Shown piece after piece: positions 1 to 64,000 of a DNA stretch of 64,000 nt. Below the pieces are notes generated by a model. The model did not search any database, was not told the origin of the DNA, and worked only from the letters and a program-made list of their open reading frames with translations. The DNA lies in NCBI RefSeq assembly GCF_003010965.1, contig NZ_PGGM01000003.1, positions 372,001-436,000 of the forward strand. Reading direction: 5' to 3'. Position numbers and translations under genes: made by a program. Numbering within the stretch: position 1 is the first letter of the stretch; each line of letters starts with the position of its first letter. Source of the stretch: Phyllobacterium sophorae (GTDB lineage: Bacteria; Pseudomonadota; Alphaproteobacteria; Rhizobiales; Rhizobiaceae).

Positions 1-294
1 CGTCTCCGCCAAATGTGCGGCGTCAGCCCCCTTCCAGGAGGAAAGTTCGGCGGAAATTTCCTCAAGGTTGTGTTGCAACCCCTCGTTTCCATGGTACCTG
101 CGTATTAGCTTAGTTGCGCGTTTCAGCACACCAATTCTCGACCGCACGGTTATGAGGAACACGACGAGGACGACCAGGAGCACCACGACAAGGGCAAGGC
201 TGAAAAGGCCCGGTGCCCACGGTTGTTTCAAAAGAGACGCCAGCGCAAGCACGAGATCTCGCGTGGCAATTCCGATCGTTATTAGATTCTCCAA
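1..294 (-). CDS. Partial membrane protein, N-terminal part (possibly ZorA/MotA-like)
   Basis: The open frame runs off the left edge, so only the first 98 codons are visible. After an in-frame TAG the first plausible start is TTG at 294, as no ATG is present. The peptide has one strong membrane segment (about residues 29-48, LFSLALVVVLLVVLVVFLIT), then a basic stretch (RSRIGVLKRATKLIRR) and the start of a helical, acidic region (LEEISAELSSWKGAD). One N-terminal membrane helix followed by a helical region resembles ZorA of Zorya anti-phage systems, but too little is visible to decide. The membrane topology is well supported; the ZorA reading is inference. Confidence 0.5.
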   Translation of the reverse strand, partial: MENLITIGIATRDLVLALASLLKQPWAPGLFSLALVVVLLVVLVVFLITVRSRIGVLKRATKLIRRYHGNEGLQHNLEEISAELSSWKGADAAHLAET

Positions 295-471
295 GAAACT
301 CTGCCCCGAAAATTCATACGTCCCACGCTACAAGCGCTATCCAATACTTCAGCTTATGTAAAGATCGATAGAATGACTTGGTGCCATATGTCTGTCCATC
401 GACTCACGCTGACAGAAAAGAGAACAACTTTCGGTAGCGGGAACCTGGACGCGGTTGCAGTTCTCCCGGTG

Positions 472-1719
472 TCAGACAGCAGAAGATAATTCAAGATAGC
501 GGCAGAACGCGTTCGCCAGCTGCATCTGCCGGGGTGTCCGGCACTGCGCCTCAAAAACAGATGGAGAGGCTACCAGAACGCAGAGGCATTTGGCGCGGGA
601 CGTGGCCACGTTGAGACGGTTCAAACTGTAGAGAAACTCCATCCCTCTTGGAGCGTCGGCATAGCTCGATGTCGTCATCGAATATATGACGATAGGTGCC
701 TCCTGCCCCTGGAACTTGTCGACTGTGCCGATGCGCCCGCCGGGTATGCGATCCCGGAGTTCAAACACCTGCGCGTTATAGGGTGCGATAATTAGGATGT
801 CCTCGAGGGTGATGACACGCTCCTGGCCATCTTTATCGATCCAAGTGGTCCGGGATGCAAAAATCTCGTTCATCAAATCACGCACGCAGTTAGCCTCTTC
901 GGGGGAAGAGCTCTGATTGCCCTGCGTGGGGACCGAAACGAACCGTAATCCTGTTCCGCTTATGCGCCCTGACGGTCGGACATCCTGAACGTCCAGACCA
1001 GGCCGCGGGTGAAGCCGCCCCTGGTAGAAGAGCTCGGAGGTGAACCTGCAAATATCCGGATGCAACCGCCAGGTCTCCGCAAGGAAAAGCCCGCGATCTT
1101 CGGCGATCGTCTGTTGTCCGTTCAGGATGTGATGCAGGGCTGAGACGTCTGTGCCCTCGGGATGGCTGCCCTGCATCGGCTGCTCGAGCTGCTGCGGGTC
1201 CCCGAGCAGAACAATGCTGGTCGCCGCTTGTGAAACAGCGACAACGTTAGCCAGCGACATCTGAGCTGCCTCGTCAATGAAAAGGACATCGACCGCTTCA
1301 GCGGCGTCCGGACAAGCCCAAAGCCAGCTCGTTCCTCCTGCCACCTGTGAACCGTTACCTATAGCTCGCAGGAGCGCGGCATTATCCTTCGCGAAGCGCA
1401 GCTTCGGCTGGTCGGGCTCCATTTCAGAAGGCTTCTGAATGCAGTTGACGTCGATCCTCATTTCGGCCGCGGCTGTACCCACCGCATCCAGAAGGTTGCG
1501 GATCACCTTGTGGCTGTTGGCAGTGACGCCGACTGTCTTTCCGGCCTGCACCAGAGCACATATCATCCGGGCACCGGTATGCGTCTTCCCGGCGCCGGGC
1601 GGCCCTTGAATGGGAAATACCCCGCCATTGATCAACGGAGCTACCCGCATCGCGGCGTCGAGCGTCATTTCATCTGCAAGTTGGATTGGCTTGCCGCCGA
1701 TCCGCGGCGGCATTCGCAT
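472..1719 (-). CDS. 3' half of a frameshifted TM0106-family nuclease-helicase: Dna2/Nam7-type SF1 helicase domain
   Basis: The 415-residue frame carries a superfamily 1 helicase core: Walker A GPPGAGKT (39-46), Walker B VLFIDEAA (145-152), motif III-like GDPQQLEQP (173-181), and C-terminal TVDKFQGQEAP and LNVATSRAK motifs. In TM0106-family proteins this domain forms the C-terminal part of one polypeptide of about 1100-1150 residues. Here it starts where the upstream nuclease frame stops (shared position 1719). Its ATG is an internal Met of the family (LLMRMPPRIGG), so it is not a natural start. The two halves are in different frames because of a one-base loss near 1752-1755. Expected role is DNA processing or repair; the split gene is probably inactive unless the shift is a sequencing error. 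Confidence 0.85.
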   Translation of the reverse strand: MRMPPRIGGKPIQLADEMTLDAAMRVAPLINGGVFPIQGPPGAGKTHTGARMICALVQAGKTVGVTANSHKVIRNLLDAVGTAAAEMRIDVNCIQKPSEMEPDQPKLRFAKDNAALLRAIGNGSQVAGGTSWLWACPDAAEAVDVLFIDEAAQMSLANVVAVSQAATSIVLLGDPQQLEQPMQGSHPEGTDVSALHHILNGQQTIAEDRGLFLAETWRLHPDICRFTSELFYQGRLHPRPGLDVQDVRPSGRISGTGLRFVSVPTQGNQSSSPEEANCVRDLMNEIFASRTTWIDKDGQERVITLEDILIIAPYNAQVFELRDRIPGGRIGTVDKFQGQEAPIVIYSMTTSSYADAPRGMEFLYSLNRLNVATSRAKCLCVLVASPSVFEAQCRTPRQMQLANAFCRYLELSSAV

Positions 1720-3866
1720 CAGGAGATCCCGTGCGGCCTGATATGGACCCTCCCCTTCGATGCCGTGTCAGCGACATACTCGCCGAAACGCACGATCGAA
1801 TCTGCCAGAATACCCGGATTTACAGCCTTGTGGCCAAACAGGGCGGAGGGATGCACATCAACGCTATCCATACGCTTCTTCACATCAATCCAGCGCTCGT
1901 CGAAAGAAACTGATACCGTTGAGCCGAGTTTCACGCCCCCTACGTTGTACAAGTCTTCGCCCCCTCGCAATTCCGTTTCCTGCGGAGGAAAACCGAAGCG
2001 GTGGACGGGCGCTTTCGCAGTGCCGCCGGTCACGCCCATGAATGTAAGGCCGGAGAGACCCGCGCGTTCCTCAATGAGTTCGTCGGCAGCGAGGTCCGAC
2101 AGCCTGTAATATTCCCACCAGACAGCCTTTTCTTCGCGGCGATGCCAGTCCAGCAGGTTCGCAAGGAGCCAACGCGCGTGTTGTTCCGCAGTGCGTTCGG
2201 AGGGGTCGTCTGGCACGCCCTCCGTCAGCGACGCCGCGAGCGCGTTGATCTTCTTCTGCCGCTCGCTCAGTGCCTCCCCCGCCATTCCTTCAGGCAATTC
2301 CGGCCGAAGAAGTTCGGTGCCACTGTCAACGAATTCGGCCCGGCGCGCTTCCAGCCAGTCCCGCAGCTGCCACGTGGAGACACAGTCGTCTCGGTTGTAT
2401 CCCTCGACGATGGCCCGGTCCGCATCGCCAATGAGTTCGAGGTCACCAAGTTCGAGCCCCGCTTGCACCTTGGTGAGGGCGGCATTGGCGTCGGGCAGAT
2501 TTATGTCCCGGGTGAACCCATAAAGCGGCTCGAGCTTCTTGATCGAATAGCTTTCAACGCTGGCGCGAAGACCGTTTCGCACCACGCTGTAGAGATCGAC
2601 AAAACGTTTCGAACGCAGCAGAAAATCGATCTCCTCCTCGCGGGTGGCATGGCGTCCCATCAGACGCTTGAGCGCCGCTGGTTCATACGGGGCATAGTGG
2701 TAGATATGCAGGGTGGGATGATGCTGCAGCCTCGCCATAACGAAATCCACAAAGCCCTCGAACGCCTTTTTTTCCTGTTCCCGCGAATAGCTCCATTTCC
2801 CCGAATAAGCCTGAGTTCCGTCGATGCCGCGGTAGGCGTATCCGAACAGATACTCAAGTCCGCCCTCCCCCACGAACGGGTCGCCCTCCAGGTCGAAGAA
2901 CACGTCGCCGGCAGAAGGTTCGGGCAGGATCGTCAGTCCGAAGCCCTTCACCACTGGCAACAGCTCGTGAAGCACCTCCCCGGCCTCGCGGCCCGCGATC
3001 TGAATGCGAGCCTGCTCGCGGATCCGTTCGTACGATTGCGCAGCGCCGCGGTCCGGCTTCCATCCCAAGGGTACCGGTAATGCCGCCAGTCCGGCAACGG
3101 TTTCTACCCCGTGCTGTTTCAGTTCGTTGATTTGAACCTTGGTGATGCCCGCTACCAGCGAGAGGTGGTCGTCCTCCCGTCGTTGCGCATCACACCGCCG
3201 CTGCCAGCGGCAGACGTCGCAGTGTTCGTTCGGCTCGGGATAGACCTCCGCTCCGTCCGGAGATCCGATGACGGTTTCAAGACTCCTTTGCACCCGGCGA
3301 TAGTACGCCCGGTAATCGTCCATCCGATATAGCTGGGGTTCAAAATCCGACCACGGCGTGACCACATAGCTGTGGGCAGGATGCAGTCCTTGGACCGCCG
3401 CGAGCAGGTCCGCATAAAGGCATAACTGCAGCACAGTCGCGCCTTTGGTCTCCGTTGCCAGCTTTGTATCGATGACTTCGTACGACCAGGGGCCAAGATC
3501 GCTGGGAGTATCGATCCGGCGCAGGATATCCGTCCGGCCGATCCAGTTGTCCGAGCGGAATGCTCCCTGAATGATAATCTCATCGCCCGCGACCATCGCT
3601 TGTCGTGTCTTGACAACGGCCTCGCTATCAACGCCAACACCTTCGATAACGGTGACGCTGAGGCCTTTGGCTTTTAGATGTTCAACATACTCGCGCTCAT
3701 GGCGTGCACCGCGCTCCCAGAGCAGTTCCAGAAGCGGATCCCATATATGCGGCTTGGCCAGTGTTCCGTCGGCCACCGCCACATCGAGCGCGGTCAGATG
3801 CCCGCAATGGAGGTGCCCGACCAGATCAGTGGCGCTAAGAACAATAGAGTCACCAAGTTTTTGCAT
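1719..3866 (-). CDS. 5' half of a frameshifted TM0106-family protein: RecB-like nuclease plus RNase H-like domain
   Basis: This 715-residue frame begins MQKLGDSIVL and contains the TM0106 RecB-like nuclease core. Visible are the catalytic-type EVIDTKLA (130-137) followed by QLCLYADLL, and a Cys cluster EHCDVCRWQRRC (Cys 216, 219, 225) as in Fe-S-bearing relatives. A DxE-type exonuclease-like motif FDLEGDPF lies near 324-331. It ends EYVADTASKG followed by an unrelated tail and TGA. Restoring one G in the GGGG run (plus strand 1752-1755) continues the frame as GEGPYQAARDLLMRMPP, straight into the helicase half, giving about 1130 residues. A degraded second copy of its N-terminus lies at 44563-44817. 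Confidence 0.85.
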   Translation of the reverse strand: MQKLGDSIVLSATDLVGHLHCGHLTALDVAVADGTLAKPHIWDPLLELLWERGARHEREYVEHLKAKGLSVTVIEGVGVDSEAVVKTRQAMVAGDEIIIQGAFRSDNWIGRTDILRRIDTPSDLGPWSYEVIDTKLATETKGATVLQLCLYADLLAAVQGLHPAHSYVVTPWSDFEPQLYRMDDYRAYYRRVQRSLETVIGSPDGAEVYPEPNEHCDVCRWQRRCDAQRREDDHLSLVAGITKVQINELKQHGVETVAGLAALPVPLGWKPDRGAAQSYERIREQARIQIAGREAGEVLHELLPVVKGFGLTILPEPSAGDVFFDLEGDPFVGEGGLEYLFGYAYRGIDGTQAYSGKWSYSREQEKKAFEGFVDFVMARLQHHPTLHIYHYAPYEPAALKRLMGRHATREEEIDFLLRSKRFVDLYSVVRNGLRASVESYSIKKLEPLYGFTRDINLPDANAALTKVQAGLELGDLELIGDADRAIVEGYNRDDCVSTWQLRDWLEARRAEFVDSGTELLRPELPEGMAGEALSERQKKINALAASLTEGVPDDPSERTAEQHARWLLANLLDWHRREEKAVWWEYYRLSDLAADELIEERAGLSGLTFMGVTGGTAKAPVHRFGFPPQETELRGGEDLYNVGGVKLGSTVSVSFDERWIDVKKRMDSVDVHPSALFGHKAVNPGILADSIVRFGEYVADTASKGRVHIRPHGIS

Positions 3867-4122
3867 AGATGGGCCCCATGGATTTCACGACACACGACGC
3901 TCAGGTGGTAGATTGTCCGGATTTGGATAGTGACACCCAACATAACAGAGTCATTTGATATCCCGAAGTCGTGCTGCGCGCCCGCCTAGCGCATCCTCGG
4001 AAAGCTGATTCACTACGTGACAGCAACGGTTCAGATTTCATACAAATGTTTGAGCGCAGAAATCTTACCTGACGGAATTACGATCATCTCGAGATCGTCG
4101 TCTCTGCTACTACGACGCTAGC

Positions 4123-4188
4123 GTTGATAGCATCAACTGAATTGAAGATACGGCAAATAGTCTTGACTGTGTTGATGGTGTCAACACA
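4123..4188. promoter_or_regulatory. Two GTTGA-type palindromes upstream of the nuclease-helicase gene
   Basis: The 349-bp gap 3867-4215 has no credible gene. It holds a perfect 15-bp palindrome GTTGATAGCATCAAC (4123-4137). It also holds a longer one with 8-bp arms, TGTGTTGA and TCAACACA, around a 5-bp centre (4168-4188). Both share the half-site GTTGA/TCAAC, with centres 48 bp apart. They lie upstream of the minus-strand start at 3866 and downstream of the LysR stop, so they are likely operators of an unidentified regulator for the nuclease-helicase gene. A related inverted repeat precedes the remnant copy near 44.9 kb. Confidence 0.5.
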
Positions 4189-4215
4189 GCTCGATAGGGT
4201 AGAATGAGCAGGCAT

Positions 4216-5118
4216 CTAACCGTCCTTGGCGAGGAAATCGATGAGCGCCCGTGTGGCGGCAGACAGGCGGCGGTGCGGCGCGAAAATAATCGAGAATGGG
4301 CGGGAGCGCCCGCGCGCGTACTCCAGCACGTCGACGAGACGCCCCTGATCGATGCGATCGCGCACGATAAAATCGTAGGTCTGGCAGATACCCAGGCCAT
4401 GTTCGGCCAATGAGACCACGCCTAGCACGTCGTCAAAGACCCGGATACGGCCCGGTGGCGTCCAATCGACGTCGCGGTCGTCGACACGAAACAACCATGG
4501 TGCGCAGCGCCCCGTGCTCGGCATCACGAAGGGCAGGCATTGATGGTCGGCCAGATCCTCGATCGTCCGCGGCGCTCCTACCCGCTCGAGATAGTGCGGG
4601 GCGGCGACCAGACGCAGTGGTGCATCCTCCAGCTTGCGGGCCACCAGTCCGCTGTCGGGCAAAGGACCCAACCGGATCGCCAGATCGTAGCCCTCCGCCA
4701 CGAGATCGACGTTGCGGTTGGTGATGCTCAATTCGATGTGGACCTCCGGATAGGCGCGCATGAAACGATCAAGCATCGCTGGCAGCCGGTAATGGCCGTA
4801 AGTCGTTGGCACGCTGATCCGCACATGGCCGGTCAGCAGCGCTCCCTCCGGGCCCTGAATGGCCCGTTCGGCATCGTCGATCAGGGAAAACGCGGCGCGC
4901 GCCTGTTCGAGGTAGGCACGGCCTGCATCCGTCAGGCTCAGCCGCCGGGTCGTCCGCCGCATGAGCTGGATACCAAGCCGCGCTTCCAACCGGCTTATCG
5001 CCCTGCTGAGAACTGAGGGCGTCGTTGACAGCGCAATCGCCCCGCCGGTCATGGAGCCTTTTTCGACAACGGTGACAAAAACCTCCACGTCGCCAAGATG
5101 GTCAAATCGGCGGCCCAT
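4216..5118 (-). CDS. LysR-family transcriptional regulator
   Basis: A 300-residue LysR protein. It has an N-terminal winged helix (VEVFVTVVEKGSMTGGAIALSTTPSVLSRAISRLEARLG read in parts, with RRTTRRLSLTDAG after it) and a C-terminal effector-binding domain (HVRISVPTTYGH, YDLAIRLGPLPDSGL) typical of the CrgA/DmlR group. The start is set at ATG 5118 (MGRRFDHLGD), which has AGG close upstream and gives the usual family length; the open frame extends further upstream without support. It is divergent from the SDR gene at 5237, the standard layout for a LysR controlling its neighbour. Confidence 0.9.
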   Translation of the reverse strand: MGRRFDHLGDVEVFVTVVEKGSMTGGAIALSTTPSVLSRAISRLEARLGIQLMRRTTRRLSLTDAGRAYLEQARAAFSLIDDAERAIQGPEGALLTGHVRISVPTTYGHYRLPAMLDRFMRAYPEVHIELSITNRNVDLVAEGYDLAIRLGPLPDSGLVARKLEDAPLRLVAAPHYLERVGAPRTIEDLADHQCLPFVMPSTGRCAPWLFRVDDRDVDWTPPGRIRVFDDVLGVVSLAEHGLGICQTYDFIVRDRIDQGRLVDVLEYARGRSRPFSIIFAPHRRLSAATRALIDFLAKDG

Positions 5119-5156
5119 TCCTAACCTCACGCGAATAAATCTGTTTCTTCCAGAAG

Positions 5157-5187
5157 ACTTTATCCTCGATTGCGGCGCCAATAAAGT
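5157..5187. promoter_or_regulatory. Inverted repeat in the divergent LysR/SDR intergenic region
   Basis: Perfect 7-bp arms ACTTTAT (5157-5163) and ATAAAGT (5181-5187) flank a 17-bp centre in the 118-bp gap between the divergent LysR and SDR starts. Location and symmetry suit a regulator site or overlapping promoters. No footprint-like T-N11-A core stands out, so this is a candidate only. Confidence 0.3.
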
Positions 5188-5236
5188 GCTTCCGTTGATG
5201 CCTCCCATTCGGCACAACGAACCCGAAAGGAACGAG

Positions 5237-5965
5237 ATGATGGCAGAACAACGAACATTCCTTGTGACCGGCGCCAGCAAAGGCATCGGACGCGCCTTGT
5301 CCGAACACGTTGCCGCGAAAGGTCATCATGTGATTGGCATCGCACGACGCGCAGACGACGCCCAGTTTCCCGGAAAGCTGATATCAGTCGATCTGGAGGA
5401 TCGTCAGAAAGCGAGAGAAGCCTTTACCGATATTTGCACTCGCTACCCTATAGACGGTATCGTCAACAATGTCGGTTTGGTCCGACCGCAACGTCTTGGC
5501 GAGATCGAACTCGATGATCTTGATGCTGTTCTATGCCTGAATTTACATCCTGCCGTTCAAGCCGTGCAGGCGGCGCTACCTCATATGCGCGCCAATAGGT
5601 GGGGGCGTGTTGCCAATATTTCCAGCCTCACCGTTCTCGGCGTCGCCGAACGAACCGCTTATGCGGCGGCAAAGGCAGCGTTGATCAGCTTCACACGAAC
5701 CTGGGCGCTCGAACTCGCGCGGACTGGTATTACGGTCAACGCGGTGGCACCCGGACCAACGGAGACCGAACTGTTTCGCGCGAACAATCCGCCCGGTAGC
5801 GACGGCGAAAAGCGCTATCTTTCGGCTGTGCCGATGCACCGGCTTGGAAAGCCGGGCGAAATCGCGGCGGCAATCGAATTCCTGCTATCGGAGGATGCCG
5901 GCTTCATTACGGGCCAGACACTTTTTGTGGATGGCGGCGCGTCTATCGGCAAAGCAATGCTCTGA
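5237..5965 (+). CDS. SDR-family NAD(P)-dependent oxidoreductase
   Basis: A classical short-chain dehydrogenase of 242 residues. Visible are the cofactor motif VTGASKGIG near residue 10, the IVNNVG motif (a variant of NNAG), the catalytic Ser in VANISSLTVLG, and the Tyr-Lys pair in AYAAAKAAL. The C-terminus FVDGGASIGK is also typical. The start is ATG 5237, preceded by GAAAGGAAC; a second in-frame ATG follows at 5240. The long frame upstream of it overlaps the divergent LysR and is not used. Substrate is not predictable; control by the divergent LysR is likely. Confidence 0.92.
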   Translation: MMAEQRTFLVTGASKGIGRALSEHVAAKGHHVIGIARRADDAQFPGKLISVDLEDRQKAREAFTDICTRYPIDGIVNNVGLVRPQRLGEIELDDLDAVLCLNLHPAVQAVQAALPHMRANRWGRVANISSLTVLGVAERTAYAAAKAALISFTRTWALELARTGITVNAVAPGPTETELFRANNPPGSDGEKRYLSAVPMHRLGKPGEIAAAIEFLLSEDAGFITGQTLFVDGGASIGKAML

Positions 5966-6158
5966 AGCACATGCTTGCTGGGCAGTTCGGCACGATAACG
6001 GAGCGATCCGCTGTCGTGCATCTATGCTGACTTATGCACATTTTGTCTTCTAGGGAACAAATGAATTCCTCGCTGGCATCTTTATTCTCTCCTTGAGCGT
6101 CAATAGATTTGCAATATCGAACGCGATCGCGCGTCAACTCAGATTTGAGGAGCAGACA

Positions 6159-6851
6159 ATGAGCAGCACAATTGCAGGGCAGAAACCGGTTCTGTTCGTT
6201 CTTACCAGCCATGGCATCAAAGGCGAAACCGGCGAAGCCACCGGCTTTTATCTCGGCGAAGTCACCCACCCCCTCGCCGTCCTCGTCGCCGCCGGCATCC
6301 CCGTCGAGTTCGTCTCGATAGACGGCGGCGAACCGCCGGTCGACGGTCTTGACCTCAACGACGCGACCAATGTGCGCTTCTGGAACGATGAAGGCTTCCG
6401 CGGCGCCATTCGCAATACACCGCGTCTCGCCGATGTTGATCCGGAACGTTACTCGGCCATCTTTTTTGCAGGTGGCCACGGGGCGATGTGGGATTTTCCG
6501 GTAAGCTCGGCCGTCAATAGCATCACCCGCGACATTTACGAGGCGGGCGGGGTTGTCGCCGCCGTCTGCCATGGCCCGGCGGCGCTGGTCAATGTCACGC
6601 TGAGCAATGGCACCCACCTTGTCGCCGGCAAGAATGTCGCCGCTTTCACCGATGACGAAGAGCGGGCCGTCAAGCTCGACAAGGTTGTCCCCTTCCTGCT
6701 CGCCAGCACGCTCACCGCCCGTGGTGCCCATCATCATCCGGCGCCCGATTGGACGTCCAAGGTCGTCGTCGACGGACGGCTGGTAACGGGCCAGAACCCG
6801 CAATCGGCAACCGGTGTCGGCGAAGCCGTACGCAACCTTCTTTCCGCTTAA
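6159..6851 (+). CDS. DJ-1/PfpI-family protein (type 1 glutamine amidotransferase-like, Hsp31/glyoxalase III group)
   Basis: A 230-residue cytosolic DJ-1/PfpI protein. The nucleophile elbow AVCHGPAAL places the reactive Cys at about 137. The Glu in GFYLGEVTHP (about 34) and the GGHGAMWDF loop are also conserved, as in Hsp31-type chaperone/glyoxalase III proteins. Related proteins act on methylglyoxal or as stress chaperones. The start is ATG 6159 behind TGAGGAGCAGAC. A second, exported family member follows at 6949, and the downstream genes are also redox or reactive-carbonyl related. Confidence 0.9.
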   Translation: MSSTIAGQKPVLFVLTSHGIKGETGEATGFYLGEVTHPLAVLVAAGIPVEFVSIDGGEPPVDGLDLNDATNVRFWNDEGFRGAIRNTPRLADVDPERYSAIFFAGGHGAMWDFPVSSAVNSITRDIYEAGGVVAAVCHGPAALVNVTLSNGTHLVAGKNVAAFTDDEERAVKLDKVVPFLLASTLTARGAHHHPAPDWTSKVVVDGRLVTGQNPQSATGVGEAVRNLLSA

Positions 6852-6948
6852 CATTCGCAAGTCACCAAGCTTGCACAATCACCATGACCTTCACTCCCCA
6901 AGCCTTAGGTGTTTGGGGATGCGGGCTGCTCATCTCTGGAGAAAAATC

Positions 6949-7791
6949 ATGACGCTTATCCGCACTTTCGCAATCGCCCTCGCTCTGGGCACCAGCGCAT
7001 TCAGCGCACATGCCGCCAACGTCCTGGTCGTGCTCTCGGATTCCGACCGTCTCGAACTGAAGGACGGCAAGGTTTTTGAGACCGGCTTTTATCTCAACGA
7101 ACTGATGCAGCCCGTCAAAGCGCTGCTTGACGCCGGTCACGAGATCACCTTCGCAACCCCGAAAGGCACGGCGCCAACCCTCGACAAATCCTCGGTCGAC
7201 AAGATGCATTTTGGCGGTGACGAGGCTGCGGTGCGGGAGAGCAGCGCCCTGCTCGACAAGCTCAAGCTAACATCGAACGGCGTCTCGCCGGTGATCAGCC
7301 TGGCCCGCGTTGAACAGATCGGCTACGATCACTTCGATGCCGTCTATGTCCCTGGCGGCCACGCTCCCATGCAGGACTTGCTTGTCAGCCCGGAACTGGG
7401 GAAGCTTCTCACCAATTTCCACACCAGCGGCAAGACGACGGCACTCGCCTGCCATGGCCCGATCGCCCTGCTTTCGGCCCTGCCCGACGCGAAAGGCTTC
7501 ACCGGGCAGCTTGAAACGCAAGGCAGCGTTCAACAAAAGCCGGAGTGGATTTATGCCGGATACAAACTCACCGTCATCAGCAACCAGGAAGAAGAAATGG
7601 CCAAAGGTCTACTGAACGGCGGCGAGATGAAGTTCTATCCGCAGACGGCGCTGGAGCAGGCCGGCGCCGAATACCTGAGCAATCAAACACCCTTCACGTC
7701 GAACGTCGTCACCGACCGCGAGCTAATCACCGGCCAGAACCCGGCCTCTGCTTCGGCGGTCGCCGAAGAACTGCTGAAGCGGCTGAAATAG
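6949..7791 (+). CDS. Exported DJ-1/PfpI-family protein
   Basis: A 280-residue member of the same family as the preceding gene, but with a signal peptide: MTLIRTFAIALALGTSAFSA, then a likely cut after AHA (about residue 22). The catalytic Cys lies in ALACHGPIALL (about 168) and the partner Glu in GFYLNELMQP (about 51). Export implies action in the periplasm. The start is ATG 6949 preceded by TGGAGAAAAATC. An unusual pair results, with one cytosolic and one periplasmic paralogue in tandem. The gap before it holds a small hairpin (CCCCAA 6896-6901 / TTGGGG 6913-6918). Confidence 0.9.
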   Translation: MTLIRTFAIALALGTSAFSAHAANVLVVLSDSDRLELKDGKVFETGFYLNELMQPVKALLDAGHEITFATPKGTAPTLDKSSVDKMHFGGDEAAVRESSALLDKLKLTSNGVSPVISLARVEQIGYDHFDAVYVPGGHAPMQDLLVSPELGKLLTNFHTSGKTTALACHGPIALLSALPDAKGFTGQLETQGSVQQKPEWIYAGYKLTVISNQEEEMAKGLLNGGEMKFYPQTALEQAGAEYLSNQTPFTSNVVTDRELITGQNPASASAVAEELLKRLK

Positions 7792-7887
7792 GCAGCACAG
7801 CGCAAAGATGAAAGCATCCCGGCAGCCATCCCGGCAACCGCACGCTGCGAGCCGGATGCGCTTTCGCCCAACATGAAGGATACAAGG

Positions 7888-8184
7888 ATGACCAACAGCA
7901 TCAAAGTTGTCGCGCGCGTTGTCGTAACGCCGGGACAGGAGGCCGCGTTCGAAAAGCACGCCGGCGCGCTCTCCATCGCAACCCGCAACGAGGACGGCTG
8001 CCTCTCCTACCACCTTTTCCGCAATCCGACGCAGCAGGGCGTCTACGTCTTCGTGGAAGACTGGGCGTCGCGATCCGTCTGGGAAAAGCACATGTCCTGC
8101 GAGCCAATCCGCGCCTTCAACAAGCAACTGTCGCCGGGCACGATCGCCCACATCGAAATTCAGGCGCTCGACCAGATCGCCTGA
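7888..8184 (+). CDS. Antibiotic biosynthesis monooxygenase (ABM/YgiN-like) domain protein
   Basis: A 98-residue single-domain ABM protein. It opens KVVARVVVTPGQEAAFEKH and continues EDGCLSYHLFRNPTQQGVYVFVEDWAS, the ferredoxin-like fold signature of YgiN-type quinol monooxygenases. These small dimers act without cofactors on quinols or similar compounds. The start is ATG 7888, chosen over ATG 7873 because AAGGATACAAGG lies directly upstream and gives family-typical length. It is part of the same-strand run 6159-10239, so it is probably co-transcribed. Confidence 0.85.
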   Translation: MTNSIKVVARVVVTPGQEAAFEKHAGALSIATRNEDGCLSYHLFRNPTQQGVYVFVEDWASRSVWEKHMSCEPIRAFNKQLSPGTIAHIEIQALDQIA

Positions 8185-8217
8185 CGTTAAACACCGTACA
8201 GAAGAGCGGGACATACA

Positions 8218-9240
8218 ATGAACAAGCTGAACATCGGAATTGTCGGCACGGGATTTATCGCCGGTATTCTTGCACCGGCAATCCAGTCGTCCAAAAATGC
8301 GCAGCTGTCGGCCGTTTCCAGCCGGACGCTGGCGAAAGCAGAAATTTTCGCCGCCGACTATCCGGGCGTGGTTGCCGTTGAAGGGGCGGATTGGTTAATC
8401 GCGCGCGACGATGTCGATGCCGTCTACGTCGCGACGCCGACAGCGGCCAAGGAAGAGGTTGCAAGACGCGCACTTGCCGCAGGCAAGCATGTGCTGATCG
8501 AAAAGCCGCTCCATTCGAAGCAATCCTTCGAGCGGCTTTCGGCACTCGCCCGCGAAAAGGGTCTCGTGCTGATGGACGCCACCCATTTCGTCCATCATCC
8601 GCGCACAGCGGTGATGCGCGAACGGTGCGCCGAACTGATCGGCGCGCCGCGTTCCCTGCACACCATGTTCTATTTTCCGTTCTCGGACCGCGACAATATC
8701 CGCTTCGATCCTGACTATGAGCCGATGGGCGCCGTGGGCGACATGGCGTGGTATTCGATGCGGGCGGTCGTGGAATACCTGGCGCCGGAGGTGCTGGAGG
8801 ACATCAAGGTCTTTGCAGAGCACGATAGGCAGTCGAGCGCGGTCATTCGCGCCACGGGCGTCCTGAAATTCGACAGCGGCAAAACCGCAACCTTCGACGT
8901 CGGCTATACCGCCGGCGCGGCGGTGATGGACCTCGCGCTGGCCGGAACGTCCGGCATTCTGACGCAGGACGACTTCGTTCTCGACTGGCACAGCGGCTTC
9001 GGCTTCGACAATCCCGATATTCAAACAGGTTTCGTGCACCGTTCCGGCATGGCCACGCGAAAGGACTTCGTTTTCATCGAGACGCCGAGCGAAAAATCGC
9101 AGCACGGCCTGATGATCGACAACTTCGCCAATCTGATCCGCAATGGCGATGACGCCGCGCGCGAGACTTGGCTGTCAGCGACCGCAAAGACGCAAGGCTT
9201 CCTCGATGCGATCTGGCGGGAGATCCAGTCACAGGGCTGA
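8218..9240 (+). CDS. Gfo/Idh/MocA-family oxidoreductase
   Basis: A 340-residue protein with an N-terminal Rossmann domain (IGIVGTGFIAGILAP) and the family's EKPLHSK catalytic lysine motif near residue 97. The C-terminal alpha/beta domain includes MGAVGDMAWYSMRAVVEY. Members oxidise or reduce sugars, inositols, trans-dihydrodiols or biliverdin with NAD(P). The dihydrodiol-dehydrogenase-like pattern GDMAWY is noted, but substrate is not assigned. Spacing of 33 bp from the ABM gene and 45 bp to the next gene supports an operon. Confidence 0.88.
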   Translation: MNKLNIGIVGTGFIAGILAPAIQSSKNAQLSAVSSRTLAKAEIFAADYPGVVAVEGADWLIARDDVDAVYVATPTAAKEEVARRALAAGKHVLIEKPLHSKQSFERLSALAREKGLVLMDATHFVHHPRTAVMRERCAELIGAPRSLHTMFYFPFSDRDNIRFDPDYEPMGAVGDMAWYSMRAVVEYLAPEVLEDIKVFAEHDRQSSAVIRATGVLKFDSGKTATFDVGYTAGAAVMDLALAGTSGILTQDDFVLDWHSGFGFDNPDIQTGFVHRSGMATRKDFVFIETPSEKSQHGLMIDNFANLIRNGDDAARETWLSATAKTQGFLDAIWREIQSQG

Positions 9241-9285
9241 GCCCTTCCCCGGTAATGACCTCAAACAGAATACGAGAGAAAATTC

Positions 9286-10239
9286 ATGAAAAGCCTGTTC
9301 GATTCCTACGATCTGGCGGGGCGCACCTTGCGCAACCGCCTTGTCATGGCCCCTATGACCCGCGCCCGCGTCGGGAATGGCATAGCCGACGCGCGGACCG
9401 CCCTTTACTACCACCAGCGCGCTTCCGCCGGGCTTATCGTCACCGAAGGAACGCCGATCTCTCAGGAGGGACAGGGCTTCGCCTTCGTTCCCGGCATCTG
9501 GTCGGAAGAACAGGTGAAGGGTTGGCGCCTCACGACCGACGCGGTGCATGGGGAAGGCGGAACCATCTTCGCACAGATCTGGCATGTCGGCCGGATGTCG
9601 CACACCTCGTTGCAGCCGTGCGGCAAGGCTCCCGTCAGCGCCACCGCCCGACCCGCGAGGGACGATAAGAGCGTGGCTTTCGCCTTCGATGAGAGCGGCA
9701 AGCCCGGTTTCGTGCAGACGAGCGTGCCGCGGGCGCTGGACGCAGACGAAGTCAGGCGCGTGGTGAACGACTTCGCCAATGCCGCCGCCAATGCGATCAG
9801 TGCCGGCTTCGACGGCGTGGAAATTCATGGCGCCAACGGCTACCTGGTCGAACAGTTCCTCAACCCGACGGTCAACGATCGTACCGATCGTTACGGAGCA
9901 TCGACCCTGGAGGACCGGACGCGTTTCCTGCTTGAAACCGTTGACGCGGCAATCGACCGGATCGGATCGAGCCGTGTCGCGATCCGTCTGTCGCCCTATG
10001 GCCAATTGTTCCAGATGGGGCTGTATCCGGAAATCGAGGCGACCTATCTCCATGTCGCGGCGGAGCTCTCCAAGCGAAATCTTGCCTATGTGCATATCAT
10101 GGACCAGGCGAGCCGGGGCGCGTCGCCCATGCCCGCAGGCTTTCTGCCAAAATTCCGGACGGCCTATTCGGGAATCCTCATCCTCGCGGGCGGGCTCGAT
10201 CAGGCAAAGGCTGCTACAGTCTGTAATCGGGCGCGTTAA
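9286..10239 (+). CDS. Old Yellow Enzyme (NemA-like) ene-reductase, C-terminally truncated
   Basis: The 317-residue frame matches OYE-family flavin ene-reductases: NRLVMAPMTRARVG, VTEGTPIS, AQIWHVGRMSH, the DGVEIHGANGYLVEQFLNPTVN active-site block, and ILAGGLDQAKA. Intact members run about 360-375 residues. They continue with a phosphate-binding segment (G-R/K-P-F-I-x-N-P) that is absent here. Homology stops near 10206, and the frame ends after an unrelated NRAR tail that overlaps the 3' end of the convergent aldolase gene. The missing FMN-binding segment makes an active enzyme unlikely. The junction a few bases from the neighbour's stop codon points to recombination. Confidence 0.85.
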   Translation: MKSLFDSYDLAGRTLRNRLVMAPMTRARVGNGIADARTALYYHQRASAGLIVTEGTPISQEGQGFAFVPGIWSEEQVKGWRLTTDAVHGEGGTIFAQIWHVGRMSHTSLQPCGKAPVSATARPARDDKSVAFAFDESGKPGFVQTSVPRALDADEVRRVVNDFANAAANAISAGFDGVEIHGANGYLVEQFLNPTVNDRTDRYGASTLEDRTRFLLETVDAAIDRIGSSRVAIRLSPYGQLFQMGLYPEIEATYLHVAAELSKRNLAYVHIMDQASRGASPMPAGFLPKFRTAYSGILILAGGLDQAKAATVCNRAR

Positions 10240-11005
10240 CATCGAGTCTGCGCTTGAGGCTTTCCAGATGCAGCCGCGCACTTTCCGGATCGCCCTCCCG
10301 CATCTGTCTGGCGGTGGCGGCTGCAATTTCAGGATCGACCGCCAAAAGGGGCCGTCCAGTGCTCATCGCCTTCAACTGCACCTCCGCCGCCCGCTCAAGA
10401 TAATAAAGATCATCCCACGCCTCCGCGATATTCGGCGCGCAGACCATGACGCCATGGTTTTTCATAAAAAGAATGTCCTTGTCGCCGAGCACGCTCGCCA
10501 GACGATCCCCTTCCCGTTCATCGAGCGCAAGGCCGTTATAATCCGCGTCAACCACGGTGCGACCGTAAAACTTCAGCGCGGTCTGCCCGGCCCAGACGAG
10601 CGGTTCGCCCTCGATCATGCTGAGCGCCGTCGCATTCGGCATATGGGTATGAAATGCAGCACCGATGCGCGGCGCCATCTTGTGCAGGCGGGCATGTATA
10701 AAGAAGGCCGTCGCTTCGGGCTCACCATCGCCGGACAGCACATTGCCCTCGAAGTCGCAGATTAGTAGGCTGGATGCAGTCGCCTCCTCGAAAGCCCAGC
10801 CGAGCCGGTTGACGAGGAAGAGGTCCGCATGTCCCGGCACGAGCGCTGAAAAATGATTGCAGATCCCCTCTTCCAGTCCATGCCGTGCTGCGGCCCGCAG
10901 ACAGGCGGCCAGATCCACACGCGCCTGCCAAATCTCCTCCCCGTCGAGTTCGGCGTTTCGCAGGATCGCCGGCACGGCCTGTCCGCGTTTAAGTTCATGC
11001 GCCAT
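10214..11005 (-). CDS. Class II aldolase/adducin-family protein
   Basis: A 263-residue class II aldolase domain protein. The zinc-ligand region AAFHTHMPNATAL and the later KNHGVMV histidine are present, together with GICNHFSALVPG near the N-terminus. These enzymes cleave or epimerise sugar phosphates or related hydroxy-acids using a divalent metal. The family-typical C-terminus NAPDYRL shows this gene is complete, although it abuts the truncated OYE gene. It is transcribed just downstream of the HAD gene on the same strand (26-bp gap), so the two may be one operon. Confidence 0.88.
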   Translation of the reverse strand: MAHELKRGQAVPAILRNAELDGEEIWQARVDLAACLRAAARHGLEEGICNHFSALVPGHADLFLVNRLGWAFEEATASSLLICDFEGNVLSGDGEPEATAFFIHARLHKMAPRIGAAFHTHMPNATALSMIEGEPLVWAGQTALKFYGRTVVDADYNGLALDEREGDRLASVLGDKDILFMKNHGVMVCAPNIAEAWDDLYYLERAAEVQLKAMSTGRPLLAVDPEIAAATARQMREGDPESARLHLESLKRRLDVNAPDYRL

Positions 11006-11031
11006 GATAGAATCTCCGTAAGAACTATTGC

Positions 11032-11736
11032 CTATTCCATCCAGCCCGCTGCGGAAAGCAAGCCCGGAACCTCGTCAAGCCGGCCGACCGTTTCGTTCGG
11101 CACATAGTCGGCAAGCGGCTTCCGGCCGGTTCCGCGGTCGACCCATATCGTTCTGAAGCCACGCTCTCTTGCCGCGGCGAGATCGAGATGCGGACTGGCG
11201 CAGATATGAACCAGTTGCTCCTTTTCGACGCCAAGCTCTCTCCAGGCATGCTGGAAGATCTGCGTAGTCGGCTTGTAGGCGCCGGCCTGCTCCGCCGTAA
11301 TAACGCGATCGATCGAACCGCCAAGCTGTGCGACATTTCCCGCGATGATTGCATCATCCGTGTTGGAGATGATGGCAAGTTTGAAACCCGCCGCCTTCAG
11401 TCTGGCCAAAGTGGCCACCACTTCCGGAAATGGCGGCATGCGACTGATGGATGAGGTGAGAATATCCGCGTCGCCGGCCGATGTCTCAAGAGAGAATTCG
11501 CCCATGGCAAGTGCAAGCGCCGTGGCGCTCACATCCTTGAACGTACGATGGGGCCGCTCCGCTTCAAGCCGATGCTCGTGCCGGTCGTAAACGGCGATGA
11601 AGGCATCCCGGTCGATGGAGCGGTCTTTTCCGGCAAGAACCTCGTCCACTGCCGCCAGCAGTCCCTCGTCCCATTGGATAAGGGTGCCGTAGCAGTCGAA
11701 GCTCAGCCATTCCGGCCGCGATCCTGAAAGTGTCAT
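11032..11736 (-). CDS. HAD-family type II haloacid dehalogenase-like hydrolase
   Basis: A 234-residue HAD-superfamily protein: nucleophile motif SFDCYGTLIQW, motif II IISNTDD, motif III lysine in AGAYKPTTQIFQHA, and late acidic region HICASPHLDLAAARERG. The layout fits the type II haloacid dehalogenase group; actual substrate (2-haloacid or a phosphate ester) is unknown. The start is ATG 11736, directly preceded by AGGAGATCGAC, a strong ribosome site. The frame upstream of it overlaps the divergent LysR leader. The LysR at 11826 is the probable regulator. Confidence 0.88.
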   Translation of the reverse strand: MTLSGSRPEWLSFDCYGTLIQWDEGLLAAVDEVLAGKDRSIDRDAFIAVYDRHEHRLEAERPHRTFKDVSATALALAMGEFSLETSAGDADILTSSISRMPPFPEVVATLARLKAAGFKLAIISNTDDAIIAGNVAQLGGSIDRVITAEQAGAYKPTTQIFQHAWRELGVEKEQLVHICASPHLDLAAARERGFRTIWVDRGTGRKPLADYVPNETVGRLDEVPGLLSAAGWME

Positions 11737-11782
11737 GTCGATCTCCTGATTGTCGCCGGAAAGCTTGACATCCGCCGTCCTT

Positions 11783-11828
11783 ATTTGGAAATTAAATGTC
11801 AAAATATCTTTCATTGGAAAATCAAATG
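11783..11828. promoter_or_regulatory. Tandem LysR-type boxes 30 bp apart between the HAD and LysR genes
   Basis: Two related 15-mers, TTTGGAAATTAAATG (11784-11798) and TTGGAAAATCAAATG (11814-11828), start exactly 30 bp apart. The first lies in ATTTGGAAATTAAAT (11783-11797), which has the T-N11-A form of LysR sites. The pair falls in the divergent HAD/LysR region and ends on the chosen LysR start codon. Spacing near three helical turns suits a LysR tetramer on one DNA face. Confidence 0.4.
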
Positions 11829-12710
11829 AGCTTCGGCTTCGATCTCGATCTCCTGCGTACCTTTATCGCCGTCGTGGAAGCGGGCGGGTTTACGCGGGCC
11901 GCGGAACGCGTTCATCTCACGCAGTCGACGATCAGTCAGCAGATCAAAAAGCTAGAGACGAACCTCGGCCATTCCCTCCTCATCCGCGACCGCGCAACGG
12001 GCAGCGTACGCACGACAGAGGAAGGCGAGCTTCTGCTGAGCTATGCGCGGCGCATATTGTCCGTCTCCGCCGAGGCGAACGAGGCGCTCGGCCGGTCCGT
12101 ACCCTTGCCGAAGACCGTGCGGCTCGGCGTTCCCGAGGACTTCGCCGGGCGGCGCATGATCGACCTGCTCTCCGGCTTTGCGCAAACCTCGCCGCACACA
12201 AGGCTAGACACGATCAGCGGCTGGAGTTTCGAGTTGCGCCGGCTTCTTCAGGCGGGCGAAATCGACCTTGCTCTCGTCAAGCGCGAACCGGGCGATGGAA
12301 CCTGCATTGCCAGGTGGGAAGAGCAACTGGTCTGGGTCGGCACCCGGTTGCTCAGCGCCAGCATCGATCCGGTTCCGCTTGCGGTGTTTCCCGCCGGATG
12401 CATCTACCGTGAGCGGGCAATACGCGCGATCGAAAGCGGCGGACGTCGCTGGCGCATCGCCTATTCCAGCCAAGGTTTGATGGGTGTCCAAGCGGCGGTC
12501 GCCTCGGGGCTCGGCATCAGCTTGCTGCCGAACGATGCGGTACTGCCCGAGCACTATCTGTTGAGCAGCGCCGACGGTTTTATACCGCAGCCCCCATCGG
12601 AACTCGCGCTGATCGGGGCCGCGAAAAAACTGGAACCAGCGGTGCTCGAGCTTGCGGATTTCCTCGTGATCAATCTGACGTCACTGCGGCGAACCCAGAG
12701 CGCCGCGTGA
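11826..12710 (+). CDS. LysR-family transcriptional regulator
   Basis: A LysR protein of 294 residues: N-terminal helix-turn-helix DLDLLRTFIAVVEAGGF with RVHLTQSTISQQIKKLE, then an effector domain (KTVRLGVPEDFAGRR, SSQGLMGVQAAVASGLGISLLP). The preferred start is ATG 11826 (MSFGFDLDLL), which matches the family N-terminus. An ATG ten codons earlier (11796) is possible but is part of the repeated box. It is divergent from the HAD-aldolase genes and probably controls them. Confidence 0.9.
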   Translation: MSFGFDLDLLRTFIAVVEAGGFTRAAERVHLTQSTISQQIKKLETNLGHSLLIRDRATGSVRTTEEGELLLSYARRILSVSAEANEALGRSVPLPKTVRLGVPEDFAGRRMIDLLSGFAQTSPHTRLDTISGWSFELRRLLQAGEIDLALVKREPGDGTCIARWEEQLVWVGTRLLSASIDPVPLAVFPAGCIYRERAIRAIESGGRRWRIAYSSQGLMGVQAAVASGLGISLLPNDAVLPEHYLLSSADGFIPQPPSELALIGAAKKLEPAVLELADFLVINLTSLRRTQSAA

Positions 12711-12932
12711 ACTGATCCTAAATTTCCATTGATCTGAATTGCACCGGCGATTCCACCGCGCAGTATGTCATGGGCATCGCATTATGGGCGACTGGAGCGT
12801 ATTGAAGCGCGGTTGCGGGGGCAGGATTTCATCTTAACTTGCGATCATCATCACCGTCCCATGCCCTTCTAAAATCACTTCCTACCAGCAACCATAGCGG
12901 ACTATTTCGTACAGTTGCGTAACTGCGAAGTG

Positions 12933-14099
12933 CTAGCGCTGGATGGTCGTTGGATCTGCGACCCGTTGGACCAGTCGGGCGTCGAGCGTTTCGAACTTGT
13001 TAGCGACATCAAGCTCGTAGACGCCCGGACCGACGTCGGAAGAAACCCTTCCATCTGAGCTCTGCGGAAGGCGGCCGTAGATAGAAGCGAAGGCCGCGAA
13101 ACCATCGTGGCCGGCTCCCGCCTGCGTGGCCAGATTAGTTATGTCGATCACGCGGAGGTTTGAATTCCGCGCTTCGACGAGAACTTGGGGGTCATCGATG
13201 TTGGCTGCGCCGGCGCGGAATTGCCCTCCGGCGATAAACCTGGATATCGACAGCGCCTGATCCTCCTTGGAGACGAGAACGGTGACGGGGGAGCGCAGGC
13301 GGCCGACGATCCGAAGTTGTTGAAGAAAGACTTCCGCGTCTATATCTGGCGCAGCGAGCGTGAGGTCGATGAGCTTGCCGAGGGTGCGTTCGTCTTTAGC
13401 GATCCGGATTTGCCGGACAGACTCCATTGTCAGCCAAGCCCCCATGCTGTGGGCGTAAAGCTTCATCCCCCTGACATGGCGGTCGGCAGCGACCCGCTCG
13501 ACCACCCGGGCAAGCGCATCGCGCGAGAAGGTCACCGCATCTTTGTCTGCGAGATACCCGGTGACCGCTGCCTTCGAAGGCCATGAGAACAGCACTGCCG
13601 ATCGCGCGACATGGACGTCGGCGGTGAGTTGCGCCGTGCGAAAGAGTGACTCCGGGAAGTTGTTGTTGAAACCGTGGACGAAGATGGCGACGTCACGGCC
13701 GAGCCCTTCTCCGCGGGCGGCAGTGGCCCCAACTTCCACAAAGAACCGCCTTTCATCAAGGCGCTCGGACGAGACAATCGCGAAGTGCCGGGTCGGGTCC
13801 GGCACATCCGTCGGCCATTCGATCTCGGTCGGTCGGTGGGTCGGCGGAATGGAGACGACATAGCGAACGTAGGTAGTTGTAGCCGTAATCCGGTCGGTCA
13901 AGAAGGTTGGTGCGCTCGGATCGGTTGCCCGCGTACCCGCCACGAAGATGGTAACGTGCTTCGCGCCCTCGACGGCAGTCACCGGAGTGAGGACGGATGA
14001 GCCGGGCCGCGAGGCGCAGGCGCCCAATGCAAGCGCTAGCGCCGTGATCAGTGCGACCGCCATGTATCGCCCGGATTGCTGTCGCCGCCTGATCGTCAT
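12933..14099 (-). CDS. DUF900-type alpha/beta hydrolase, predicted lipoprotein
   Basis: A 388-residue protein. It starts with a lipoprotein signal (MAVALITALALALGACASR, lipobox LGAC, Cys near residue 28). A DUF900-like alpha/beta hydrolase domain follows, containing DVAIFVHGFNNNFPESL, VLFSWPS and the nucleophile elbow LYAHSMGAW. DUF900 proteins are found as exported hydrolases of unknown substrate in Rhizobiales. The start is ATG 14099 with GGAGCGGAGAGG upstream. The 222-bp gap on its 3' side (12711-12932) shows nothing I could assign. Confidence 0.85.
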   Translation of the reverse strand: MTIRRRQQSGRYMAVALITALALALGACASRPGSSVLTPVTAVEGAKHVTIFVAGTRATDPSAPTFLTDRITATTTYVRYVVSIPPTHRPTEIEWPTDVPDPTRHFAIVSSERLDERRFFVEVGATAARGEGLGRDVAIFVHGFNNNFPESLFRTAQLTADVHVARSAVLFSWPSKAAVTGYLADKDAVTFSRDALARVVERVAADRHVRGMKLYAHSMGAWLTMESVRQIRIAKDERTLGKLIDLTLAAPDIDAEVFLQQLRIVGRLRSPVTVLVSKEDQALSISRFIAGGQFRAGAANIDDPQVLVEARNSNLRVIDITNLATQAGAGHDGFAAFASIYGRLPQSSDGRVSSDVGPGVYELDVANKFETLDARLVQRVADPTTIQR

Positions 14100-14205
14100 C
14101 CTCTCCGCTCCTCATCCCACGGACCAGAGGCCGCAAGCGCCGTGAATCCGCGACAGTCATACCTTTCACTTGCAGTATGTACTGCCGGTATCTCCCAATA
14201 TTCGG

Positions 14206-14385
14206 TCACGCAGCCCCACGTAATAATTGAAAGCTTTTGCCAGCTCCGCCGCGACGGTCGCATTGACCATAGTCTGAGGATCGTGGCTGCTCAAAATTAG
14301 CCAGTTGGTAGGGCAGATGATCGATCAGAACGAGAACCGAATCCTCAGGACGAAGGAGTGACTCCAGGTCATTGTGGAGCGCCAT
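14206..14385 (-). pseudogene. Isochorismatase-family hydrolase remnant (5' part, frameshifted)
   Basis: From ATG 14385 the frame reads MALHNDLESLLRPEDSVLVL then IDHLPYQLANFE. This parallels the intact hydrolase at 26832 (LDSLLRPEDSVLVLIDHQPY). After about 32 residues the match moves to another frame (SHDPQTMVNATVAAELAKAF), then fades near 14220. The remainder of the 217-residue protein, including the catalytic Cys, is missing. On its 5' side lie a copy of the 23-bp element (14500-14522) and a LysR start remnant, as at the intact locus. Confidence 0.8.
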
Positions 14386-14499
14386 TTTTAATCCTTCTAC
14401 TGAGGTCATCGATAGTGCGTGCGAAGCGCAGCAACCCCGTGCGCATAGCCCTCTTCTACCGTTCGATCGGGCGTCACTGTAGTCTCGCCGCGCGCGAAA

Positions 14500-14522
14500 C
14501 TGTGTCCTGCAACCAGGAACGC
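14500..14522 (-). repeat. 23-bp cassette element, copy 1
   Basis: On the minus strand the sequence reads GCGTTCC, 7 bases, then AGGACACAG. This matches the consensus GCGTTCC-N7-GCGACACAG found at 18361, 26688, 37630 and 41662. The GTTCC part is the complement of the GGAAC ribosome site of the divergent LysR gene. The rest lies in the shared regulatory region, so it may also include an operator. Confidence 0.7.
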
Positions 14523-14524
14523 AA

Positions 14525-14580
14525 GTGGAAGGATCGAAGATTTGCAAAGGCTCGTTGAGATCGCGGATGCCGCGACTTAA
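14525..14580 (+). pseudogene. LysR start remnant (N-terminal stub)
   Basis: Starting at GTG 14525 behind AGGAACGCAA, the sequence can be read, after a small internal loss, as IEDLQRLVEIADA followed by a stop (TAA 14578). This corresponds to the N-terminus EIEDLRIFVEVADAGG of the LysR at 18357. It lies divergently from the hydrolase remnant at 14385, reproducing the arrangement of the intact pair. Confidence 0.6.
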
Positions 14581-14602
14581 CACCTAGTGATAAATACTAT
14601 TC

Positions 14603-14944
14603 TCACTTGGCTGGGTAAGGCTCGATGTCCGCCGACCAATAGCGTTTGGCAATGTTCTGGCTGTTCCGGATAACGTGGTAGGCGATATCCGGATCTCCTC
14701 CTTGAAGAGTGTCCGGATCCGCACCACACATCAAACAATACATTTGCTGATGAACGACGCTTGCAAAATATTGCAGAACCGGCGTGGCGTCCTCCTGGCC
14801 GATTGCTCGCAGGTCATCGGCAGCCTGTTTGACCGCACTTTCCAAAGCCAACGAAACGGTAGCCGCCAACATCCTGTCCGCACGGCTAATGACGTCGGCG
14901 ACTTCGCTTCCAGCCGACGTAAGGTCATGTCCATTATTTATCAT
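14603..14944 (-). CDS. Hypothetical protein, 113 residues
   Basis: Not recognised. The start ATG 14944 has a good ribosome site (GTGAGGTGAACA). The protein is mixed and soluble, without signal or membrane segments. Its first half is helical and Ala-rich (SRADRMLAATVSLALESAVKQAADDLRA); its second half is YCLMCGADPDTLQGGDPDIAYHVIR. It sits alone between two pseudogene regions, so it may be a survivor of the same rearrangements. Confidence 0.6.
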   Translation of the reverse strand: MINNGHDLTSAGSEVADVISRADRMLAATVSLALESAVKQAADDLRAIGQEDATPVLQYFASVVHQQMYCLMCGADPDTLQGGDPDIAYHVIRNSQNIAKRYWSADIEPYPAK

Positions 14945-15233
14945 TGTTCACCTCACGTATTGTTAGTGTACTTCAATTGCTGCCACAACGCCTACTCTGG
15001 CGGGTGCTGAGAATCGACAGATAGCTTTTGCCTTCCGCGTAAATTCGCGGACGTTAATGTGCCGAAAGATTGCCCGTTGCTGCTGTTCACTCCATCTTTG
15101 GGAACAGTCTTCTGACGTTCCCTTTCCTTCCGAGTGCTGCCGCGTTCCCTCGTCTTTCGCCTTCGGGGCGGCGACCCGAGATACCCCCCATCTTGCCGAC
15201 CAACCTTTCAACGTGGTTGGTATCGTTGCCGTC

Positions 15234-15545
15234 ATGGGTTGGGTAGTCCTGGTATTTGCAACATTCCGTCACCAAAGGCGGAACGCGCGCCGCCTGACTG
15301 CTCGCAATGGGAAACACCACGCCCTGCGACCGTCCGGTCCAACGCACCCGGACGGATAATCTGGTCAGCCCGAGTGCTGCAGCGGTAATGAAAGTCACCG
15401 CGATACAGACGTCTGACAGTACCAAGCCCGATAAATTGGTGGGTCGAACATCGATGCTGTGACCGGTCACCAACTCGGCCGGGCAGGCCTGATCGAAGAA
15501 GAACGGTTTCGCCATTTGCCGCTTCGGCGCCGGCAAAGCTGTCAG
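15234..15545 (-). pseudogene. Pirin-family remnant, frameshifted
   Basis: Two frames together resemble the intact pirin at 40217-41161. One frame gives PAPKRQMAKPFFFDQACPAE and then a degraded HSIDVRPTNLSGL. The next frame gives LYRGDFHYRCSTRADQIIRPG and GRGVSHCEQSGG, matching LYEGAFHHRDSTGADQMVYPG and GNGVTHSERTSE. Both metal-binding histidine regions are damaged, and the C-terminal half is gone. The 14945-15233 stretch upstream of the next gene on this strand shows no other coding signal. Confidence 0.75.
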
Positions 15546-15672
15546 TCGCGATCTTGTTCCCGGCGTCTATACATGCTAGCAGTGACGATATGGACAGACT
15601 TTTTGCCAACGCCACGATGATGATGCTGCGCTCCTAGCGTGGCGGATTTTGTGCGCTTTTTATGCACCTTAG

Positions 15673-15716
15673 ACCGCCCTTGAGGCGGTTTTTCATTGGT
15701 CGATCCGCCTTGAGGG
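15673..15716 (+). promoter_or_regulatory. Terminator hairpin with overlapping alternative helix in the metG leader
   Basis: A Rho-independent-type hairpin has stem ACCGCC (15673-15678), loop CTTGA, stem GGCGGT (15684-15689) and a T5 run (15689-15693). The segment CCCTTGAGGCGG (15677-15688) can instead pair along all 12 positions (two G-U) with CCGCCTTGAGGG (15705-15716). That pairing would break the terminator stem. It lies 27 bp before the MetRS start, an arrangement typical of attenuators. A small GTGC/GCAC hairpin (15651-15667) precedes it. The sensing mechanism is unknown. Confidence 0.5.
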
Positions 15717-15742
15717 ACAATCAACCTTCAGAAGGATAGCCA

Positions 15743-17308
15743 ATGAACAGCACGACGACTTACATCACTACCTCGATTCCATACGTCAATGCCGCACCGC
15801 ATGTTGGTTTTGCGCTCGAACTCGTGCAGGCCGATGCTTATGCTCGCCATTCCCGACTTCTCGGCAACGACGTCAGGTTTCAGTGCGGGACGGATGATAA
15901 TAGCCTGAAGAACGTCCGTGCAGCGGAGGCGGCGGGACGTCCCGTGGCCGACTTCGTCGGTGAAAATGCAGACCGCTTCGAAGAGCTTGGCAAGCGACTC
16001 CACATCTCAAACGATGCGTTCGTCCGCACATCCGCAGATTCAAGACATGCTGCCTGCGTTCATTCACTCTGGAACGCATGTGCGAAGAATGGCGACCTTT
16101 ATCGAAAGAGCTATGAGGGCTTTTATTGCGTGGGCTGTGAGCAGTTCTACGACCTAACGGATCTCGATGACGGCCGATGCCCGGAGCACGGTATCCCGCT
16201 TGAAGTCGTGAAGGAAGAAAACTGGTTCTTCCGCCTCTCCCGATATGGCAACCGTATCCTCCACCTGATCGAGACCGAGGAGCTTCAGGTCGTACCGGTT
16301 CACCGGCGAAACGAGATACTTGCCTTGCTCCGGCGCGGACTCGAGGACATCAGTGTGTCGCGCAGTGCGGAAAGGGCACGTGGCTGGGGAGTGCCCGTGC
16401 CCGGCAGCGACGAAGTTATCTATGTCTGGTTCGATGCCTTGGCGAACTACCTGACAGGGCTCGGCTATGGTTCCGACGAGGCGCTGTTCAGTCAATATTG
16501 GGCACGCCAAGGCGAGCGCACTCACTTCGTCGGAAAGGGGATATCCAAGTTCCATGCGATCTACTGGCCGGCGATACGCCTTTCCGCTGGCCTACCGCTG
16601 CCATCGTCGATCTACGTTCATGGCTACCTGACCGCCAACGGGCGGAAGATCGGGAAATCGGCCGGCAACGGCATCGATCCTGATGGCCTCGTGGAGTGCT
16701 ACCAGACTCCGGACGCATTGCGCTATTACCTGCTCCGCCATATCCGTTCGGCCGATGATGGGGATTTCTCCGAGGAACGGCTCGAGGCTGCGTGGTCGGG
16801 AGAACTCGGCGGGCAGCTTGGAAATCTCCTCAATCGGGTTCTCACATTACTGTCTTCGTCCTTCTCCGGTGTAACGCCAGCCGTTCCCAACAGTGTCCTT
16901 GTTCGCGAAGCAGCGCGCCTTCCCGAAAAGATCCTGGATGCCTTCGATAACTACGAACTTCACCTCGGCCTGACAGAAATCTTTTCCTATCTAGGGTCCG
17001 CGAACAGGGAGTTTACGCGGAAGGCGCCATGGTCTGATGCCAAGGCCTTGCTCGATGAACTCGATGAAACGGAACGAAAAATAATCTCCGATCGTCTTGG
17101 GGCAACTCTGGCGGAGCAGGTCTACGGCCTCGCCATCGTCGCTCGGTGTTTGCTCCCGTTTCTGCCTGAATCAGCTTCAAGGCTGCACGCGAAGCTGGGG
17201 ATATGGAGCCCGGCAAGGTATGACGCTCCACTCGTTGTTAGCGGAGTGGAGACATCTTCTGGAGGGATTCTCTTTCCGCGGCAGACGGTGGTGCGAACGA
17301 CGCCATGA
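15743..17308 (+). CDS. metG: Methionyl-tRNA synthetase (probable second, divergent copy)
   Basis: A 521-residue class I aminoacyl-tRNA synthetase. It has the HIGH-type signature as PYVNAAPHVGFA (HVGF, residues 20-23). A zinc-knuckle insertion carries YCVGCEQF and RCPEHG. The anticodon-region and KMSKS-type motif appears as GRKIGKSAGN (302-306). It ligates methionine to tRNA-Met. The departures from HIGH and KMSKS, and its place among accessory genes, suggest a second MetRS type rather than the housekeeping one; such copies can confer resistance to MetRS inhibitors, which is inference here. The start is ATG 15743 with AGAAGGATAGCC upstream, directly after the attenuator-like structure. Confidence 0.88.
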   Translation: MNSTTTYITTSIPYVNAAPHVGFALELVQADAYARHSRLLGNDVRFQCGTDDNSLKNVRAAEAAGRPVADFVGENADRFEELGKRLHISNDAFVRTSADSRHAACVHSLWNACAKNGDLYRKSYEGFYCVGCEQFYDLTDLDDGRCPEHGIPLEVVKEENWFFRLSRYGNRILHLIETEELQVVPVHRRNEILALLRRGLEDISVSRSAERARGWGVPVPGSDEVIYVWFDALANYLTGLGYGSDEALFSQYWARQGERTHFVGKGISKFHAIYWPAIRLSAGLPLPSSIYVHGYLTANGRKIGKSAGNGIDPDGLVECYQTPDALRYYLLRHIRSADDGDFSEERLEAAWSGELGGQLGNLLNRVLTLLSSSFSGVTPAVPNSVLVREAARLPEKILDAFDNYELHLGLTEIFSYLGSANREFTRKAPWSDAKALLDELDETERKIISDRLGATLAEQVYGLAIVARCLLPFLPESASRLHAKLGIWSPARYDAPLVVSGVETSSGGILFPRQTVVRTTP

Positions 17309-17448
17309 TTCAGCGCTGGTGTTTCCGGCAGGTGTCCGCGCCATGCGGGACCGCTATGGAATATCTTTGCCGGAGCGATTTCGTCGTCTTCGCTTCAGTC
17401 GGCTCTCACGCCCTCAGTGCAAGGAATGCTACTATCCTGCCCCGATCG

Positions 17449-18357
17449 TTAAAATAACTTGTCGGTATCCGACTTTCCCTCGCTAACGGACGGCGTTCCA
17501 AATCGTTCGATAAGCATCTCAGTGAGGGTTCGCACTTTTCGAGAGGGGTACTGGCCGGGCGGCCTCACCACGAAGATGCCGGCCGGCGGAATCGGATGAC
17601 GCGTCATGATTGGCACCAGCGCACCCGAACTAATATGATCCGCGACCAACGGCTCTGGCAGATAAGCGACCCCGACTCCGTCCAGAGCGGCCGCTACGAG
17701 AGACATTGCGTTATCGGCTATGAAGCGTCCCTGGGGCCGCACCGTGACGATCTCGTCGCCATCCATGAACTGCCACTTCTCTGCGTCCCGCATTACGACC
17801 TGATGCTTCACAATCTCGTCCGGTGTCTCGGGAGCACCGTGAGCCTCGATATAGGCAGGACTTGCAACCAGCTTGCCAAAGATCGGTCCGATACGTCTTG
17901 CGACGAGGTTCGAGTCCGACAGATGCCCCAGCCGGATTGCGCAATCAAAACCCTCTCCCACGAGATCAACGAAGCGATCAGTATAGGAAGAGAGGATTTG
18001 TAGCTGCGGGTGTTGGCTGGCCATCCGGGAGAGGACGGGAGCAAAACAGGTCGGACCAAATGACAATGGGGCGGCTACGCGCATTCGGCCTCGAAGCTTA
18101 CCGGCGGGCAGGATCGTTTCGCGGACCAGATCCAATTCAGCTGAGGTCCTGGCTGCGTAATCGCGGAACATGGCCCCTGCTTCCGTGAGCGCTATGCCAC
18201 GGGTCGTTCTTGCAAATAGCTGTGCGCCGAGTTGTTCTTCTAGCCTGGTGATCCGCCGGCTGACCATCGACTTGGAGATGCCCAGTCGCAGCGCTGCAGA
18301 TGATACTCCGCCCGCATCGGCAACTTCGACGAATATTCTTAGATCCTCAATTTCCAC
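17449..18357 (-). CDS. LysR-family regulator, paralogue A
   Basis: A 302-residue LysR protein of the CrgA/DmlR group. The start is assigned to GTG 18357 (reading EIEDLRIFVEVADAGGVSSA), behind AAGGAACGCTTT. The recognition region LRLGISKSMVSRRITRLEEQ is nearly the same in the LysR genes at 25718 and 28793. The effector domain includes GRMRVAAPLSFGPTCFAPVL and GFDCAIRLGHLSDSNLVARR. It is divergent from a hydrolase stub at about 18501, where the intact paralogue B faces an intact hydrolase. Confidence 0.9.
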   Translation of the reverse strand: MEIEDLRIFVEVADAGGVSSAALRLGISKSMVSRRITRLEEQLGAQLFARTTRGIALTEAGAMFRDYAARTSAELDLVRETILPAGKLRGRMRVAAPLSFGPTCFAPVLSRMASQHPQLQILSSYTDRFVDLVGEGFDCAIRLGHLSDSNLVARRIGPIFGKLVASPAYIEAHGAPETPDEIVKHQVVMRDAEKWQFMDGDEIVTVRPQGRFIADNAMSLVAAALDGVGVAYLPEPLVADHISSGALVPIMTRHPIPPAGIFVVRPPGQYPSRKVRTLTEMLIERFGTPSVSEGKSDTDKLF

Positions 18358-18360
18358 AAA

Positions 18361-18383
18361 GCGTTCCTTATTTTGCGACACGG
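18361..18383 (+). repeat. 23-bp cassette element, copy 2
   Basis: GCGTTCC (18361-18367), 7 bases, then GCGACACGG (18375-18383), directly upstream of the LysR A start. It differs from the consensus GCGTTCC-N7-GCGACACAG at one position. The 7-bp gap is kept exactly, although the gap bases differ between copies. Confidence 0.75.
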
Positions 18384-18500
18384 CTTCACACGACCGAAGA
18401 CTACCAAGGCAAAGAAGAGAATGACAACTTCGCTGCGGCTGACTCGCCCATGAGAGTATCCTCGCAACGTGCCTCACGAACATCAAATAGGATTTACTGC

Positions 18501-18545
18501 ATAATCTTTCGTAACGGCTTCACCTCGTTTCTCCGTCCATCGCAC
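18501..18545 (+). pseudogene. Isochorismatase-family hydrolase stub (first codons only)
   Basis: The sequence ATCTTTCGTAACGGCTTCAC (18504-18523) and the following bases code for IFRNGFTSFLRPS. This matches the start MTFRNGLDSLLRP of the hydrolase at 26832, with ATA (18501) in place of the start ATG. After about 13 codons the similarity ends and the porin leader begins. Distance from the 23-bp element to the start position (about 140 bp) equals that at the intact locus. Confidence 0.7.
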
Positions 18546-18634
18546 GCCGTACCAGTGGCAGACGGCGGCGATCACCCATGAAAAATTTAACACAGGATGT
18601 GGCCATGGGCCGAAGGCTGAAAGGCAAAGAGATG

Positions 18635-20107
18635 ATTGACCGACAGAAATACGCCGCCTCCTGTCTTTCAATAACGCTCGACCTCCGGTCCGAATCCAGA
18701 GCGCGGTTACTGCTGCTTTCGCTCGTCGCCTTCGCCTTCGCTCAATGGGACCACCGACCGGCATTGGCGGATGATTTTCGCTTTGAGCACGAGAGGCCTT
18801 CGATGAAAGCCGACCGGTCGCGGGAGGACTGGTCGCTTCTCGCAGATCCGAAACTGCGGACTCAGCCGCTGGACAGCCTTAAATACATTCCGTTGTTTTC
18901 TTCCAATCCCGACAGCTACATCTCGCTCGGGCTCAATCTGCGCGAAATCTTCGAAGTCAGTGATACGCCAGCTTTCGGAACCGTACGTGCGAATCCCGGA
19001 GACTCCTACTGGTTACAGCGCGCGCAGTTCCATATCGACGCCCACCTGAATGAAAACTGGCAAGTGTTCACGCAGTTCGAGGATGTGCGTGCGTTCGACA
19101 AGACGGTGGTCGGCCCGAACGACGCAAACCGGTTTGACCTTCGGCAAGCATTCATCGGCTATACGCAAGAGACCGACAGCGGAACGTTCAGGGCAAGGGT
19201 CGGCCGTCAAGACTTTGCGTTTGACCTTGAGCGGTTCGTTTCGACGCGCGATGGGCCGAATGTCCGCCAGTCATTCGATGCTGTCTGGGCCGGGTGGGAG
19301 ACGGATGCATGGCGCTTTTATGGTCTTGTCAGCCGGCCCGTCCAGTATCGCGATGACCGCCCTTTCGATGATCGATCGAGCGGCGATGCAATGTTCAGCG
19401 GGGCTCGCGTGGAGCGGCAGCTGTCGCCGGATATCGAGGCCTCTGCCTATTACGCGCTTTATCAGCGCAAGGACGCCACTTTTCTCACCACGTCGGGTGA
19501 GGAGGACAGGCATATCCTCAATATCCGGACAGCCGGCAAATATGCCGGTTTCGACTGGGATGCGGAAGCGATGGGACAGGTTGGCAAGGTCGGTTCGACC
19601 GACATTCTGGCTTGGGCCGTTGGTGCGAGGACCGGCTACACCTTCGAGAATGCCAGCTGGTCGCCGCGGATCGGTCTGCAGTTCGACGTGGCGTCGGGCG
19701 ACCGGGACGCAAGTGATGGCACGCTTGGCACTTTCAATCCGCTGTTTCCAAACGGCTTTTATTTCTCGCTAGGCGGCCATACCGGATACGCCAACCTCGT
19801 TCACATCAAACCATCGGTCACCGTTCAGCCGATAGAAGACCTGACCCTGATGGCCGGGGTCGGACTGCTCTGGCGACAGACGACACAGGACGCCGTCTAC
19901 ACCCTGCCAAGCATTCCCGTGGCTGGCACGGCGGGTCAGGGGTCGGCATGGACCGGAGCCTATTTGCAGGTCAGGGTGGACTACCGCTTCAATCCCAATC
20001 TCACGGGGTCGCTGGAGGCCGTCCATTATCAGGTCGGCTCGGCGCTTCGCGAAGCCGGAGGCACTGACAGCAACTATGTTCGAGCGGAATTGAAATACTC
20101 ATGGTAG
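18635..20107 (+). CDS. Alginate-export-type outer membrane porin
   Basis: A beta-barrel outer membrane protein of the alginate export/porin-like family. It has a signal-like stretch RARLLLLSLVAFAFA followed by a likely cut near ALA-DDF. Alternating aromatic strands follow (YWLQRAQFHIDAHLNENWQVFTQF read in parts) and the C-terminus is AELKYSW. Family members, about 450-500 residues, mediate passage of anionic solutes or polymers. The start is uncertain: ATG 18635 (MIDRQKYA, GAAAGGCAAAGAG upstream) gives 490 residues, while ATG 18578 would add 19. It follows the hydrolase stub, so it may have inherited that regulatory region. Confidence 0.82.
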   Translation: MDRQKYAASCLSITLDLRSESRARLLLLSLVAFAFAQWDHRPALADDFRFEHERPSMKADRSREDWSLLADPKLRTQPLDSLKYIPLFSSNPDSYISLGLNLREIFEVSDTPAFGTVRANPGDSYWLQRAQFHIDAHLNENWQVFTQFEDVRAFDKTVVGPNDANRFDLRQAFIGYTQETDSGTFRARVGRQDFAFDLERFVSTRDGPNVRQSFDAVWAGWETDAWRFYGLVSRPVQYRDDRPFDDRSSGDAMFSGARVERQLSPDIEASAYYALYQRKDATFLTTSGEEDRHILNIRTAGKYAGFDWDAEAMGQVGKVGSTDILAWAVGARTGYTFENASWSPRIGLQFDVASGDRDASDGTLGTFNPLFPNGFYFSLGGHTGYANLVHIKPSVTVQPIEDLTLMAGVGLLWRQTTQDAVYTLPSIPVAGTAGQGSAWTGAYLQVRVDYRFNPNLTGSLEAVHYQVGSALREAGGTDSNYVRAELKYSW

Positions 20108-20254
20108 CGAATGCACAGCCCTACGCACCAACGCCGCCTTTCGCCGTGCCGGACATTCAGGGGCGATGGATCGGTCGTCTGATATGCAAGACGCGGTGCT
20201 GTACGATGAGGAAAGCCGGGTAGGATTCTTGGGCCGATATCGCAGCACCCATTC

Positions 20255-20671
20255 TCAGGACGCCGATTGAAACAACTCGACCAGCATCCTGTCATTGTCT
20301 CGGATGTAAGCGAAACGATCGCCGGAATTGTTGGGGACGGAGGACGGCGGTATGACGATTTCAACACCCTTAGCCGCCAGCGCGGGTATGGTCTCTTCCA
20401 GATCATCGACATTGAGCGCGAAATGGTTGACGCCACCGCGTTTCAGGAGTGTTTCCATTTCTTCTCGCTCGCTCGCCATCGGGGCAGCACCTTCGACTTG
20501 AAAGATTTCGAGCCGAGCTTCGCCGCGAACGAGCATGGCCACCTGCGCGCCAGGCAAGGTGAAACTGTACTGGTGCTCGAACCCAAGCTTATCTCGATAC
20601 CAGTCAAGGCTAGCCTGCAGCTCGTTGACGACGACACCAACATGATGAAGGCGACGGACGAAATCTTCCAT
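20255..20671 (-). CDS. VOC-family (glyoxalase/dioxygenase superfamily) protein
   Basis: A 138-residue vicinal-oxygen-chelate protein. The first repeat opens RRLHHVGVVVNELQASLDWY and the second holds GGVNHFALNVDDLEETIPAL with a closing MLVELFQSAS. Possible metal ligands are His (LHHVGV), His (VNHFAL) and Glu (LVELFQ), as in methylmalonyl-CoA epimerase and glyoxalase I. The start ATG 20671 has AGGAAATCAC upstream. Substrate is not assigned. Confidence 0.88.
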   Translation of the reverse strand: MEDFVRRLHHVGVVVNELQASLDWYRDKLGFEHQYSFTLPGAQVAMLVRGEARLEIFQVEGAAPMASEREEMETLLKRGGVNHFALNVDDLEETIPALAAKGVEIVIPPSSVPNNSGDRFAYIRDNDRMLVELFQSAS

Positions 20672-20887
20672 GTGATTTCCTGAGTTTTATTTTTCTCGCT
20701 TCAGATCCGATTCGAACCACCGTTATTATGGTTGCGGCAGTAAGTGCCCTGCCGGAAAGGACCGCCTTCATTAGAATTTCATGGCGTGGAGGTTAGTCCT
20801 GCATGGGCGAGCAGCATAGTCTCTCCAAATGCGAAACGTTGTTGCAAAACGTCGAACGGCAAGCCCATCAAGGATGTCATGGCCCAT

Positions 20888-21310
20888 TCTGGGAAGCACT
20901 CCCAATCGGGCGCCGCGGCCCTTCCGGGCGTCGGCGTCATGGGCATGTTGCGCTTCGCCCGCTTCACAGGCGGACAGTTCTGGATCGGGGACTATGGCGA
21001 TCCAGGGAAGGAAGCCGACTTCCGCAATTTCCTGTCCTATTCGCCCTATCACACGATCCGCTCGGGCACGCCCTATCCGGCGATCCTGGTCACGACGGCT
21101 GATACCGACGACCGCGCCGTGCCGGTCCACAGCTTCAAATATGTCGCGGCGCTCCAAGCCGCAAAGCTCGGCGATAAGCCGCGGATCCTGCGGGTCGACA
21201 AGCGGACCCGCCATGGCGCCGGGAAGCCCACCGGCAAGGCGATCGACGAGATCGCCGACCCTTGGGCGTTCGCCGCGCATTGGACCGGCCTCCACTCTAC
21301 GACGGCGGTG
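20888..21310 (+). pseudogene. Prolyl oligopeptidase (S9) C-terminal remnant
   Basis: The frame contains AAALPGVGVMGMLRF, YSPYHTIRSGTPYPAILV, TTADTDDRAVPVHSFKY and RTRHGAGKPT. These correspond to the C-terminal catalytic region of prolyl oligopeptidases, including the Asp (DTDD) and His (RHGAGK) of the triad. The N-terminal propeller and the Ser-bearing GGSNGG segment are missing. The frame runs out into unrelated sequence after AAHWTGL. The fragment is about 130 residues of a usual 680-720. Confidence 0.8.
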
Positions 21311-21424
21311 ACCGCTTGGCGGAGCAACCCCTCATCGTCAGCGCGGCAGTGCTGGGCTAGGAGATCCACGATCATCCGCGGGTGGAGCGACGGTTAGCCC
21401 CGGCATACAGAAGATTGAGCGCAG

Positions 21425-22165
21425 TCATGCTATCGCGCCCCCATCGGCGGTGAGGATGGCGCCCGTAATCAGGCTCGCGGCAGGACTTGCAAGAAAGACC
21501 ACAAGGTTCGCGATTTCGCGTGGCTCGCCGAAACGCCCCAGCGACGTGAGGCCCCGCTGGAAGTCAGCGGCCGCACCGTCCGCCGGATTTGCGTCGGTAT
21601 CCACCGATCCGGGCTGCACTAGGTTTACGGTAATGCCGTTCGGACCAAGTTCGCGCGACAGCCCGCGGGTGAAAGAGGTGAGTGCTGCCTTGGACATCGC
21701 ATAAGCCGTTACGCCCGGGAAGGGAACCCGCTCGCCGAGACCCGATCCGATAGAGATGATGCGCCCGCCAGCGGAAAGATGCGGAATGACAGCCTTCGCG
21801 AACAGCACCGGCGCTCGCACGTTGACGTCCATCAATGTTTGATACTCAGCCACATCAAGGTCGGCGATCGTTCCGGAGTGGCCAATTGCCGCGCTGTTGA
21901 CGAGGATATCGAGACCGCCAAGCGCCGTGATGGCATCGCTGGCTGCGCGCGTGATCGCCTCAGGATCGGCACTGTCGGCTTGAATAGCAACCACGCGACG
22001 CCCCGTACTCTCGATGGATTTGGCCACCGTGTCAGCTTTTTCAGCCGAGCGCTGGTACGTAATCGCCACGTCAGCGCCGTTCTCGGCCAATGCCAATGCG
22101 ATCGCGGCACCGATGCCCCGCGACCCTCCGGTTACCAATGCACGTTTCCCGTTCAGATTAATCAT
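21425..22165 (-). CDS. SDR-family oxidoreductase (FabG-like)
   Basis: A 246-residue short-chain dehydrogenase: cofactor loop VTGGSRGIGAAIA, NAD(P) loop ILVNSAAIG (variant of NNAG), catalytic Ser in IISIGSGLG, Tyr-Lys in AYAMSKAAL, and the usual C-terminal TADGGAIA. It resembles 3-oxoacyl-ACP reductase-type proteins. The start is ATG 22165 behind GAAAAGGAAGAACAA; a longer frame upstream lacks support. Substrate unknown. Confidence 0.9.
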   Translation of the reverse strand: MINLNGKRALVTGGSRGIGAAIALALAENGADVAITYQRSAEKADTVAKSIESTGRRVVAIQADSADPEAITRAASDAITALGGLDILVNSAAIGHSGTIADLDVAEYQTLMDVNVRAPVLFAKAVIPHLSAGGRIISIGSGLGERVPFPGVTAYAMSKAALTSFTRGLSRELGPNGITVNLVQPGSVDTDANPADGAAADFQRGLTSLGRFGEPREIANLVVFLASPAASLITGAILTADGGAIA

Positions 22166-22334
22166 TTGTTCTTCCTTTTCTAGGTAGTCGACCCAAGCCC
22201 AAGTGGTTTGCACAAGATGCGACAGGCGCTCGACCGCCTGTCTCGCCAACTTAATGTTCTCCAGTAACGACTCTTAGTATCGAGAAGTGCTGAACTGTGT
22301 TGCAAAGTGCGGAACGTCGGGCGAAGCCGTAGCG

Positions 22335-23168
22335 TCAAGCCCGCAGCGCACGGAGCAGACCTTCCAGATTTCGTTCGCCTTCCCTGGTCTGAGCTCCCGC
22401 GTTGAGCCCACCCCGGATGAGCCTCTCGGCCGCAGGACGTGCGAACAGCCCGGCCCAGGCGTCGTGTTCGCGACTGAAGCCTTCCCGCAAGTCTGCGGGT
22501 GGAATCGCCTGCTTGGCGGCGGCGATGACGCCTTCGGGCAACGCCGCAATGTTCCGCGCCAACTGGTCGACGAAGCCATCAAGCTCCGAGGCCGGCACTG
22601 CCCGGTTGATCCATCCGTAGCGCTCCGCTGTCGCCGCGTCGATGAGATCGGCGCCAAGGATTATTTCAAGAGCCCGGCCTCGCGTCATCCGGCCGGAAAG
22701 ATATTGCGTGGCGCCGCCGCCCGGCGTGATGCCCATCAACGCCTCGCATTGGGCAAGTCCCGCCCGGCCTTCGGCGGCAAATGCCATGTCGGCAGCAGCG
22801 ACGAACTCGGCACCGCCGCCGCGTGCCAGGCCAGCAAGTTTGACGATCGTCACCTGCGGCTGCTCGCGCAGAAGTTCGCCGAACGCCTGGAACGGGTTGA
22901 GGCCTTCCGGAGCCTCGCGGGCAATCCCGTCGAAGGCATGCGGGTCATCGATCAATGTCATGTCGACATGGGCAATGAAGAACTCCGGATCCGCGCTCTG
23001 GAAAACCAGCACGCGGATGTCCGGATCATTGCGAACTGAAAGGAGAAAACGGCGAATCTCGTCCATCAACGGAACATCGAGAACGTTTACCGGCGGATTG
23101 TCGATCGTGGTCGTGGCTATACCGTCTGCCCGGGAAATCCGCAGCCGGCTGAAATCTTTGTCTGTCAT
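22335..23168 (-). CDS. Enoyl-CoA hydratase/isomerase (crotonase) family protein
   Basis: A 277-residue crotonase-fold protein. It shows the substrate-binding ATTTIDNPPVNVLDVPLMDE block and an oxyanion-hole region (LAGLARGGGAEFVAAADMAF). ALMGITPGGGATQYLSGRM follows. Members hydrate, isomerise or cleave acyl-CoA thioesters. The GGGAEF loop differs from the canonical GGGxEL, so the reaction is left open. The start ATG 23168 (MTDKDF) is preferred; ATG 23177 is an alternative. It is divergent from the HxlR regulator at 23295, which probably represses it. Confidence 0.86.
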   Translation of the reverse strand: MTDKDFSRLRISRADGIATTTIDNPPVNVLDVPLMDEIRRFLLSVRNDPDIRVLVFQSADPEFFIAHVDMTLIDDPHAFDGIAREAPEGLNPFQAFGELLREQPQVTIVKLAGLARGGGAEFVAAADMAFAAEGRAGLAQCEALMGITPGGGATQYLSGRMTRGRALEIILGADLIDAATAERYGWINRAVPASELDGFVDQLARNIAALPEGVIAAAKQAIPPADLREGFSREHDAWAGLFARPAAERLIRGGLNAGAQTREGERNLEGLLRALRA

Positions 23169-23218
23169 ACGTAGCATCTCTGTTCTTCGGGAAACTCTGG
23201 CGCTGATCTTCCGCGCCA

Positions 23219-23254
23219 TTGACTTTAAAGTATTCATTGCATACCTAGCGTCAA
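23219..23254. promoter_or_regulatory. Facing -35-like boxes around a palindrome, crotonase/HxlR intergenic region
   Basis: TTGACT (23219-23224) on the plus strand faces TTGACG on the minus strand (23249-23254). Between them lies a perfect inverted repeat, GTAT-N7-ATAC, at 23230-23244. The two -35-like boxes would drive the divergent genes through overlapping DNA. A regulator on the palindrome would block both. HxlR proteins commonly control a divergent gene, so this is the likely operator. Confidence 0.45.
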
Positions 23255-23294
23255 TTACGCACCTGAAGCATCCCAGGGATGCGGGAGGATACCA

Positions 23295-23681
23295 ATGGAT
23301 GAACCAGCACGTGAAAATGATCCGGTCTACCGTGCAGACTGCCCGAGCCGCGTAATCCTCGACCAGATCGCCGACAAATGGTCGATGATGGTGCTTGCGG
23401 TGCTCAGCGAGCCCCGTCGCTTCAATGCGATCAAGCGCCGCCTAGATGGCGTCACACAACGCGTGCTGACGCAGACGCTGCGCAAGCTTGAGCGCAACGG
23501 CATGGTGACGCGCAGGGTTCTGGACGGGCGCGTGCTGGGCGTCGAATATGCGCTGACGCCGCTCGGCCGGTCGCTGCAGGGGCCGTTCTCGATCCTGTTC
23601 GACTGGACTGTTGAGAACATCACTGTGATTCAGGACTGCCAGCGCAGCTACGATGCGCGCGAAGATCAGGCAGCGGCCTGA
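23295..23681 (+). CDS. HxlR-family transcriptional regulator
   Basis: A 128-residue winged-helix HxlR protein. Near the N-terminus a Cys (YRADCPSRVILDQIADKWSM) is followed by the MarR-like DNA-binding region FNAIKRRLDGVTQRVLTQTL and the wing LDGRVLGVEYALTPLGRSL. In this family the N-terminal Cys often senses electrophiles or quinones. The start ATG 23295 has GGGAGGATACC upstream. It is divergent from the crotonase gene, with a likely shared operator. Confidence 0.92.
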   Translation: MDEPARENDPVYRADCPSRVILDQIADKWSMMVLAVLSEPRRFNAIKRRLDGVTQRVLTQTLRKLERNGMVTRRVLDGRVLGVEYALTPLGRSLQGPFSILFDWTVENITVIQDCQRSYDAREDQAAA

Positions 23682-23849
23682 ACGGTGGGCGGTGCGAACA
23701 GGAAGTTCACCCATGTAGTCTCGAATGCAGTCACTCCTCACTTTAACAACATTCGGACGACCCACGTCGAAGGCAGTACGGATGTGGCGATTTCTCTCAG
23801 CACTTACCTCGGATGAGATTTCCGCTCAGATCTTTCAGAACTTGATAAT

Positions 23850-24461
23850 TTATAGTGCAACCATTCCGCCACCAATCAGCGATGCAAAGACCTCGACGGC
23901 TTCCCTCTGGTGCAAAGTCTGACGCACTACAGCCGACGAAAGCGCTTCTCCCGCGCCAACGAAGCCAATGCAACGCTTCTCTAGATCCCCCGCCGATAGA
24001 GTGTCGAAGGGCTTAAGGACTGCAGCGAACATCTGGACTGAGTTGTCGAGCAATTCCTGAAATACGACGGCTTTTTCCTCGCTCCCGGTTAAAGCTGCGC
24101 CGACGGCTTGAAATTCATCCGTCATGTCAGCAGCGCAGCGGATGTAAGCTTCCGCCAGCAAACGAATGGTTTCCTCCAAGCTCCGCCCACCGGCTGCCAT
24201 CGCGGTTCGAAACGCCCTCACCCGCTCGTCATCAATCCACCGGTAAAGCTCGATGAGCAGACCTGAACGGGTGCCAAAATGTTCGTACACCACCGGTTTC
24301 GAGATTCCGGCACAGGAGGCAAGATTGCCCAGCGTCAGACGGTCTGCGCCTTCATCGCGGACGATCAACAACGCAGTATCGAGTAGTTGCCGTCGTCTCT
24401 CTCCTTTCGAAAGCCTACGTGATGAGGTCTGTATGCCAACGTGATTGGGAGTGCCTGTCAC
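23850..24461 (-). CDS. TetR-family transcriptional regulator
   Basis: A 203-residue TetR protein. The DNA-binding domain reads RRRQLLDTALLIVRDEGA, then LTLGNLASCAGISKPVVYEH with the FGTRSGLL end of the third helix. The helical C-terminal ligand domain is typical and unassigned. It is divergent from the oxidoreductase at 24534. The gap between them holds three nested perfect palindromes, the expected operator. Confidence 0.92.
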   Translation of the reverse strand: MTGTPNHVGIQTSSRRLSKGERRRQLLDTALLIVRDEGADRLTLGNLASCAGISKPVVYEHFGTRSGLLIELYRWIDDERVRAFRTAMAAGGRSLEETIRLLAEAYIRCAADMTDEFQAVGAALTGSEEKAVVFQELLDNSVQMFAAVLKPFDTLSAGDLEKRCIGFVGAGEALSSAVVRQTLHQREAVEVFASLIGGGMVAL

Positions 24462-24480
24462 TGTCGAGTCCTTGCAAAGC

Positions 24481-24513
24481 CTACTTTTAGTAGGTATAAC
24501 CTACCATTTGTAG
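24481..24513. promoter_or_regulatory. Nested TetR operator palindromes
   Basis: Three overlapping perfect palindromes fill 33 bp: CTACT-TTT-AGTAG (24481-24493), GTAGGT-ATA-ACCTAC (24490-24504) and CTAC-CATTT-GTAG (24501-24513). They lie between the TetR start (24461) and the oxidoreductase start (24534). The middle one has the TetR-like two-arm form; the outer two repeat its CTAC/GTAG half-sites. Cooperative binding by two dimers is possible. Confidence 0.65.
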
Positions 24514-24533
24514 GGTACCCCAAGTGAGGACAT

Positions 24534-25547
24534 ATGACAATGATTTCCCATCCTATTCTCCTGATGGGTGGCACCGGCGCGATCGGGCGCCTGACTGCCC
24601 GCGCGCTTCGCTCCGTCTATCCCGATGTTCCTTTATTGATCGGTGGACGCGATTTGCTCAAAAGCCGCAACGCCGCTAGCGAGATCGGGCAAGCAGAAGG
24701 CGTGTTGATCGACTCGCATGCTGACAATCTCGGTCTCGGTGATCGCCAGGTAAGTGCCGTCGCGATTTTTTACACTGACGAACGATTGGCCAGCCTGCGC
24801 TTCGCTCAAAGCCGCAGGGTACCCCATCTGGGCATTTCTTCAGGCGTCTATGAAATTGCTCCCGAAGTTGCGACCTATATGCACGCGCCAGACGCGGCGG
24901 CAGTCGTCCTCGGCTATGAATGGCTGGTCGGTGCCACAACCGTCGCCACGTTCACATGCGCCAAACCATTTGCCCGACTTCACGAGATCACGATCGGTGC
25001 CCTTGTCGATGAGCAGGATGGTGGCGGTCCGGCCGTCGCCGAAGATTTTGAGCGATTGAACCGGATGATGCCGGCCGCCCTCACCCGTCGTGACGGCAGC
25101 TATATCTGGCGTAGTGAAGATGATGCCAAGGCCGAGTTCTGTGCAATCGATGGTACCAAAATGGCTGGGATAGGCTTTTCGTCTATCGATGTTGTCGGCC
25201 TGGCGGCAGCGACCGGGGCGCCGAATGTACAGTTCAACATAGCGACCGGCGTGAGTACGTCCCGTCGTCGCGGCGAACCCAAGTCGACGGAGATCATCAT
25301 CGAGCTGGCTGGCGAGGATCACGACGGACAGCCGCTTCGCAACCGCCATGCAGTGTTTCACCCGGGCGGCGCTGCGCCCTTGACTGCACTGGGCGTCAGC
25401 ATGATCCTTGAACGACTGATCGGGCTGGACGGTAATAGGCCGACCCCGGTAGGGCTGTATTTTCCTTTTCAGGTCCTCGATCACGCCAGCTATCTGTCCC
25501 GGTTGCACGCGGAAGGTGGCAGCATCGTCCCTCTGGACGCCAAGTGA
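24534..25547 (+). CDS. NAD(P)-binding saccharopine dehydrogenase-like protein
   Basis: A 337-residue protein with an N-terminal Rossmann motif (ILLMGGTGAIGRLTARAL) and a saccharopine-dehydrogenase-like layout. LIGGRDLLKSRNAASEIG follows, then a central catalytic-type domain. The reaction is not predictable; homologues include uncharacterised reductases. The start ATG 24534 has AGTGAGGACAT upstream, with a second ATG at 24540. It is the evident target of the divergent TetR. Confidence 0.75.
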   Translation: MTMISHPILLMGGTGAIGRLTARALRSVYPDVPLLIGGRDLLKSRNAASEIGQAEGVLIDSHADNLGLGDRQVSAVAIFYTDERLASLRFAQSRRVPHLGISSGVYEIAPEVATYMHAPDAAAVVLGYEWLVGATTVATFTCAKPFARLHEITIGALVDEQDGGGPAVAEDFERLNRMMPAALTRRDGSYIWRSEDDAKAEFCAIDGTKMAGIGFSSIDVVGLAAATGAPNVQFNIATGVSTSRRRGEPKSTEIIIELAGEDHDGQPLRNRHAVFHPGGAAPLTALGVSMILERLIGLDGNRPTPVGLYFPFQVLDHASYLSRLHAEGGSIVPLDAK

Positions 25548-25717
25548 GTAATTGGCGGACCGGTAAGAGATAGTGCGTAGACGCCGGCTCAAGTCAGGTC
25601 CGAGACATAGAGATTGAACAGCGCCGATCTGATACAATCAGATCGCTCGAGGCAGAGTGATCTCCAGCAATTGCTCTGCGTTATGAAATCCGCAAAGGGC
25701 CCAGCCTCATCCGGAGC

Positions 25718-26605
25718 CTAATTTTCACGATCTGTCGAAAAGTCTTCAAAACACTCGACTAGCATCTCGGTGAGCACCCGTATCTTGCGTGCGGGATGCT
25801 GCCCTGGCGGCCGGACGACATAGATGCCCAATTTGGGGGGCGGATAGCGCGTCATCACCGGGACCAGCGCGCCGGAAGCCAGATGCTCCCCAATCAATTC
25901 TTCAGGGACACCGGCCAGACCAATTCCGGCAAGTGCTGCAGCTACAAGAGCTACAGCATTGTCGGCTTTGAAGCGCCCCTGCGGTTTCAGCGTGATGATC
26001 TTGTCCCCATCCATCGCCAGCCAGGTTTCAGTACCCTGCATGACGACCTCGTGCGTAACGAATTCCTCCGGCGTCTCGGGCGATCCGTGTTTTTTGATGT
26101 AGTCCGGTGTCGCGACGTACTTGGCGGTGGTCCATCCGACTCGCCTTGCGAGCATGTTGGAGTCGGCAAGATGGCCGACACGTATCGCACAGTCGAACCC
26201 TTCTGCGATAAGGTCGACGAACCGATCCGTGTAGCTGGCTTGAACCTGCAACTCCGGATGGCGCTGCGCTAGAGATGCGAGCACAGGGGCGAAGTGCGTC
26301 GGACCGAATGTAAGCGGAGCTGCTATTCTTAGTCGACCGCGAAGGTCGCCGGCGGGCAATATCGTCTCCTTGGCAATGTCGATCTCGGCGCAGACTTTTG
26401 CGGCGTGTTCCCGGAAGGTGATCCCGGCCTCTGTGAGGGCGGCGCCGCGTGTCGTGCGGGCGAGCAACTGCACGCCCAAATCCTTTTCAAGCCGAATGAG
26501 GCGCCGGCTGACCATCGACTTGGAGATACCGAGCCGCCGCGCGGCTGGAGAAACCCCGCCAGTATCGGCCACTTCCACGAAGGTCCGCAGGTCTTCGATG
26601 TCCAA
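25718..26605 (-). CDS. LysR-family regulator, paralogue B
   Basis: A 295-residue LysR closely related to those at 17449 and 28793: DIEDLRTFVEVADTGGVSPA, RRLGISKSMVSRRLIRLE, RLRIAAPLTFGPTHFAPVL and FDCAIRVGHLADSNMLARR. No in-frame ATG fits. The start is placed at TTG 26605 with AGGAACG upstream, homologous to the GTG and ATG starts of the paralogues. It is divergent from the intact hydrolase at 26832, its probable target. Confidence 0.9.
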   Translation of the reverse strand: MDIEDLRTFVEVADTGGVSPAARRLGISKSMVSRRLIRLEKDLGVQLLARTTRGAALTEAGITFREHAAKVCAEIDIAKETILPAGDLRGRLRIAAPLTFGPTHFAPVLASLAQRHPELQVQASYTDRFVDLIAEGFDCAIRVGHLADSNMLARRVGWTTAKYVATPDYIKKHGSPETPEEFVTHEVVMQGTETWLAMDGDKIITLKPQGRFKADNAVALVAAALAGIGLAGVPEELIGEHLASGALVPVMTRYPPPKLGIYVVRPPGQHPARKIRVLTEMLVECFEDFSTDREN

Positions 26606-26609
26606 ATCA

Positions 26610-26710
26610 ACGTTCCTGTATTCACGACAGATGAGTGCTCGAATCGCTCCGATCGTATCACAAATAGAAAGAACAGGGCCGGCATTGGCGTTCCACGTTT
26701 CGCGACACAG
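26610..26710 (+). promoter_or_regulatory. LysR B/hydrolase regulatory region with two 23-bp elements
   Basis: The 226-bp divergent region holds a full match, GCGTTCC-N7-GCGACACAG, at 26688-26710. A weaker one, ACGTTCC-N7-ACGACAGAT, lies at 26610-26632 next to the LysR start. The 26688 copy lies about 140 bp before the hydrolase start, as in the other cassettes. This is the reference locus for the dispersed cassette because both flanking genes are intact. Confidence 0.7.
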
Positions 26711-26831
26711 CTTCACGGGATCGGGCGCTACCGCATCACAAATGAAAATGACACTGTCCATCAAGGCGCCCTCGGAGGCAGTGCGCGCCTGCCGACTTCC
26801 CCACGCCTCAACAACAGCAAAGGATGCTTCC

Positions 26832-27485
26832 ATGACCTTTCGTAACGGCCTTGATTCGCTTCTCCGCCCCGAAGATTCCGTTCTCGTTCTGATCGATCAC
26901 CAGCCCTATCAGCTCGCAAATCTCAACAGCCACGACCCGCAAGCTGTGGTCAACAGCACGACCGCGCTGGCGAAGCTGGCAAAAGCCTTCGATGTCCCGA
27001 CCATTCTGACCAGCGTGATCGCGGGGCGCGGCGGACTTCTCTTCAAGCAGATCACCGACGTATTTCCGGACCAGGAAGTCATCGATCGCACCTGGGTGAA
27101 CACCTGGCAGGACGAGAATGTGGTGAACGTCGTCAAGGCGACTGGCCGCAAGCAGCTGATCATCGCCGGCCTGTGGACGGAGGTCTGCGTCGCAATGCCT
27201 GTCATCCAGGCCGCCGGCGAAGGCTGGGACGTGACCGTGATCACCGACGCGTCGGGCGGGATTTCAAAGGAGTCTCACGAAGTTGCCGTCCAGCGCATGA
27301 TTGCGGCCGGTGCGAACCCGATGACCGTGATGGCGCTCGCTGGCGAATGGCAACGCGATTGGGCGCGCACCGGGCATGTCGAGCAGCTGACCGAGATACT
27401 CATCCAGCACTTCGCCGGCAGCGGCATCGCCTACCTCTGGGAGCAGCAGCTTCTCAATACACCGGTGTCGGGCAAAACCGCCTGA
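26832..27485 (+). CDS. Isochorismatase-family cysteine hydrolase (YcaC-like)
   Basis: A 217-residue isochorismatase-fold hydrolase: Asp22 in SVLVLIDHQPYQL, and the catalytic Cys119 in IIAGLWTEVCVAMPV, the LWTEVC form seen in YcaC-like proteins. GWDVTVITDASGG follows. Such enzymes hydrolyse amides or related bonds; the natural substrate here is unknown. The start ATG 26832 has AAAGGATGCTTCC upstream; the longer frame upstream is the antisense of LysR B. It is the only intact copy of a gene whose 5' stubs occur at four other places. Confidence 0.92.
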   Translation: MTFRNGLDSLLRPEDSVLVLIDHQPYQLANLNSHDPQAVVNSTTALAKLAKAFDVPTILTSVIAGRGGLLFKQITDVFPDQEVIDRTWVNTWQDENVVNVVKATGRKQLIIAGLWTEVCVAMPVIQAAGEGWDVTVITDASGGISKESHEVAVQRMIAAGANPMTVMALAGEWQRDWARTGHVEQLTEILIQHFAGSGIAYLWEQQLLNTPVSGKTA

Positions 27486-27723
27486 TCCGAACCGGCTATC
27501 GGGAAGGGGAAGGGCGTGCAACCGCAAGCGCCCTCTCCGTCGCATTCATCAACGCCGGTCGGCAGCGAGGCGGAGTTTACATCGATGCTGGAGGCCATTG
27601 TGAAACGGCATTGGCCGCCGCAAAGGCCACGACTATCCCACCGATATTGGATGCCGAAGGGGTTGAGCAGCGACCTCCCCTCGCGGCCACCCCCATCAAC
27701 CAAAGAGTTTCGAAGGAGCCTTC

Positions 27724-28761
27724 ATGGAAATTGGTGTCGACAGTTTTGCCGCGATCCTTTCTGATCCGACGACAGGAAAGCTCCCTTCGGCGGCCGACCG
27801 CATGGCCGATCTTCTTGAGGAAGTGGAGGTCGCCGACAGGGTCGGGCTCGACGTATTCGGCATCGGCGAGCATCATCGCGCCGAATTCCTCGATTCCGCA
27901 CCGGCGATCATACTTGCCGCAGCAGCGGCGCGCACCCGCCAGATTCGATTGACCAGCGCGGTAACGGTATTGAGCGCCGCCGATCCTGTAAGACTCTTCC
28001 AGGAGTTCGCGACCCTCGACCTGATTTCCAGAGGGCGCACCGAGCTCGTCGTCGGCCGTGGTTCGTTCGGCGAGGCCTTTCCACTCTTCGGCCTGGACAC
28101 ACGGGCATATGACGAACTCTTCGCCGAGAAGCTCGACCTGTTCCTGAAGCTTGGCGAGACATGCAATCCCGTATGGGAGGGCCAATTCCGCCCCGCGTTG
28201 GACGGTCAGGGGGTCTTTCCGAGGCCCCACCAATCGCGACTGCCTCTATGGATCGGCGTCGGCGGCACGCCGCAGTCCTTCGCGCGTGCCGGCGCGCTCG
28301 GCCTTCCGCTGATGGTGGCGATCATTGGTGGAACATTTGAACGGTTTCGCCCGCTCGTCGATCTCTATCGCGAGGCCGGCATACGCGCGGGGCACAGTCC
28401 CGAGAAGCTTAAGGTGGGCATTCATGCGATGGGCTTCGTCGGCGAGACCGACGCGGCAGCAAGGGATGCCTTCTTCCCGGGCTGGGCACATCTGACGACC
28501 AAGGTCGGACGCGAGCGTGGCTGGCCGCCCCCGACACGTCAGCAGTTCGAAGACATGGCGGGGCCCCAAGGCGCCTTCCTGATCGGCGCCCCGGCGACGG
28601 TTGTCGAGAAGACGATTAAGGCCCGCCAGGCGCTGGGCGGTCTATCGCGCATCACCTTTCAGATGAGCACCGCCTCTCTGGAAACGGTGGCAATGAAACG
28701 CTCGATCGAGCTTCTCGGCACCGAGGTCGCGCCAATTGTGAGGGCTGCGGGAAAGATCTGA
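27724..28761 (+). CDS. LLM-class flavin-dependent oxidoreductase (luciferase-like)
   Basis: A 345-residue bacterial-luciferase-like protein: GLDVFGIGEHHRAEFLDSAP, IRLTSAVTVLSAADPVRLFQ, LVVGRGSFGEAFPLFG and LPLWIGVGGTPQSFARA. Members use reduced FMN to oxidise diverse organic compounds. The start ATG 27724 follows GAAGGAGCCTTC. It may share transcription with the upstream hydrolase, though a 238-bp gap (27486-27723) without a recognised gene separates them. Confidence 0.9.
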   Translation: MEIGVDSFAAILSDPTTGKLPSAADRMADLLEEVEVADRVGLDVFGIGEHHRAEFLDSAPAIILAAAAARTRQIRLTSAVTVLSAADPVRLFQEFATLDLISRGRTELVVGRGSFGEAFPLFGLDTRAYDELFAEKLDLFLKLGETCNPVWEGQFRPALDGQGVFPRPHQSRLPLWIGVGGTPQSFARAGALGLPLMVAIIGGTFERFRPLVDLYREAGIRAGHSPEKLKVGIHAMGFVGETDAAARDAFFPGWAHLTTKVGRERGWPPPTRQQFEDMAGPQGAFLIGAPATVVEKTIKARQALGGLSRITFQMSTASLETVAMKRSIELLGTEVAPIVRAAGKI

Positions 28762-28792
28762 TCGAGAAACGAAATCGAAGCGGGGTGACCAT

Positions 28793-29683
28793 ATGGATAT
28801 CGAGGATCTGCGGACATTTGTCGAAGTTGCCGATGCCTGCGGCGTTTCTCCCGCGGCCCGTCGGCTCGGGATATCGAAGTCAATGGTCAGTCGCCGCCTT
28901 ATCCGGCTCGAGGGAGCCTTGGGTATCCAGCTTCTTGCACGAACGACCCGTGGTGCCGCGCTGACGGAGGCCGGGGTTGCATTTCGGGAACATGCGGCAA
29001 AGGTTTGCGCCGAAATCGATGCGGCGAAAGACGAGATATTGCCGGCCGGTGACCTTCGCGGGCGCTTGCGGGTCGCCGTGCCACTGACATCGGGGCCGAT
29101 GCATTTTGCGCCCGTGCTTTCTCGGATGGCATGGCTTCATCCAAAGCTGCAAATACAGGCCGACTACAGTGATCGCTTCGTAGATTTGATCGCAGAGGGA
29201 TTTGACTGTGCGATCCGGGTCGGCGCACTGCGTGATTCGAACCTGATCGCGAGGCGAGTTGGTCAGATCTATGGGCAGCTGGTCGCAAGTCCAGACTATA
29301 TCAAGATGCATGGCTCACCGGAAACACCGGATGAGATCAGCTCTCACCAAGCTTTGGTGGGGGCTGAAACGTGGCGGTTCGTGGATGGAGACAAAATCGT
29401 CACCGTGCAGCCACAAGGACGATTCAAAACCGAGAACGGCATGGCACTTGCCAATGCAGCTGCGGCCGGGCTTGGCCTTGCATGGCTTCCCGACTGTGTC
29501 ACCCAACATTATCTTGCCTCCGGCGCGCTCGTACCGGTCATGACCGGATATCCGCTGCCGGTCGGCAATGTCCACGTTGTGCGCCCACCAAGTCCGCATC
29601 CGGCGCAAAAGGTGCGCATCCTTTCCGAGTTGCTGATCGAATCGTTCGAGCGAAATGCGCCTGTTTGGAGTTCAGGGACATGA
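28793..29683 (+). CDS. LysR-family regulator, paralogue C
   Basis: A 296-residue LysR: DIEDLRTFVEVADACGVSPA with GISKSMVSRRLIRLEGALG and effector domain RLRVAVPLTSGPMHFAPVL, GFDCAIRVGALRDSNLIARR. It is the third member of the A/B/C set and has an ATG start (28793) with GGGGTGACCAT upstream. Unlike A and B it is not divergent from a hydrolase stub; it lies just downstream of the LLM enzyme on the same strand. Its target is unknown. Confidence 0.9.
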   Translation: MDIEDLRTFVEVADACGVSPAARRLGISKSMVSRRLIRLEGALGIQLLARTTRGAALTEAGVAFREHAAKVCAEIDAAKDEILPAGDLRGRLRVAVPLTSGPMHFAPVLSRMAWLHPKLQIQADYSDRFVDLIAEGFDCAIRVGALRDSNLIARRVGQIYGQLVASPDYIKMHGSPETPDEISSHQALVGAETWRFVDGDKIVTVQPQGRFKTENGMALANAAAAGLGLAWLPDCVTQHYLASGALVPVMTGYPLPVGNVHVVRPPSPHPAQKVRILSELLIESFERNAPVWSSGT

Positions 29684-29989
29684 CGGCCTTCACTCGCGCA
29701 CTTCTCATGTTTCGAATTGGTTTGTCGCGACAGACTACGACTTACAGTCTGCAACTGAACGGCGGGCTTAGGCCACGACGCCGAGGAGACGCTTCGCATG
29801 GCACGGGCGAAATCTGATGCGGAACTGGATGCGCTGCACCTCATCCGTCTGGAATGACCCAATGAAGCGACAAGAACATCCGCGTGCCGATGATCGACCA
29901 TGAAAGGCTTCAACGACGATCGCTCACCATCGGGGAGATGGTGGCAACCCGGTCTTCCCATCCGAAAACCTAAGGAAAGCAAAGAAACC
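29684..29989. other. 306-bp gap, no gene assigned
   Basis: Short open frames exist (for example ATG 29798 to about 29857), but none has a ribosome site plus recognisable content. The stretch lies between LysR C and the chloroperoxidase-like gene and probably holds the latter's leader. Confidence 0.4.
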
Positions 29990-30829
29990 ATGACGACGAT
30001 TAAAACGCAGGACGGCACCCGGATCTTCTACAAGGACTGGGGTTCGAAAGACGCGCAGCCCATCATGTTCCATCACGGCTGGCCGCTCAGCGCGGACGAC
30101 TGGGACAATCAGATGCTGTTCTTCCTCGGCAAGGGCTACCGCGTCATCGCGCATGACCGGCGCGGTCATGGTCGCTCCGACCAGACCGATACAGGAAACG
30201 AGATGGACACATACGCGTCCGACGTCGCGGAGCTCGCCCGGGAGCTCGATCTGAAGGACGCGGTTCACGTCGGGCACTCGACCGGCGGCGGCGAGGTGAT
30301 CCGTTATGTTGCTCGCAGCGAGCCTGGTCGTGTGTCGAAGGCCGTTCTGATCGGCGCGGTGCCGCCGATCATGCTGGCGACGCCGCGTTATCCCGGTGGT
30401 CTGCCGATGCAGGTATTCGATGGATTTCGCGAGGCGCTCTTGCTCAACCGGGCGCAGTTCTTCCTCGATGTCCCGACCGGCCCCTTCTACGGCTTCAACC
30501 GCGACGGTGCCGAAGTAAGCGAGGGACTGATCCGCAACTGGTGGCGGCAGGGCATGATGGGCGGCGCAAAGGCCCACTACGACTGCATCTCAGCCTTCTC
30601 GGAGACGGATTTCTCCGCGGACCTGAAGGCCGTTTCGCAGCCGGTTCTGCTGATGCACGGCGAAGACGATCAGGTGGTCCCGATCGATGCTTCAGCCCGC
30701 AAGGCGATCGACCTGCTTCCGAACGGCCGGCTGAAGACCTATCCCGGCTTGTCGCATGGGCTGTTCGCCACGCATCCCGAGCTGATCAATGCCGATCTGC
30801 TGGCGTTCATCGAAGGCCGTGAGGCATGA
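29990..30829 (+). CDS. Alpha/beta hydrolase, non-heme chloroperoxidase/arylesterase type
   Basis: A 279-residue alpha/beta hydrolase: oxyanion region MFHHGWPLSADDWD, nucleophile elbow VGHSTGGGEV, late Asp in MHGEDDQVVP and His in GLSHGLFATHP. These match cofactor-free haloperoxidase/perhydrolase enzymes. In vivo roles are usually esterase-like. The start is ATG 29990 (MTTIKTQDG), the usual N-terminus; TAAGGAAAGCAAAGAAACC precedes it. Confidence 0.92.
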   Translation: MTTIKTQDGTRIFYKDWGSKDAQPIMFHHGWPLSADDWDNQMLFFLGKGYRVIAHDRRGHGRSDQTDTGNEMDTYASDVAELARELDLKDAVHVGHSTGGGEVIRYVARSEPGRVSKAVLIGAVPPIMLATPRYPGGLPMQVFDGFREALLLNRAQFFLDVPTGPFYGFNRDGAEVSEGLIRNWWRQGMMGGAKAHYDCISAFSETDFSADLKAVSQPVLLMHGEDDQVVPIDASARKAIDLLPNGRLKTYPGLSHGLFATHPELINADLLAFIEGREA

Positions 30830-30949
30830 GCGAGGGGGCAAACACCCTACCGGGCGCCGCTTCCCAATATCAATCACGGGCGACGGCTACTCATCCACCG
30901 CCCCGTCGCCCTTCGATCATGAAAAACGCAGAGCAGGAAAGGCACATCG

Positions 30950-32692
30950 ATGGCTGAAGTAAGCCTGGGGCAAACGATTGGACCTGCAGTTGTCCTGATG
31001 GGAGCGGCTGTTGTCGCTGTGCCGTTGTTCCGCCGGTTGGGGCTGGGATCGGTACTCGGCTACTTCGCCGCCGGAGTTCTTGTCGGGCCATCGGTTCTTG
31101 GCCTGTTCACAGACGCCCAGTCCATCCTCCATTTTTCCGAGCTTGGAGTAGTCATGTTCCTGTTCGTGATAGGACTGGAACTGCGCCCGAACAAGTTATG
31201 GGCGATGCGAACACAGATTTTCGGGCTGGGCCTCGCCCAGGTTTTCGCAGCCACAGCCATCCTTACGCTGACAGGCGCGTTGCTCCTTGGCCTTTCCGCG
31301 ACCGTCGCTTTCATCGCAGGAGCGGGCTTTGTCTTATCCTCAACTGCCGTCATCATGTCGGTACTGCAGGATCGGGGGGAGATTTCGAGCGCAGAGGGAC
31401 AGAAGTCAGTCGCTATCCTGTTGTTTGAGGATCTGATGATCGTGCCGCTGCTGGTGGTGGTCGCTTTTCTCTCACCGCTCTCGCATGGAGAGGCAGAATG
31501 GACTGACGCCTTCGTGGCCGTTGCGGCGCTGCTCGTGCTTCTCGGCGTATCGCGCTGGGGTCTTAATCCGTTCTTCGCATTGCTGGCCCGCACACACACC
31601 CGCGAAGTGCTGACTGCAGGCGCGCTGCTCGTCGTGCTCGGCGCAGCATTGCTGATGGATGCGGCCGGATTGTCGATGGCGATGGGCGCGTTCCTCGCCG
31701 GAGTGATGCTCTCGAGTTCGAGCTACCGGCACCAGATCGAAAGTGATATCGAACCGTTTCGCGGCTTGCTGATGGGACTGTTCTTTCTTGCGGTCGGCAT
31801 GTCGCTGAACCTTTCGATCGTCTCGGACGAATGGCCGCTCCTGCTGGCGCTGCTGGGCGCGTTCACGGTCGCGAAAGGCGCCGTGGTCTATGCGGTCGCG
31901 CGTCTGTTCGGCGGCTCCAACCACCAGGCCCTGCATCGCACATCTATGTTCCTCCAGGGTGGCGAATTTGCCTTCGTCCTTTATGCGGCAGCTACCTCAG
32001 GCGGTGTGATCGACACTCGGGAGAACGCATTGTTTGCCACTGTCGTGATCCTGTCTATGGTGCTGACCCCGCTGCTCACGATAGCGACCGACCTTCTGCT
32101 TCGTACGGAGGAGTCGATGGATGGCGTCGATCACGCTCGTGATCTCAAGGGGCGGGTCCTTGTCATCGGGTTCGGACGCTTCGGTCAGATCGCGTCACAG
32201 ATACCTCTATCGCAGGGCGTCGAGCTTTCTGTCATCGACAAGGACCCTGACCGCATCCGCGATGCCGGGCGATATGGGTTCAAGGTCTTCTTCGGCGACG
32301 GAACCCGGCTCGACACGCTGCGACACTCTGGTGCGGGGGAAGCCGACGCAATCATGATCTGTGTAGACGACCCGAAGGCCGCGATGAAGATCGTGGAACT
32401 CGCGCAGCACGAGTTTACGCAGGCGAAGCTTCTTGTCCGCAGCTACGATCGTGGAAACGCGATAGATCTGATCCGCGCCGGCGTCGATTACCAGATTCGT
32501 GAAACGGTCGAATCCGCTTACCTGCTGGGAGCCGAAGGTTTGCGGGCGTTGGGCTACGGAGAAGCCGATATTGAAGAAGCCACCATCGACATTCGTCGGC
32601 GCGATGCCGAGCGCCTGTCTGAGCAAGTTCACGGAGACATCATGTCGGGCAGCAACCGACTGCTCCTTCAACCCGTGCGAAAGCCGCTCTGA
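30950..32692 (+). CDS. CPA2-family cation:proton antiporter with RCK domain (KefB/KefC-like)
   Basis: A 580-residue inner-membrane antiporter. About 12 hydrophobic segments occupy residues 8-390, including LGYFAAGVLVGPSVLG, LFVIGLELRP and AILLFEDLMIVPLL. A cytosolic RCK/TrkA-N domain follows (RVLVIGFGRFGQIASQIPL, VIDKDPDRI). KefB/C systems release K+ during electrophile stress, which fits neighbouring redox and carbonyl genes. The start ATG 30950 has AGGAAAGGCACATCG upstream. Its stop overlaps the next frame's ATG (TGATG). Confidence 0.92.
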   Translation: MAEVSLGQTIGPAVVLMGAAVVAVPLFRRLGLGSVLGYFAAGVLVGPSVLGLFTDAQSILHFSELGVVMFLFVIGLELRPNKLWAMRTQIFGLGLAQVFAATAILTLTGALLLGLSATVAFIAGAGFVLSSTAVIMSVLQDRGEISSAEGQKSVAILLFEDLMIVPLLVVVAFLSPLSHGEAEWTDAFVAVAALLVLLGVSRWGLNPFFALLARTHTREVLTAGALLVVLGAALLMDAAGLSMAMGAFLAGVMLSSSSYRHQIESDIEPFRGLLMGLFFLAVGMSLNLSIVSDEWPLLLALLGAFTVAKGAVVYAVARLFGGSNHQALHRTSMFLQGGEFAFVLYAAATSGGVIDTRENALFATVVILSMVLTPLLTIATDLLLRTEESMDGVDHARDLKGRVLVIGFGRFGQIASQIPLSQGVELSVIDKDPDRIRDAGRYGFKVFFGDGTRLDTLRHSGAGEADAIMICVDDPKAAMKIVELAQHEFTQAKLLVRSYDRGNAIDLIRAGVDYQIRETVESAYLLGAEGLRALGYGEADIEEATIDIRRRDAERLSEQVHGDIMSGSNRLLLQPVRKPL

Positions 32693-32934
32693 TGATCCGG
32701 CTTTCTGCAAACGCACATATCGCTGTGACCGTCTCTGCTGTGAATTTTTCCGGAACGAGCGTGCTGATGCTCAATGAACAAAATGATCCATCGGAACACA
32801 AAGCGTCAGCAGTGGCTGACGCCTTGAAAGTAAATGGTGCGTCCGTGGAGTTGCGTAAGCTTCCAGTCGGCCACGGACCGATGGACGAAGACATCAGCGA
32901 GACGGATGGATGGACTGGGAGAAAATTCCGATGA
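32692..32934 (+). pseudogene. Alpha/beta hydrolase C-terminal fragment, coupled to the antiporter gene
   Basis: An 80-residue frame starts on the ATG that overlaps the antiporter stop. Residues 19-80 resemble the C-terminal part of a dienelactone/carboxylesterase-type hydrolase: SGTSVLMLNEQNDP, then KASAVADALKVNGASVELRK and LPVGHGPMDEDI (the His of the triad). The nucleophile-bearing part is missing, so this is a remnant, though the overlap could allow translation. Confidence 0.6.
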
Positions 32935-33941
32935 AAGACGGTCAAAAATCCATTGTTTCACAAGGAGTTCGCGTAGACGAACGCATAATCCCCGTCCCAG
33001 CCTCAATCAGCGCCGAAGCGCAGGCGATGTTGCATGCCGCCGTACGCGAGGGAGCGCCGCTCAACGCGCTCATTCCAACACCGTCACCGCAAGATCATGA
33101 GGCATGGCGGCAGATGCAGATCGCTGCCGACAGATATTATGCCGAAACTCTTCTGGAAACTGTGAAGGAAACGAAAGGAAATCTTGAAACGCTACATCTC
33201 GACACAACCACCGTTCATGTAGCGACACCGGAAAATATTAGACTTGGGGATTGTGTCCTTATCGATCTGCATGGCGGCGCGCTTGTTTTTGGCGGCGGCG
33301 ATTCCTGTCGGGAAAGTGCGCGAGTACAAGCAGAGCGGCACGGCATGATCTGTTACGGTATCGACTACCGCATGCCGCCAGATCACCCCTATCCCGCCGC
33401 CCTCGACGACTGCATCATGACCTACAGGCACCTGATTCAGCGGTATGGCGCAAACCGTGTCGTGTTTAGCGGTCGCTCGGCCGGTGGTAACTTGACGATG
33501 GCTACTATTCTGAGGGCACGGGACGAGGCCCTGCCTTTTCCGGCCGGTGCTGTGCTACTTTCCCCGGAAGTGGACCTCACTGAATCGGGTGACAGCTTTC
33601 AGACCAACCGGACGATCGACGTCATCCTGCCGAATTCGCTGATGTCGAATAACCTGCTCTATGCAAACGGAGCGGATTTGTCTCATCCCTACTTGTCTCC
33701 ACTTTTCGGGGAAATATCGGCCGATTTTCCGCCGACTTTCCTGCAAAGTGGAACCCGCGATCTGTTGCTTTCCAATGCGGTGAGACTTCATCGCAAGCTG
33801 AGACGTGCGGGAGTTCCGGCAGAGCTGCATGTTTTTGAGGCAATGCCGCATGGCGGATTTGGAGGCGCCCCGGAGGATCAGGAGCTCACGGAGGAAGTTG
33901 TTCGTTTTGTCACCTGCTGCCTGGCGAAGACGGTTCGCTAG
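32931..33941 (+). CDS. Alpha/beta hydrolase, hormone-sensitive-lipase (HSL) type
   Basis: A 336-residue HSL-family esterase: oxyanion motif LIDLHGGALVFGGG, nucleophile elbow VVFSGRSAGGNL, acid Asp in SGTRDLLLSN and His in AMPHGGFGG. These soluble enzymes hydrolyse short-chain esters. The start is ATG 32931 (MKDGQKSIV), 21 bases inside a longer frame, with GGGAGAAAATTCCG upstream. It overlaps the end of the preceding fragment by 4 bases. Confidence 0.9.
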   Translation: MKDGQKSIVSQGVRVDERIIPVPASISAEAQAMLHAAVREGAPLNALIPTPSPQDHEAWRQMQIAADRYYAETLLETVKETKGNLETLHLDTTTVHVATPENIRLGDCVLIDLHGGALVFGGGDSCRESARVQAERHGMICYGIDYRMPPDHPYPAALDDCIMTYRHLIQRYGANRVVFSGRSAGGNLTMATILRARDEALPFPAGAVLLSPEVDLTESGDSFQTNRTIDVILPNSLMSNNLLYANGADLSHPYLSPLFGEISADFPPTFLQSGTRDLLLSNAVRLHRKLRRAGVPAELHVFEAMPHGGFGGAPEDQELTEEVVRFVTCCLAKTVR

Positions 33942-34166
33942 GTCAATGCCTTTTCCGATAGCACCTCATGCACGAAAGAGTTCAGTCAATAGGGCGACTG
34001 CGGCGAAGTCGTCACCCCAGCTCTGCGCCGAAGGTCCCGAATGCATGTCAAACCTGGGCACGACAGGGAAAATGAGGCGTATCGGTATTGGGGCATTACA
34101 GCTCGGCGGCAGGAGGTTCCACTTCACTGATTCAGGCGCGCCTTCCCGCGTTACGGGAGCGCCATC

Positions 34167-34841
34167 ATGAGGATACTTCTCATTGAAGACGAGGCCGAGT
34201 TCGCCAAAGCCTTGCGTAGCGCGCTCGAACGCGACCGTTTCGTGGTTGATTGGGTAGCGAGCCTGTCGCTCGCCAGTGAAGCATCGCGGTCGCGAGTGCA
34301 CGAACTCGTTCTGCTTGATCGCACGCTGCCCGATGGCGACGGCCTGAGCCTCATTCCGCAACTGCGGGTCGACACTCCGGGCGTCCCGATCATCGTGTTA
34401 AGCGCCCGCGGCGAACTGACCGACCGCGTGGCCGGGCTCGACGATGGCGCCGACGACTATCTGGTCAAGCCTTTCGATCTGGAGGAAATGCTTGCCCGTA
34501 TTCGCGCAGTTCAGCGCCGTCCGAACGACCTTGCGCCAGACGAGATCGTCATCGGCGACCTCGCGTTCGACATGGCTTATGGCGAAGCCAGGGTGCGCGG
34601 CGCGCGTCTGGATTTGCAGCGACGGGAAGTGATGGTGCTCACCACACTGTTGCGCCGGCGCGGGCGCATCGTCGTACGCGAGTCCCTTGAGGAAGCGGTC
34701 TACGGCTTCGACGACATGATCCAGTCGAATACACTCGATTCCCATATCTCACGGCTGCGTCGGAAACTCAGCGGTGCGGGCGCCGGCGTCGAAATCCATA
34801 CTGTCAGAGGAGTGGGCTATCTGCTCAGGGAAAAGGATTGA
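34167..34841 (+). CDS. OmpR-family response regulator
   Basis: A 224-residue two-component regulator. The receiver domain shows the acidic pair LLIEDEAEF, phospho-acceptor Asp51 (ELVLLDRTLPDGDG), Thr/Ser in VLSARG and Lys in DYLVKPFD. A winged-helix output domain follows (SNTLDSHISRLRRKL, VRGVGYLLRE). It acts with the histidine kinase at 34838, whose start overlaps its stop by four bases. Target genes may include the CPBP protease and lipoprotein downstream, but this is not shown. Confidence 0.95.
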   Translation: MRILLIEDEAEFAKALRSALERDRFVVDWVASLSLASEASRSRVHELVLLDRTLPDGDGLSLIPQLRVDTPGVPIIVLSARGELTDRVAGLDDGADDYLVKPFDLEEMLARIRAVQRRPNDLAPDEIVIGDLAFDMAYGEARVRGARLDLQRREVMVLTTLLRRRGRIVVRESLEEAVYGFDDMIQSNTLDSHISRLRRKLSGAGAGVEIHTVRGVGYLLREKD

Positions 34842-36163
34842 AGCGCCGCCAGTCATCATTGAAGGCACGCCTTGTTACCGGATATGTCGTCCTTCAATTT
34901 CTGGCGATCGCTGCTGCCGCCGTCGGTTTCATCGTCTTTTTCGTCAATTCCTCGCTCGACGGGATGTATGTCGAGGAGGTCATCGTAAAAGTCGCCGCAG
35001 ATTCGATCGTTCGTGATGCGACCGGAACCGCAGTCGTGGAAGTGACGCCGGAGCTGGCGAAACTTCGAAACGAAGCGCCGGACATCTGGTTCGCGGCCCG
35101 GCTTGGCGACGGCAATACGGTTACCTTTGGCCGGGTGCCAGCGGCGTTCGCCCCCCTTGTTGACCACCTCGACAAACTGGCTTCTGCGGACATGCGCGGG
35201 CAGTTCGCGCCATTCACCCTTTCCGCCATCGTGCGACAGGCATCCGGTCCCTTAGGTGACATGAAGATCATCGCGCACGGTCGGGTCAAACCTTTTACAG
35301 CGCTGATCACGTTGGCGTCGAATATCGTCGCCATCACCATTTTCCTGACCCTGGCGCTCGTCTCCATCGTCGCGACGCCGATGATCGTCGAGCGCGCCCT
35401 GGCCGGCGTCATCAAGACCGCGGAGGAAGCGCAGGGGATCGACGCAGAACGTCGCGGTCTTCGCCTTTCCGAAGACAAGGTGCCGCGTGAAGTCGGCCCG
35501 TTGGTTAGCGCCTTCAATGAAGCTCTCGGTCGCCTTGATGAAGGCTATGATCGCCAGCACCGCTTCATCGCATCGGCAGCCCATGAGTTGAGGACGCCGA
35601 TCGCAATATTGCGGATGAAGATCGACACAGCGAAAGACAAAGGCATACGTTCGCTTTTGCCGGATGTGTCTCGACTTGCGAACCTCTCAGAGCAACTGCT
35701 CGATCTTCATAGATTGGACAATGGCACGCCGAGCGATCGGATCGACCTCGTCGTCCTCGCGCGCAGCGTCGCTGCCGATCTGGCGCCGATGCTGATCGCG
35801 TCGGGTAAGACAATTGAAGTTGTTGTTGTGCAACCCGGTTCGATCATGGGCAACGCCGGTTCGATCGAACGTGTGCTCACCAATCTCATACAAAACGCGG
35901 TCGAGCACGGCGGCGACAAGGTCATTGTGCGGATCGGCGGACCCGTGTTGGAGGTCGAGGATAACGGTCCTGGCATTCCGGGGGAGGAACATGAGCGTGT
36001 ATTCGAGCCCTTTCATCGGCTGCGACCGCGCTCATCCGGTACCGGCCTGGGTCTCGATCTGGTGAAGCAAGTCATGGACCATCACTGTGGCCGCGTCACC
36101 ATAGCAACGGCGTCCAGCGGGGGAACAATTATGCGGGTGAAATTTCCCGCGGTTCGAGACTGA
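34838..36163 (+). CDS. Sensor histidine kinase
   Basis: A 441-residue membrane kinase. It has a first membrane helix (VVLQFLAIAAAAVGFIVFFV, about 17-36), a periplasmic sensor of about 110 residues, and a second helix near residues 155-180. A HAMP-like linker, the H-box FIASAAHELRTPIAIL and an ATPase domain (NLIQNAVEHGG, DNGPGIPG, GTGLGLDLVKQV) follow. The start is TTG 34838 (KRRQSSLKARL), overlapping the regulator's TGA. Ligand unknown. Confidence 0.93.
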   Translation: MKRRQSSLKARLVTGYVVLQFLAIAAAAVGFIVFFVNSSLDGMYVEEVIVKVAADSIVRDATGTAVVEVTPELAKLRNEAPDIWFAARLGDGNTVTFGRVPAAFAPLVDHLDKLASADMRGQFAPFTLSAIVRQASGPLGDMKIIAHGRVKPFTALITLASNIVAITIFLTLALVSIVATPMIVERALAGVIKTAEEAQGIDAERRGLRLSEDKVPREVGPLVSAFNEALGRLDEGYDRQHRFIASAAHELRTPIAILRMKIDTAKDKGIRSLLPDVSRLANLSEQLLDLHRLDNGTPSDRIDLVVLARSVAADLAPMLIASGKTIEVVVVQPGSIMGNAGSIERVLTNLIQNAVEHGGDKVIVRIGGPVLEVEDNGPGIPGEEHERVFEPFHRLRPRSSGTGLGLDLVKQVMDHHCGRVTIATASSGGTIMRVKFPAVRD

Positions 36164-36316
36164 CCGCTCAGCCAATGTTGAGGCAATGTTTCCATGCGTA
36201 GCTAACCCGGACGAAGCGATAATTCCGGCTGATGGTTGTTACATGCGTCCACACCCACGGTTCGCATTTGCTATGCGCTGCGCCCCGACAGGCACGCTCT
36301 GCCATAGGTGAGGTTA

Positions 36317-37006
36317 ATGATGATTGCAGATGATCGATGGGAAGGACCCGGCTGGCCGGAAATACTCATTGGACTCGTAACATACGTGCTTCTTCTTCTT
36401 TCTTTCGGCATGCTGATGGGATTTCTGCCGGGAAACGACCCTGTTCTCATGGGAATTATCGGCTCGACGGCAGGGGGAGTCGTCGGCCTCGGCGCTTTCG
36501 CCGCAGCATATAGTGCCCGAATACGGAATCTACGCCCGTTCGGCTTCAAACCAGTTTCGCCTCGCTGGCTGATGTTCGCGGCAGGAACGGGCATCGTCGC
36601 CTATGGCCTTAACCTGATCATACAGTTCACATATCTGGCCTGGGTCGGAACCGGTGATCCTCAGGGCATCCTGCATGCGGCCGCGCGTGGTGGCCCGCTT
36701 CCGTTTCTCTTGTCCTTGCTGGGCGGCGCCATCTTCACACCCTTCGGCGAGGAAATCCTGTTCAGAGGTGTCGTTGCGAACGCACTCAACCGCTACGGCG
36801 CGTTTGCGGGCGTCGTTCTGAGCGCAATCATATTCGGACTCGCGCATGGCGTCAGCGTGATCCTGCCCGTTGCGATCATGGTCGGTCTTCTGGCCGCCGC
36901 CCTTTTCCGGGCAACAGGATCGGTCTGGCCCTGCGTCATCTTGCACTGCGTCTATAACGGGATGAACAGCATCGCGTCGGCGTTCGGCTTCGCACCGATG
37001 CAGTAA
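36317..37006 (+). CDS. CPBP-family intramembrane glutamic endopeptidase
   Basis: A 229-residue membrane protein with about seven hydrophobic segments and the CPBP/Abi motifs: FTPFGEEILFRGVV (Glu-Glu-x-x-x-Arg), SAIIFGLAHGVS, and VILHCVYNGMNS (His, Asn). Bacterial members process or degrade membrane proteins and can confer self-immunity to bacteriocins; the substrate here is unknown. The start ATG 36317 follows GGTGAGGTTA. It lies 153 bp downstream of the kinase gene. Confidence 0.88.
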   Translation: MMIADDRWEGPGWPEILIGLVTYVLLLLSFGMLMGFLPGNDPVLMGIIGSTAGGVVGLGAFAAAYSARIRNLRPFGFKPVSPRWLMFAAGTGIVAYGLNLIIQFTYLAWVGTGDPQGILHAAARGGPLPFLLSLLGGAIFTPFGEEILFRGVVANALNRYGAFAGVVLSAIIFGLAHGVSVILPVAIMVGLLAAALFRATGSVWPCVILHCVYNGMNSIASAFGFAPMQ

Positions 37007-37198
37007 TAGCGCGCCGCGACGGCTGAGAACTGCAACCGGGCTGCTCAGTGAACCCTTTTCGAACTCGGACAATGTTGCCGCAATGTTGGCCTGCTTTTTG
37101 AGGCCATGGGCCGTGATGACGGGCTTGCGGGGCACCGCTCCGCCTGCTCGTGTCGCCGAAGAAACGTCCAACGCTCATTTCTCAAGGAGATCAACAGA

Positions 37199-37531
37199 AT
37201 GCTGCAACGTCCTTCCGTCGAACATCGTCGGTCTACGATAACCATATTCTCCATAGCCCTGCTCGGCCTCGCTGCAACAGGGTGTGTATCAGCCGAAGAA
37301 CGGCAGTACAGGGACGCGAATACCTGCCAGAGCTTTGGGGCACCCTACGGGTCCCGCGCTTATACGAACTGCATGCTGGAACAACAGGCGCGGCGCGACA
37401 ACGCGCAACGGGAGTCACTCGAGCGGACCCGCTTGACGCAAGAAATCGCAAGAAACGCTCAGGATATGGCCGATCGCGCGCGCTGGGACCGCTGCAAGCG
37501 CGATTCCGACCGCCGCGAGTGCCGTCGCTAG
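37199..37531 (+). CDS. Small lipoprotein, hypothetical
   Basis: A 110-residue exported lipoprotein. The signal ends with lipobox LAATGC (ALLGLAATGCVSAEERQYRD), preceded by basic residues. The mature part is short, with Cys in ANTCQSFG and TNCMLEQQ, then a very charged, coiled-coil-like tail ERTRLTQEIARNAQDMADRA. The start ATG 37199 has AAGGAGATCAACAG upstream. Not otherwise recognised. Confidence 0.75.
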   Translation: MLQRPSVEHRRSTITIFSIALLGLAATGCVSAEERQYRDANTCQSFGAPYGSRAYTNCMLEQQARRDNAQRESLERTRLTQEIARNAQDMADRARWDRCKRDSDRRECRR

Positions 37532-37629
37532 GACCAAACCTCGGCAGTGTCAGCGATGCGCCATCATCGCGTGCCGAGACTCAATAACCGCGCTCGCTGC
37601 CAATACCTGCTGACGAATGCATAGTGCAG

Positions 37630-37800
37630 CGTTCCGGTTTCAGCGACACAGCTCTTCATAAAAAAGGGCTACAGAAACTCGCGCAGAAACAATAAAAATC
37701 ATGCCACCACGGCAGCAAAGGATCTGACGATGACTGCTTGTAACGGCTCTGGTCTGCCGTACTCGTCGACATCGGTCAGTCTTATCTGTCCGCAGATGTC
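37630..37800 (+). pseudogene. Cassette copy: 23-bp element and degraded hydrolase start
   Basis: This 369-bp gap (37532-37900) holds GCGTTCC-N7-GCGACACAG at 37630-37652. Further on, CAGCAAAGGATCTGACGATG (37713-37732) matches the ribosome site and start of the intact hydrolase (CAGCAAAGGATGCTTCCATG, 26815-26834). TTGTAACGGC and a CTCGT-GACATCGGTCAGTC-like region follow, resembling VLVLIDHQPY with a gap. The distance from element to ATG is shorter (78 bp). Beyond 37800 no similarity is seen. The following gene is the exported hydrolase at 37901. Confidence 0.6.
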
Positions 37801-37900
37801 CACTAAACGAGAGCCGGACCGCCTCCGACGCCAGGCTTCGTCCGCGCTTCGGATTCTCCGTCCGGGAATTCACAAAAACAGATATGAGTAGGAAGTGATC

Positions 37901-38668
37901 ATGCTCAAGCTTGCTGCAACGGTTGCTATTGCGACCGCCCTTCTGTCCGGTGCCGCTATCGCTCAACCGGTCAAGCCCACTATCGTCCTCGTTCATGGTG
38001 CGTTTGCTGACTCGTCGAGCTGGAATGGCGTCATCATCAACCTCCAAAAGGACGGCTATAAGACGGCCGCTGTCGCCAATCCGTTGCGGAGTGTCTCAAA
38101 TGATGCACGTCTCGTCTCCGACGTCGTCGGAAGCATCGAGGGCCCAGTGGTGCTCGTTGGTCATTCTTACGGAGGCCAGATTATCTCTAACGCTGCGAAT
38201 GGGCACGACAACGTCAAGTCACTCGTCTATGTGGCTGCCTTCGCACCGGATTCTGGCGAATCTGCATCCGATCTGGCGGGCAAGTTCCCCGGCGGCACGC
38301 TTGGGGAGGCGCTTGCAGCCCCCGTTAAGCTCACTGACGGCGGCGTTGATCTCTATATCGACCAGACCAAGTTCCGCGACCAGTTCGCGCACGACGTTCC
38401 GCCAGAGGCCTCGGCACTAATGGCTGTCGGCCAGCGGCCAATCACTGAAGCGGCCCTGACGGACAAGTCCGGCGAACCGGCCTGGAAAACGCTGCCGTCC
38501 TACTTCGTCTATGGCGACAGCGACAAAAACATCCCGGCCAAGGCACTTGACTTCATGGCAGAGCGTGCAGGCTCCAAGCGGACGGTCGTGGTCGAGGGGG
38601 CATCGCATGTCGTGATGGTCTCGCATCCGAAGGTTGTGACAGATCTGATCGAAGAGGCTGCGAAATAA
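37901..38668 (+). CDS. Exported alpha/beta hydrolase
   Basis: A 255-residue hydrolase with a signal peptide (MLKLAATVAIATALLSGAAI, cut near AQP). Features are the oxyanion motif IVLVHGAFADSSSW, nucleophile elbow VLVGHSYGGQI, late Asp in VYGDSDKNIP and His in VEGASHVVMVSHP. The group resembles small secreted esterases of unknown substrate. The start ATG 37901 has TAGGAAGTGATC upstream. It lies directly after a degraded cassette copy. Confidence 0.88.
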   Translation: MLKLAATVAIATALLSGAAIAQPVKPTIVLVHGAFADSSSWNGVIINLQKDGYKTAAVANPLRSVSNDARLVSDVVGSIEGPVVLVGHSYGGQIISNAANGHDNVKSLVYVAAFAPDSGESASDLAGKFPGGTLGEALAAPVKLTDGGVDLYIDQTKFRDQFAHDVPPEASALMAVGQRPITEAALTDKSGEPAWKTLPSYFVYGDSDKNIPAKALDFMAERAGSKRTVVVEGASHVVMVSHPKVVTDLIEEAAK

Positions 38669-38775
38669 TCCTGCTTTCGGCCGATATCCGACCACCGTTG
38701 CGCGTGTTTCCACCCGCGGCACGATACGCAACCAGGTCCAAAATCTGATCGAATACTGAATCGGGGAGTGTCACA

Positions 38776-39741
38776 TTGAAAGCTGTTACAGTTTCGAAGA
38801 CAGGTGCAGAAACTCACCTCGTCCTTGCCGAACATACAGAACCTGGGGCCGCGCCGGACGAGGCAATCGTCGCGGTTCGCGCGTTCTCGCTGAACAACGG
38901 CGAAGTTCGCGGTGCACTCTATGAAGGTACCGATGGCGATCGACCCGGATGGGATTTGTCCGGCGTGGTACAGACGGCCCCGGAAGGATCGGGTTTCCAC
39001 CCGGGTGATCGCGTGGTGGGCCTGGTATGGACTGGTGGCTGGGCGGAACGTGTCGCCGTGCCGACGAGCCGACTTGCCAAAATTCCCGACGACGTAAGCT
39101 TTGAAGCGGCCTCGACCCTCCCTGTCGCAGGTCTGACCGCAGCCGTAGCGCTGCAGAAGAAGGCGATCGGTCCAGGAAGCCGTGTTCTCGTCACGGCGGC
39201 CACGGGTGGTGTCGGCATTTATGCGATCCAGCTCGCAGCGGCTGCAGGCGCCCACGTGACGGCCTTCGCGCGAGATGGTTCGACCGCGGAATTCCTGCGC
39301 AGCCTTGGCGCGAACGATATCGCGGTCGGCGTTGAGGCCGGCGAGAAGGGTGGGCCGTACGACCTGATTCTGGAGGGTGTCGGAGGCTCGCTTCTGGGCG
39401 AGGCGCTGATGTGGCTGGCATCGCGCGGTGTCTGCGTTCTTTTCGGGGATGCTTCGGAAGATACACTCACGACCTTTGACGCCCGTCGCTTCCGTCTTCA
39501 ATCCGGCGGAGCATATGGCGGTACGGTTCTCTACGGCTTCTTCCTCCTCGAGGAGCTGACCCGGCCGGAGCGCGCGGCCGATGGGTCGGCCATTCTTGCC
39601 GATCTTGCGCGGCGGCTGTCCGATGGAAGTCTCCGTCCGGTCATCGGAAAGACTGCACCTTGGGCCGACATCGATGCGACAGCCCGCGAACTTCTGAAAA
39701 GAAAGTTCGCGGGAAAGGCCGTCCTTACAGTGGGCGGATGA
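38776..39741 (+). CDS. Zinc-free quinone oxidoreductase/medium-chain dehydrogenase
   Basis: A 321-residue MDR-superfamily protein: MKAVTVSKTG start, GWDLSGVVQTAPEGSGFHPG, nucleotide-binding VLVTAATGGVGIYAIQLA and a C-terminal KRKFAGKAVLTVGG. No catalytic zinc ligands are visible, which fits NADPH:quinone reductases. The start is TTG 38776 with GGGGAGTGTCACA upstream. It is convergent with the RidA gene. Confidence 0.88.
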   Translation: MKAVTVSKTGAETHLVLAEHTEPGAAPDEAIVAVRAFSLNNGEVRGALYEGTDGDRPGWDLSGVVQTAPEGSGFHPGDRVVGLVWTGGWAERVAVPTSRLAKIPDDVSFEAASTLPVAGLTAAVALQKKAIGPGSRVLVTAATGGVGIYAIQLAAAAGAHVTAFARDGSTAEFLRSLGANDIAVGVEAGEKGGPYDLILEGVGGSLLGEALMWLASRGVCVLFGDASEDTLTTFDARRFRLQSGGAYGGTVLYGFFLLEELTRPERAADGSAILADLARRLSDGSLRPVIGKTAPWADIDATARELLKRKFAGKAVLTVGG

Positions 39742-39757
39742 GGAAAAGTCTCGGGAC

Positions 39758-40156
39758 TTAATTGCTCTCCGGTATGCGTGCGATCACCTTGATCTCGAAA
39801 TCGAACCCGGCCAGCCAGTTTACTCCGACGGCAGTCCAGTTGGGATAAGGCGGCTTGGTGAAAATCCTCTGCCTGACTTCCATGATCGTTGCGAACTGGC
39901 TCTCCGGGTCCGTGTGGAACGTCGTGACATCCACGAGATCGTCGAACGTGCAGCCTGCGGCATCGAGTGCAGCCTTCAGGTTGTCGAAGGCCAGTTGAAC
40001 CTGGCGTTCGAAATCAGGTTCGGGTGTTCCATCGCCACGGCTGCCGACTTGCCCCGAAACGAAAAGAAGATCGCCTGATTGGATCGCTGCCGAGTAGCGA
40101 TGTTCTTCGTAAAGAGCATGCCTATTCACAGGAAAGATGGCTTGGGGTTTTGTCAC
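39758..40156 (-). CDS. RidA-family protein
   Basis: A 132-residue RidA/YjgF protein: VNRHALYEEHRYSAAIQSGDLLFVSGQVG, AFDNLKAALDAAGCTFDDLVDVTTF, and the conserved PPYPNWTAVGVNWLAG. RidA proteins hydrolyse reactive imines or enamines; this one has a Trp-rich variant of the usual PxRxxV segment, so activity is uncertain. The start is GTG 40156 behind GAGAACGAGAA, giving family length. Confidence 0.88.
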   Translation of the reverse strand: MTKPQAIFPVNRHALYEEHRYSAAIQSGDLLFVSGQVGSRGDGTPEPDFERQVQLAFDNLKAALDAAGCTFDDLVDVTTFHTDPESQFATIMEVRQRIFTKPPYPNWTAVGVNWLAGFDFEIKVIARIPESN

Positions 40157-40216
40157 TTCTCGTTCTCTCTTAATTGTTGTCGATGGGTATGTTAGCCAAT
40201 CTGGTATCACATTCGA

Positions 40217-41161
40217 TCACTTCAGCTGTTCGGGCAGCGGGATGAACTCGGCCTCGTCGCCGGGCGGTAGACGAAAGCGACCATGCTCCCAGTCACCCTT
40301 GCGCCAGGCCTCTTTCGCGGCATCGATCTTCTCCTGCGACGAGGCGACGAAGTTCCACGAAATATAGCGCGGTCCATTCATTGTCTCGCCGCCGAGCACC
40401 ATAAGGCGCGCGCCTGCCTCACCTGCTGTCAGGCTGATCCGATCGCCGGGACGGAACACCATCATCTGGCCAGCAGCAAACGGAGTTCCGGCGACCAGGA
40501 TGCTGCCCTCGACGACATAGACGCCGCGATCTTCGTGATCGTCGGGCAGCGGCAGCTTTGCGTCGGCGGACAGAATGACATCGGCATAGAAGGTCTCAGT
40601 GAAGGTCTTGACCGGGGCCCGCGCGCCCCAGGCCGAGCCGATGATCAGCCGGACCTGCTTGCCTTCATCCTCGATGAACGGCAGCGCCTCGCGACCGTGA
40701 TGTTCGAAACTGGCCGCAGTGTCTTCTGCGTGATTTGGCAGCGCGACCCAGGTCTGGATTCCAAAAGCGGTGCGGGGACGGCTGCGCATCTCCTCGCTGG
40801 TGCGTTCGGAATGAGTGACGCCATTACCGGCGATCATCCAGTTCACCTCACCGGGGTAGACCATTTGGTCGGCGCCGGTGCTGTCGCGATGGTGAAATGC
40901 GCCCTCATAAAGATAGGTCACGGTCGCCAGCCCGATATGCGGATGCGGACGTACGTCGATGCCACCGCCAGTCAGGAACTCCGCCGGTCCCACCTGATCG
41001 AAGAAGATGAAGGGGCCAACCATCTGCCGTTTCGGGGCGGGTAATGCACGGCGCACTTCGAACCCACCGAGATCGCGGGTGCGCGGAATAATGAGGGTCT
41101 CGATTGCGTCGAGGCTGCCAGTTTCGGGGCATTCAGGGTTCTGCGTGGGGTTCCAGCTCAT
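40217..41161 (-). CDS. Pirin-family protein
   Basis: A 314-residue pirin. The N-terminal cupin has metal-site residues in DVRPHPHIGLATVTYLYEG (two His) and MIAGNGVTHSERTSEE (His, Glu). FIFFDQVGPAE precedes them and the C-terminal cupin ends LNGPRYISWNFVAS-like (NGPRYISWNF). Pirins include quercetinase-like enzymes and redox regulators. The start ATG 41161 has GAAGGAACTTGAC upstream. A frameshifted relative lies at 15.2-15.5 kb. Confidence 0.92.
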   Translation of the reverse strand: MSWNPTQNPECPETGSLDAIETLIIPRTRDLGGFEVRRALPAPKRQMVGPFIFFDQVGPAEFLTGGGIDVRPHPHIGLATVTYLYEGAFHHRDSTGADQMVYPGEVNWMIAGNGVTHSERTSEEMRSRPRTAFGIQTWVALPNHAEDTAASFEHHGREALPFIEDEGKQVRLIIGSAWGARAPVKTFTETFYADVILSADAKLPLPDDHEDRGVYVVEGSILVAGTPFAAGQMMVFRPGDRISLTAGEAGARLMVLGGETMNGPRYISWNFVASSQEKIDAAKEAWRKGDWEHGRFRLPPGDEAEFIPLPEQLK

Positions 41162-41185
41162 GTCAAGTTCCTTCGCTCAAACTGG

Positions 41186-41437
41186 TCATAGAGGCCGCCG
41201 CAGGTGGCGGACGATTGGCGGTTGGTCACCGATATTGAAGGCATCCAGCAGTCCCCGATCCAGCGCGCGTGTGTTTGTGACAGGTGCGTGCCCGTACTGG
41301 TGCTCGATCCAGCGATCGACGACAAAGCCTCCCAGGACCCGGCCAGGATCGGCCACGTCATCCCAGACGTCCCAGCGGATTGCAGCGTCGCGCTGATTGG
41401 AAGCGCCACAGGCCGGCGGCGAAGTCGGTGACCACAT
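41186..41437 (-). pseudogene. MFS transporter C-terminal remnant
   Basis: This frame includes RWDVWDDVADPGRVLGGFVV, DRWIEHQYGHAPVTNTRALD and a short QPPIVRHLRRP end. It resembles the soluble C-terminal tail found on some enterobactin-exporter-like MFS proteins (W-x-x-x-D...R...F, W-x-E-H, R-H). All membrane helices are missing. It follows directly on the hydrolase 5' stub at 41438-41541, so the two broken genes are joined. Confidence 0.5.
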
Positions 41438-41541
41438 CTTTTGGCAGGCATCAACCCAAGCTGGCAGCGCTGGTGATCGATCAGAATGACCACCGGGTCC
41501 TCGGAGCGAAGAAGCGAGCTAAAGCCACTATGAAAGGTCAT
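41438..41541 (-). pseudogene. Isochorismatase-family hydrolase stub (5' end)
   Basis: From ATG 41541 the frame reads MTFHSGFSSLLRSEDPVVIL, then IDHQRCQLG. It matches the intact MTFRNGLDSLLRPEDSVLVL, IDHQPYQLA over about 29 residues and then diverges. The upstream CAACAAAAGATGTTTTC corresponds to the ribosome-site region of the intact gene, and the 23-bp element lies at 41662-41684. The catalytic Cys region is absent. Confidence 0.75.
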
Positions 41542-41952
41542 GAAAACATCTTTTGTTGCCGATGAGGTTAGTTTGATTGGTAGGCACAAACCGCCTACGA
41601 CAGTGCTTGAAAGGACACTGCCATTTATATTTATGGTGCGGTAGCGCCCGTTCAGGCGAAACTGTGTCGCGCTTAGGGGAACGGCAAGTTCCGCAAGTCG
41701 ATCTTGGGAGCATTCGACGTACACCCTCGATTTTGGCGGAGTTACTTTCTCGCCTCGATTGTTCATCGATTAGGCGTGAAAATGCCGTCGGCGGTTCGGC
41801 GATCCTTACAAAGACGGCAATGGGGTGGAAACCAGTAAGGCTTCTTTTGGGAAGGGGAGCACCGAAAGCTTCCATCGGCGAGAGTCGTTTTCCCCCGAGA
41901 AGCGATGGAGTTCTGGTATCGGCCCTATCGAGCGTCTTCTTGGCAGTCGCGG
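41542..41952. repeat. Cassette regulatory region with 23-bp element, copy 5
   Basis: No credible gene occupies this 411-bp stretch. On the minus strand it carries CCGTTCC, 7 bases, GCGACACAG (41662-41684), one base from the consensus. Next to it GATCTTGGGAGCATTCG (41700-41716) is a possible trace of a LysR start (GAGGATCTAAGAATATTCG in paralogue A). The rest to 41952 shows nothing I could assign. Confidence 0.55.
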
Positions 41953-42588
41953 CTATTTTGCCTTCGCCGCACCATAACGCAGGCCATCCAGCAGCAGCAT
42001 GAGCATTCGTTCGGTGTGCGCCGGCCCGTCCTCCCCCGAGGCCACGGCAAGGTTTCCGATCGCGCGCAGCAGATCGTAGGGCGCAACGTCAGCTCGGACT
42101 TCTCCCGCACCGGCAGCAGCATTCAGCAGCATCGACAGAGCCGGTTCAAATCGGCTTCGGAAATAGTCCGGCAAGGTGGCGAATGCCGGATCGCCGGAAT
42201 GGAGCGCGGCGGCCAACCCCTGCTTGGTGGCCAAGAAGCGCGTGTAGCCCTTCAGCCAAGCTGCCAGCGCATCGGCTGGCCCGCGCTCAGCGGCAAGCGG
42301 CGCTGCCGCATCGGCGCAGGCATCAACCTCGCGGCGGAACACCGCGGCCACCAGGTCGGCACGCGTCGGGAAACGGCGGTAGAGCGTACCCAGCCCAACG
42401 CCCGCTTGCGTCGCGATCTCCCGGATGGGCGCATCCACCCCCGAACGGGCGAACACGATCTTGGCGGCTTCCAAAACTGCTTCCTCGTTCCTGCGAGCAT
42501 CGGCACGCATTCGCGGTGCGGGTGCTTCGGCATCGCCAAGAGCCGGTGACGCGGCCTCGACTGCATTCCGGAATTTGGTCGACAACAT
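41953..42588 (-). CDS. TetR-family transcriptional regulator
   Basis: A 211-residue TetR: DNA-binding region RNEEAVLEAAKIVFARSGVD, IREIATQAGVGLGTLYRRFP, then a helical ligand domain similar to the SbtR-like group. The start ATG 42588 is divergent from the hydrolase at 42683. Two perfect 17-bp palindromes lie in the 94-bp gap, so it very likely represses both itself and the hydrolase-SDR genes. Confidence 0.93.
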   Translation of the reverse strand: MLSTKFRNAVEAASPALGDAEAPAPRMRADARRNEEAVLEAAKIVFARSGVDAPIREIATQAGVGLGTLYRRFPTRADLVAAVFRREVDACADAAAPLAAERGPADALAAWLKGYTRFLATKQGLAAALHSGDPAFATLPDYFRSRFEPALSMLLNAAAGAGEVRADVAPYDLLRAIGNLAVASGEDGPAHTERMLMLLLDGLRYGAAKAK

Positions 42589-42610
42589 TTTCCGCGATCC
42601 TTCTTGCTAT

Positions 42611-42656
42611 ACGGATCAATGATCCGTATTTATAGTATAACGGATCATTGATCCGT
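42611..42656. promoter_or_regulatory. Twin 17-bp TetR operators
   Basis: ACGGATCAATGATCCGT (42611-42627) and ACGGATCATTGATCCGT (42640-42656) are each perfect palindromes with 8-bp arms and a single central base. Centres are 29 bp apart, with an AT-rich TATAGTATA between them that could contain the -10 region. Position between the divergent TetR and hydrolase starts makes them the operator pair. Confidence 0.8.
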
Positions 42657-42682
42657 TTGCCAGTTCGGAGGTTCGCAGTCCT

Positions 42683-43621
42683 ATGTCCAGCTCGTTCGCT
42701 GAAACCCGCGCGCACACCGCCGGCTTACCCGCTATTCTTTCCATCTCTCCCATTACATTGCCGTCCCCGGGACGAGGCGTTGACCTGCACGTTCGGGTTT
42801 CCTTACCGATCGCAGGCGACGCGCTGCCCGTCATCATCTTCTCGCACGGCAATGGCCAGTCATTTCACGCCTATGGCCCCCTCGCCGATTATTGGGCAGC
42901 ACATGGCTTCGCCTTGATCCAGCCAACACACCTGGATTCGCGGATGCTCGGCCTTGCCCCGGACGATCCTCGCCGCCCCCAATTCTGGCGCTTTCGTGAG
43001 CAAGACCTTGCCGCCGTTCTCGACGGGCTCGATCGCATCGAGAACGAAGCATTGATGATCCGGGGGCGGCTCGATCACTCGCGCATCGCGGTTGCTGGCC
43101 ATTCGTGGGGCGCGCAGACCACCAGTACCTTGCTTGGCGCCACCCATCCCGATCCCGACGACGGATCGGTGGTCAATAGGAAGGACAACCGCGTGAAGGC
43201 GGGCGTGCTGCTGGCGGCGCCAGGTCGAGGCAATGACCTGACCGAATATGCAGCCCGTACCTACCCATTCATGTATCCAGATTTCTCGACCATGACGGCG
43301 CCGACCCTGATCATCGTCGGCGACCGTGATGTGGGCAGGCTTTCGACACGTGGCGCCGAATGGTGGCGTGATGCCTACGATTTGAGCCCCTCACCCAAGG
43401 CATTGTTTACAGCCTTTGGCGGCGAGCATGCTCTTGGCGGCATCCCTGGTTACGAGGCGCGCGAGACGACAGACGAACGGCCCCAGCGGGTCGCCGCGAT
43501 CCAGCGCCTTTCAACCTCCTTCCTCCGCAGCGCGCTCTATCCCGGCGATCCCGCATTTTCGGATACGGTCGCGACGCAGGCAGCCGATGCTGCGCCGGAA
43601 GGCAGCGTCGAGACGAAGTAG
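42683..43621 (+). CDS. Alpha/beta hydrolase (dienelactone-hydrolase-like/PAF-AH-like)
   Basis: A 312-residue hydrolase: LPVIIFSHGNGQSF (oxyanion), nucleophile elbow IAVAGHSWGAQT, late Asp region TLIIVGDRDVGRL and His in FGGEHALGGIPG. A short N-terminal strand region ITLPSPGRGVDLHVRVSLP is typical of this group. No signal peptide is seen. It is divergent from TetR, with twin operators upstream. A strong hairpin follows the stop. Confidence 0.9.
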   Translation: MSSSFAETRAHTAGLPAILSISPITLPSPGRGVDLHVRVSLPIAGDALPVIIFSHGNGQSFHAYGPLADYWAAHGFALIQPTHLDSRMLGLAPDDPRRPQFWRFREQDLAAVLDGLDRIENEALMIRGRLDHSRIAVAGHSWGAQTTSTLLGATHPDPDDGSVVNRKDNRVKAGVLLAAPGRGNDLTEYAARTYPFMYPDFSTMTAPTLIIVGDRDVGRLSTRGAEWWRDAYDLSPSPKALFTAFGGEHALGGIPGYEARETTDERPQRVAAIQRLSTSFLRSALYPGDPAFSDTVATQAADAAPEGSVETK

Positions 43622-43627
43622 GCCGCC

Positions 43628-43664
43628 GGACGCGCCTTTTACGGCTCCCTCGTAACGCGCGTCC
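43628..43664 (+). terminator. Hairpin after the hydrolase gene
   Basis: Eight-base arms GGACGCGC (43628-43635) and GCGCGTCC (43657-43664) can pair just after the hydrolase stop. There is no T run, so it may stabilise or attenuate the mRNA before the SDR gene rather than terminate fully. Confidence 0.35.
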
Positions 43665-43712
43665 AGCCCTTCCACGGTTGCGCTACACCATCACCACAAA
43701 CAGGAGTTTCAC

Positions 43713-44462
43713 ATGAACACGATCCTCATCACCGGCAGCTCGTCCGGCTTCGGGCTTGAGACTGCCCGCTATTTCCTCGATCGCGACTGGACTGTCATTG
43801 CCACGATGCGCACGCCTCGTGGGGATCTGTTGCCCGCATCCGAACGGCTGCGCGTCGTTGCACTCGATGTGACCGACGCTGCCAACATCACTCGTGCTCT
43901 GGACGAAGCAGGGCCGATCGACGCCCTCGTCAACAATGCCGGTGCCGGTCTGATGGGTGCGCTGGAAGGCGTGTCGATCGACGCGACACGCCAGCTTTTC
44001 GAGCTGAACACGTTCGGCACCATGGCGATGTCGCAAGCGGTAATGCCCGGCTTCCGTGCGCAAGGGACGGGCGTGATCGTCAATGTGTCGTCCGCCGTGA
44101 CGCTCAAGCCGTTGCCGATGTTGTCCGCCTATACGGCCAGCAAGGCGGCCGTAGAAGCATTCAGCGAAAACATGGCGTTGGAGGTGGAGCCGTTTGGGGT
44201 GCGCGTTCGGCTGATCGTCCCCGGTCGAGCGCCGGAAACCTCCTTTAGCGCGACCGCCCGCGACCGCTCGCAGAACGGCATACCCGAAGCCTATGCCGGC
44301 TGGGCGAAACAGGTGTTCTCCGCAACGCCACCGCAGCCGGCCGAAATCACCACTGCGAGCGACGTGGCAAAAGCGGTCTGGCAGGCAGTGAGCGATGCCT
44401 CTTCGCCGTTTCGCATCCCGGCCGGCGCGGATGCCGTAACGCTTGCCGCACAGGTCGCATAA
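43713..44462 (+). CDS. SDR-family oxidoreductase
   Basis: A 249-residue short-chain dehydrogenase: ILITGSSSGFGLETARYF (classical TGxxxGxG with GF for GI), ALVNNAGAGLMG, VIVNVSSAVTL, and the Tyr-Lys pair SAYTASKAAVEAF. It resembles retinol/steroid-dehydrogenase-like bacterial SDRs. It probably shares the TetR-controlled promoter of the hydrolase 92 bp upstream. Confidence 0.92.
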   Translation: MNTILITGSSSGFGLETARYFLDRDWTVIATMRTPRGDLLPASERLRVVALDVTDAANITRALDEAGPIDALVNNAGAGLMGALEGVSIDATRQLFELNTFGTMAMSQAVMPGFRAQGTGVIVNVSSAVTLKPLPMLSAYTASKAAVEAFSENMALEVEPFGVRVRLIVPGRAPETSFSATARDRSQNGIPEAYAGWAKQVFSATPPQPAEITTASDVAKAVWQAVSDASSPFRIPAGADAVTLAAQVA

Positions 44463-44485
44463 CGGCTTACTTCTGCCCCCTTCAC

Positions 44486-44514
44486 CGGCCGGATCGTTCG
44501 ATGAGATCCGGCCG
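44486..44514 (+). terminator. Hairpin after the SDR gene
   Basis: A 10-bp perfect stem, CGGCCGGATC with GATCCGGCCG, has a 9-base loop and lies 23 bp after the SDR stop. The T run is missing, so terminator function is likely but not certain. Confidence 0.45.
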
Positions 44515-44562
44515 TCCCGCTCGGAAGAGTCGAATGAGCCGATGCGCTCCGTCATCCCAATT

Positions 44563-44817
44563 TCACTCGCTCCCAAGAGACCCTGAGATGAAGCCATTGG
44601 CTATTAGACTTTCAACGTATTCGCGCTCGTGCCGTGCGCCGCGTTCCCAGAGAAGTTCAAGAAGCGGATCCCATATATGCGGCTTAGCTAGTAATCCGTT
44701 GGCGACTGCCATATCAAGTCCGGTCAGATGTTCGCAATGAAGGTGCCCAATCACACTCGCTTTGGTTGATGCAATCAAATTTGCCCGCACAGCCACCTTC
44801 GCCGTCCGGGCTTCCAT
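44563..44817 (-). pseudogene. TM0106-family nuclease remnant (N-terminal fragment)
   Basis: The frame reads VIGHLHCEHLTGLDMAVANG, LLAKPHIWDPLLELLWERGA and RHEREYVESLIANG, then stops. It is nearly identical to residues 16-68 of the protein starting at 3866 (LVGHLHCGHLTALDVAVADG and so on). The remaining 1000-plus residues are absent. About 115 bp upstream lies an inverted repeat with the same AGCATCAAC half-site seen before the 3866 gene. Confidence 0.85.
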
Positions 44818-44885
44818 ACTCCGAACTGCCTTCTGGCAAAAAAAATGATCTAGCTGATATCGCGATTCTGGTCATTTAAGTTTAC

Positions 44886-44936
44886 AGCATCAACTGAAAC
44901 CGGAAGAGACATCGAGCTTTTCCTTTCGTTGATGCT
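44886..44936. promoter_or_regulatory. AGCATCAAC inverted repeat upstream of the TM0106 remnant
   Basis: Arms AGCATCAAC (44886-44894) and GTTGATGCT (44928-44936) are exact inverted copies 33 bp apart. AGCATCAACTGAA (44886-44898) is also present word for word at 4129-4141. A regulatory site was probably duplicated together with the nuclease gene. The rest of the 44818-45022 gap shows nothing else. Confidence 0.5.
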
Positions 44937-45022
44937 AGGACCTAAGACAAACTCATTACCCAGCTGTGTCACATTTGAAGAGGTGACGAAGCTCGCAAGT
45001 CCTGAAAGAGATTCCCTTCCGG

Positions 45023-45745
45023 CTACAACACTGATCGCACAAAACTTGCGGTCTCCTGTTTAGTCGGATTGTCAAAGATTTGATCAGGTTTTCCGATCTC
45101 GTGGATCTGGCCCTTGTAAAAGAAGGCGATCCGATCCGAAACTTCGCGTGCGAACCTCATCTCATGGGTAACCACGATCATGGTCATCCCTTCTTTCGAC
45201 AGCATACGAAGCGTGTCCAGGACTTCGCCTACCAGTTGCGGATCGAGTGCCGATGTAACCTCATCAAACAGCATATAGTCCGGAGACATCGCCAGAGCTC
45301 TCGCTATGGCCATTCGTTGCTGCTGGCCGCCTGAAAGGCGCGATGGGAACACCGAGAGCTTTTCCCTTAATCCAACGTGAGATAGCTGTTCGACAGCGAT
45401 TGCTTCGGCCTCTTCTTTGGACTTTCGGAGGACCTTTCTCAGGGCAAGTGTGACGTTCTCCAGCACCGTCAGGTGCGGAAAGGCGTTCCACTGCTGAAAG
45501 ACGATTCCGATACGGCGGCGCAGCTTGTTAAGATCCGTGTTCTTTGAATGCACCTCCACCCCGTCGACGGTTATGCGACCTTGCTGAATTCCCTCCAGGC
45601 CATTGATGCACATCAGCATCGTCGACTTACCAGATCCCGATCCGCCGATCATCGACAGGACTTCACCCTTCTGGACCGTCAAATCCACGCCGTTCAGCAC
45701 ATGCAGCGCACCGAATTGCTTATGTACGTTCTCGATTGCAATCAT
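45023..45745 (-). CDS. Polar amino-acid ABC transporter ATP-binding protein
   Basis: A 240-residue ABC ATPase of the GlnQ/HisP group: Walker A IGGSGSGKST, Q-loop VFQQWNAFPHLTV, signature RLSGGQQQRMAIARAL, Walker B YMLFDEVTSALDP and the switch His in VVTHEMRFAREV. It powers uptake of a polar amino acid. The start ATG 45745 overlaps the upstream permease stop (ATGA), so translation is coupled. It is the last gene of the transporter unit 47981-45023. Confidence 0.95.
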   Translation of the reverse strand: MIAIENVHKQFGALHVLNGVDLTVQKGEVLSMIGGSGSGKSTMLMCINGLEGIQQGRITVDGVEVHSKNTDLNKLRRRIGIVFQQWNAFPHLTVLENVTLALRKVLRKSKEEAEAIAVEQLSHVGLREKLSVFPSRLSGGQQQRMAIARALAMSPDYMLFDEVTSALDPQLVGEVLDTLRMLSKEGMTMIVVTHEMRFAREVSDRIAFFYKGQIHEIGKPDQIFDNPTKQETASFVRSVL

Positions 45746-46395
45746 TGCATGCCCCACTTTTTCTCAAGTTGATTTCCGAGCCTGGCAATTGGGAAGCTCA
45801 TGAAGAAGTAGATCAGCCCGGTGATGCACAAAATCAGCAAGGGCTCCTGAACACGGGATGTCACGATCTGCGAACTGCGCAGGAGTTCAACGATACCAAT
45901 CCATAGGACGAGTGCTGTGTCTTTCATCACACCGAGAGTTAGACCGATCCAGCTCGGAAAGACGACCCTTGTGGCAATCGGTAGCGTGATCGACGTGAGT
46001 TCCTGCAACCAGCTGAGGCCGAGAGATCTTGCCGCTCGGCGTGTCGTCAGAGGGACGGCGCCAACGCCGCTTCTGACAATTTCGGTACAGAATGCCGATG
46101 CGTAGATACCCAAACATAGGCAGCCGACGGCAAATGTTGGCCAATTCAGCTTGAGGATGCTGTTGAACGAATTGAATAGCACGAGCTGAATGAGGAGCGG
46201 AACAGACCGGAATACGTCGAGGACGGCACCAAGAGCGTTACTGATCCACCAGGGAGAACCTGACCTGATTAGGCCAAACACTACGCCGAGACATGTCCCG
46301 ATCAGAACGGAGACGAGGGTAATCGCGATCGTGGTCGCTGCTCCGTAAAGCAGGAACTGGAAGTCGCCCCAAGTAAATGATCCACCAAAATACAT
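45742..46395 (-). CDS. Polar amino-acid ABC transporter permease
   Basis: A 217-residue inner-membrane permease of the HisMQ type with about five membrane segments (FLLYGAATTIAITLVSVLIG, AVGCLCLGIYASAFCTEIV). The EAA-like loop SGVGAVPLTTRRAARSLGLS interacts with the ATPase. It pairs with the permease at 46405, the usual two-permease arrangement, and overlaps the ATPase start by four bases. Confidence 0.95.
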   Translation of the reverse strand: MYFGGSFTWGDFQFLLYGAATTIAITLVSVLIGTCLGVVFGLIRSGSPWWISNALGAVLDVFRSVPLLIQLVLFNSFNSILKLNWPTFAVGCLCLGIYASAFCTEIVRSGVGAVPLTTRRAARSLGLSWLQELTSITLPIATRVVFPSWIGLTLGVMKDTALVLWIGIVELLRSSQIVTSRVQEPLLILCITGLIYFFMSFPIARLGNQLEKKWGMQ

Positions 46396-46404
46396 CGCGA
46401 CCTC

Positions 46405-47067
46405 CTAATACCGGAACAAGCGCCATGCCACGATGCGCGCTGACAACGTGAAGGCCTTTGAAATGATGTAGTAGAGGCAAGCCGCGACGAAGAAATACTC
46501 GAAGGTTCTATAGGTCACGACATTGAGCTTCTGGGTCACGCCCGTGAGGTCGGTGGTCAAGCCAACGATGATGCCCAAGGAGCTCATGAGGATGGACCAT
46601 ACCATCTGGTTGGTCATGGCATGGAAAACCGCCCGCAACATCTGCGGGATCACAATATGCCACATGGTTTGCACGGTACCCATTCCGAGCGAACGCGCGG
46701 CTCTCGTCTGTGTTTCCGGAACGGCCAAGAACCCGCCGCGGAACGTTTCTGCAAGGTAGCCCGCATTGTTGAAGGTGATCCCGAACAGGAGTGCAGCATA
46801 GGAACCAACCTGCAGCCCGAGCGATCCCAGGCCGAAGTAAAGCATATAGATTTGGAACAAGGCCGGCGTGTTTCTTGCCGTCTCAATCCAGACGTCGGCC
46901 GGCCAAGACAGGTACTTTTTCCCTGATCGTTTGCCAAGCGCCAGGAAAATGGCAAGAACTGTTCCAAGCAACATGGCCAGGCCGGCGATCTCAATCGTGA
47001 CCAGAGCGCCCCATAGCATGTCAGGAAGCGAGCGCAGGACCGGCCTCCACTGGAAATGATAATCCAT
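46405..47067 (-). CDS. Polar amino-acid ABC transporter permease
   Basis: A 220-residue HisMQ-type permease: ALVTIEIAGLAMLLGTVLAI, ARNTPALFQIYMLYFGLG, then the EAA-like loop GGFLAVPETQTRAARSLGMG. The start ATG 47067 (MDYHFQWRP) has ATGAGGTATCAA upstream; ATG 47079 is a weaker option. Nine bases separate it from the second permease. An intercistronic hairpin precedes it. Confidence 0.94.
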   Translation of the reverse strand: MDYHFQWRPVLRSLPDMLWGALVTIEIAGLAMLLGTVLAIFLALGKRSGKKYLSWPADVWIETARNTPALFQIYMLYFGLGSLGLQVGSYAALLFGITFNNAGYLAETFRGGFLAVPETQTRAARSLGMGTVQTMWHIVIPQMLRAVFHAMTNQMVWSILMSSLGIIVGLTTDLTGVTQKLNVVTYRTFEYFFVAACLYYIISKAFTLSARIVAWRLFRY

Positions 47068-47109
47068 TTGATACCTCATTCTCTGTAGCGCCCGCGAGCG
47101 ATCCCCATT

Positions 47110-47137
47110 GGCGCCTGATCGGTTGCGATCGGGCGCC
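47110..47137 (-). terminator. Intercistronic hairpin between binding-protein and permease genes
   Basis: Arms GGCGCC (47110-47115) and GGCGCC (47132-47137), extended inward by CGATC/GATCG-type pairs, give an 11-bp imperfect stem with a 4-base loop. It sits 23 bp after the binding-protein stop and lacks a T run. Such hairpins commonly protect the 5' mRNA, so more binding protein is made than permease; here that is inference. Confidence 0.45.
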
Positions 47138-47159
47138 CCTTTTGGGCGAGGTAAAGCGG

Positions 47160-47981
47160 TTATCGATAGACGCCGGGAACGGTGAGGTCTGGTGCCGCAC
47201 CGGCGTCGTCGCCAATCCACTTCTTGTAGAGTTCCGCGTAGCGACCGGAGCGAACCTGGCGGTTCAGGAACAGGTTGACGTAGTTAAGCAACCCCTGCTC
47301 CTGGCGCTTGACGATCAGGGCGCAATAGTCGGCATCGACCGGAGCATCGCCGACCACCTTCAGGCCCGGATACTTGCCAGACTCGATGATTGCCGAAGCA
47401 ATGGTGGAGGTGGTGTAAGTCGCATCAAGGCGCTTTTGGCCCAGCGCCAGGAAGGTGTCGGACTGGCTCTGGAACGTCAGCAACTGCCAGTTTGGATCAT
47501 TCGCCGCTTTGACCTGTTCGGCGAGTGCAAGCGTTTCGTATGCGCCGGCCGGACCTCCGACCGGGTGCCCCTTGATATCGTCCGGCCCTTTGATGCCTGA
47601 CTCTTCGCGCGCCAATACGATCGTCTTGAATACGAAATAGGGGATTGAGAATCCCACGGTCTTGGCGCGTTCCAACGTATCGGACGCGACTGCAACGGCC
47701 ACATCGGCTCGGCCCGACAGAACGGCCGGGATACGATCGTTCTCGGGTGTGTCTACGATCTCGACTTCGACGCCAAGCGCCTTGCCGAGGTCGTTGCAGT
47801 AATCCACGTCGAAACCGATCGGATTGTTGTTCGCATCACGCGAGCCGTTCGGGGGGAAATCGAGCTCCACGGCGCAGCGAAGCTTGCCGGCACCGATGAT
47901 GTCGTCAAGCTGGTCAGCATGGGCACCGGTCCCGCAAATCGTTGCGGCTGCAAGAGCCATAAGCGGAATAATTCTATTCAT
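47160..47981 (-). CDS. Polar amino-acid ABC transporter substrate-binding protein
   Basis: A 273-residue periplasmic binding protein (SBP_bac_3): signal peptide MNRIIPLMALAAATICGTGAHA, then GAGKLRCAVELDFPPNGSRD and PIGFDVDYCNDLGKALGV, with VDTPENDRIPAVLSGRADVA. The ligand is likely a cyclic amino acid such as a hydroxyproline, judging from the neighbouring catabolic genes. Two GntR-type operators lie 40-74 bp upstream. Confidence 0.95.
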   Translation of the reverse strand: MNRIIPLMALAAATICGTGAHADQLDDIIGAGKLRCAVELDFPPNGSRDANNNPIGFDVDYCNDLGKALGVEVEIVDTPENDRIPAVLSGRADVAVAVASDTLERAKTVGFSIPYFVFKTIVLAREESGIKGPDDIKGHPVGGPAGAYETLALAEQVKAANDPNWQLLTFQSQSDTFLALGQKRLDATYTTSTIASAIIESGKYPGLKVVGDAPVDADYCALIVKRQEQGLLNYVNLFLNRQVRSGRYAELYKKWIGDDAGAAPDLTVPGVYR

Positions 47982-48020
47982 TTCCAGTTCCTCTCTTTAT
48001 TGAATTTTCGCATATCGGCT

Positions 48021-48055
48021 ATCGTATACGCTGATATTTGGATATCGTATACGAT
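48021..48055. promoter_or_regulatory. GntR operators upstream of the transporter genes
   Basis: ATCGTATACGAT, a perfect 12-bp palindrome, lies at 48044-48055. A second near-copy ATCGTATACGCT lies at 48021-48032, 23 bp away. The same palindrome precedes the dehydratase (50054) and the DMFase-like gene (53918). The TCGT-AT-ACGA core suits FadR-subfamily GntR proteins. Confidence 0.8.
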
Positions 48056-48080
48056 GGTCCTTCGGAGTCAATCGATGCGG

Positions 48081-48989
48081 CTATATCCTGTCGCCCGCAA
48101 TCATCGCGCGTGCTATGCGGCAAGCGGCAAGATCCCAGGCAGCGCAGCCAACGCTCTTGAAAAACACTGGTCCTGCAATATTCGCCGGGCTCTTGAGCAC
48201 GTCGCCGAGGGAAATCACAGCAGACCAATCGGCGCCGGCCAAAATAAGGTCGCCAGCTTCATGGCGTGCGCCGGCAGGATCGTCGACGACAATGGTACTT
48301 GCTAATACCGTCTGTCTTCCCACTTCGGCTGCGTCCGGCGTAAAGGTCCCTACCCCCACAATAAGCCGGTCCTGCACCGCCGCTTGCACATAAACCGGTG
48401 TCTTGCTCGTGGTCAGCGTGATCACAACGTCAATGCGTGACCAGTCACCGTCCACAAATGGCTTGGCGGAGCAGGAAGAATGCCTGGCACAAAACTGTTC
48501 CTCTTCATGCTGGGAAATTCCGGCGACGACGAGGTCTAAATCAGGATAGTAGGATGAGAGCGCATGCGCATGCGTTGAAGCCTGCTTGCCTGTGCCAATG
48601 ATCGCAATTGTCTTCGGCGGTGCTTTGCGAAGTCGGTTGATGGCCGACAGAGTCACCGCCGCTGTTCGCCGACCTGTTACTGTCGGACCGTCGAGGGCAA
48701 ACAGGGAGATCCCGGTGACGGCGTCATAGGCCACAACTTCTCCATTGATTGTCGGAAGATTGCAGGAGAAATTCGAAGGACATACGCTGACCAATTTATG
48801 GATCGCGATGTCCTGAGCGCTGGCGGGCATGGAGAGCATGATGCCGCCCGCCGCTAGAGGAGTAACCAACCGTTCCGGACTGGTGATTGTGCCGGCGGTG
48901 TATTCGGCCACCGCTCTCTCCAGCTCCCCGACAAGCAAATCGAAGGGAAGCAGTTTTTCCGTCGAAGGAGCATCGAAGCGCTGGATCAT
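48081..48989 (-). CDS. Ornithine cyclodeaminase/mu-crystallin-family reductase (probable pyrroline-2-carboxylate reductase)
   Basis: A 302-residue OCD-family protein: N-terminal fold with GGIMLSMPASAQDIAIHKLV, NAD(P)-binding IAIIGTGKQASTHAHALSSY, and DVVITLTTSKTPVYV. In bacteria that use trans-3-hydroxy-L-proline, such proteins reduce pyrroline-2-carboxylate to proline. The preceding gene makes exactly that imine, and only two bases separate the two genes. A housekeeping cyclodeaminase role is less likely here. Confidence 0.88.
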   Translation of the reverse strand: MIQRFDAPSTEKLLPFDLLVGELERAVAEYTAGTITSPERLVTPLAAGGIMLSMPASAQDIAIHKLVSVCPSNFSCNLPTINGEVVAYDAVTGISLFALDGPTVTGRRTAAVTLSAINRLRKAPPKTIAIIGTGKQASTHAHALSSYYPDLDLVVAGISQHEEEQFCARHSSCSAKPFVDGDWSRIDVVITLTTSKTPVYVQAAVQDRLIVGVGTFTPDAAEVGRQTVLASTIVVDDPAGARHEAGDLILAGADWSAVISLGDVLKSPANIAGPVFFKSVGCAAWDLAACRIARAMIAGDRI

Positions 48990-48991
48990 CT

Positions 48992-49999
48992 TTAGTTCAC
49001 CAGAAAACCAAACTTGAGTGGATCGGCTTCATCAATCACCCAGTTTGCGAAGCCACAAATGTGCGCGCTGCCTTCCACTTCCGGGATAACCGCATTAAAT
49101 TCCCCGACCTTGGTCTCGGAAAGCACGCGCCCCTTGAAGATTGTTCCGATGATCGATTCATTGACGAGCGTGTCAGAAGCGGCCATCTCACCACGAAGGT
49201 AGAGCTGCGCAACACGACCAGCTGTGCCAGATCCCGTGGGCGAGCGATCAACCGCGCGGTCAGCATAGACACAGCAGTTGGCCTGTGTGGACCCCTCGTG
49301 ACGGGGATCACCGTAGACCATCACACCATAGACATTATTGAACTCTGGGATCTCCGGGTGCACAAACGGCATCTTGGCGTTAACAGCGGTTTTGATTTCG
49401 TATCCAAGCTGCATGACGCGCTCGGCGTCTGCCTCACGGATCTCAACGCCGAACTTTCTTCCATCAACGTAGAAATACGTGGCGCCGCCGTAGGCGACAT
49501 CGCCCGTCACTTCACCGAAGCTCGGCGTCGAAATGGTAACGTCGCGGCTGAAAATGAACGACGGTACGTTAATAAACCGGACCGAGCCGACGCGTTTACC
49601 ATCCCATTGGACATAGGCCTCGATAAAGCCGCAGGGTGCATCGATGCCGACCTTCGTCTCCGGCGCCTTCCGCTCAATCCAGCCAAGCTCTACTGCGGCG
49701 GTGGCCAACGCAATCACGCCGTGACCGCAATGCGGGCTATAACCCATATTGTTGAGAAAGATCACCCCGAAGTCGGCCTCGGGACTGACCGGTTCGGTCA
49801 GATATCCACCGTAAAGATCCTTGTGACCACGCGGTTCCAGCAGCACTGCGCGACGATAGTGATCGGCATTCTGTTCGAGCCAGGCGATGCGTTCGACGAT
49901 CGTCTTACCGGGAATTTTGGGCAGTCCCTGGGTGACAAGGCGAAATGTTTCCCCGCAAGTGTGCAGCTCGACTGTGGCCAGGAACCGATCGAATTTCAT
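48992..49999 (-). CDS. Trans-3-hydroxy-L-proline dehydratase (proline racemase family)
   Basis: A 335-residue proline-racemase-family enzyme. The first catalytic Cys is at 91 (NNMGYSPHCGHGVIAL). The second catalytic position is Thr255 (DRSPTGSGTAGR) where racemases and epimerases have Cys. The Cys/Thr pair is the mark of trans-3-hydroxy-L-proline dehydratases, which give pyrroline-2-carboxylate. The start ATG 49999 has GAGAGAGGAAACAAC upstream. A GntR palindrome lies 54 bp upstream. Confidence 0.92.
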   Translation of the reverse strand: MKFDRFLATVELHTCGETFRLVTQGLPKIPGKTIVERIAWLEQNADHYRRAVLLEPRGHKDLYGGYLTEPVSPEADFGVIFLNNMGYSPHCGHGVIALATAAVELGWIERKAPETKVGIDAPCGFIEAYVQWDGKRVGSVRFINVPSFIFSRDVTISTPSFGEVTGDVAYGGATYFYVDGRKFGVEIREADAERVMQLGYEIKTAVNAKMPFVHPEIPEFNNVYGVMVYGDPRHEGSTQANCCVYADRAVDRSPTGSGTAGRVAQLYLRGEMAASDTLVNESIIGTIFKGRVLSETKVGEFNAVIPEVEGSAHICGFANWVIDEADPLKFGFLVN

Positions 50000-50053
50000 G
50001 TTGTTTCCTCTCTCTAACGGCCAGCTTCCGACCGTCATTTCACTATTTAAGAT

Positions 50054-50065
50054 ATCGTATACGAT
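50054..50065. promoter_or_regulatory. GntR operator upstream of the dehydratase
   Basis: ATCGTATACGAT, identical to the sites at 48044 and 53918, lies between the GNAT stop (50207) and the dehydratase start (49999), suggesting a separate promoter for the dehydratase-reductase pair. Confidence 0.8.
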
Positions 50066-50206
50066 CTACTATAAGTGTCAAGATGGTTTCTTTCATTCCT
50101 GCCGGGCTCTCACCTGGATGGCTGGAAGAGGCAAACTCTGCAGGCTAACGCGGGGTGGTTCAGAAACGGCTTTCCAGCGGCATTTATTGGGCCAGATCGC
50201 TTCAAC

Positions 50207-50635
50207 TCAAGTCGACTGACGCATGAAGAAGAGGCCCGGTAGATCGGCAGTGAAGCCCCATTTTTCGTAAAAGGGCACCATGTCCTCGAGGCAATAGAGT
50301 TCGCGATGCTTCACTTGCGAGAGGAGTGGATCCGTCATGACGGTCGCCATCAAAAGTCGACCGAGCCCGGTGTTGCGCCATATATCTTTGACGATGATGT
50401 CGAAAATCATCGCCTTGTAGGCACCGTCAGTCATCGCCCGCGCAAATGCGACGAGTTCCTCGTTTAGCGGATCTATGAAGGCAAAAATCGGCCCGGCATT
50501 CCTCATCAGCTTTTCCACATCCGCTTTTTGCCGGCCTTTGGTCCACCACTCCTGTTGAAAGAGGTCCACCAGTTGATCCACCTGCACTGGCGTCAGATCT
50601 CGCCGCAGTTCCAGTCTGTTTTTGTCAAGTGTCAT
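50207..50635 (-). CDS. GNAT-family N-acetyltransferase
   Basis: A 142-residue GNAT protein: EEWWTKGRQKADVEKLMRNA, central strand IFAFIDPLNEELVAFARAMTD, acetyl-CoA loop VKDIWRNTGLGRLLMATVM (R-x-x-G-x-G/A form as RNTGLG), and YEKWGFTADLPGLFF. It belongs to the short YhhY/ArgA-like group; substrate unknown. It is the third gene of the unit 53884-50207. Start ATG 50635 is preceded by GAAGGTTGCGAC. Confidence 0.88.
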   Translation of the reverse strand: MTLDKNRLELRRDLTPVQVDQLVDLFQQEWWTKGRQKADVEKLMRNAGPIFAFIDPLNEELVAFARAMTDGAYKAMIFDIIVKDIWRNTGLGRLLMATVMTDPLLSQVKHRELYCLEDMVPFYEKWGFTADLPGLFFMRQST

Positions 50636-50673
50636 GTCGCAACCTTCATATTTGAATAAACCGTCTTCGGATT

Positions 50674-51708
50674 TCACGAACCTTCGCCCGCCAGCGTCCG
50701 AAGCCGCTGAAGCTCGCCCAGTGCGATCGGGATGCCGGATTGATCAGCTGCTGCGCGGTTCGCGAACCGTCGCGCGCCTGGCAACCGATCCTGACCAGCG
50801 TCGACCAACTGGGCACAAAGAAGCGCCAGACGAGATTCAAAATTCGTCAAACCGCCGCAATTTGGGTCGATCACGATCAGGAGCTGCCCCGCCTTTGGGG
50901 TCTGCGCTCCAGGAAAGCCGGTGAAGTCATTTTCGAACGAGAATTGCCCGCCCGTGACCGCTCCAGCAAGAATCTCGACAAACAGAGCGATCGACGAGCC
51001 CTTGTATCCGCCGAAGGTGTTCAGCGCGCCGCCCGCCAAAATCGCATGAGGATCAATCGTCGGGTTGCCATCACGGTCAACGCCTGTCCCGCTCGGAACG
51101 GGTTTATTAGCGAGAGCATGCAGGCGGACCTCGCCATTGGCCATGACACTGGTGGCCTGATCGACCACCAAAGGCTGGGCATCGTGAACCGGCACTGCAA
51201 AGGCGATCGGATTGGTCCCATAAACAGCCAAACGACCACCATGAGGAACCACGTTCGCAAGCCCGTTCACCGCAGTGATGGCCATGTATCCGGCCAGGGC
51301 GAAGGGCTCCACATCCGGCCACAGCGCACTGAAATGATGAGAATTACGGATCGCGACAATGGCTATGCCAGTCTCGCGAACGGTGCGTCGGATCAGTTGG
51401 TCGGCAGACGCCAGCGCCCTCTGGGCAAAGCCGTTGCGAGCGTCAATGCGAATGAAAGACGGTCCAAACTGCGCGATGTCGGGGACCGCCCGGCCGTCAA
51501 CCCATCCCGATCGCAGCGAATCCACATAGCCGGGCATTCGGAAAATGCCGTGGCTGAGCGCATTGTCACGTTCGCAGCCGGCACAGTTTTCCGCCAGGAT
51601 ATCAGCGGTCTCTGATGAGGTGCGGTTGTTGATGAGAATCGCCTTGAGGAGCAACTTCAATTCCTGAAAGCTGACACGTGGGTCCTGCGGATCGGCCTTA
51701 TCAGTCAT
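50674..51708 (-). CDS. Malate/lactate dehydrogenase-family (Ldh2) reductase, probable piperideine/pyrroline-2-carboxylate reductase
   Basis: A 344-residue Ldh2-family NAD(P)H reductase. It shows CERDNALSHGIFRMPGYVDSL, the catalytic-type NSHHFSALWPDVE (His near 124), MAITAVNGLANVVPHGG and AGGALNTFGGYKGSSIALFV. Relatives such as DpkA reduce cyclic imino acids. Overlap of 8 bases with the DMFase-like gene shows tight coupling. With the OCD-type enzyme the regulon has two unrelated reductases for similar imines. Confidence 0.85.
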   Translation of the reverse strand: MTDKADPQDPRVSFQELKLLLKAILINNRTSSETADILAENCAGCERDNALSHGIFRMPGYVDSLRSGWVDGRAVPDIAQFGPSFIRIDARNGFAQRALASADQLIRRTVRETGIAIVAIRNSHHFSALWPDVEPFALAGYMAITAVNGLANVVPHGGRLAVYGTNPIAFAVPVHDAQPLVVDQATSVMANGEVRLHALANKPVPSGTGVDRDGNPTIDPHAILAGGALNTFGGYKGSSIALFVEILAGAVTGGQFSFENDFTGFPGAQTPKAGQLLIVIDPNCGGLTNFESRLALLCAQLVDAGQDRLPGARRFANRAAADQSGIPIALGELQRLRTLAGEGS

Positions 51709-53884
51709 TGGCCAAAAACTTCTTCAGGCAATTCTCGAGCAGCCGAGAGACATTGTTGTTGTAGTCGTTGTGCGAAAGGCTCCCGCAAAATGTGATCGAG
51801 CCAACGGCAAACAGGCCGCCTCCCGTTTTGGGCCGTCCGTAGACGATGTTGGAGCTTATGCCGCCATATTCTCGCGGTGTTCCGTCGAATACGCCCGGCA
51901 ACAGAAGTTCTTCAAACGTTGTGTGGAACGACGGCCCATGACCTTCGGAAAAAGCGACAACCGTCGCAAAATCCGGCGTGCCGAGGTCGCCCGCTGCCTG
52001 ATCAATCTCAAAGCCAGCCGCTCCGCCCCCGGACAGTCCGAAGTCGCCAATCCGTTCACTGGACGATATGCCTTCGAAAAGAAACGCGAGATCGTCCCGG
52101 TACGAGGCAGGCGTCCGAACGTAATAAGAGCCTTCGAATCCTCCCTCGGCCGTAAAGCCGACCCCTGCAACCATTTGCGGGGGAATTCCATTGCGGCGCC
52201 ACAAACCCCCATACTCTCCGTCCAACTGATGGTAATATTCGCCTGGCTGGCTTGCCCATACCCGCATGCCGCCTTCGGCACGCCGGACCTCGATCAGGTG
52301 CGGCATGTCACTGTGACGGCCGATCTTCCAATAAAAGCCGTTGCCGCCGAGATACATGAGGTTGCCACCAGCTTCCCGGTAGGCAATCAGGGCCTCGACT
52401 GTGCGCCGGGTGTGATACTCGGGATGCGTCCCTGTCAGAACGACGTCATAGGGTGACAAGGCAGCAAGACCGTCCCGATCGAGATCCTCATCTGTAATCA
52501 CATCGAAAGCGAAGCCCTTTTCCTCAAGCCAATCTGTCAGATGCGAGTCCGCAGAAAAATGCCGCATGCCTGATCCTTTCGAATCGAAGTAGATGAGGTA
52601 CTGCGGGCGCATGGTCAGGATGGGACGCAGGCGTGACGACAGGGTTATGCCGGAGCCGTCGGGATGCCGGCTATAGGTCGAGTAACCGTAGGCGCCGACC
52701 TCATCAGGATTGTGCGGATAGGCATTCCAGGCGGCCACTCTTTCCACAAGCTCGCCGGCAAAGTTTCCGCGAGCGAAGTTCGCATAGGCCAAATAAGTGA
52801 ACGTCGGCACCAAAAAGACGATCTTCTGCCGCTCCGTTCGTGCACCGGGTATGACATAAAATGGTATCGTGTCCTTGCTGTCGCCGTTATCGATCTCAAG
52901 TCCGTAAACCCCTGAGCGCGTCCCCTCAGGTACATCGATTTGGATCGTCGTCTGCCAGCCGCAATCGCTGAGGTCGTCGGAATGAAAGGCGATCGCCGCG
53001 TATTCGAGCGGCGCCTGCTTCCAGTCCATATTGCGGCCGGACCATGCGGACGATCTGACGGCGCGGGTCGGCATGTTGATCAATGAGAGGCGCCGCCCCG
53101 GCTCTTTTTCATCTGCCACCCAGGCCTCACGGGCGTCTCCACCGAAATCCCAGCTGGCTACAACCTCCCACGTCCGCTCCTGCTTCCCCGTCGCATCCAC
53201 GCCTCTTGTGCTCAGCGATGGATTTTCAATCGAACCGTTGAAGCTCTGTTCAGGGTGCTTCCGCCACAAGGCGGCGAAGCAGATATGATCGACCCCGGCC
53301 AGCGCGCGGCTCGTGACATATGAAACGCTAGCACTGTGCGCGTCAGCGCCACTTTTTTGTGGATCCTGTGAGACAGTAACTGAAACGCCGTCCCGATCGA
53401 AAGCGACCTCGAGACGGGACCAGCAATCCTTGGTCAAGCCGACGCCCACTTCATATGAGAGTTCTGTGCCCAGCTGCCGCAGAAACAGTTTATTGTCACG
53501 GGTGACCATTGCCACTCCTTCGGTCGCATCGGCATTCTGCAATGAGAAAAGCGTCTGAACAAAATCGGAAGGCAGTCTCGGCATGACCAGCAGATCGACC
53601 TTGACCGCAGCTTGATCGCTTAACGCCGGAATGGGGCCAAACGCGCAGGAGCCGAGAAATGCCTGTTGCTTGAAAGCCGCGTATCGTGGGGCGAGACCGA
53701 ATTCGGCCTCCTCGATCTTCATGCCGGGTCCGTCCGGGTTCGGATCGCAGCAGATCAGTCGAAGCGCACGCGCGGTTACGGGCCGATTGTCTCGCGATGA
53801 AATCTTGAATTCCAAAGTGCCGCCTGGCTCCGCGCTCAACGGCGTAACGTATCCAATCAAACTCGGTAACTTTTGTGCGTTCAT
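51701..53884 (-). CDS. N,N-dimethylformamidase large-subunit-like protein
   Basis: A 727-residue protein. Residues about 100-225 form a LamG/concanavalin-type module (VDLLVMPRLPSDFVQTLFSL, SFNGSIENPSLS). The C-terminal region from about 290 matches the DMFase beta-subunit-like domain: VFLVPTFTYLAYANFARGNF (about 357-376), THPEYHTRRTVEALIAYREA (486-505; His and Glu of HPE resemble the iron-site segment) and LMYLGGNGFYW. The known enzyme is a mononuclear-iron amidase with a small partner subunit, which I do not see here. Genetic context implies a substrate linked to proline or hydroxyproline amides; this is inference. No signal peptide is visible. Confidence 0.75.
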   Translation of the reverse strand: MNAQKLPSLIGYVTPLSAEPGGTLEFKISSRDNRPVTARALRLICCDPNPDGPGMKIEEAEFGLAPRYAAFKQQAFLGSCAFGPIPALSDQAAVKVDLLVMPRLPSDFVQTLFSLQNADATEGVAMVTRDNKLFLRQLGTELSYEVGVGLTKDCWSRLEVAFDRDGVSVTVSQDPQKSGADAHSASVSYVTSRALAGVDHICFAALWRKHPEQSFNGSIENPSLSTRGVDATGKQERTWEVVASWDFGGDAREAWVADEKEPGRRLSLINMPTRAVRSSAWSGRNMDWKQAPLEYAAIAFHSDDLSDCGWQTTIQIDVPEGTRSGVYGLEIDNGDSKDTIPFYVIPGARTERQKIVFLVPTFTYLAYANFARGNFAGELVERVAAWNAYPHNPDEVGAYGYSTYSRHPDGSGITLSSRLRPILTMRPQYLIYFDSKGSGMRHFSADSHLTDWLEEKGFAFDVITDEDLDRDGLAALSPYDVVLTGTHPEYHTRRTVEALIAYREAGGNLMYLGGNGFYWKIGRHSDMPHLIEVRRAEGGMRVWASQPGEYYHQLDGEYGGLWRRNGIPPQMVAGVGFTAEGGFEGSYYVRTPASYRDDLAFLFEGISSSERIGDFGLSGGGAAGFEIDQAAGDLGTPDFATVVAFSEGHGPSFHTTFEELLLPGVFDGTPREYGGISSNIVYGRPKTGGGLFAVGSITFCGSLSHNDYNNNVSRLLENCLKKFLAND

Positions 53885-53917
53885 CGCCGACTATCCCATT
53901 TACCGCCAATATAGAAT

Positions 53918-53929
53918 ATCGTATACGAT
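53918..53929. promoter_or_regulatory. GntR operator between the DMFase-like gene and the GntR gene
   Basis: Third perfect ATCGTATACGAT palindrome, 34 bp upstream of the DMFase-like start. A weaker half-site, ATCGTATATGAG, lies at 53955-53966 toward the GntR gene, so autoregulation is likely. Confidence 0.8.
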
Positions 53930-54014
53930 CATGTGTCAAGACATTTGCGGCAGAATCGTATATGAGCTACGTTATTCGATTTGGAAGCCAGATTTGCCGA
54001 TTGTGGAGGAAACC

Positions 54015-54704
54015 TTGCCGCTAAAAGTTCAAAATTTGCCCTCTCTCGGCAGCACACCGCCGACCTCCGATATAATCGCCAAATACATCCGCGAGGCGAT
54101 CATAACCGGCGGCTTGGATGAAAATGAACCCATCCGTCAGGATGACATCGCCAGGCTTTTTGACGTTAGTAAAATTCCCGTCCGGGAAGCCTTGAAACGG
54201 TTGGAAGCTGAAGGTCTTGTCGAGTTTCAACGAAACCGCGGCGCTGTAGTGACCAGCGTCACGGAACCTGAGATCGCTGAGATTTTTGAAGTCAGAGGCA
54301 TGCTGGAAGCAAATGCGTTGCGACTGTCGATACCGCGCATGACCGACCGCACGTTTCAGCTAGCCGAAGAATATTGCGATGCCTTCGCACGCGAGACGGA
54401 TGTTGCTCGCTGGGCCGAACTGAACTGGCAATTCCATTCTTGTCTCTACGAAGATGCCAACAAGCCATTCCTGCTCAATCTCATCCGGTCCGTGAACGAT
54501 CGAATTGAACGTTACCTTCGTATTCAATTGACGTTGTCAGGTGGGACAGGCGTGGATGACCGGGAGCACCGTCAAATTCTTGCTGCTTGCCGAGGTCGAA
54601 ATATAGATCTGGCATCGGAGCTTTTGGTCAAGCATATAACCAAGGCGTGCGAGTCTCTTCTGAGCAACCTGCCGAAAATTAGAGGTCCTAAGCAACTGAT
54701 CTGA
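54015..54704 (+). CDS. GntR-family (FadR subfamily) regulator of the hydroxyproline regulon
   Basis: A 229-residue GntR protein. The winged helix is in IRQDDIARLFDVSKIPVREA, then LKRLEAEGLVEFQRNRGAVV. An FCD ligand domain follows (EIFEVRGMLEANALRLSIP, LNWQFHSCLYEDANKPFLL, DDREHRQILAACRGR) whose His/Asp residues usually bind a metal. The start is TTG 54015 with TGGAGGAAACC directly upstream; no ATG fits. Palindromes ATCGTATACGAT at three promoters in this region are its likely sites. Confidence 0.92.
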   Translation: MPLKVQNLPSLGSTPPTSDIIAKYIREAIITGGLDENEPIRQDDIARLFDVSKIPVREALKRLEAEGLVEFQRNRGAVVTSVTEPEIAEIFEVRGMLEANALRLSIPRMTDRTFQLAEEYCDAFARETDVARWAELNWQFHSCLYEDANKPFLLNLIRSVNDRIERYLRIQLTLSGGTGVDDREHRQILAACRGRNIDLASELLVKHITKACESLLSNLPKIRGPKQLI

Positions 54705-54938
54705 ACCCTTTAAACTGGAGCTTTGGCCAGCGTTTGTCGGCGGTTTTCTGGGAGGGAAAGTAACCAATCCCACAGTTGGGAGGTTCTGGAGTGCCATAGC
54801 GTGACTACAGAGGACGTCAAGGCCTGACGACAATGACGCGCGGCATCGCGAGGTTCGACCTTTTATGAAGCTATGACAATACCGCGGCGAAGAAATGCCG
54901 TTCTTCGTGAAGTCATGGCAGCACGGCAACTCAAAGAA

Positions 54939-55244
54939 CTACAAGCCCTCGGCGTTTAGGTCTTTGACGTAGAGACGTCCCATGGGCGACGTAGAGGAGC
55001 GCGTGAAACCTCTCTTTTCGAAGGACTTCTGCGCAATGCGCATATGATCTCCGACCCGCGATTGAGAGTTCACCAAAGGTATGCCAGCCGCATTGCCGCA
55101 GTCGTACGAAGACAGACTGAATACGTTGCCCCCCTCCTTTCGCCAGCTGAACGCGATTTCAATGGGAGCCACCCGAACGAACACCGTCTTGTAATCAATG
55201 CAGGGATAGACCACGCATAAACGTTGTGTTGACAGTATCATCAT
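54939..55244 (-). CDS. Small uncharacterised frame, 101 residues
   Basis: Weakly supported. The frame starts ATG 55244, 36 bp from the divergent MarR-GNAT start, but no good ribosome site is visible. The C-terminal part, KSFEKRGFTRSSTSPMGRLYVKDL, loosely resembles the end of a GNAT domain (compare NFFEKNGFHPPRTPSSEKGL downstream). It may be a GNAT remnant in opposite orientation. The 54705-54938 gap beside it shows no gene. Confidence 0.3.
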   Translation of the reverse strand: MMILSTQRLCVVYPCIDYKTVFVRVAPIEIAFSWRKEGGNVFSLSSYDCGNAAGIPLVNSQSRVGDHMRIAQKSFEKRGFTRSSTSPMGRLYVKDLNAEGL

Positions 55245-55280
55245 AATCTGGGGCCATAATCTGCCGAACGGAATTTATTG

Positions 55281-56183
55281 ATGCAATCAACAAACGAACT
55301 CCGCCGCTTTAATTCGTTCTATATCGCAAAGTTCGGACTGCTGGATGAGCGTTATTCAAAGAGCGGTCATACGATCGCAATGCATAAGGTCGCATCACAA
55401 ATCTCGGCGGCGGGAACAACAACCGCTACCCAGCTTGCGTCCGTCTTGAGCATGGACAAGGCGCAGATCAGTCGCATTCTTTCACGAATGTTCTCGCTTG
55501 GCCTTATCGATAAAACGGTAGACAAATGGAACTTAAAATCTCGGTTGATCCAGCTGTCCGACCGTGGGCGCACCCTTCTTGACGAATTTGATCGCGAGGC
55601 GGAAGCATCGTTGCAGGCCGTGGTCGGTAATCGATCCGCTTCCGGGAGACGCCGTCTGCTCGAAGCAACGCAGGAAATAACATCAATCCTTGGAACCGCC
55701 GGATACACCGGCGATGGCAAAACGATCATCCGGGATATCAGACAGGGCGAGGCAGGATGGGTGATTCACCGGCATTCAACCATTTTTTCCCGGGACTATC
55801 CAAAATCACCTCAGCCGGAGGCTCAGCTTATCGCAGATTTCGCGAACATGAGAACTAGCGCCGGCCAGCGGAGCGATTGCATGAAGGTCGCTTTAAGAGA
55901 CGGCGATATTGTGGGTTGGGTGTTTATTCGAGCCCAGAAGAAGAAGCAGACGGCCGAACTGGTGCATTTGTGTGTCGAACCGACCTCCCGCAGAATCGGC
56001 GTCGGTACAACGTTGCTTCAAGCGGCGCTTGCTGGCTGTGCCTCCAAAGTGAAGACACTGTTGGCAAGAGCTGATGCACAACCAGACTTTCCAATCAATT
56101 TCTTTGAAAAGAACGGGTTCCACCCTCCCCGCACACCAAGTTCGGAAAAGGGACTTTACCTGAAGGCAATTGACCGTCCTTAG
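55281..56183 (+). CDS. MarR-GNAT fusion protein
   Basis: A 300-residue fusion. Residues 1-140 hold a MarR winged helix (HKVASQISAAGTTTATQLAS, MDKAQISRILSRMFSLGLID, LIQLSDRGRTLLDEF). Residues 150-300 hold a GNAT domain (ELVHLCVEPTSRRIGVGTTL with the acetyl-CoA loop, NFFEKNGFHPPR). Such fusions are known as regulators with acetyltransferase-like sensory or catalytic domains. The start ATG 55281 is preceded by CGGAATTTATTG. Confidence 0.88.
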   Translation: MQSTNELRRFNSFYIAKFGLLDERYSKSGHTIAMHKVASQISAAGTTTATQLASVLSMDKAQISRILSRMFSLGLIDKTVDKWNLKSRLIQLSDRGRTLLDEFDREAEASLQAVVGNRSASGRRRLLEATQEITSILGTAGYTGDGKTIIRDIRQGEAGWVIHRHSTIFSRDYPKSPQPEAQLIADFANMRTSAGQRSDCMKVALRDGDIVGWVFIRAQKKKQTAELVHLCVEPTSRRIGVGTTLLQAALAGCASKVKTLLARADAQPDFPINFFEKNGFHPPRTPSSEKGLYLKAIDRP

Positions 56184-56377
56184 AAAGATGCCTGCAGATC
56201 TTGCTGCGGGTTGAGTCGTATCGCCAGTACGCCACACATGTGTTGGTATTGATTCTTACATGAGGGCGCAGCGAGCAAGCAGATCTGCCCAGAGCAGGGC
56301 AGCTAGCGTGGCTCATCTTCCGCCATAGCAAGGTCACAAGAGCGCTATGTCAATGGTATATTCTTGGACTACATGGA

Positions 56378-56587
56378 TCAGCCTACACGCAACTGATCAG
56401 CTGAACTCTTACCCGATCTTTTGTCCTGGACTATTTCATAGCTGACTTTCTGACCATCGTTCAGCCCACCCAATCCGGCGCGCTCGACAGCGGAAATATG
56501 TACGAACACGTCAGCGCCGCCGTTATCAGGCTGTATAAACCCAAAACCCTTGGTGGAATTGAACCATTTGACTGTACCTGTAGGCAT
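56378..56587 (-). CDS. Cold-shock protein (CspA family)
   Basis: A 69-residue cold-shock domain protein: [20 protein letters not shown] with RNP1 (KGFGFI), then RNP2 (VFVHIS). It binds single-stranded nucleic acids and acts as an RNA chaperone. The start ATG 56587 has AAAGAGGATGCGCAG upstream. The long interval to the next divergent gene (about 290 bp) could hold a structured cold-shock leader, though no defined motif is evident. Confidence 0.95.
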
Positions 56588-56878
56588 CTGCGCATCCTCT
56601 TTTTCAACCGAAACGACAACGTATCGAGGGCATTCCCACATATCAAGCCGCTGAGCCCTGAGACCTTCACCAGTCGCGTGGCCTCTTCGAAGACTGATTT
56701 GTTCGGAGGAGGAATTGTACTGCGGATTTCACTTCGCATATTCCGTCCTTCTTTGGCGCGACCTTCGCGGTTGCCAAGACGAAGGAACGCGATTTGGCGA
56801 ACGGGGTAGAAAATAGACCTCGTCACCTCTACTATTCGAGACGAAGCACTTTGCGCTGACTGCTCAGGAGCGAACCTG

Positions 56879-57298
56879 ATGAAGCCGAGAATTTCGGTAG
56901 TTACCCTTGGTGTCAATGACCTGGAAAAGGCGGTCGAATTCTACCGCGGTCTTGGTCTACCCACTGATGGTATCGTGGGGCGGGAATTCGAGCATGGAGC
57001 AGTTGCATTCTTCGACCTGACCTCAGGATTGAAATTGGCGCTCTGGGCGCAGGACGACATCGCTCACGATACGGGACTTCCCAAGACCGCTCCGAGCCCC
57101 ACTGCATTCACTGTTGGTCACAACGTGTCGCGGAAGGATGAAGTTGACGAAGTAATGGAACAGGCCCGCATTGCCGGAGCCACGATCGTCAAAAGTGCGC
57201 AAGACACGTTCTACGGCGGGTATGCGGGCTATTTCCGGGACCCTGACGGGCATGTTTGGGAAATCGTCTGGAATCCTGCTCTTGTTCCGACAGATTAG
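56879..57298 (+). CDS. VOC-family (glyoxalase) protein
   Basis: A 139-residue VOC protein: RISVVTLGVNDLEKAVEFYR, AVAFFDLTSGLKLALW, and the second repeat GYAGYFRDPDGHVWEIVWNP with the closing Glu. It resembles uncharacterised bleomycin-resistance/glyoxalase-like proteins. The start ATG 56879 follows CAGGAGCGAACCTG. Substrate not assigned. Confidence 0.9.
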   Translation: MKPRISVVTLGVNDLEKAVEFYRGLGLPTDGIVGREFEHGAVAFFDLTSGLKLALWAQDDIAHDTGLPKTAPSPTAFTVGHNVSRKDEVDEVMEQARIAGATIVKSAQDTFYGGYAGYFRDPDGHVWEIVWNPALVPTD

Positions 57299-57337
57299 TC
57301 CGGCCCTATGGAGCATGTGTCACAGCCACCTGTTAAG

Positions 57338-58036
57338 TTAAGTTACCGCCAAGACTGCTCCAGTGTCGTACTGACGCACAAAATCTACTCGCGCGCCGTT
57401 CCAGTGATAGCAGTAGTGCCGCCCTTGGACAGGAATGGTTATGGCGTCCGGCCAGAAGATGCCGATACAACATTGACCAGGCATTCGAACGCTGTTCCAC
57501 AAGAGGCCATCGCTTCCCGCCGCCCTAAGTCCACGTCCCTCAACTTGGGAAGCGGTGTAATTGTGCGGATGAAGAACGTCAGGCACCGCGTTCACGTCAT
57601 CCAGTGCTCGGTCCACGCTGCCCACCAGGACGCGAAAGTCCGACGTCCACCCCGGAGGCTGAGGCGTTGAACGCATGAATTTCTGATGGTGATGGATTGT
57701 TTCGGCGACAGCGACTTCTTCACTGTCGCCGGCATAGTAGATACCATAACTTCCGTCCGTGAAGCGACTTGGCCGCCCTGTTGAGCAATGGACAAATGGG
57801 GCCATCACATAACTAGCGCCGACGCCCGAAACGCGTCGGTTCGCGGGTACCTTGCCAAGATCGCCCACCTCAAATCGAATGCGCGGATTCGTTTTCGCCT
57901 CGACAGCGACAAGGGCCTCCCAGTCACGGGGGTCGGCGATGTCCTCGAACAAATCGATAGGCGGATAGATCGACCTGATGATGCGGTAGGTTTTTGGCCA
58001 CTGTACCTGGGATCGGACAGCAAGGCCACTTACCAT
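57338..58036 (-). CDS. RES-domain toxin
   Basis: A 232-residue RES-family protein: Arg in KTYRIIRSIYPPIDL, the Tyr-rich GSYGIYYAGDSEEVAVAETI (Glu) and GSDGLLWNSVRMPG (Ser). The three conserved residues (Arg, Glu, Ser) form the NAD-degrading site of RES toxins. The start ATG 58036 overlaps the antitoxin's end by seven bases. It forms a toxin-antitoxin unit with the gene at 58030. Confidence 0.9.
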   Translation of the reverse strand: MVSGLAVRSQVQWPKTYRIIRSIYPPIDLFEDIADPRDWEALVAVEAKTNPRIRFEVGDLGKVPANRRVSGVGASYVMAPFVHCSTGRPSRFTDGSYGIYYAGDSEEVAVAETIHHHQKFMRSTPQPPGWTSDFRVLVGSVDRALDDVNAVPDVLHPHNYTASQVEGRGLRAAGSDGLLWNSVRMPGQCCIGIFWPDAITIPVQGRHYCYHWNGARVDFVRQYDTGAVLAVT

Positions 58037-58443
58037 GCACTGCGCTCCGCATCGAGCCATTCTCGCATCACCGCAAGATCAGAAAGTTCGCCCTGAAGCA
58101 TCACGTCGAGCGCTGACTGACCGCCAAAGGCCGTATTGGGCGCTTTTATCCACTCATATCCTCGTGCTGGGTCCTTAAACAGGTGTCGCACCCCCTTATG
58201 GATACCCATCAGGTGAGCCATCCGCATTTTCAGGTCTCGATCGACACGCCCCACGTTGCCTTCTTTCCATCGTGCCCAAGTGCGGGCTGACAAACCACCG
58301 AGCAAGGTGCAAGCTTGTGCGTCTGTGAGTTTCCAAGCGTTGAAGAGGTTCACCGTTGTGCGGGCGAGCGCGCCTGCTTCCACGTCAGTGATTTCAGTGG
58401 ATGATCTGTTGAATGGAGTCGAAGCAATCGGTTGGAGCTGCAT
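58030..58443 (-). CDS. Xre/MbcA/ParS-type antitoxin
   Basis: A 137-residue antitoxin. An N-terminal Xre-like helix-turn-helix region (LTDAQACTLLGGLSARTWAR, WKEGNVGRVDRDLKMRMAHL) is followed by the MbcA/ParS toxin-binding domain (WIKAPNTAFGGQSALDVML). It neutralises the RES toxin downstream. The start ATG 58443 has AGAGAGGATGCT upstream. A perfect palindrome lies in its promoter. Confidence 0.92.
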   Translation of the reverse strand: MQLQPIASTPFNRSSTEITDVEAGALARTTVNLFNAWKLTDAQACTLLGGLSARTWARWKEGNVGRVDRDLKMRMAHLMGIHKGVRHLFKDPARGYEWIKAPNTAFGGQSALDVMLQGELSDLAVMREWLDAERSAW

Positions 58444-58489
58444 AGCATCCTCTCTTTCTGGCATAAAAATAGCATATTATTGCCAATTG

Positions 58490-58503
58490 GCAAGGTTCGT
58501 CTC
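58490..58503. promoter_or_regulatory. Operator palindrome of the RES/Xre unit
   Basis: TTGCCAATTGGCAA is a perfect 14-bp palindrome 47 bp before the antitoxin start. On the minus strand its TTGCCA serves as a -35-like box 16 bp before TATTTT. Binding by the Xre antitoxin would therefore block transcription, the usual TA autoregulation. Confidence 0.6.
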
Positions 58504-58689
58504 TCAACGGCCAAACCAAACAAAAGAAATGTTTGAGAACGTCAATCTCGTCGCGCTCTTATTGTTGGGCGGGGACATTGGTCAGATAGTATCAGAGGTT
58601 ACGGGAACCGTGTGGCACTTGCTCCATAATGCCGGATTAGTCGGCTACCGAGGACTACCGTCGCCGCTGTGAATTTGGGAGAATTGGGA

Positions 58690-58915
58690 ATGGCAAGACA
58701 AGGCGCAATACCAGGACCGACGGCTCCAAAATACGATACTGGCCGCTTTGGGGAGTGTCAGATTGCTGTCGAGGATGGCCTGCTCCAGCTTTTAGGTGAT
58801 GCCGTTGAGGCGGGCTGGGGGAACGGCGGAAGTGGTCGAGGCAATCGCTGTCGCTGAAAAGACGCAGCTCGCGGAAGACAAATTCGTTGGGCCGTCAATT
58901 GACATCTTCTTATGA
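58690..58915 (+). pseudogene. Small hypothetical gene with a one-base frameshift
   Basis: The frame from ATG 58690 (or GTG 58669) reads YDTGRFGECQIAVEDGLLQL, LGDAVEAGWG, then leaves the natural frame at a G5 run (58817-58821). Removing one G continues as TAEVVEAIAVAEKTQLAEDK, FVGPSIDIFL and a stop at 58915, giving about 75 residues. The restored stop overlaps the next gene's start as ATGA. Both facts suggest that the unshifted version is the true gene. Function unknown. Confidence 0.55.
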
Positions 58916-59469
58916 AAGTTTCTCAAAAAGAACTGAAGCGCGATGTCAAAACAGCCGCCAAGCCCACCATGCGGAATACTGAAGCAAATTCCGGCCGGAT
59001 TGCATCCAAGCTGCCTTTACTACCCCGCGAGTATTGCGCCGGCGGCAGTGTCGGACAATCCTTGAAAGGCACAAACAGAGAACCCAAGACTGCAATGGCA
59101 AACCCCACTTCGCGACAGACCCGCAATCCCAAAGGCGACTATATTATCCACGTGAGAGAAGCATATAGCCTCAACTCAGATTGGATGCCGACTCGCCGCT
59201 ACCATTCTGGAACGGTCTTATTTGAGGAACGGAGCGGCAAAATACACTTTACTCATGTGAATCACATCACACTGAAGCTCAGAAAGCGGCACTTTTGCGT
59301 ACCCGACGACGCAACTGCTGACGCAAAAGCCCGCGCTGCCGAATACAAGCGCTATGTTCGTGCGCTTGAACTGTACCGGGAGTTCTACAGGCGTACGGGG
59401 CAACGCTATGAATTGTTGCGCGAGGCGGACAGGTCCCTGCCCTATCTGCCGCAAGGTCTCAGCGTCTGA
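58912..59469 (+). CDS. Hypothetical protein, 185 residues
   Basis: Not recognised. The N-terminal 70 residues are basic and low in structure (LKRDVKTAAKPTMRNTEANS). The second half is more ordered: GDYIIHVREAYSLNSDWMPT, RRYHSGTVLFEERSGKIHFT and a charged helix AAEYKRYVRALELYREFYRR. The start overlaps the corrected stop of the preceding small gene. No signal or membrane segment. Confidence 0.55.
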   Translation: MKVSQKELKRDVKTAAKPTMRNTEANSGRIASKLPLLPREYCAGGSVGQSLKGTNREPKTAMANPTSRQTRNPKGDYIIHVREAYSLNSDWMPTRRYHSGTVLFEERSGKIHFTHVNHITLKLRKRHFCVPDDATADAKARAAEYKRYVRALELYREFYRRTGQRYELLREADRSLPYLPQGLSV

Positions 59470-59701
59470 GACGGCCCAAGTCAGCTCAACTGGCAGCATC
59501 AAGCGCGCTGAAATTTCTGCTTGACATGCAAATGGATGTTCCCTATTTGTTCTCGCATGGAAAAACAGCGCAACAGATCTTTTTCGGGCGGGACGCACTT
59601 TTTGTGCCAGGCTCCACTGCGCTCCATACGAATACGTTAAACTCCCAAAAATTCTATCTCAGAGTTTGCGTAAGCGGACATACGTGTCCGGGAGGTGTCG
59701 T

Positions 59702-60319
59702 ATGGTTAAGTACTTCGATGACAATACAAAAATCCGTAACGAAGATACTCAATCGGTCCGCAACGCGGCATCGTTGAACAGCTTTCTCCCGAAAGAAACC
59801 GTCAAATGTCGCGGCGATGCGGTGTTCCGTACACAGGCAGCCCGTGACCTTGCATGTCTCTTGGATATCGATCCGGACGTCGATACCTGGCAGTGCCTTC
59901 CGCTCGTCTTGGGGAATGGCGGAGACTGGCATATTCCGGACTTTGTCGTGGATCGTCGCGGCACACGCATTCTCGCTGACAGCGGAACGGGGCCGGACTG
60001 GGCGTGCCAGGCAGCGGTAGCCGCCGGATATATTTATGAAGTTACAGACACCACAAACAGCAAGCTTGCTGTCCGCCTGCAGAATGCCAGGGATCTTCTG
60101 CGTTATGCCGGACATCGGGTCGTTCTCGGGGACAAAGTCAGGCTCCTGGCCTTCCTCGAAGAACACGGCTCCATGCCGATCGTATCTTGTCTGCCGCTGC
60201 TCCAGCATTGCCGGGATCCGATCGGTGTCATTGCGAGGTTATGCCTCGACCAAGCCCTCCATATTGCACTTGATGACGAGGCAATAGGCCCGGAAACCCG
60301 AGTTCGACGGATAAAATAA
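59702..60319 (+). CDS. TnsA-like PD-(D/E)XK fold protein (catalytic residues degraded)
   Basis: A 205-residue protein with a layout reminiscent of TnsA endonucleases: the core strand pair DWHIPDFVVDRRGTRILADS (Asp present, but the usual E/D-x-K appears as ADS without Lys). A C-terminal winged-helix-like end follows (KVRLLAFLEEHGSMPIVSCL, VIARLCLDQALHIALDDEA). The start ATG 59702 has CGGGAGGTGTCGT upstream. It begins an operon with the DUF and AAA-protease genes. The TnsA relation is inference from pattern, and enzymatic activity is doubtful. Confidence 0.5.
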   Translation: MVKYFDDNTKIRNEDTQSVRNAASLNSFLPKETVKCRGDAVFRTQAARDLACLLDIDPDVDTWQCLPLVLGNGGDWHIPDFVVDRRGTRILADSGTGPDWACQAAVAAGYIYEVTDTTNSKLAVRLQNARDLLRYAGHRVVLGDKVRLLAFLEEHGSMPIVSCLPLLQHCRDPIGVIARLCLDQALHIALDDEAIGPETRVRRIK

Positions 60320-60380
60320 AGCCACTATCGAAATTCCACTCTGCGGACGCCACTGGCCTCCGCGATAGGAGGATATTGCC

Positions 60381-60719
60381 ATGAAATACAAAAAAACTGA
60401 TATCGCTGGCGGTCATGCGCTCAATGAGGACATCGTCCGGCTTGAGAGCCTTTTGAGAGACTTGCGGGCAATCCGCGACGGCGACGCTCCGTCTGAAGCA
60501 ACCCTGTTGGCCGCACCGGTCCTCAGTCATTGGACCTATGCCCGACGCCTCTCTCCATGCTTCACCGGGTACATGTCGGGTCATCCGGACATCGGGGAAG
60601 GACACTACGGCGTCACAAGCGAGATCTGGTTCACCGATCCGCAATACCGGTTCGTGCGCAGTCTCTCCCGATTCTACCGCCTCGGCATGCCCGCCCGGGT
60701 TTCCGGAAGCCTCAACTGA
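60381..60719 (+). CDS. DUF-type hypothetical protein (resembling DUF6634)
   Basis: A 112-residue protein: LESLLRDLRAIRDGDAPSEA, LLAAPVLSHWTYARRLSPCF, TGYMSGHPDIGEGHYGVTSE, then WFTDPQYRFVRSLSRFYRLG. This pattern recalls the small rhizobial DUF6634 family, of unknown function. The start ATG 60381 follows TAGGAGGATATTGCC. Only 12 bases separate it from the AAA gene, so the two are likely coupled. Confidence 0.65.
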   Translation: MKYKKTDIAGGHALNEDIVRLESLLRDLRAIRDGDAPSEATLLAAPVLSHWTYARRLSPCFTGYMSGHPDIGEGHYGVTSEIWFTDPQYRFVRSLSRFYRLGMPARVSGSLN

Positions 60720-60731
60720 TGGAGGAAGATC

Positions 60732-62657
60732 ATGAAGCACAGTCAATCATCCTTCACACCTAATCCGGCATGGTCCGGGTTCGAGAACACGGCAGTGCTG
60801 ATCGCCCGGATTCTGATCTTGCAGGCTATCAGGCACGGTGGTTTTCAGAAGCTTCTGACCGGGTGGCCGTGCGTGATTGGTCTGGTCCTGAACAAGGACC
60901 ATGACCCGGATCTCTTTGACAGGGCCGTCGTTCGGCTGATGGACATCGCCGGGTTCGGTCAATTCCGGCCATCCTACGAAATCCTGTCTTTCGGAACGGT
61001 CCGGAAGAAGCGGCGGAGGAGCGAACTCATTGACGAGATGGCGGCAACAAAAACGGTGATCGGGATCGCCGCGGCGGAGCGCGACTTCCCTGGCGATTTT
61101 GTGCTGGCCTGTGACGGTATCCTACAGGTCGCTGCACTGGATGGCAGAACCCTGAAAGGGGTTTTGCGTTCCGTGACCGGTACTGACTTTTCAGACGCTG
61201 AGGTCGAGACGTTTCTGGAAATCCCGATTGCAAAGCTTGGCGCGATTATCCGGCGCGGGCGGGACCCGCAGGTGGTTCGTGCGAAACTTAGGCAATGTCT
61301 GGCAAATGCGGAGGTTAAGGATATCGAGGACGAGATGCCGCCTTCCCTATCCGATCTTTCGGGCTATGGAGAAGCGGCCGAATGGGGGTTCGCTCTCGCT
61401 GCAGACCTTGAAGACTACCGGGCCGGAAATATCGCTTGGCGGGACGTCGACAAGGGGCTGCTGCTCGCCGGGCCGACAGGTACAGGAAAAACTATGTTCG
61501 CCCGTGCCCTCGCCACCACCTGTCAAATGCCACTCTTCCCGCATTCAGCGGCCAAGTGGCAGGCCTGCGGCCATCTCGGCGAAATGCTCGCCGCAATGCG
61601 TAAGGCATTTCACGAAGCGCATCAGAACAGCCCCGCCATCCTGTTCATTGATGAGATCGACGCTGTCGGTGATCGGACTGCGTTCTTGGGAGAGAACAAA
61701 GATTACAGCCGTCAGGTGGTTAATGGACTTCTCGAATGTATCGACGGCTCCGACAAGCGCGAGGGTGTTGTGATTATCGGAGCCACGAACATGCCGCAAC
61801 ATCTTGACGCCGCCTTGTTGCGCCCGGGCCGATTGGAGAGGACAATCGAAATCCCGCTGCCCGACGCCGAGGCACGTGCAGGGATTCTAGAGTATTATCT
61901 TGAGGGCTTAGTGCCTGAAGCTGATTTGGGTGACCTGGCTTCGTCCATGGAAGGCATGTCGGGTGCCGACATCGAGATGTGGGTGCGTTCAGTCCGGCGC
62001 TCTGCCCGGACGCAGCGGAGACCGGTCGGACGGGATGTTTTTCTTTCGCTGCAACCGAAGCGGCGCGTCCTGTCACAAGATGACTTTCAGCGGGCCTGTA
62101 TTCATGAAGCCGGGCACATCGTCGTCGGGTTAGCGCTTCGTGATGACCTTCAGGCAGAACTTGTGGGCGTGAGCGCGTCGATCGATCCGCCGCAGAATTC
62201 TATCGCCGCTGCATCTACTCAGTTCAGGCGCGCGCCCACAAGTTTCAGGGGACTCAAAAACTACCTGGCTGAGGCAACTCTGCTGTTGGGGGGTATCGCG
62301 GCCGAGCTCGAGATTTATGGAGACTTTACCGAAGGCGCTGGAGGGTCAGAGGCGTCGGATCTCTACCAGGCGTCGGTGGCTGTCGGCGTGGCGGAGCTTT
62401 GTCGTGGCTTCGGTTCGAGCCTCGTCGCCCTTGTTCCCCCAAGTGCGGAAGACGTTGCGGCAGTGCTTCGGGCAAGTCCGGATTCCCGCAGAAAGGTCGA
62501 CGTGATTTTGAAGAAATGTCTCACTCGAGCGAGAGAGCTGGTTGCTTCAGACCGGTCTGCGGTGACCGGGCTGGCGGAATCCTTGATGGAACGAAAACAT
62601 CTAATGTCTGAGGAGGTAGCCGTCATTGTGGCTTCGGTAAGGAACGGAAGAACTTAG
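60732..62657 (+). CDS. Soluble FtsH-like AAA ATPase with M41-type zinc-protease motif
   Basis: A 641-residue protein. An unassigned N-terminal domain of about 200 residues has no membrane helix. It is followed by an AAA core: Walker A LLAGPTGTGKTMF (247-254), Walker B ILFIDEIDAVGD (303-314), sensor IIGATNMPQHLD and Arg-finger region LLRPGRLERTIEI. Then comes a peptidase-like part with HEAGH (458-462) and GGSEASDLYQAS, where FtsH carries the third zinc ligand. The fold and order are those of FtsH but without the membrane anchor. Substrate unknown; it is the third gene of the 59702-62657 operon. Confidence 0.85.
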   Translation: MKHSQSSFTPNPAWSGFENTAVLIARILILQAIRHGGFQKLLTGWPCVIGLVLNKDHDPDLFDRAVVRLMDIAGFGQFRPSYEILSFGTVRKKRRRSELIDEMAATKTVIGIAAAERDFPGDFVLACDGILQVAALDGRTLKGVLRSVTGTDFSDAEVETFLEIPIAKLGAIIRRGRDPQVVRAKLRQCLANAEVKDIEDEMPPSLSDLSGYGEAAEWGFALAADLEDYRAGNIAWRDVDKGLLLAGPTGTGKTMFARALATTCQMPLFPHSAAKWQACGHLGEMLAAMRKAFHEAHQNSPAILFIDEIDAVGDRTAFLGENKDYSRQVVNGLLECIDGSDKREGVVIIGATNMPQHLDAALLRPGRLERTIEIPLPDAEARAGILEYYLEGLVPEADLGDLASSMEGMSGADIEMWVRSVRRSARTQRRPVGRDVFLSLQPKRRVLSQDDFQRACIHEAGHIVVGLALRDDLQAELVGVSASIDPPQNSIAAASTQFRRAPTSFRGLKNYLAEATLLLGGIAAELEIYGDFTEGAGGSEASDLYQASVAVGVAELCRGFGSSLVALVPPSAEDVAAVLRASPDSRRKVDVILKKCLTRARELVASDRSAVTGLAESLMERKHLMSEEVAVIVASVRNGRT

Positions 62658-62659
62658 GC

Positions 62660-62884
62660 TTAATCGGTCCATTCCTCGCCTTCAGTCAGGGGGCCGCCTT
62701 TACGGAGGAAATCTTTGGCGGAAGTTTTCTTCTCGTATTTTACCGCCACGAGGATGTACCGCCGATCAGGCTCCGCGATAATCTGCTCGCCTTCTGTGTC
62801 TGCGGCCGAAAGCAGTTCGTCGAAGGCGTCCTTGGCTTCATCGATCGACCAGACTTTTTTAACCACAGGAATCCTTTCAATCAT
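62660..62884 (-). CDS. Phd/YefM-like antitoxin
   Basis: A 74-residue protein: VWSIDEAKDAFDELLSAADT, EGEQIIAEPDRRYILVAVKY, and an acidic end. This is the Phd/YefM layout with an N-terminal DNA-binding fold and a C-terminal toxin-binding tail. No toxin gene follows; it is convergent with the AAA-protease gene only 2 bp away. It is therefore an orphan antitoxin or one acting with the PIN toxin at the right edge. Confidence 0.7.
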   Translation of the reverse strand: MIERIPVVKKVWSIDEAKDAFDELLSAADTEGEQIIAEPDRRYILVAVKYEKKTSAKDFLRKGGPLTEGEEWTD

Positions 62885-63102
62885 AAGCGAGCTTATATCG
62901 AATATACGTGAACCATGCCTTTTCCGCTATTCCACCGGACGAAAACGGTGCGAATTCTTTGCATGTCATGCATATTCGGGAATCCTGTCAGAAGACGATT
63001 TCATCGATACGGGCAAGTTGCCGGAAAATCGATCGCGGTCGAAAGCTGGTTTCCGGCAGCGTCGTTGGGGCTGGATCGTGTTAAACCCAGCCCACTTCCT
63101 CG

Positions 63103-63395
63103 CTATTCGTCTTCGAAACCTTCAAAATAGTCCTTCAAAATCACGTCATAGATTTCAAAGAGCATTTCTCTGAGTTTGATGAGCTCGCGGTTTGACAACT
63201 CATCGCTACCGGAACCGGCGAAATCCTTCAGAGCCCGCAGGTCAGACGGCCCGGTGTCGGTGTCGACTTCTCCGTATCGACACCCTTCCGGAACAGAGTC
63301 ATCACACGCGCCGCCAGCGCGATTCGGACCCGAGGGTCAGCTTGGTACTCTCCATAGCAAGAACCTTCCTTGAATATGCACGATTGGAAATTTAG
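63103..63395 (-). pseudogene. Small frameshifted hypothetical gene
   Basis: The region 62885-63613 has no intact gene. On the minus strand one frame (about 63395-63260) reads YGEYQADPRVRIALAARVMT, LFRKGVDTEKS. A second frame (about 63250-63103) reads DTDTGPSDLRALKDFAGSGS, DELSNRELIKLREMLFEIYD and ILKDYFEGFEDE before TAG. The second looks like an ordered, acidic protein end but has no start of its own, so a frameshift near 63250 is likely. Not otherwise recognised. Confidence 0.35.
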
Positions 63396-63613
63396 ATCGT
63401 GTCTATTCGGTTCATTGCTTCGCTCTTGAGTTGACGGTAGCGCCGTTTGGGAGGCGTCCTCAACCATGCCGTCGGTCGACGTGCAAGAAGTATTACTGGC
63501 AGACAAGAGAAACGCTTCGCCATGGTAATTGCAAAAGATGGGCCCCAGGTGTTGATGCTGTGGGAAAGCCGGGTCACGCTTGGTCGACGACAGTTTTTTT
63601 CGGGAACAGAGTG

Positions 63614-63814
63614 ATGCCAGTTTATCCGAAAGTGAAAGTCGATCTGACACAATCCACTGATTACCCGCTGGCGATGCTCAGCAAGGTGCTAGTCAAATTG
63701 CGGGAGGCAAATGTGCCTTCGTCCATGATTGAACAGATCGGCAGTGAAGCGCTTTCGGGAGATTACGAGAAGGTGCTGACAACCTGCCGAAAGTACGTGG
63801 ACATCGGACGTTAA
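63614..63814 (+). CDS. Small conserved-looking hypothetical protein, 66 residues
   Basis: The frame from ATG 63614 reads MPVYPKVKVDLTQSTDYPLA, MLSKVLVKLREANVPSSMIE, QIGSEALSGDYEKVLTTCRK. It is a compact helical protein like small phage- or plasmid-borne unknowns with a VKVDL...LREA...SGDY pattern. GGGAACAGAGTG precedes the start. It lies 69 bp before the PIN-domain gene, but is not an obvious antitoxin. Confidence 0.6.
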   Translation: MPVYPKVKVDLTQSTDYPLAMLSKVLVKLREANVPSSMIEQIGSEALSGDYEKVLTTCRKYVDIGR

Positions 63815-63883
63815 CTGTTGGTTTAACAAATATTTACACATTGAACTAAAATGAACTGTTTCATTTGATCTGGGGGTCGTTGC

Positions 63884-64000
63884 ATGCCGAGATTCAAACT
63901 GATCGTTCTGGATACGAGTGTCGTAAGCGAATTTTCGAAGCTTAAGCCAAAAGAAGCGTTCTTGGAATTCCTTGACGAGTATGCCTCGCACCATCTCGCT
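63884..64000 (+). CDS. PIN-domain (VapC-like) toxin, N-terminal part
   Basis: The frame from ATG 63884 runs off the right edge: KLIVLDTSVVSEFSKLKPKE, then AFLEFLDEYASHHLA. VLDTSVVSE is the start of a PIN domain, with the first catalytic Asp and the typical Ser/Thr. PIN toxins are RNases, usually paired with an antitoxin upstream; the 66-residue protein at 63614 is the only nearby candidate in the same direction. Confidence 0.8.
   Translation, partial: MPRFKLIVLDTSVVSEFSKLKPKEAFLEFLDEYASHHLA

Follow-up and report, generated by a model that had tools for sequence, protein, structure and literature searches.

The 64-kb stretch of DNA analysed here (the window) carries several copies of a 23-bp element, GCGTTCC-N7-GCGACACAG, in front of genes of quite different families. 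This raises the question of what the element is and how it came to stand before such genes. We hold it highly likely that it is the predicted operator of a LysR subfamily, that the stretch between 14 and 42 kb would form a local regulon, and that in some of its units the gene originally served, an isochorismatase-family hydrolase, was replaced or lost.

Occurrence of the element in the window

The preliminary description placed the element at five positions, giving no strands. A pattern search recovered it at all of them, those at 14500 and 41662 on the minus strand, the only correction being a shift of 1 bp at 37.6 kb (start 37629, not 37630). With at most 3 mismatches allowed on both strands of the whole window there were 7 matches, against a mean of 1.11 in shuffled sequence; none of 100 shuffles reached 7, the largest count being 4. 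One match is a strong sixth copy, at 22295-22317, that had been overlooked. The weaker sixth copy proposed at 26610-26632 is present, but as a weak tandem duplicate. A match at 16353-16375 (minus strand, 3 mismatches) lies inside a metG-like gene, scores -6.9 bits and was rejected.

The weight matrix used for scoring was derived from 75 sites in other genomes and from none in the window. The matrix singles out exactly six sites in the window (at least 23 bits), the next-best one reaching 12.2 bits (20830); when 2 Mb of simulated sequence were scanned, no site scored 12 bits or more. The predicted operators, with their state in the congener G308 where compared, are:

14500-14522, minus strand: copy with two core changes; 2 mismatches, 24.1 bits
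18361-18383, plus strand: between LysR2 and the porin gene; 1 mismatch, 35.0 bits; 30/30 bases identical in G308
22295-22317, minus strand: upstream of the SDR gene; 2 mismatches, 26.4 bits; 30/30 bases identical in G308
26688-26710, plus strand: LysR1/isochorismatase pair; 0 mismatches, 37.6 bits
37629-37651, plus strand: upstream of the exported alpha/beta hydrolase; 0 mismatches, 29.6 bits; core identical in G308
41662-41684, minus strand: upstream of an isochorismatase relic and pirin; 1 mismatch, 23.1 bits; core identical in G308

At each of positions 0-4 and 12-20 a single base accounts for 86-99% of the 75 foreign sites. The constant 7-bp gap with varying bases, remarked on earlier, is general among these sites; the gap is looser than the core, yet constrained, with T in 87% and 82% at its fourth and fifth base. 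The T-N11-A box that LysR sites usually carry is not an invariant feature of these base frequencies, in which we read T-N13-A as invariant and GTTCC-N9-GACAC as an imperfect dyad. As previously described, the start of the hydrolase gene, or of its remnant, lies at a similar distance from the element's first base at four places (about 137-144 bp) and closer to it at 37.6 kb (101 bp). A CTACCG box lies at a fixed distance from the operator and is promoter-like by position only; scanning 26500-26900 for sigma-70 promoters gave none. No tRNA genes were found in the window.

Association of the element with LysR genes

The best 80 of 570 LysR relatives found, near duplicates included (e.g. L101 and L103), were used to ask where the element lies in other genomes. 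In 74 of them the 320 bp around the beginning of lysR contain the element with no more than one mismatch (60 exact). Of 79 control stretches, taken 1.5 kb further downstream, 1 has an equally good match and 78 have at least three mismatches. The offset from the lysR start is -24 to -28 in 65 of the carriers, leaving a gap of 3-7 bp to the start codon, and -73 to -106 in the other 9. A divergent isochorismatase-family gene lies within 300 bp in 68 of the 80 (at least 70% identity in 65), so that the claimed association with LysR/isochorismatase pairs also holds in relatives. Six relatives are without a good site (two mismatches in 2, three in 3 and five in 1), and their HTH looks much like that of the rest; the first 60 LysR residues, which include the HTH, are strongly conserved across all 80.

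Exact sites are rare and specific. There are 19 in 16 of 151 family genomes (own genome included) and none for the reversed pattern. Twelve lie at lysR or lysR/isochorismatase, five at lysR/pirin and one at isochorismatase/pirin, i.e. 18/19 adjoin lysR, isochorismatase or pirin, and the last is the 37.6-kb site of the window. Within the genus, 20 genomes including the own one gave 32 sites against 5 for the control, as raw counts of sites not each inspected. The number per genome is low: 1-2 for each of the 16 family genomes that have any, and 1 apiece for 4 Pseudomonas genomes.

The element thus has the arrangement of a LysR-type operator, lying between lysR and a divergent target and being kept with lysR across genomes. 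The hosts of the subfamily are, as we take it from organism names, Alpha-, Beta- and Gammaproteobacteria. Since the subfamily with its element is spread over several proteobacterial classes, a local invention of the element was rejected.

All indirect tests agree with the earlier proposal that the element is regulatory, and we consider it very likely to serve as operator for a single LysR subfamily, with LysR1, LysR2 and LysR3 of the window and a fourth protein encoded on C44, also of this genome, as members. Their predicted binding site is GTTCC-N7-GCGACACAG, which in relatives is found a few bp before the lysR start and, on the other side, some 125 bp before the divergent gene for a YcaC-like hydrolase. 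As the site lies between the two genes, we propose that it both autoregulates lysR and controls the divergent gene; the targets are expected to be activated.

The intact unit and other apparent targets

One unit of the window retains this organization in full. The features around it, and the other two LysR genes, none of the three paralogues having been noted previously, are:

25718-26605, minus strand: LysR1 (Pfam HTH_1 and LysR_substrate), predicted start TTG 26605
26610-26632, plus strand: weak second operator copy, a tandem promoter duplicate with a 78-bp period by eye; -1.6 bits; 4 bp from the lysR1 start
26832-27485, plus strand: intact isochorismatase-family (YcaC-like) hydrolase (PF00857, E 6.6e-24; YcaC 1yac, E 6.8e-36)
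27724-28761, plus strand: LLM-class flavin monooxygenase (TIGR03858, above its cut-off)
28793-29683, plus strand: LysR3, 69% identical to LysR1
17449-18357, minus strand: LysR2 (Pfam HTH_1 and LysR substrate-binding domain), predicted GTG start, separated from the operator by 3 bp
21425-22249, minus strand: SDR oxidoreductase (family scan), actual start perhaps ATG 22165

Alignment with relatives favoured TTG 26605 as the LysR1 start, and ATG 26833 was rejected. The operator at 26688 ends 121 bp before the isochorismatase ATG, the median in 68 intact pairs of relatives being 125. A double arrangement resembling 26610/26688 is also seen in three relative loci (L068, L070 and L071); G308 has a single strong operator at the lysR1 start. 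The hydrolase reaches 159.1 bits, short of the 310 at which NCBIfam NF041461 sets its limit for YcaC equivalogs, and is accordingly a relative of YcaC, not an equivalog. In the matrix scan the LLM, KefC-like and LysR3 genes of the window had no strong operator of their own.

The element was also said to precede other genes, and in the window it does so before SDR, porin, pirin and alpha/beta hydrolase genes. The 80 relative loci (826,606 bp) contain 31 further sites of at least 15 bits. We selected 20 of the 31 downstream ORFs for a family scan, which gave pirin (6), isochorismatase (3), SDR (2), Flavodoxin_2 (2), Na/H-exchanger with TrkA_N (2), and one each of amidohydrolase, enoyl-CoA hydratase, aspartyl protease, a weak alpha/beta hydrolase and no family. 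Operators in front of non-isochorismatase genes (pirin, SDR, flavodoxin-like reductase, antiporter) are therefore ordinary in relatives.

With operators before its pirin, SDR, porin and alpha/beta-hydrolase units, the 14-42 kb stretch would constitute a local regulon. As to its inducer and physiological role, we infer from the apparent targets (SDR, flavodoxin-like reductase, antiporter etc.), which suggest electrophile or quinone detoxification, that the regulon probably serves the detoxification of electrophilic or quinone-like aromatic compounds.

Comparison with known LysR systems

The second-best solved relative of LysR1 is CrgA of Neisseria meningitidis (3hhg, E 1.8e-34), 3mz1 being better (2e-37). 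The gene mdaB encodes a quinone reductase. CrgA is reported to bind the crgA/mdaB promoter at a T-N11-A box (as cited in PMC6422896); the element described here differs in having no such invariant box.

BexR (PA2432) of Pseudomonas aeruginosa is a positively autoregulated LysR regulator with bistable expression that strongly activates the operon PA1202-PA1205, which codes for a predicted hydrolase, a redox protein, an NADPH-dependent FMN reductase and a pirin (PMC2796861). Compared by description, these gene types are much like the target list given above; however, the gene numbers put bexR away from PA1202-PA1205, and the part of that paper available gives no binding motif. In Escherichia coli, YhaJ, linked to quinol-like compounds, controls the divergent pirin-like gene yhaK and the pirin gene yhhW via a common promoter motif (PMC5031710). 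A LysR with a divergent neighbour and a predicted pirin target under one motif is also what we find here, but the YhaJ motif is T-N11-A with TCA-N7-TGA rather than GTTCC-N7-GCGACACAG, and the same source, as available in part, mentions no hydrolase partner. Also in E. coli, the LysR gene ycaN is clustered with ycaC, which is down-regulated in a ycaN mutant (PMC9068703). This places a LysR beside a gene of the hydrolase family found here; the difference is that the accessible portion of the report gives no YcaN operator motif and that our hydrolase, at 159 bits, falls below the YcaC cut-off of 310.

No published description of the operator GTTCC-N7-GCGACACAG was found among the literature matches listed, whose coverage leaves out most subscription papers. 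The proposed regulon would be a new one, of the known LysR type. Its interest lies in giving a LysR subfamily of several proteobacterial classes a well-defined predicted operator that can be put to the test, and with it a direct way to list the regulon of this subfamily in any genome.

Probable replacement in place at the porin locus

Some of the six window sites seem, from sequence comparison, to have kept the switch after losing the gene that it first served. The clearest case is at 18.4 kb, next to LysR2:

18501-18537, plus strand: isochorismatase 5' remnant of about 12 codons, start codon lost (sequence comparison)
18578-20107, plus strand: alginate-export-type porin (PF13372, E 1.4e-127)

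The flank resembles the intact unit weakly by blastn (E 0.03) and clearly in the multiple alignment. A DNA search of the region in 297 family genomes, four congeners among them, returned the own genome and one congener. In the congener L202 the order is LysR, a weak operator (11.5 bits), intact isochorismatase and porin; a weak operator (16.3 bits) is also present at the LysR2 locus of R. gallicum (L203). In four relatives an amidohydrolase replaces most of the isochorismatase. The break point of the remnant is common to these relatives, to the window and to G308, the last two being without the amidohydrolase. Relatives thus document replacement in place at the porin, and not promoter copying; the locus is a traceable case of an exchange of the regulated gene next to a regulator and operator that were kept.

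More speculatively, the operator with the first target codons might be a stable docking point for gene exchange (hydrolase, then amidohydrolase, then porin alone). We consider this unlikely; were it true, the regulator family would recruit unrelated detoxification genes by replacement behind a fixed operator, not by new operators.

Origin and function of the relic-associated sites

At three further places the operator is accompanied by the 5' end of a lost hydrolase gene:

37730-37753, plus strand: short isochorismatase 5' remnant (multiple alignment, 5/16 conserved columns differ; moderate support)
37895-38668, plus strand: exported alpha/beta hydrolase (PF12697, E 1.1e-23)
41455-41541, minus strand: isochorismatase 5' relic of 29 codons (62% identity, E 5e-7)
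40217-41161, minus strand: pirin (PF02678, PF05726)
14184-14385, minus strand: isochorismatase 5' relic, split over two reading frames; tblastn recovers it as two pieces with 77% and 53% identity
14476-14568, plus strand: possible LysR N-terminus stub (tblastn, 45% over 31 residues, E 0.025; weak)
12933-14099, minus strand: DUF900 alpha/beta hydrolase (PF05990, E 1.1e-57), downstream of the 14.5-kb copy

Neither of the two outcomes that would have spoken against the preliminary description was observed: the element does accompany LysR/isochorismatase pairs in relatives, and similarity of the flanks is borne out by blastn and multiple alignment. Against the intact unit the 41.6-kb flank gives E 2e-28 and the 14.3-kb flank E 6e-23, and at 37.7 kb the similarity is seen only in the multiple alignment.

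That description held that the promoter and the isochorismatase 5' end were actively duplicated and set before other genes. This does not apply to the porin, where relatives document replacement in place, and is conceivable at 37.6 and 41.6 kb, where the hydrolase remnant reads toward an alpha/beta hydrolase or pirin gene unrelated to it and there is no LysR beside it; these two arrangements may have arisen by copying or rearrangement. Pirin genes of relatives are preceded by an operator of their own at 76-137 bp, in several cases just downstream of a lysR gene, and the pirin arrangement of the window is therefore a rearranged one. In Shinella an orthologue of the hydrolase lies near an isochorismatase gene, and a strong operator is found only at the LysR/isochorismatase pair. 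On the other hand, the possible LysR stub at 14.5 kb, though weak, and a fragment of pirin there suggest a whole module that decayed. G308 shares the arrangements of the window, so that it offers no earlier state for 37.6 and 41.6 kb; none was found in plasmid DNA searches either (neighbourhoods in Shinella, Hartmannibacter, Phyllobacterium and S. meliloti), and the 37.6-kb region matched only the own genome among the same 297. As a general account we regard copying as possible but rather improbable.

Alternatively, the sites at 14.5, 37.6 and 41.6 kb might be fossils of duplicated LysR/isochorismatase modules whose operators no longer act. The broken frames agree with this, as do the two core changes at 14.5 kb, where the operator is worse preserved than the coding part (3/21 against 5/61). 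Within the window, operator preservation does not significantly exceed coding preservation: 7/84 operator/promoter columns are changed in four relics against 28/163 coding ones (p 0.08), and 6/63 against 23/147 in the three relics found by hydrolase homology (p 0.28). The comparison with G308 argues the other way. This congener keeps all six sites, and in the five comparable in the alignment differences number 0/70 in the core, 5/35 in the spacer, 0/30 in the CTA box and 157/1558 in the flanks (Fisher 0.0013; core against spacer p 0.003). The core is thus unchanged while the flanks differ at 10%, a rate to which a part at 41.7 kb with a poor alignment (62 gaps) contributes; when only the gene-side flanks (63/797) are taken for comparison, core and CTA box give p 0.0007. 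The three relic-associated sites alone have 0/42 core changes, which is weak evidence, and the G308 counterpart at 41.6 kb has lost the hydrolase start codon, yet its operator scores 32.3 bits. We find fossil operators a doubtful explanation, and infer that the relic-associated sites may still function. The order of events that we propose is that some units descend from LysR/isochorismatase modules in which the hydrolase gene would have been replaced or lost and the operator kept.

Finally, a transposon end or MITE-like repeat is extremely improbable and was rejected: several copies do lie in both orientations within 27 kb, and LysR1 at 93-96% identity in Phyllobacterium, Neorhizobium, Pseudochelatococcus and a further Rhizobiales isolate implies that the module moves between lineages, but the repeats are promoter and 5' coding homology, gene paralogy or unrelated, neither they nor the window proteins scanned (a subset of ORFs, with no transposase among them) show a mobile-element feature, as was already supposed, the sites per genome are few, and in distant hosts the element keeps a fixed position relative to lysR starts, which contradicts such an origin.

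Copies of the element in the window and the genome

A motif scan allowing up to three mismatches found all five positions of the 23-bp element (14 fixed core bases, 7-base spacer) claimed in the preliminary description, one of which, placed there at 37630, stands as a copy with its start corrected to 37629. The copies are as follows:

14500, minus strand: listed earlier, confirmed
41662, minus strand: listed earlier, confirmed
18361, plus strand: listed earlier, confirmed
26688, plus strand: listed earlier, confirmed
37629, plus strand: listed earlier, confirmed
22295-22317, minus strand: sixth strong copy, previously overlooked

With a seventh match at 16353, the scan total of seven stands against an average of 1.11, and at most 4, over 100 shuffles. 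With a weight matrix built from 75 foreign sites, without the window, exactly six window sites scored at least 23 bits, the next best reaching 12.2, and no site of 12 bits or more occurred in 2 Mb of simulated sequence. The weak copy named earlier at 26610 scored -1.6 bits, and the match at 16353 (-6.9 bits), inside a metG-like gene, was rejected as a chance occurrence. That methionyl-tRNA synthetase-like gene (15743-17308) has a match annotated metG on a Rhizobium sp. CCGE531 plasmid.

Exact copies of the core GTTCC-N7-GCGACACAG number four in the whole 6.35-Mb genome: 26688, 37629, 41662 and C44:15861, on another contig. The last belongs to a second intact LysR/isochorismatase pair, whose hydrolase and LysR are 96% and 71% identical, respectively, to those of the window. 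A weak matrix match (12.2 bits) lies at 20830-20859 (minus strand), at an S9-peptidase-like ORF (20744-21397); its counterpart in the congener genome G308 scores 12.7 bits with different letters. Outside the element copies, there is a 165-bp direct repeat (3659-3823 and 44589-44753, 82% identical) whose two copies lie 41 kb from each other.

A predicted operator of a LysR subfamily

The element is a well-conserved predicted LysR operator, and its sites in the window would form a local regulon. Three LysR paralogues are encoded there; LysR2 shares 67% and LysR3 69% identity with LysR1. The most likely start codons are TTG 26605 for LysR1 and GTG 18357 for LysR2; an element copy begins 4 bp from the former start (the weak copy) and 3 bp from the latter.

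Seven LysR proteins of this kind were aligned to query 84,980 species genomes, and the best 80 of 570 relatives were taken. The element recurs near LysR/isochorismatase pairs in these relatives: within 320 bp around the lysR start the core was exact in 60 of the 80 and had one mismatch in 14 (74/80 together), the rest having two (2/80), three (3/80) or five (1/80), and a divergent isochorismatase-family gene lay less than 300 bp away in 68/80 (at least 70% identity in 65). At 1.5 kb downstream from the lysR start, 1/79 control stretches had zero mismatches and 78/79 had three or more. The operator lay at -24 to -28 in 65 of the 74 relatives with at most one mismatch, and at -73 to -106 in nine. 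In six loci (L081, L102, L120, L121, L124 and L133) lysR and the best operator are 73-74 bp apart, with a weaker copy seemingly next to the start, which seems to be a second kind of doubled operator.

Hosts among these best 80 of 570 include Rhizobium, Bradyrhizobium, Sphingomonas, Variovorax, Bordetella, Paraburkholderia, Pseudomonas, Dyella and Pseudoxanthomonas. As the isochorismatase-family neighbour, in the three Pseudomonas loci that have one, is only 38-40% identical, the operator there accompanies LysR rather than this hydrolase.

The consensus of 75 distinct sites is GC-GTTCC-N7-GCGACACAG-C, with a near-invariant C six bases past the core, CTACCGCA beginning 38 bases from the initial G of GTTCC, and GGAATGGCA at 55-63. 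The hydrolase ATG follows the operator at a median of 125 bp (68 intact pairs). No T-N11-A is conserved across the 75 sites, where GTTCC-N9-GACAC can be made out as an imperfect dyad. Among the 80 LysR relatives the HTH is highly conserved, which fits one operator for all of them, but it is much the same in the six that have no good site.

Targets in other genomes

A stricter pattern, with its reverse as control, was applied to 151 family genomes, among them that of the window. Exact matches numbered 19, spread over 16 genomes, against zero for the control: 12 at lysR or lysR/hydrolase, five at lysR/pirin, one at hydrolase/pirin, and the window 37.6-kb site. One layout seen repeatedly runs hydrolase, operator, lysR, operator, pirin. 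Twenty genomes of the genus, again with that of the window, contained 32 sites versus five control matches; four Pseudomonas genomes held one exact site apiece, the control matching once, in one genome.

The 80 loci contain 31 further sites of at least 15 bits. Twenty hand-picked ORFs of the 31 downstream of these were scanned for families, yielding pirin (6), isochorismatase (3), SDR (2), flavodoxin-like reductase (2), Na/H-exchanger with TrkA_N, KefC-like (2), and single cases of amidohydrolase, enoyl-CoA hydratase, aspartyl protease and a weak alpha/beta hydrolase; one ORF had no family. Rhizobium sp. CCGE531 has the operator ahead of pirin, of the hydrolase/LysR pair, of a zinc-binding alcohol dehydrogenase and of a gene annotated as an ethanolamine utilization protein. 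The reductase, pirin, SDR and KefC-like targets suggest a role in electrophile or quinone defence.

The best solved-structure matches are 3mz1 and CrgA (3hhg) for LysR, and YcaC (1yac) and 4wgf for the hydrolase. BexR of P. aeruginosa drives its own gene and an operon of hydrolase, redox protein, FMN reductase and pirin (PMC2796861), E. coli YhaJ regulates yhaK together with the pirin gene yhhW and is tied to quinol-like compounds (PMC5031710), and the ycaC transcript is reduced in an E. coli ycaN mutant (PMC9068703). No description of this operator appeared among the literature matches listed, nor did LysR, isochorismatase and pirin occur together in the full texts covered, most subscription papers lying outside that coverage.

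Probable gene exchange at the LysR2-porin locus

In the preliminary description the regulatory region appeared to have been copied in front of the porin. The states of this locus in relatives, together with a common break point, show that the promoter was not copied there. In L202, a congener, the order is LysR2, weak operator (11.5 bits), intact isochorismatase gene, porin. Four others, namely R. ruizarguesonis (L066), R. gallicum (L203; weak operator, 16.3 bits), Pseudochelatococcus (L071) and another congener (L208), carry next to LysR2 and the operator a hydrolase stub some 12 codons long, then an amidohydrolase, then the porin; among these four, the hydrolase 3' end was observed beyond the amidohydrolase in L066 only. 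In the window and G308, LysR2, the operator and the same stub are followed directly by the porin. Since the window, G308, L066, L071, L203 and L208 share the break CGYCC/ATCGCRCG, the amidohydrolase most simply would have arrived once and later been lost in the window lineage. Judged from these arrangements, the LysR2 locus is one where the controlled gene was exchanged behind a fixed operator, and it is an instructive case of such exchange.

Selection on the sites

Over 12.8-44.6 kb the window and G308 are collinear (aligned pieces 86-97% identical; gaps at about 20.7-21.0, 25.6-25.7, 26.6-26.8, 41.3-41.4 and 41.7-41.9 kb), and G308 has strong sites at all six positions. Five were compared, 26688 being omitted as its intergenic region is unalignable. 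Differences numbered 0/70 in the core, 0/30 in the CTA box (promoter-like CTACCG), 5/35 in the spacer and 157/1558 in the flanks (Fisher 0.0013); core versus spacer gave p 0.003, and core plus CTA box versus gene-side flanks (63/797) p 0.0007. On the other hand, promoter columns of the window's hydrolase relics were not significantly better kept than coding ones (7/84 versus 28/163 changed, p 0.08; p 0.28 for the three relics found via hydrolase homology alone), and the 14.5-kb relic has its operator less well preserved than its coding part. Selection on the site set is therefore supported, while it is weakly indicated for the three relic sites taken alone and not supported for the 14.5-kb copy.

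Hydrolase relics

The remnants at 41.6 and 37.6 kb face a pirin and an alpha/beta hydrolase gene, respectively, as in G308; no earlier state of either arrangement was found among the relatives compared. Between 14.2 and 15.5 kb lies what looks like a decayed module of operator, hydrolase relic, weak LysR stub and pirin fragment. The fragment (15271-15502, minus strand; tblastn 47%; 15442-15502 and 40947-41007 share 74% DNA identity) is probably a decayed second pirin gene, and G308 has a longer version. On the Hartmannibacter diazotrophicus plasmid HDIAp1 (L149, 5990-6218), an operator-like site of 21.3 bits and an isochorismatase 5' relic resembling that at 41.6 kb stand without an annotated gene; they adjoin conjugation (trb) genes, thus such a relic also occurs on a conjugative plasmid.
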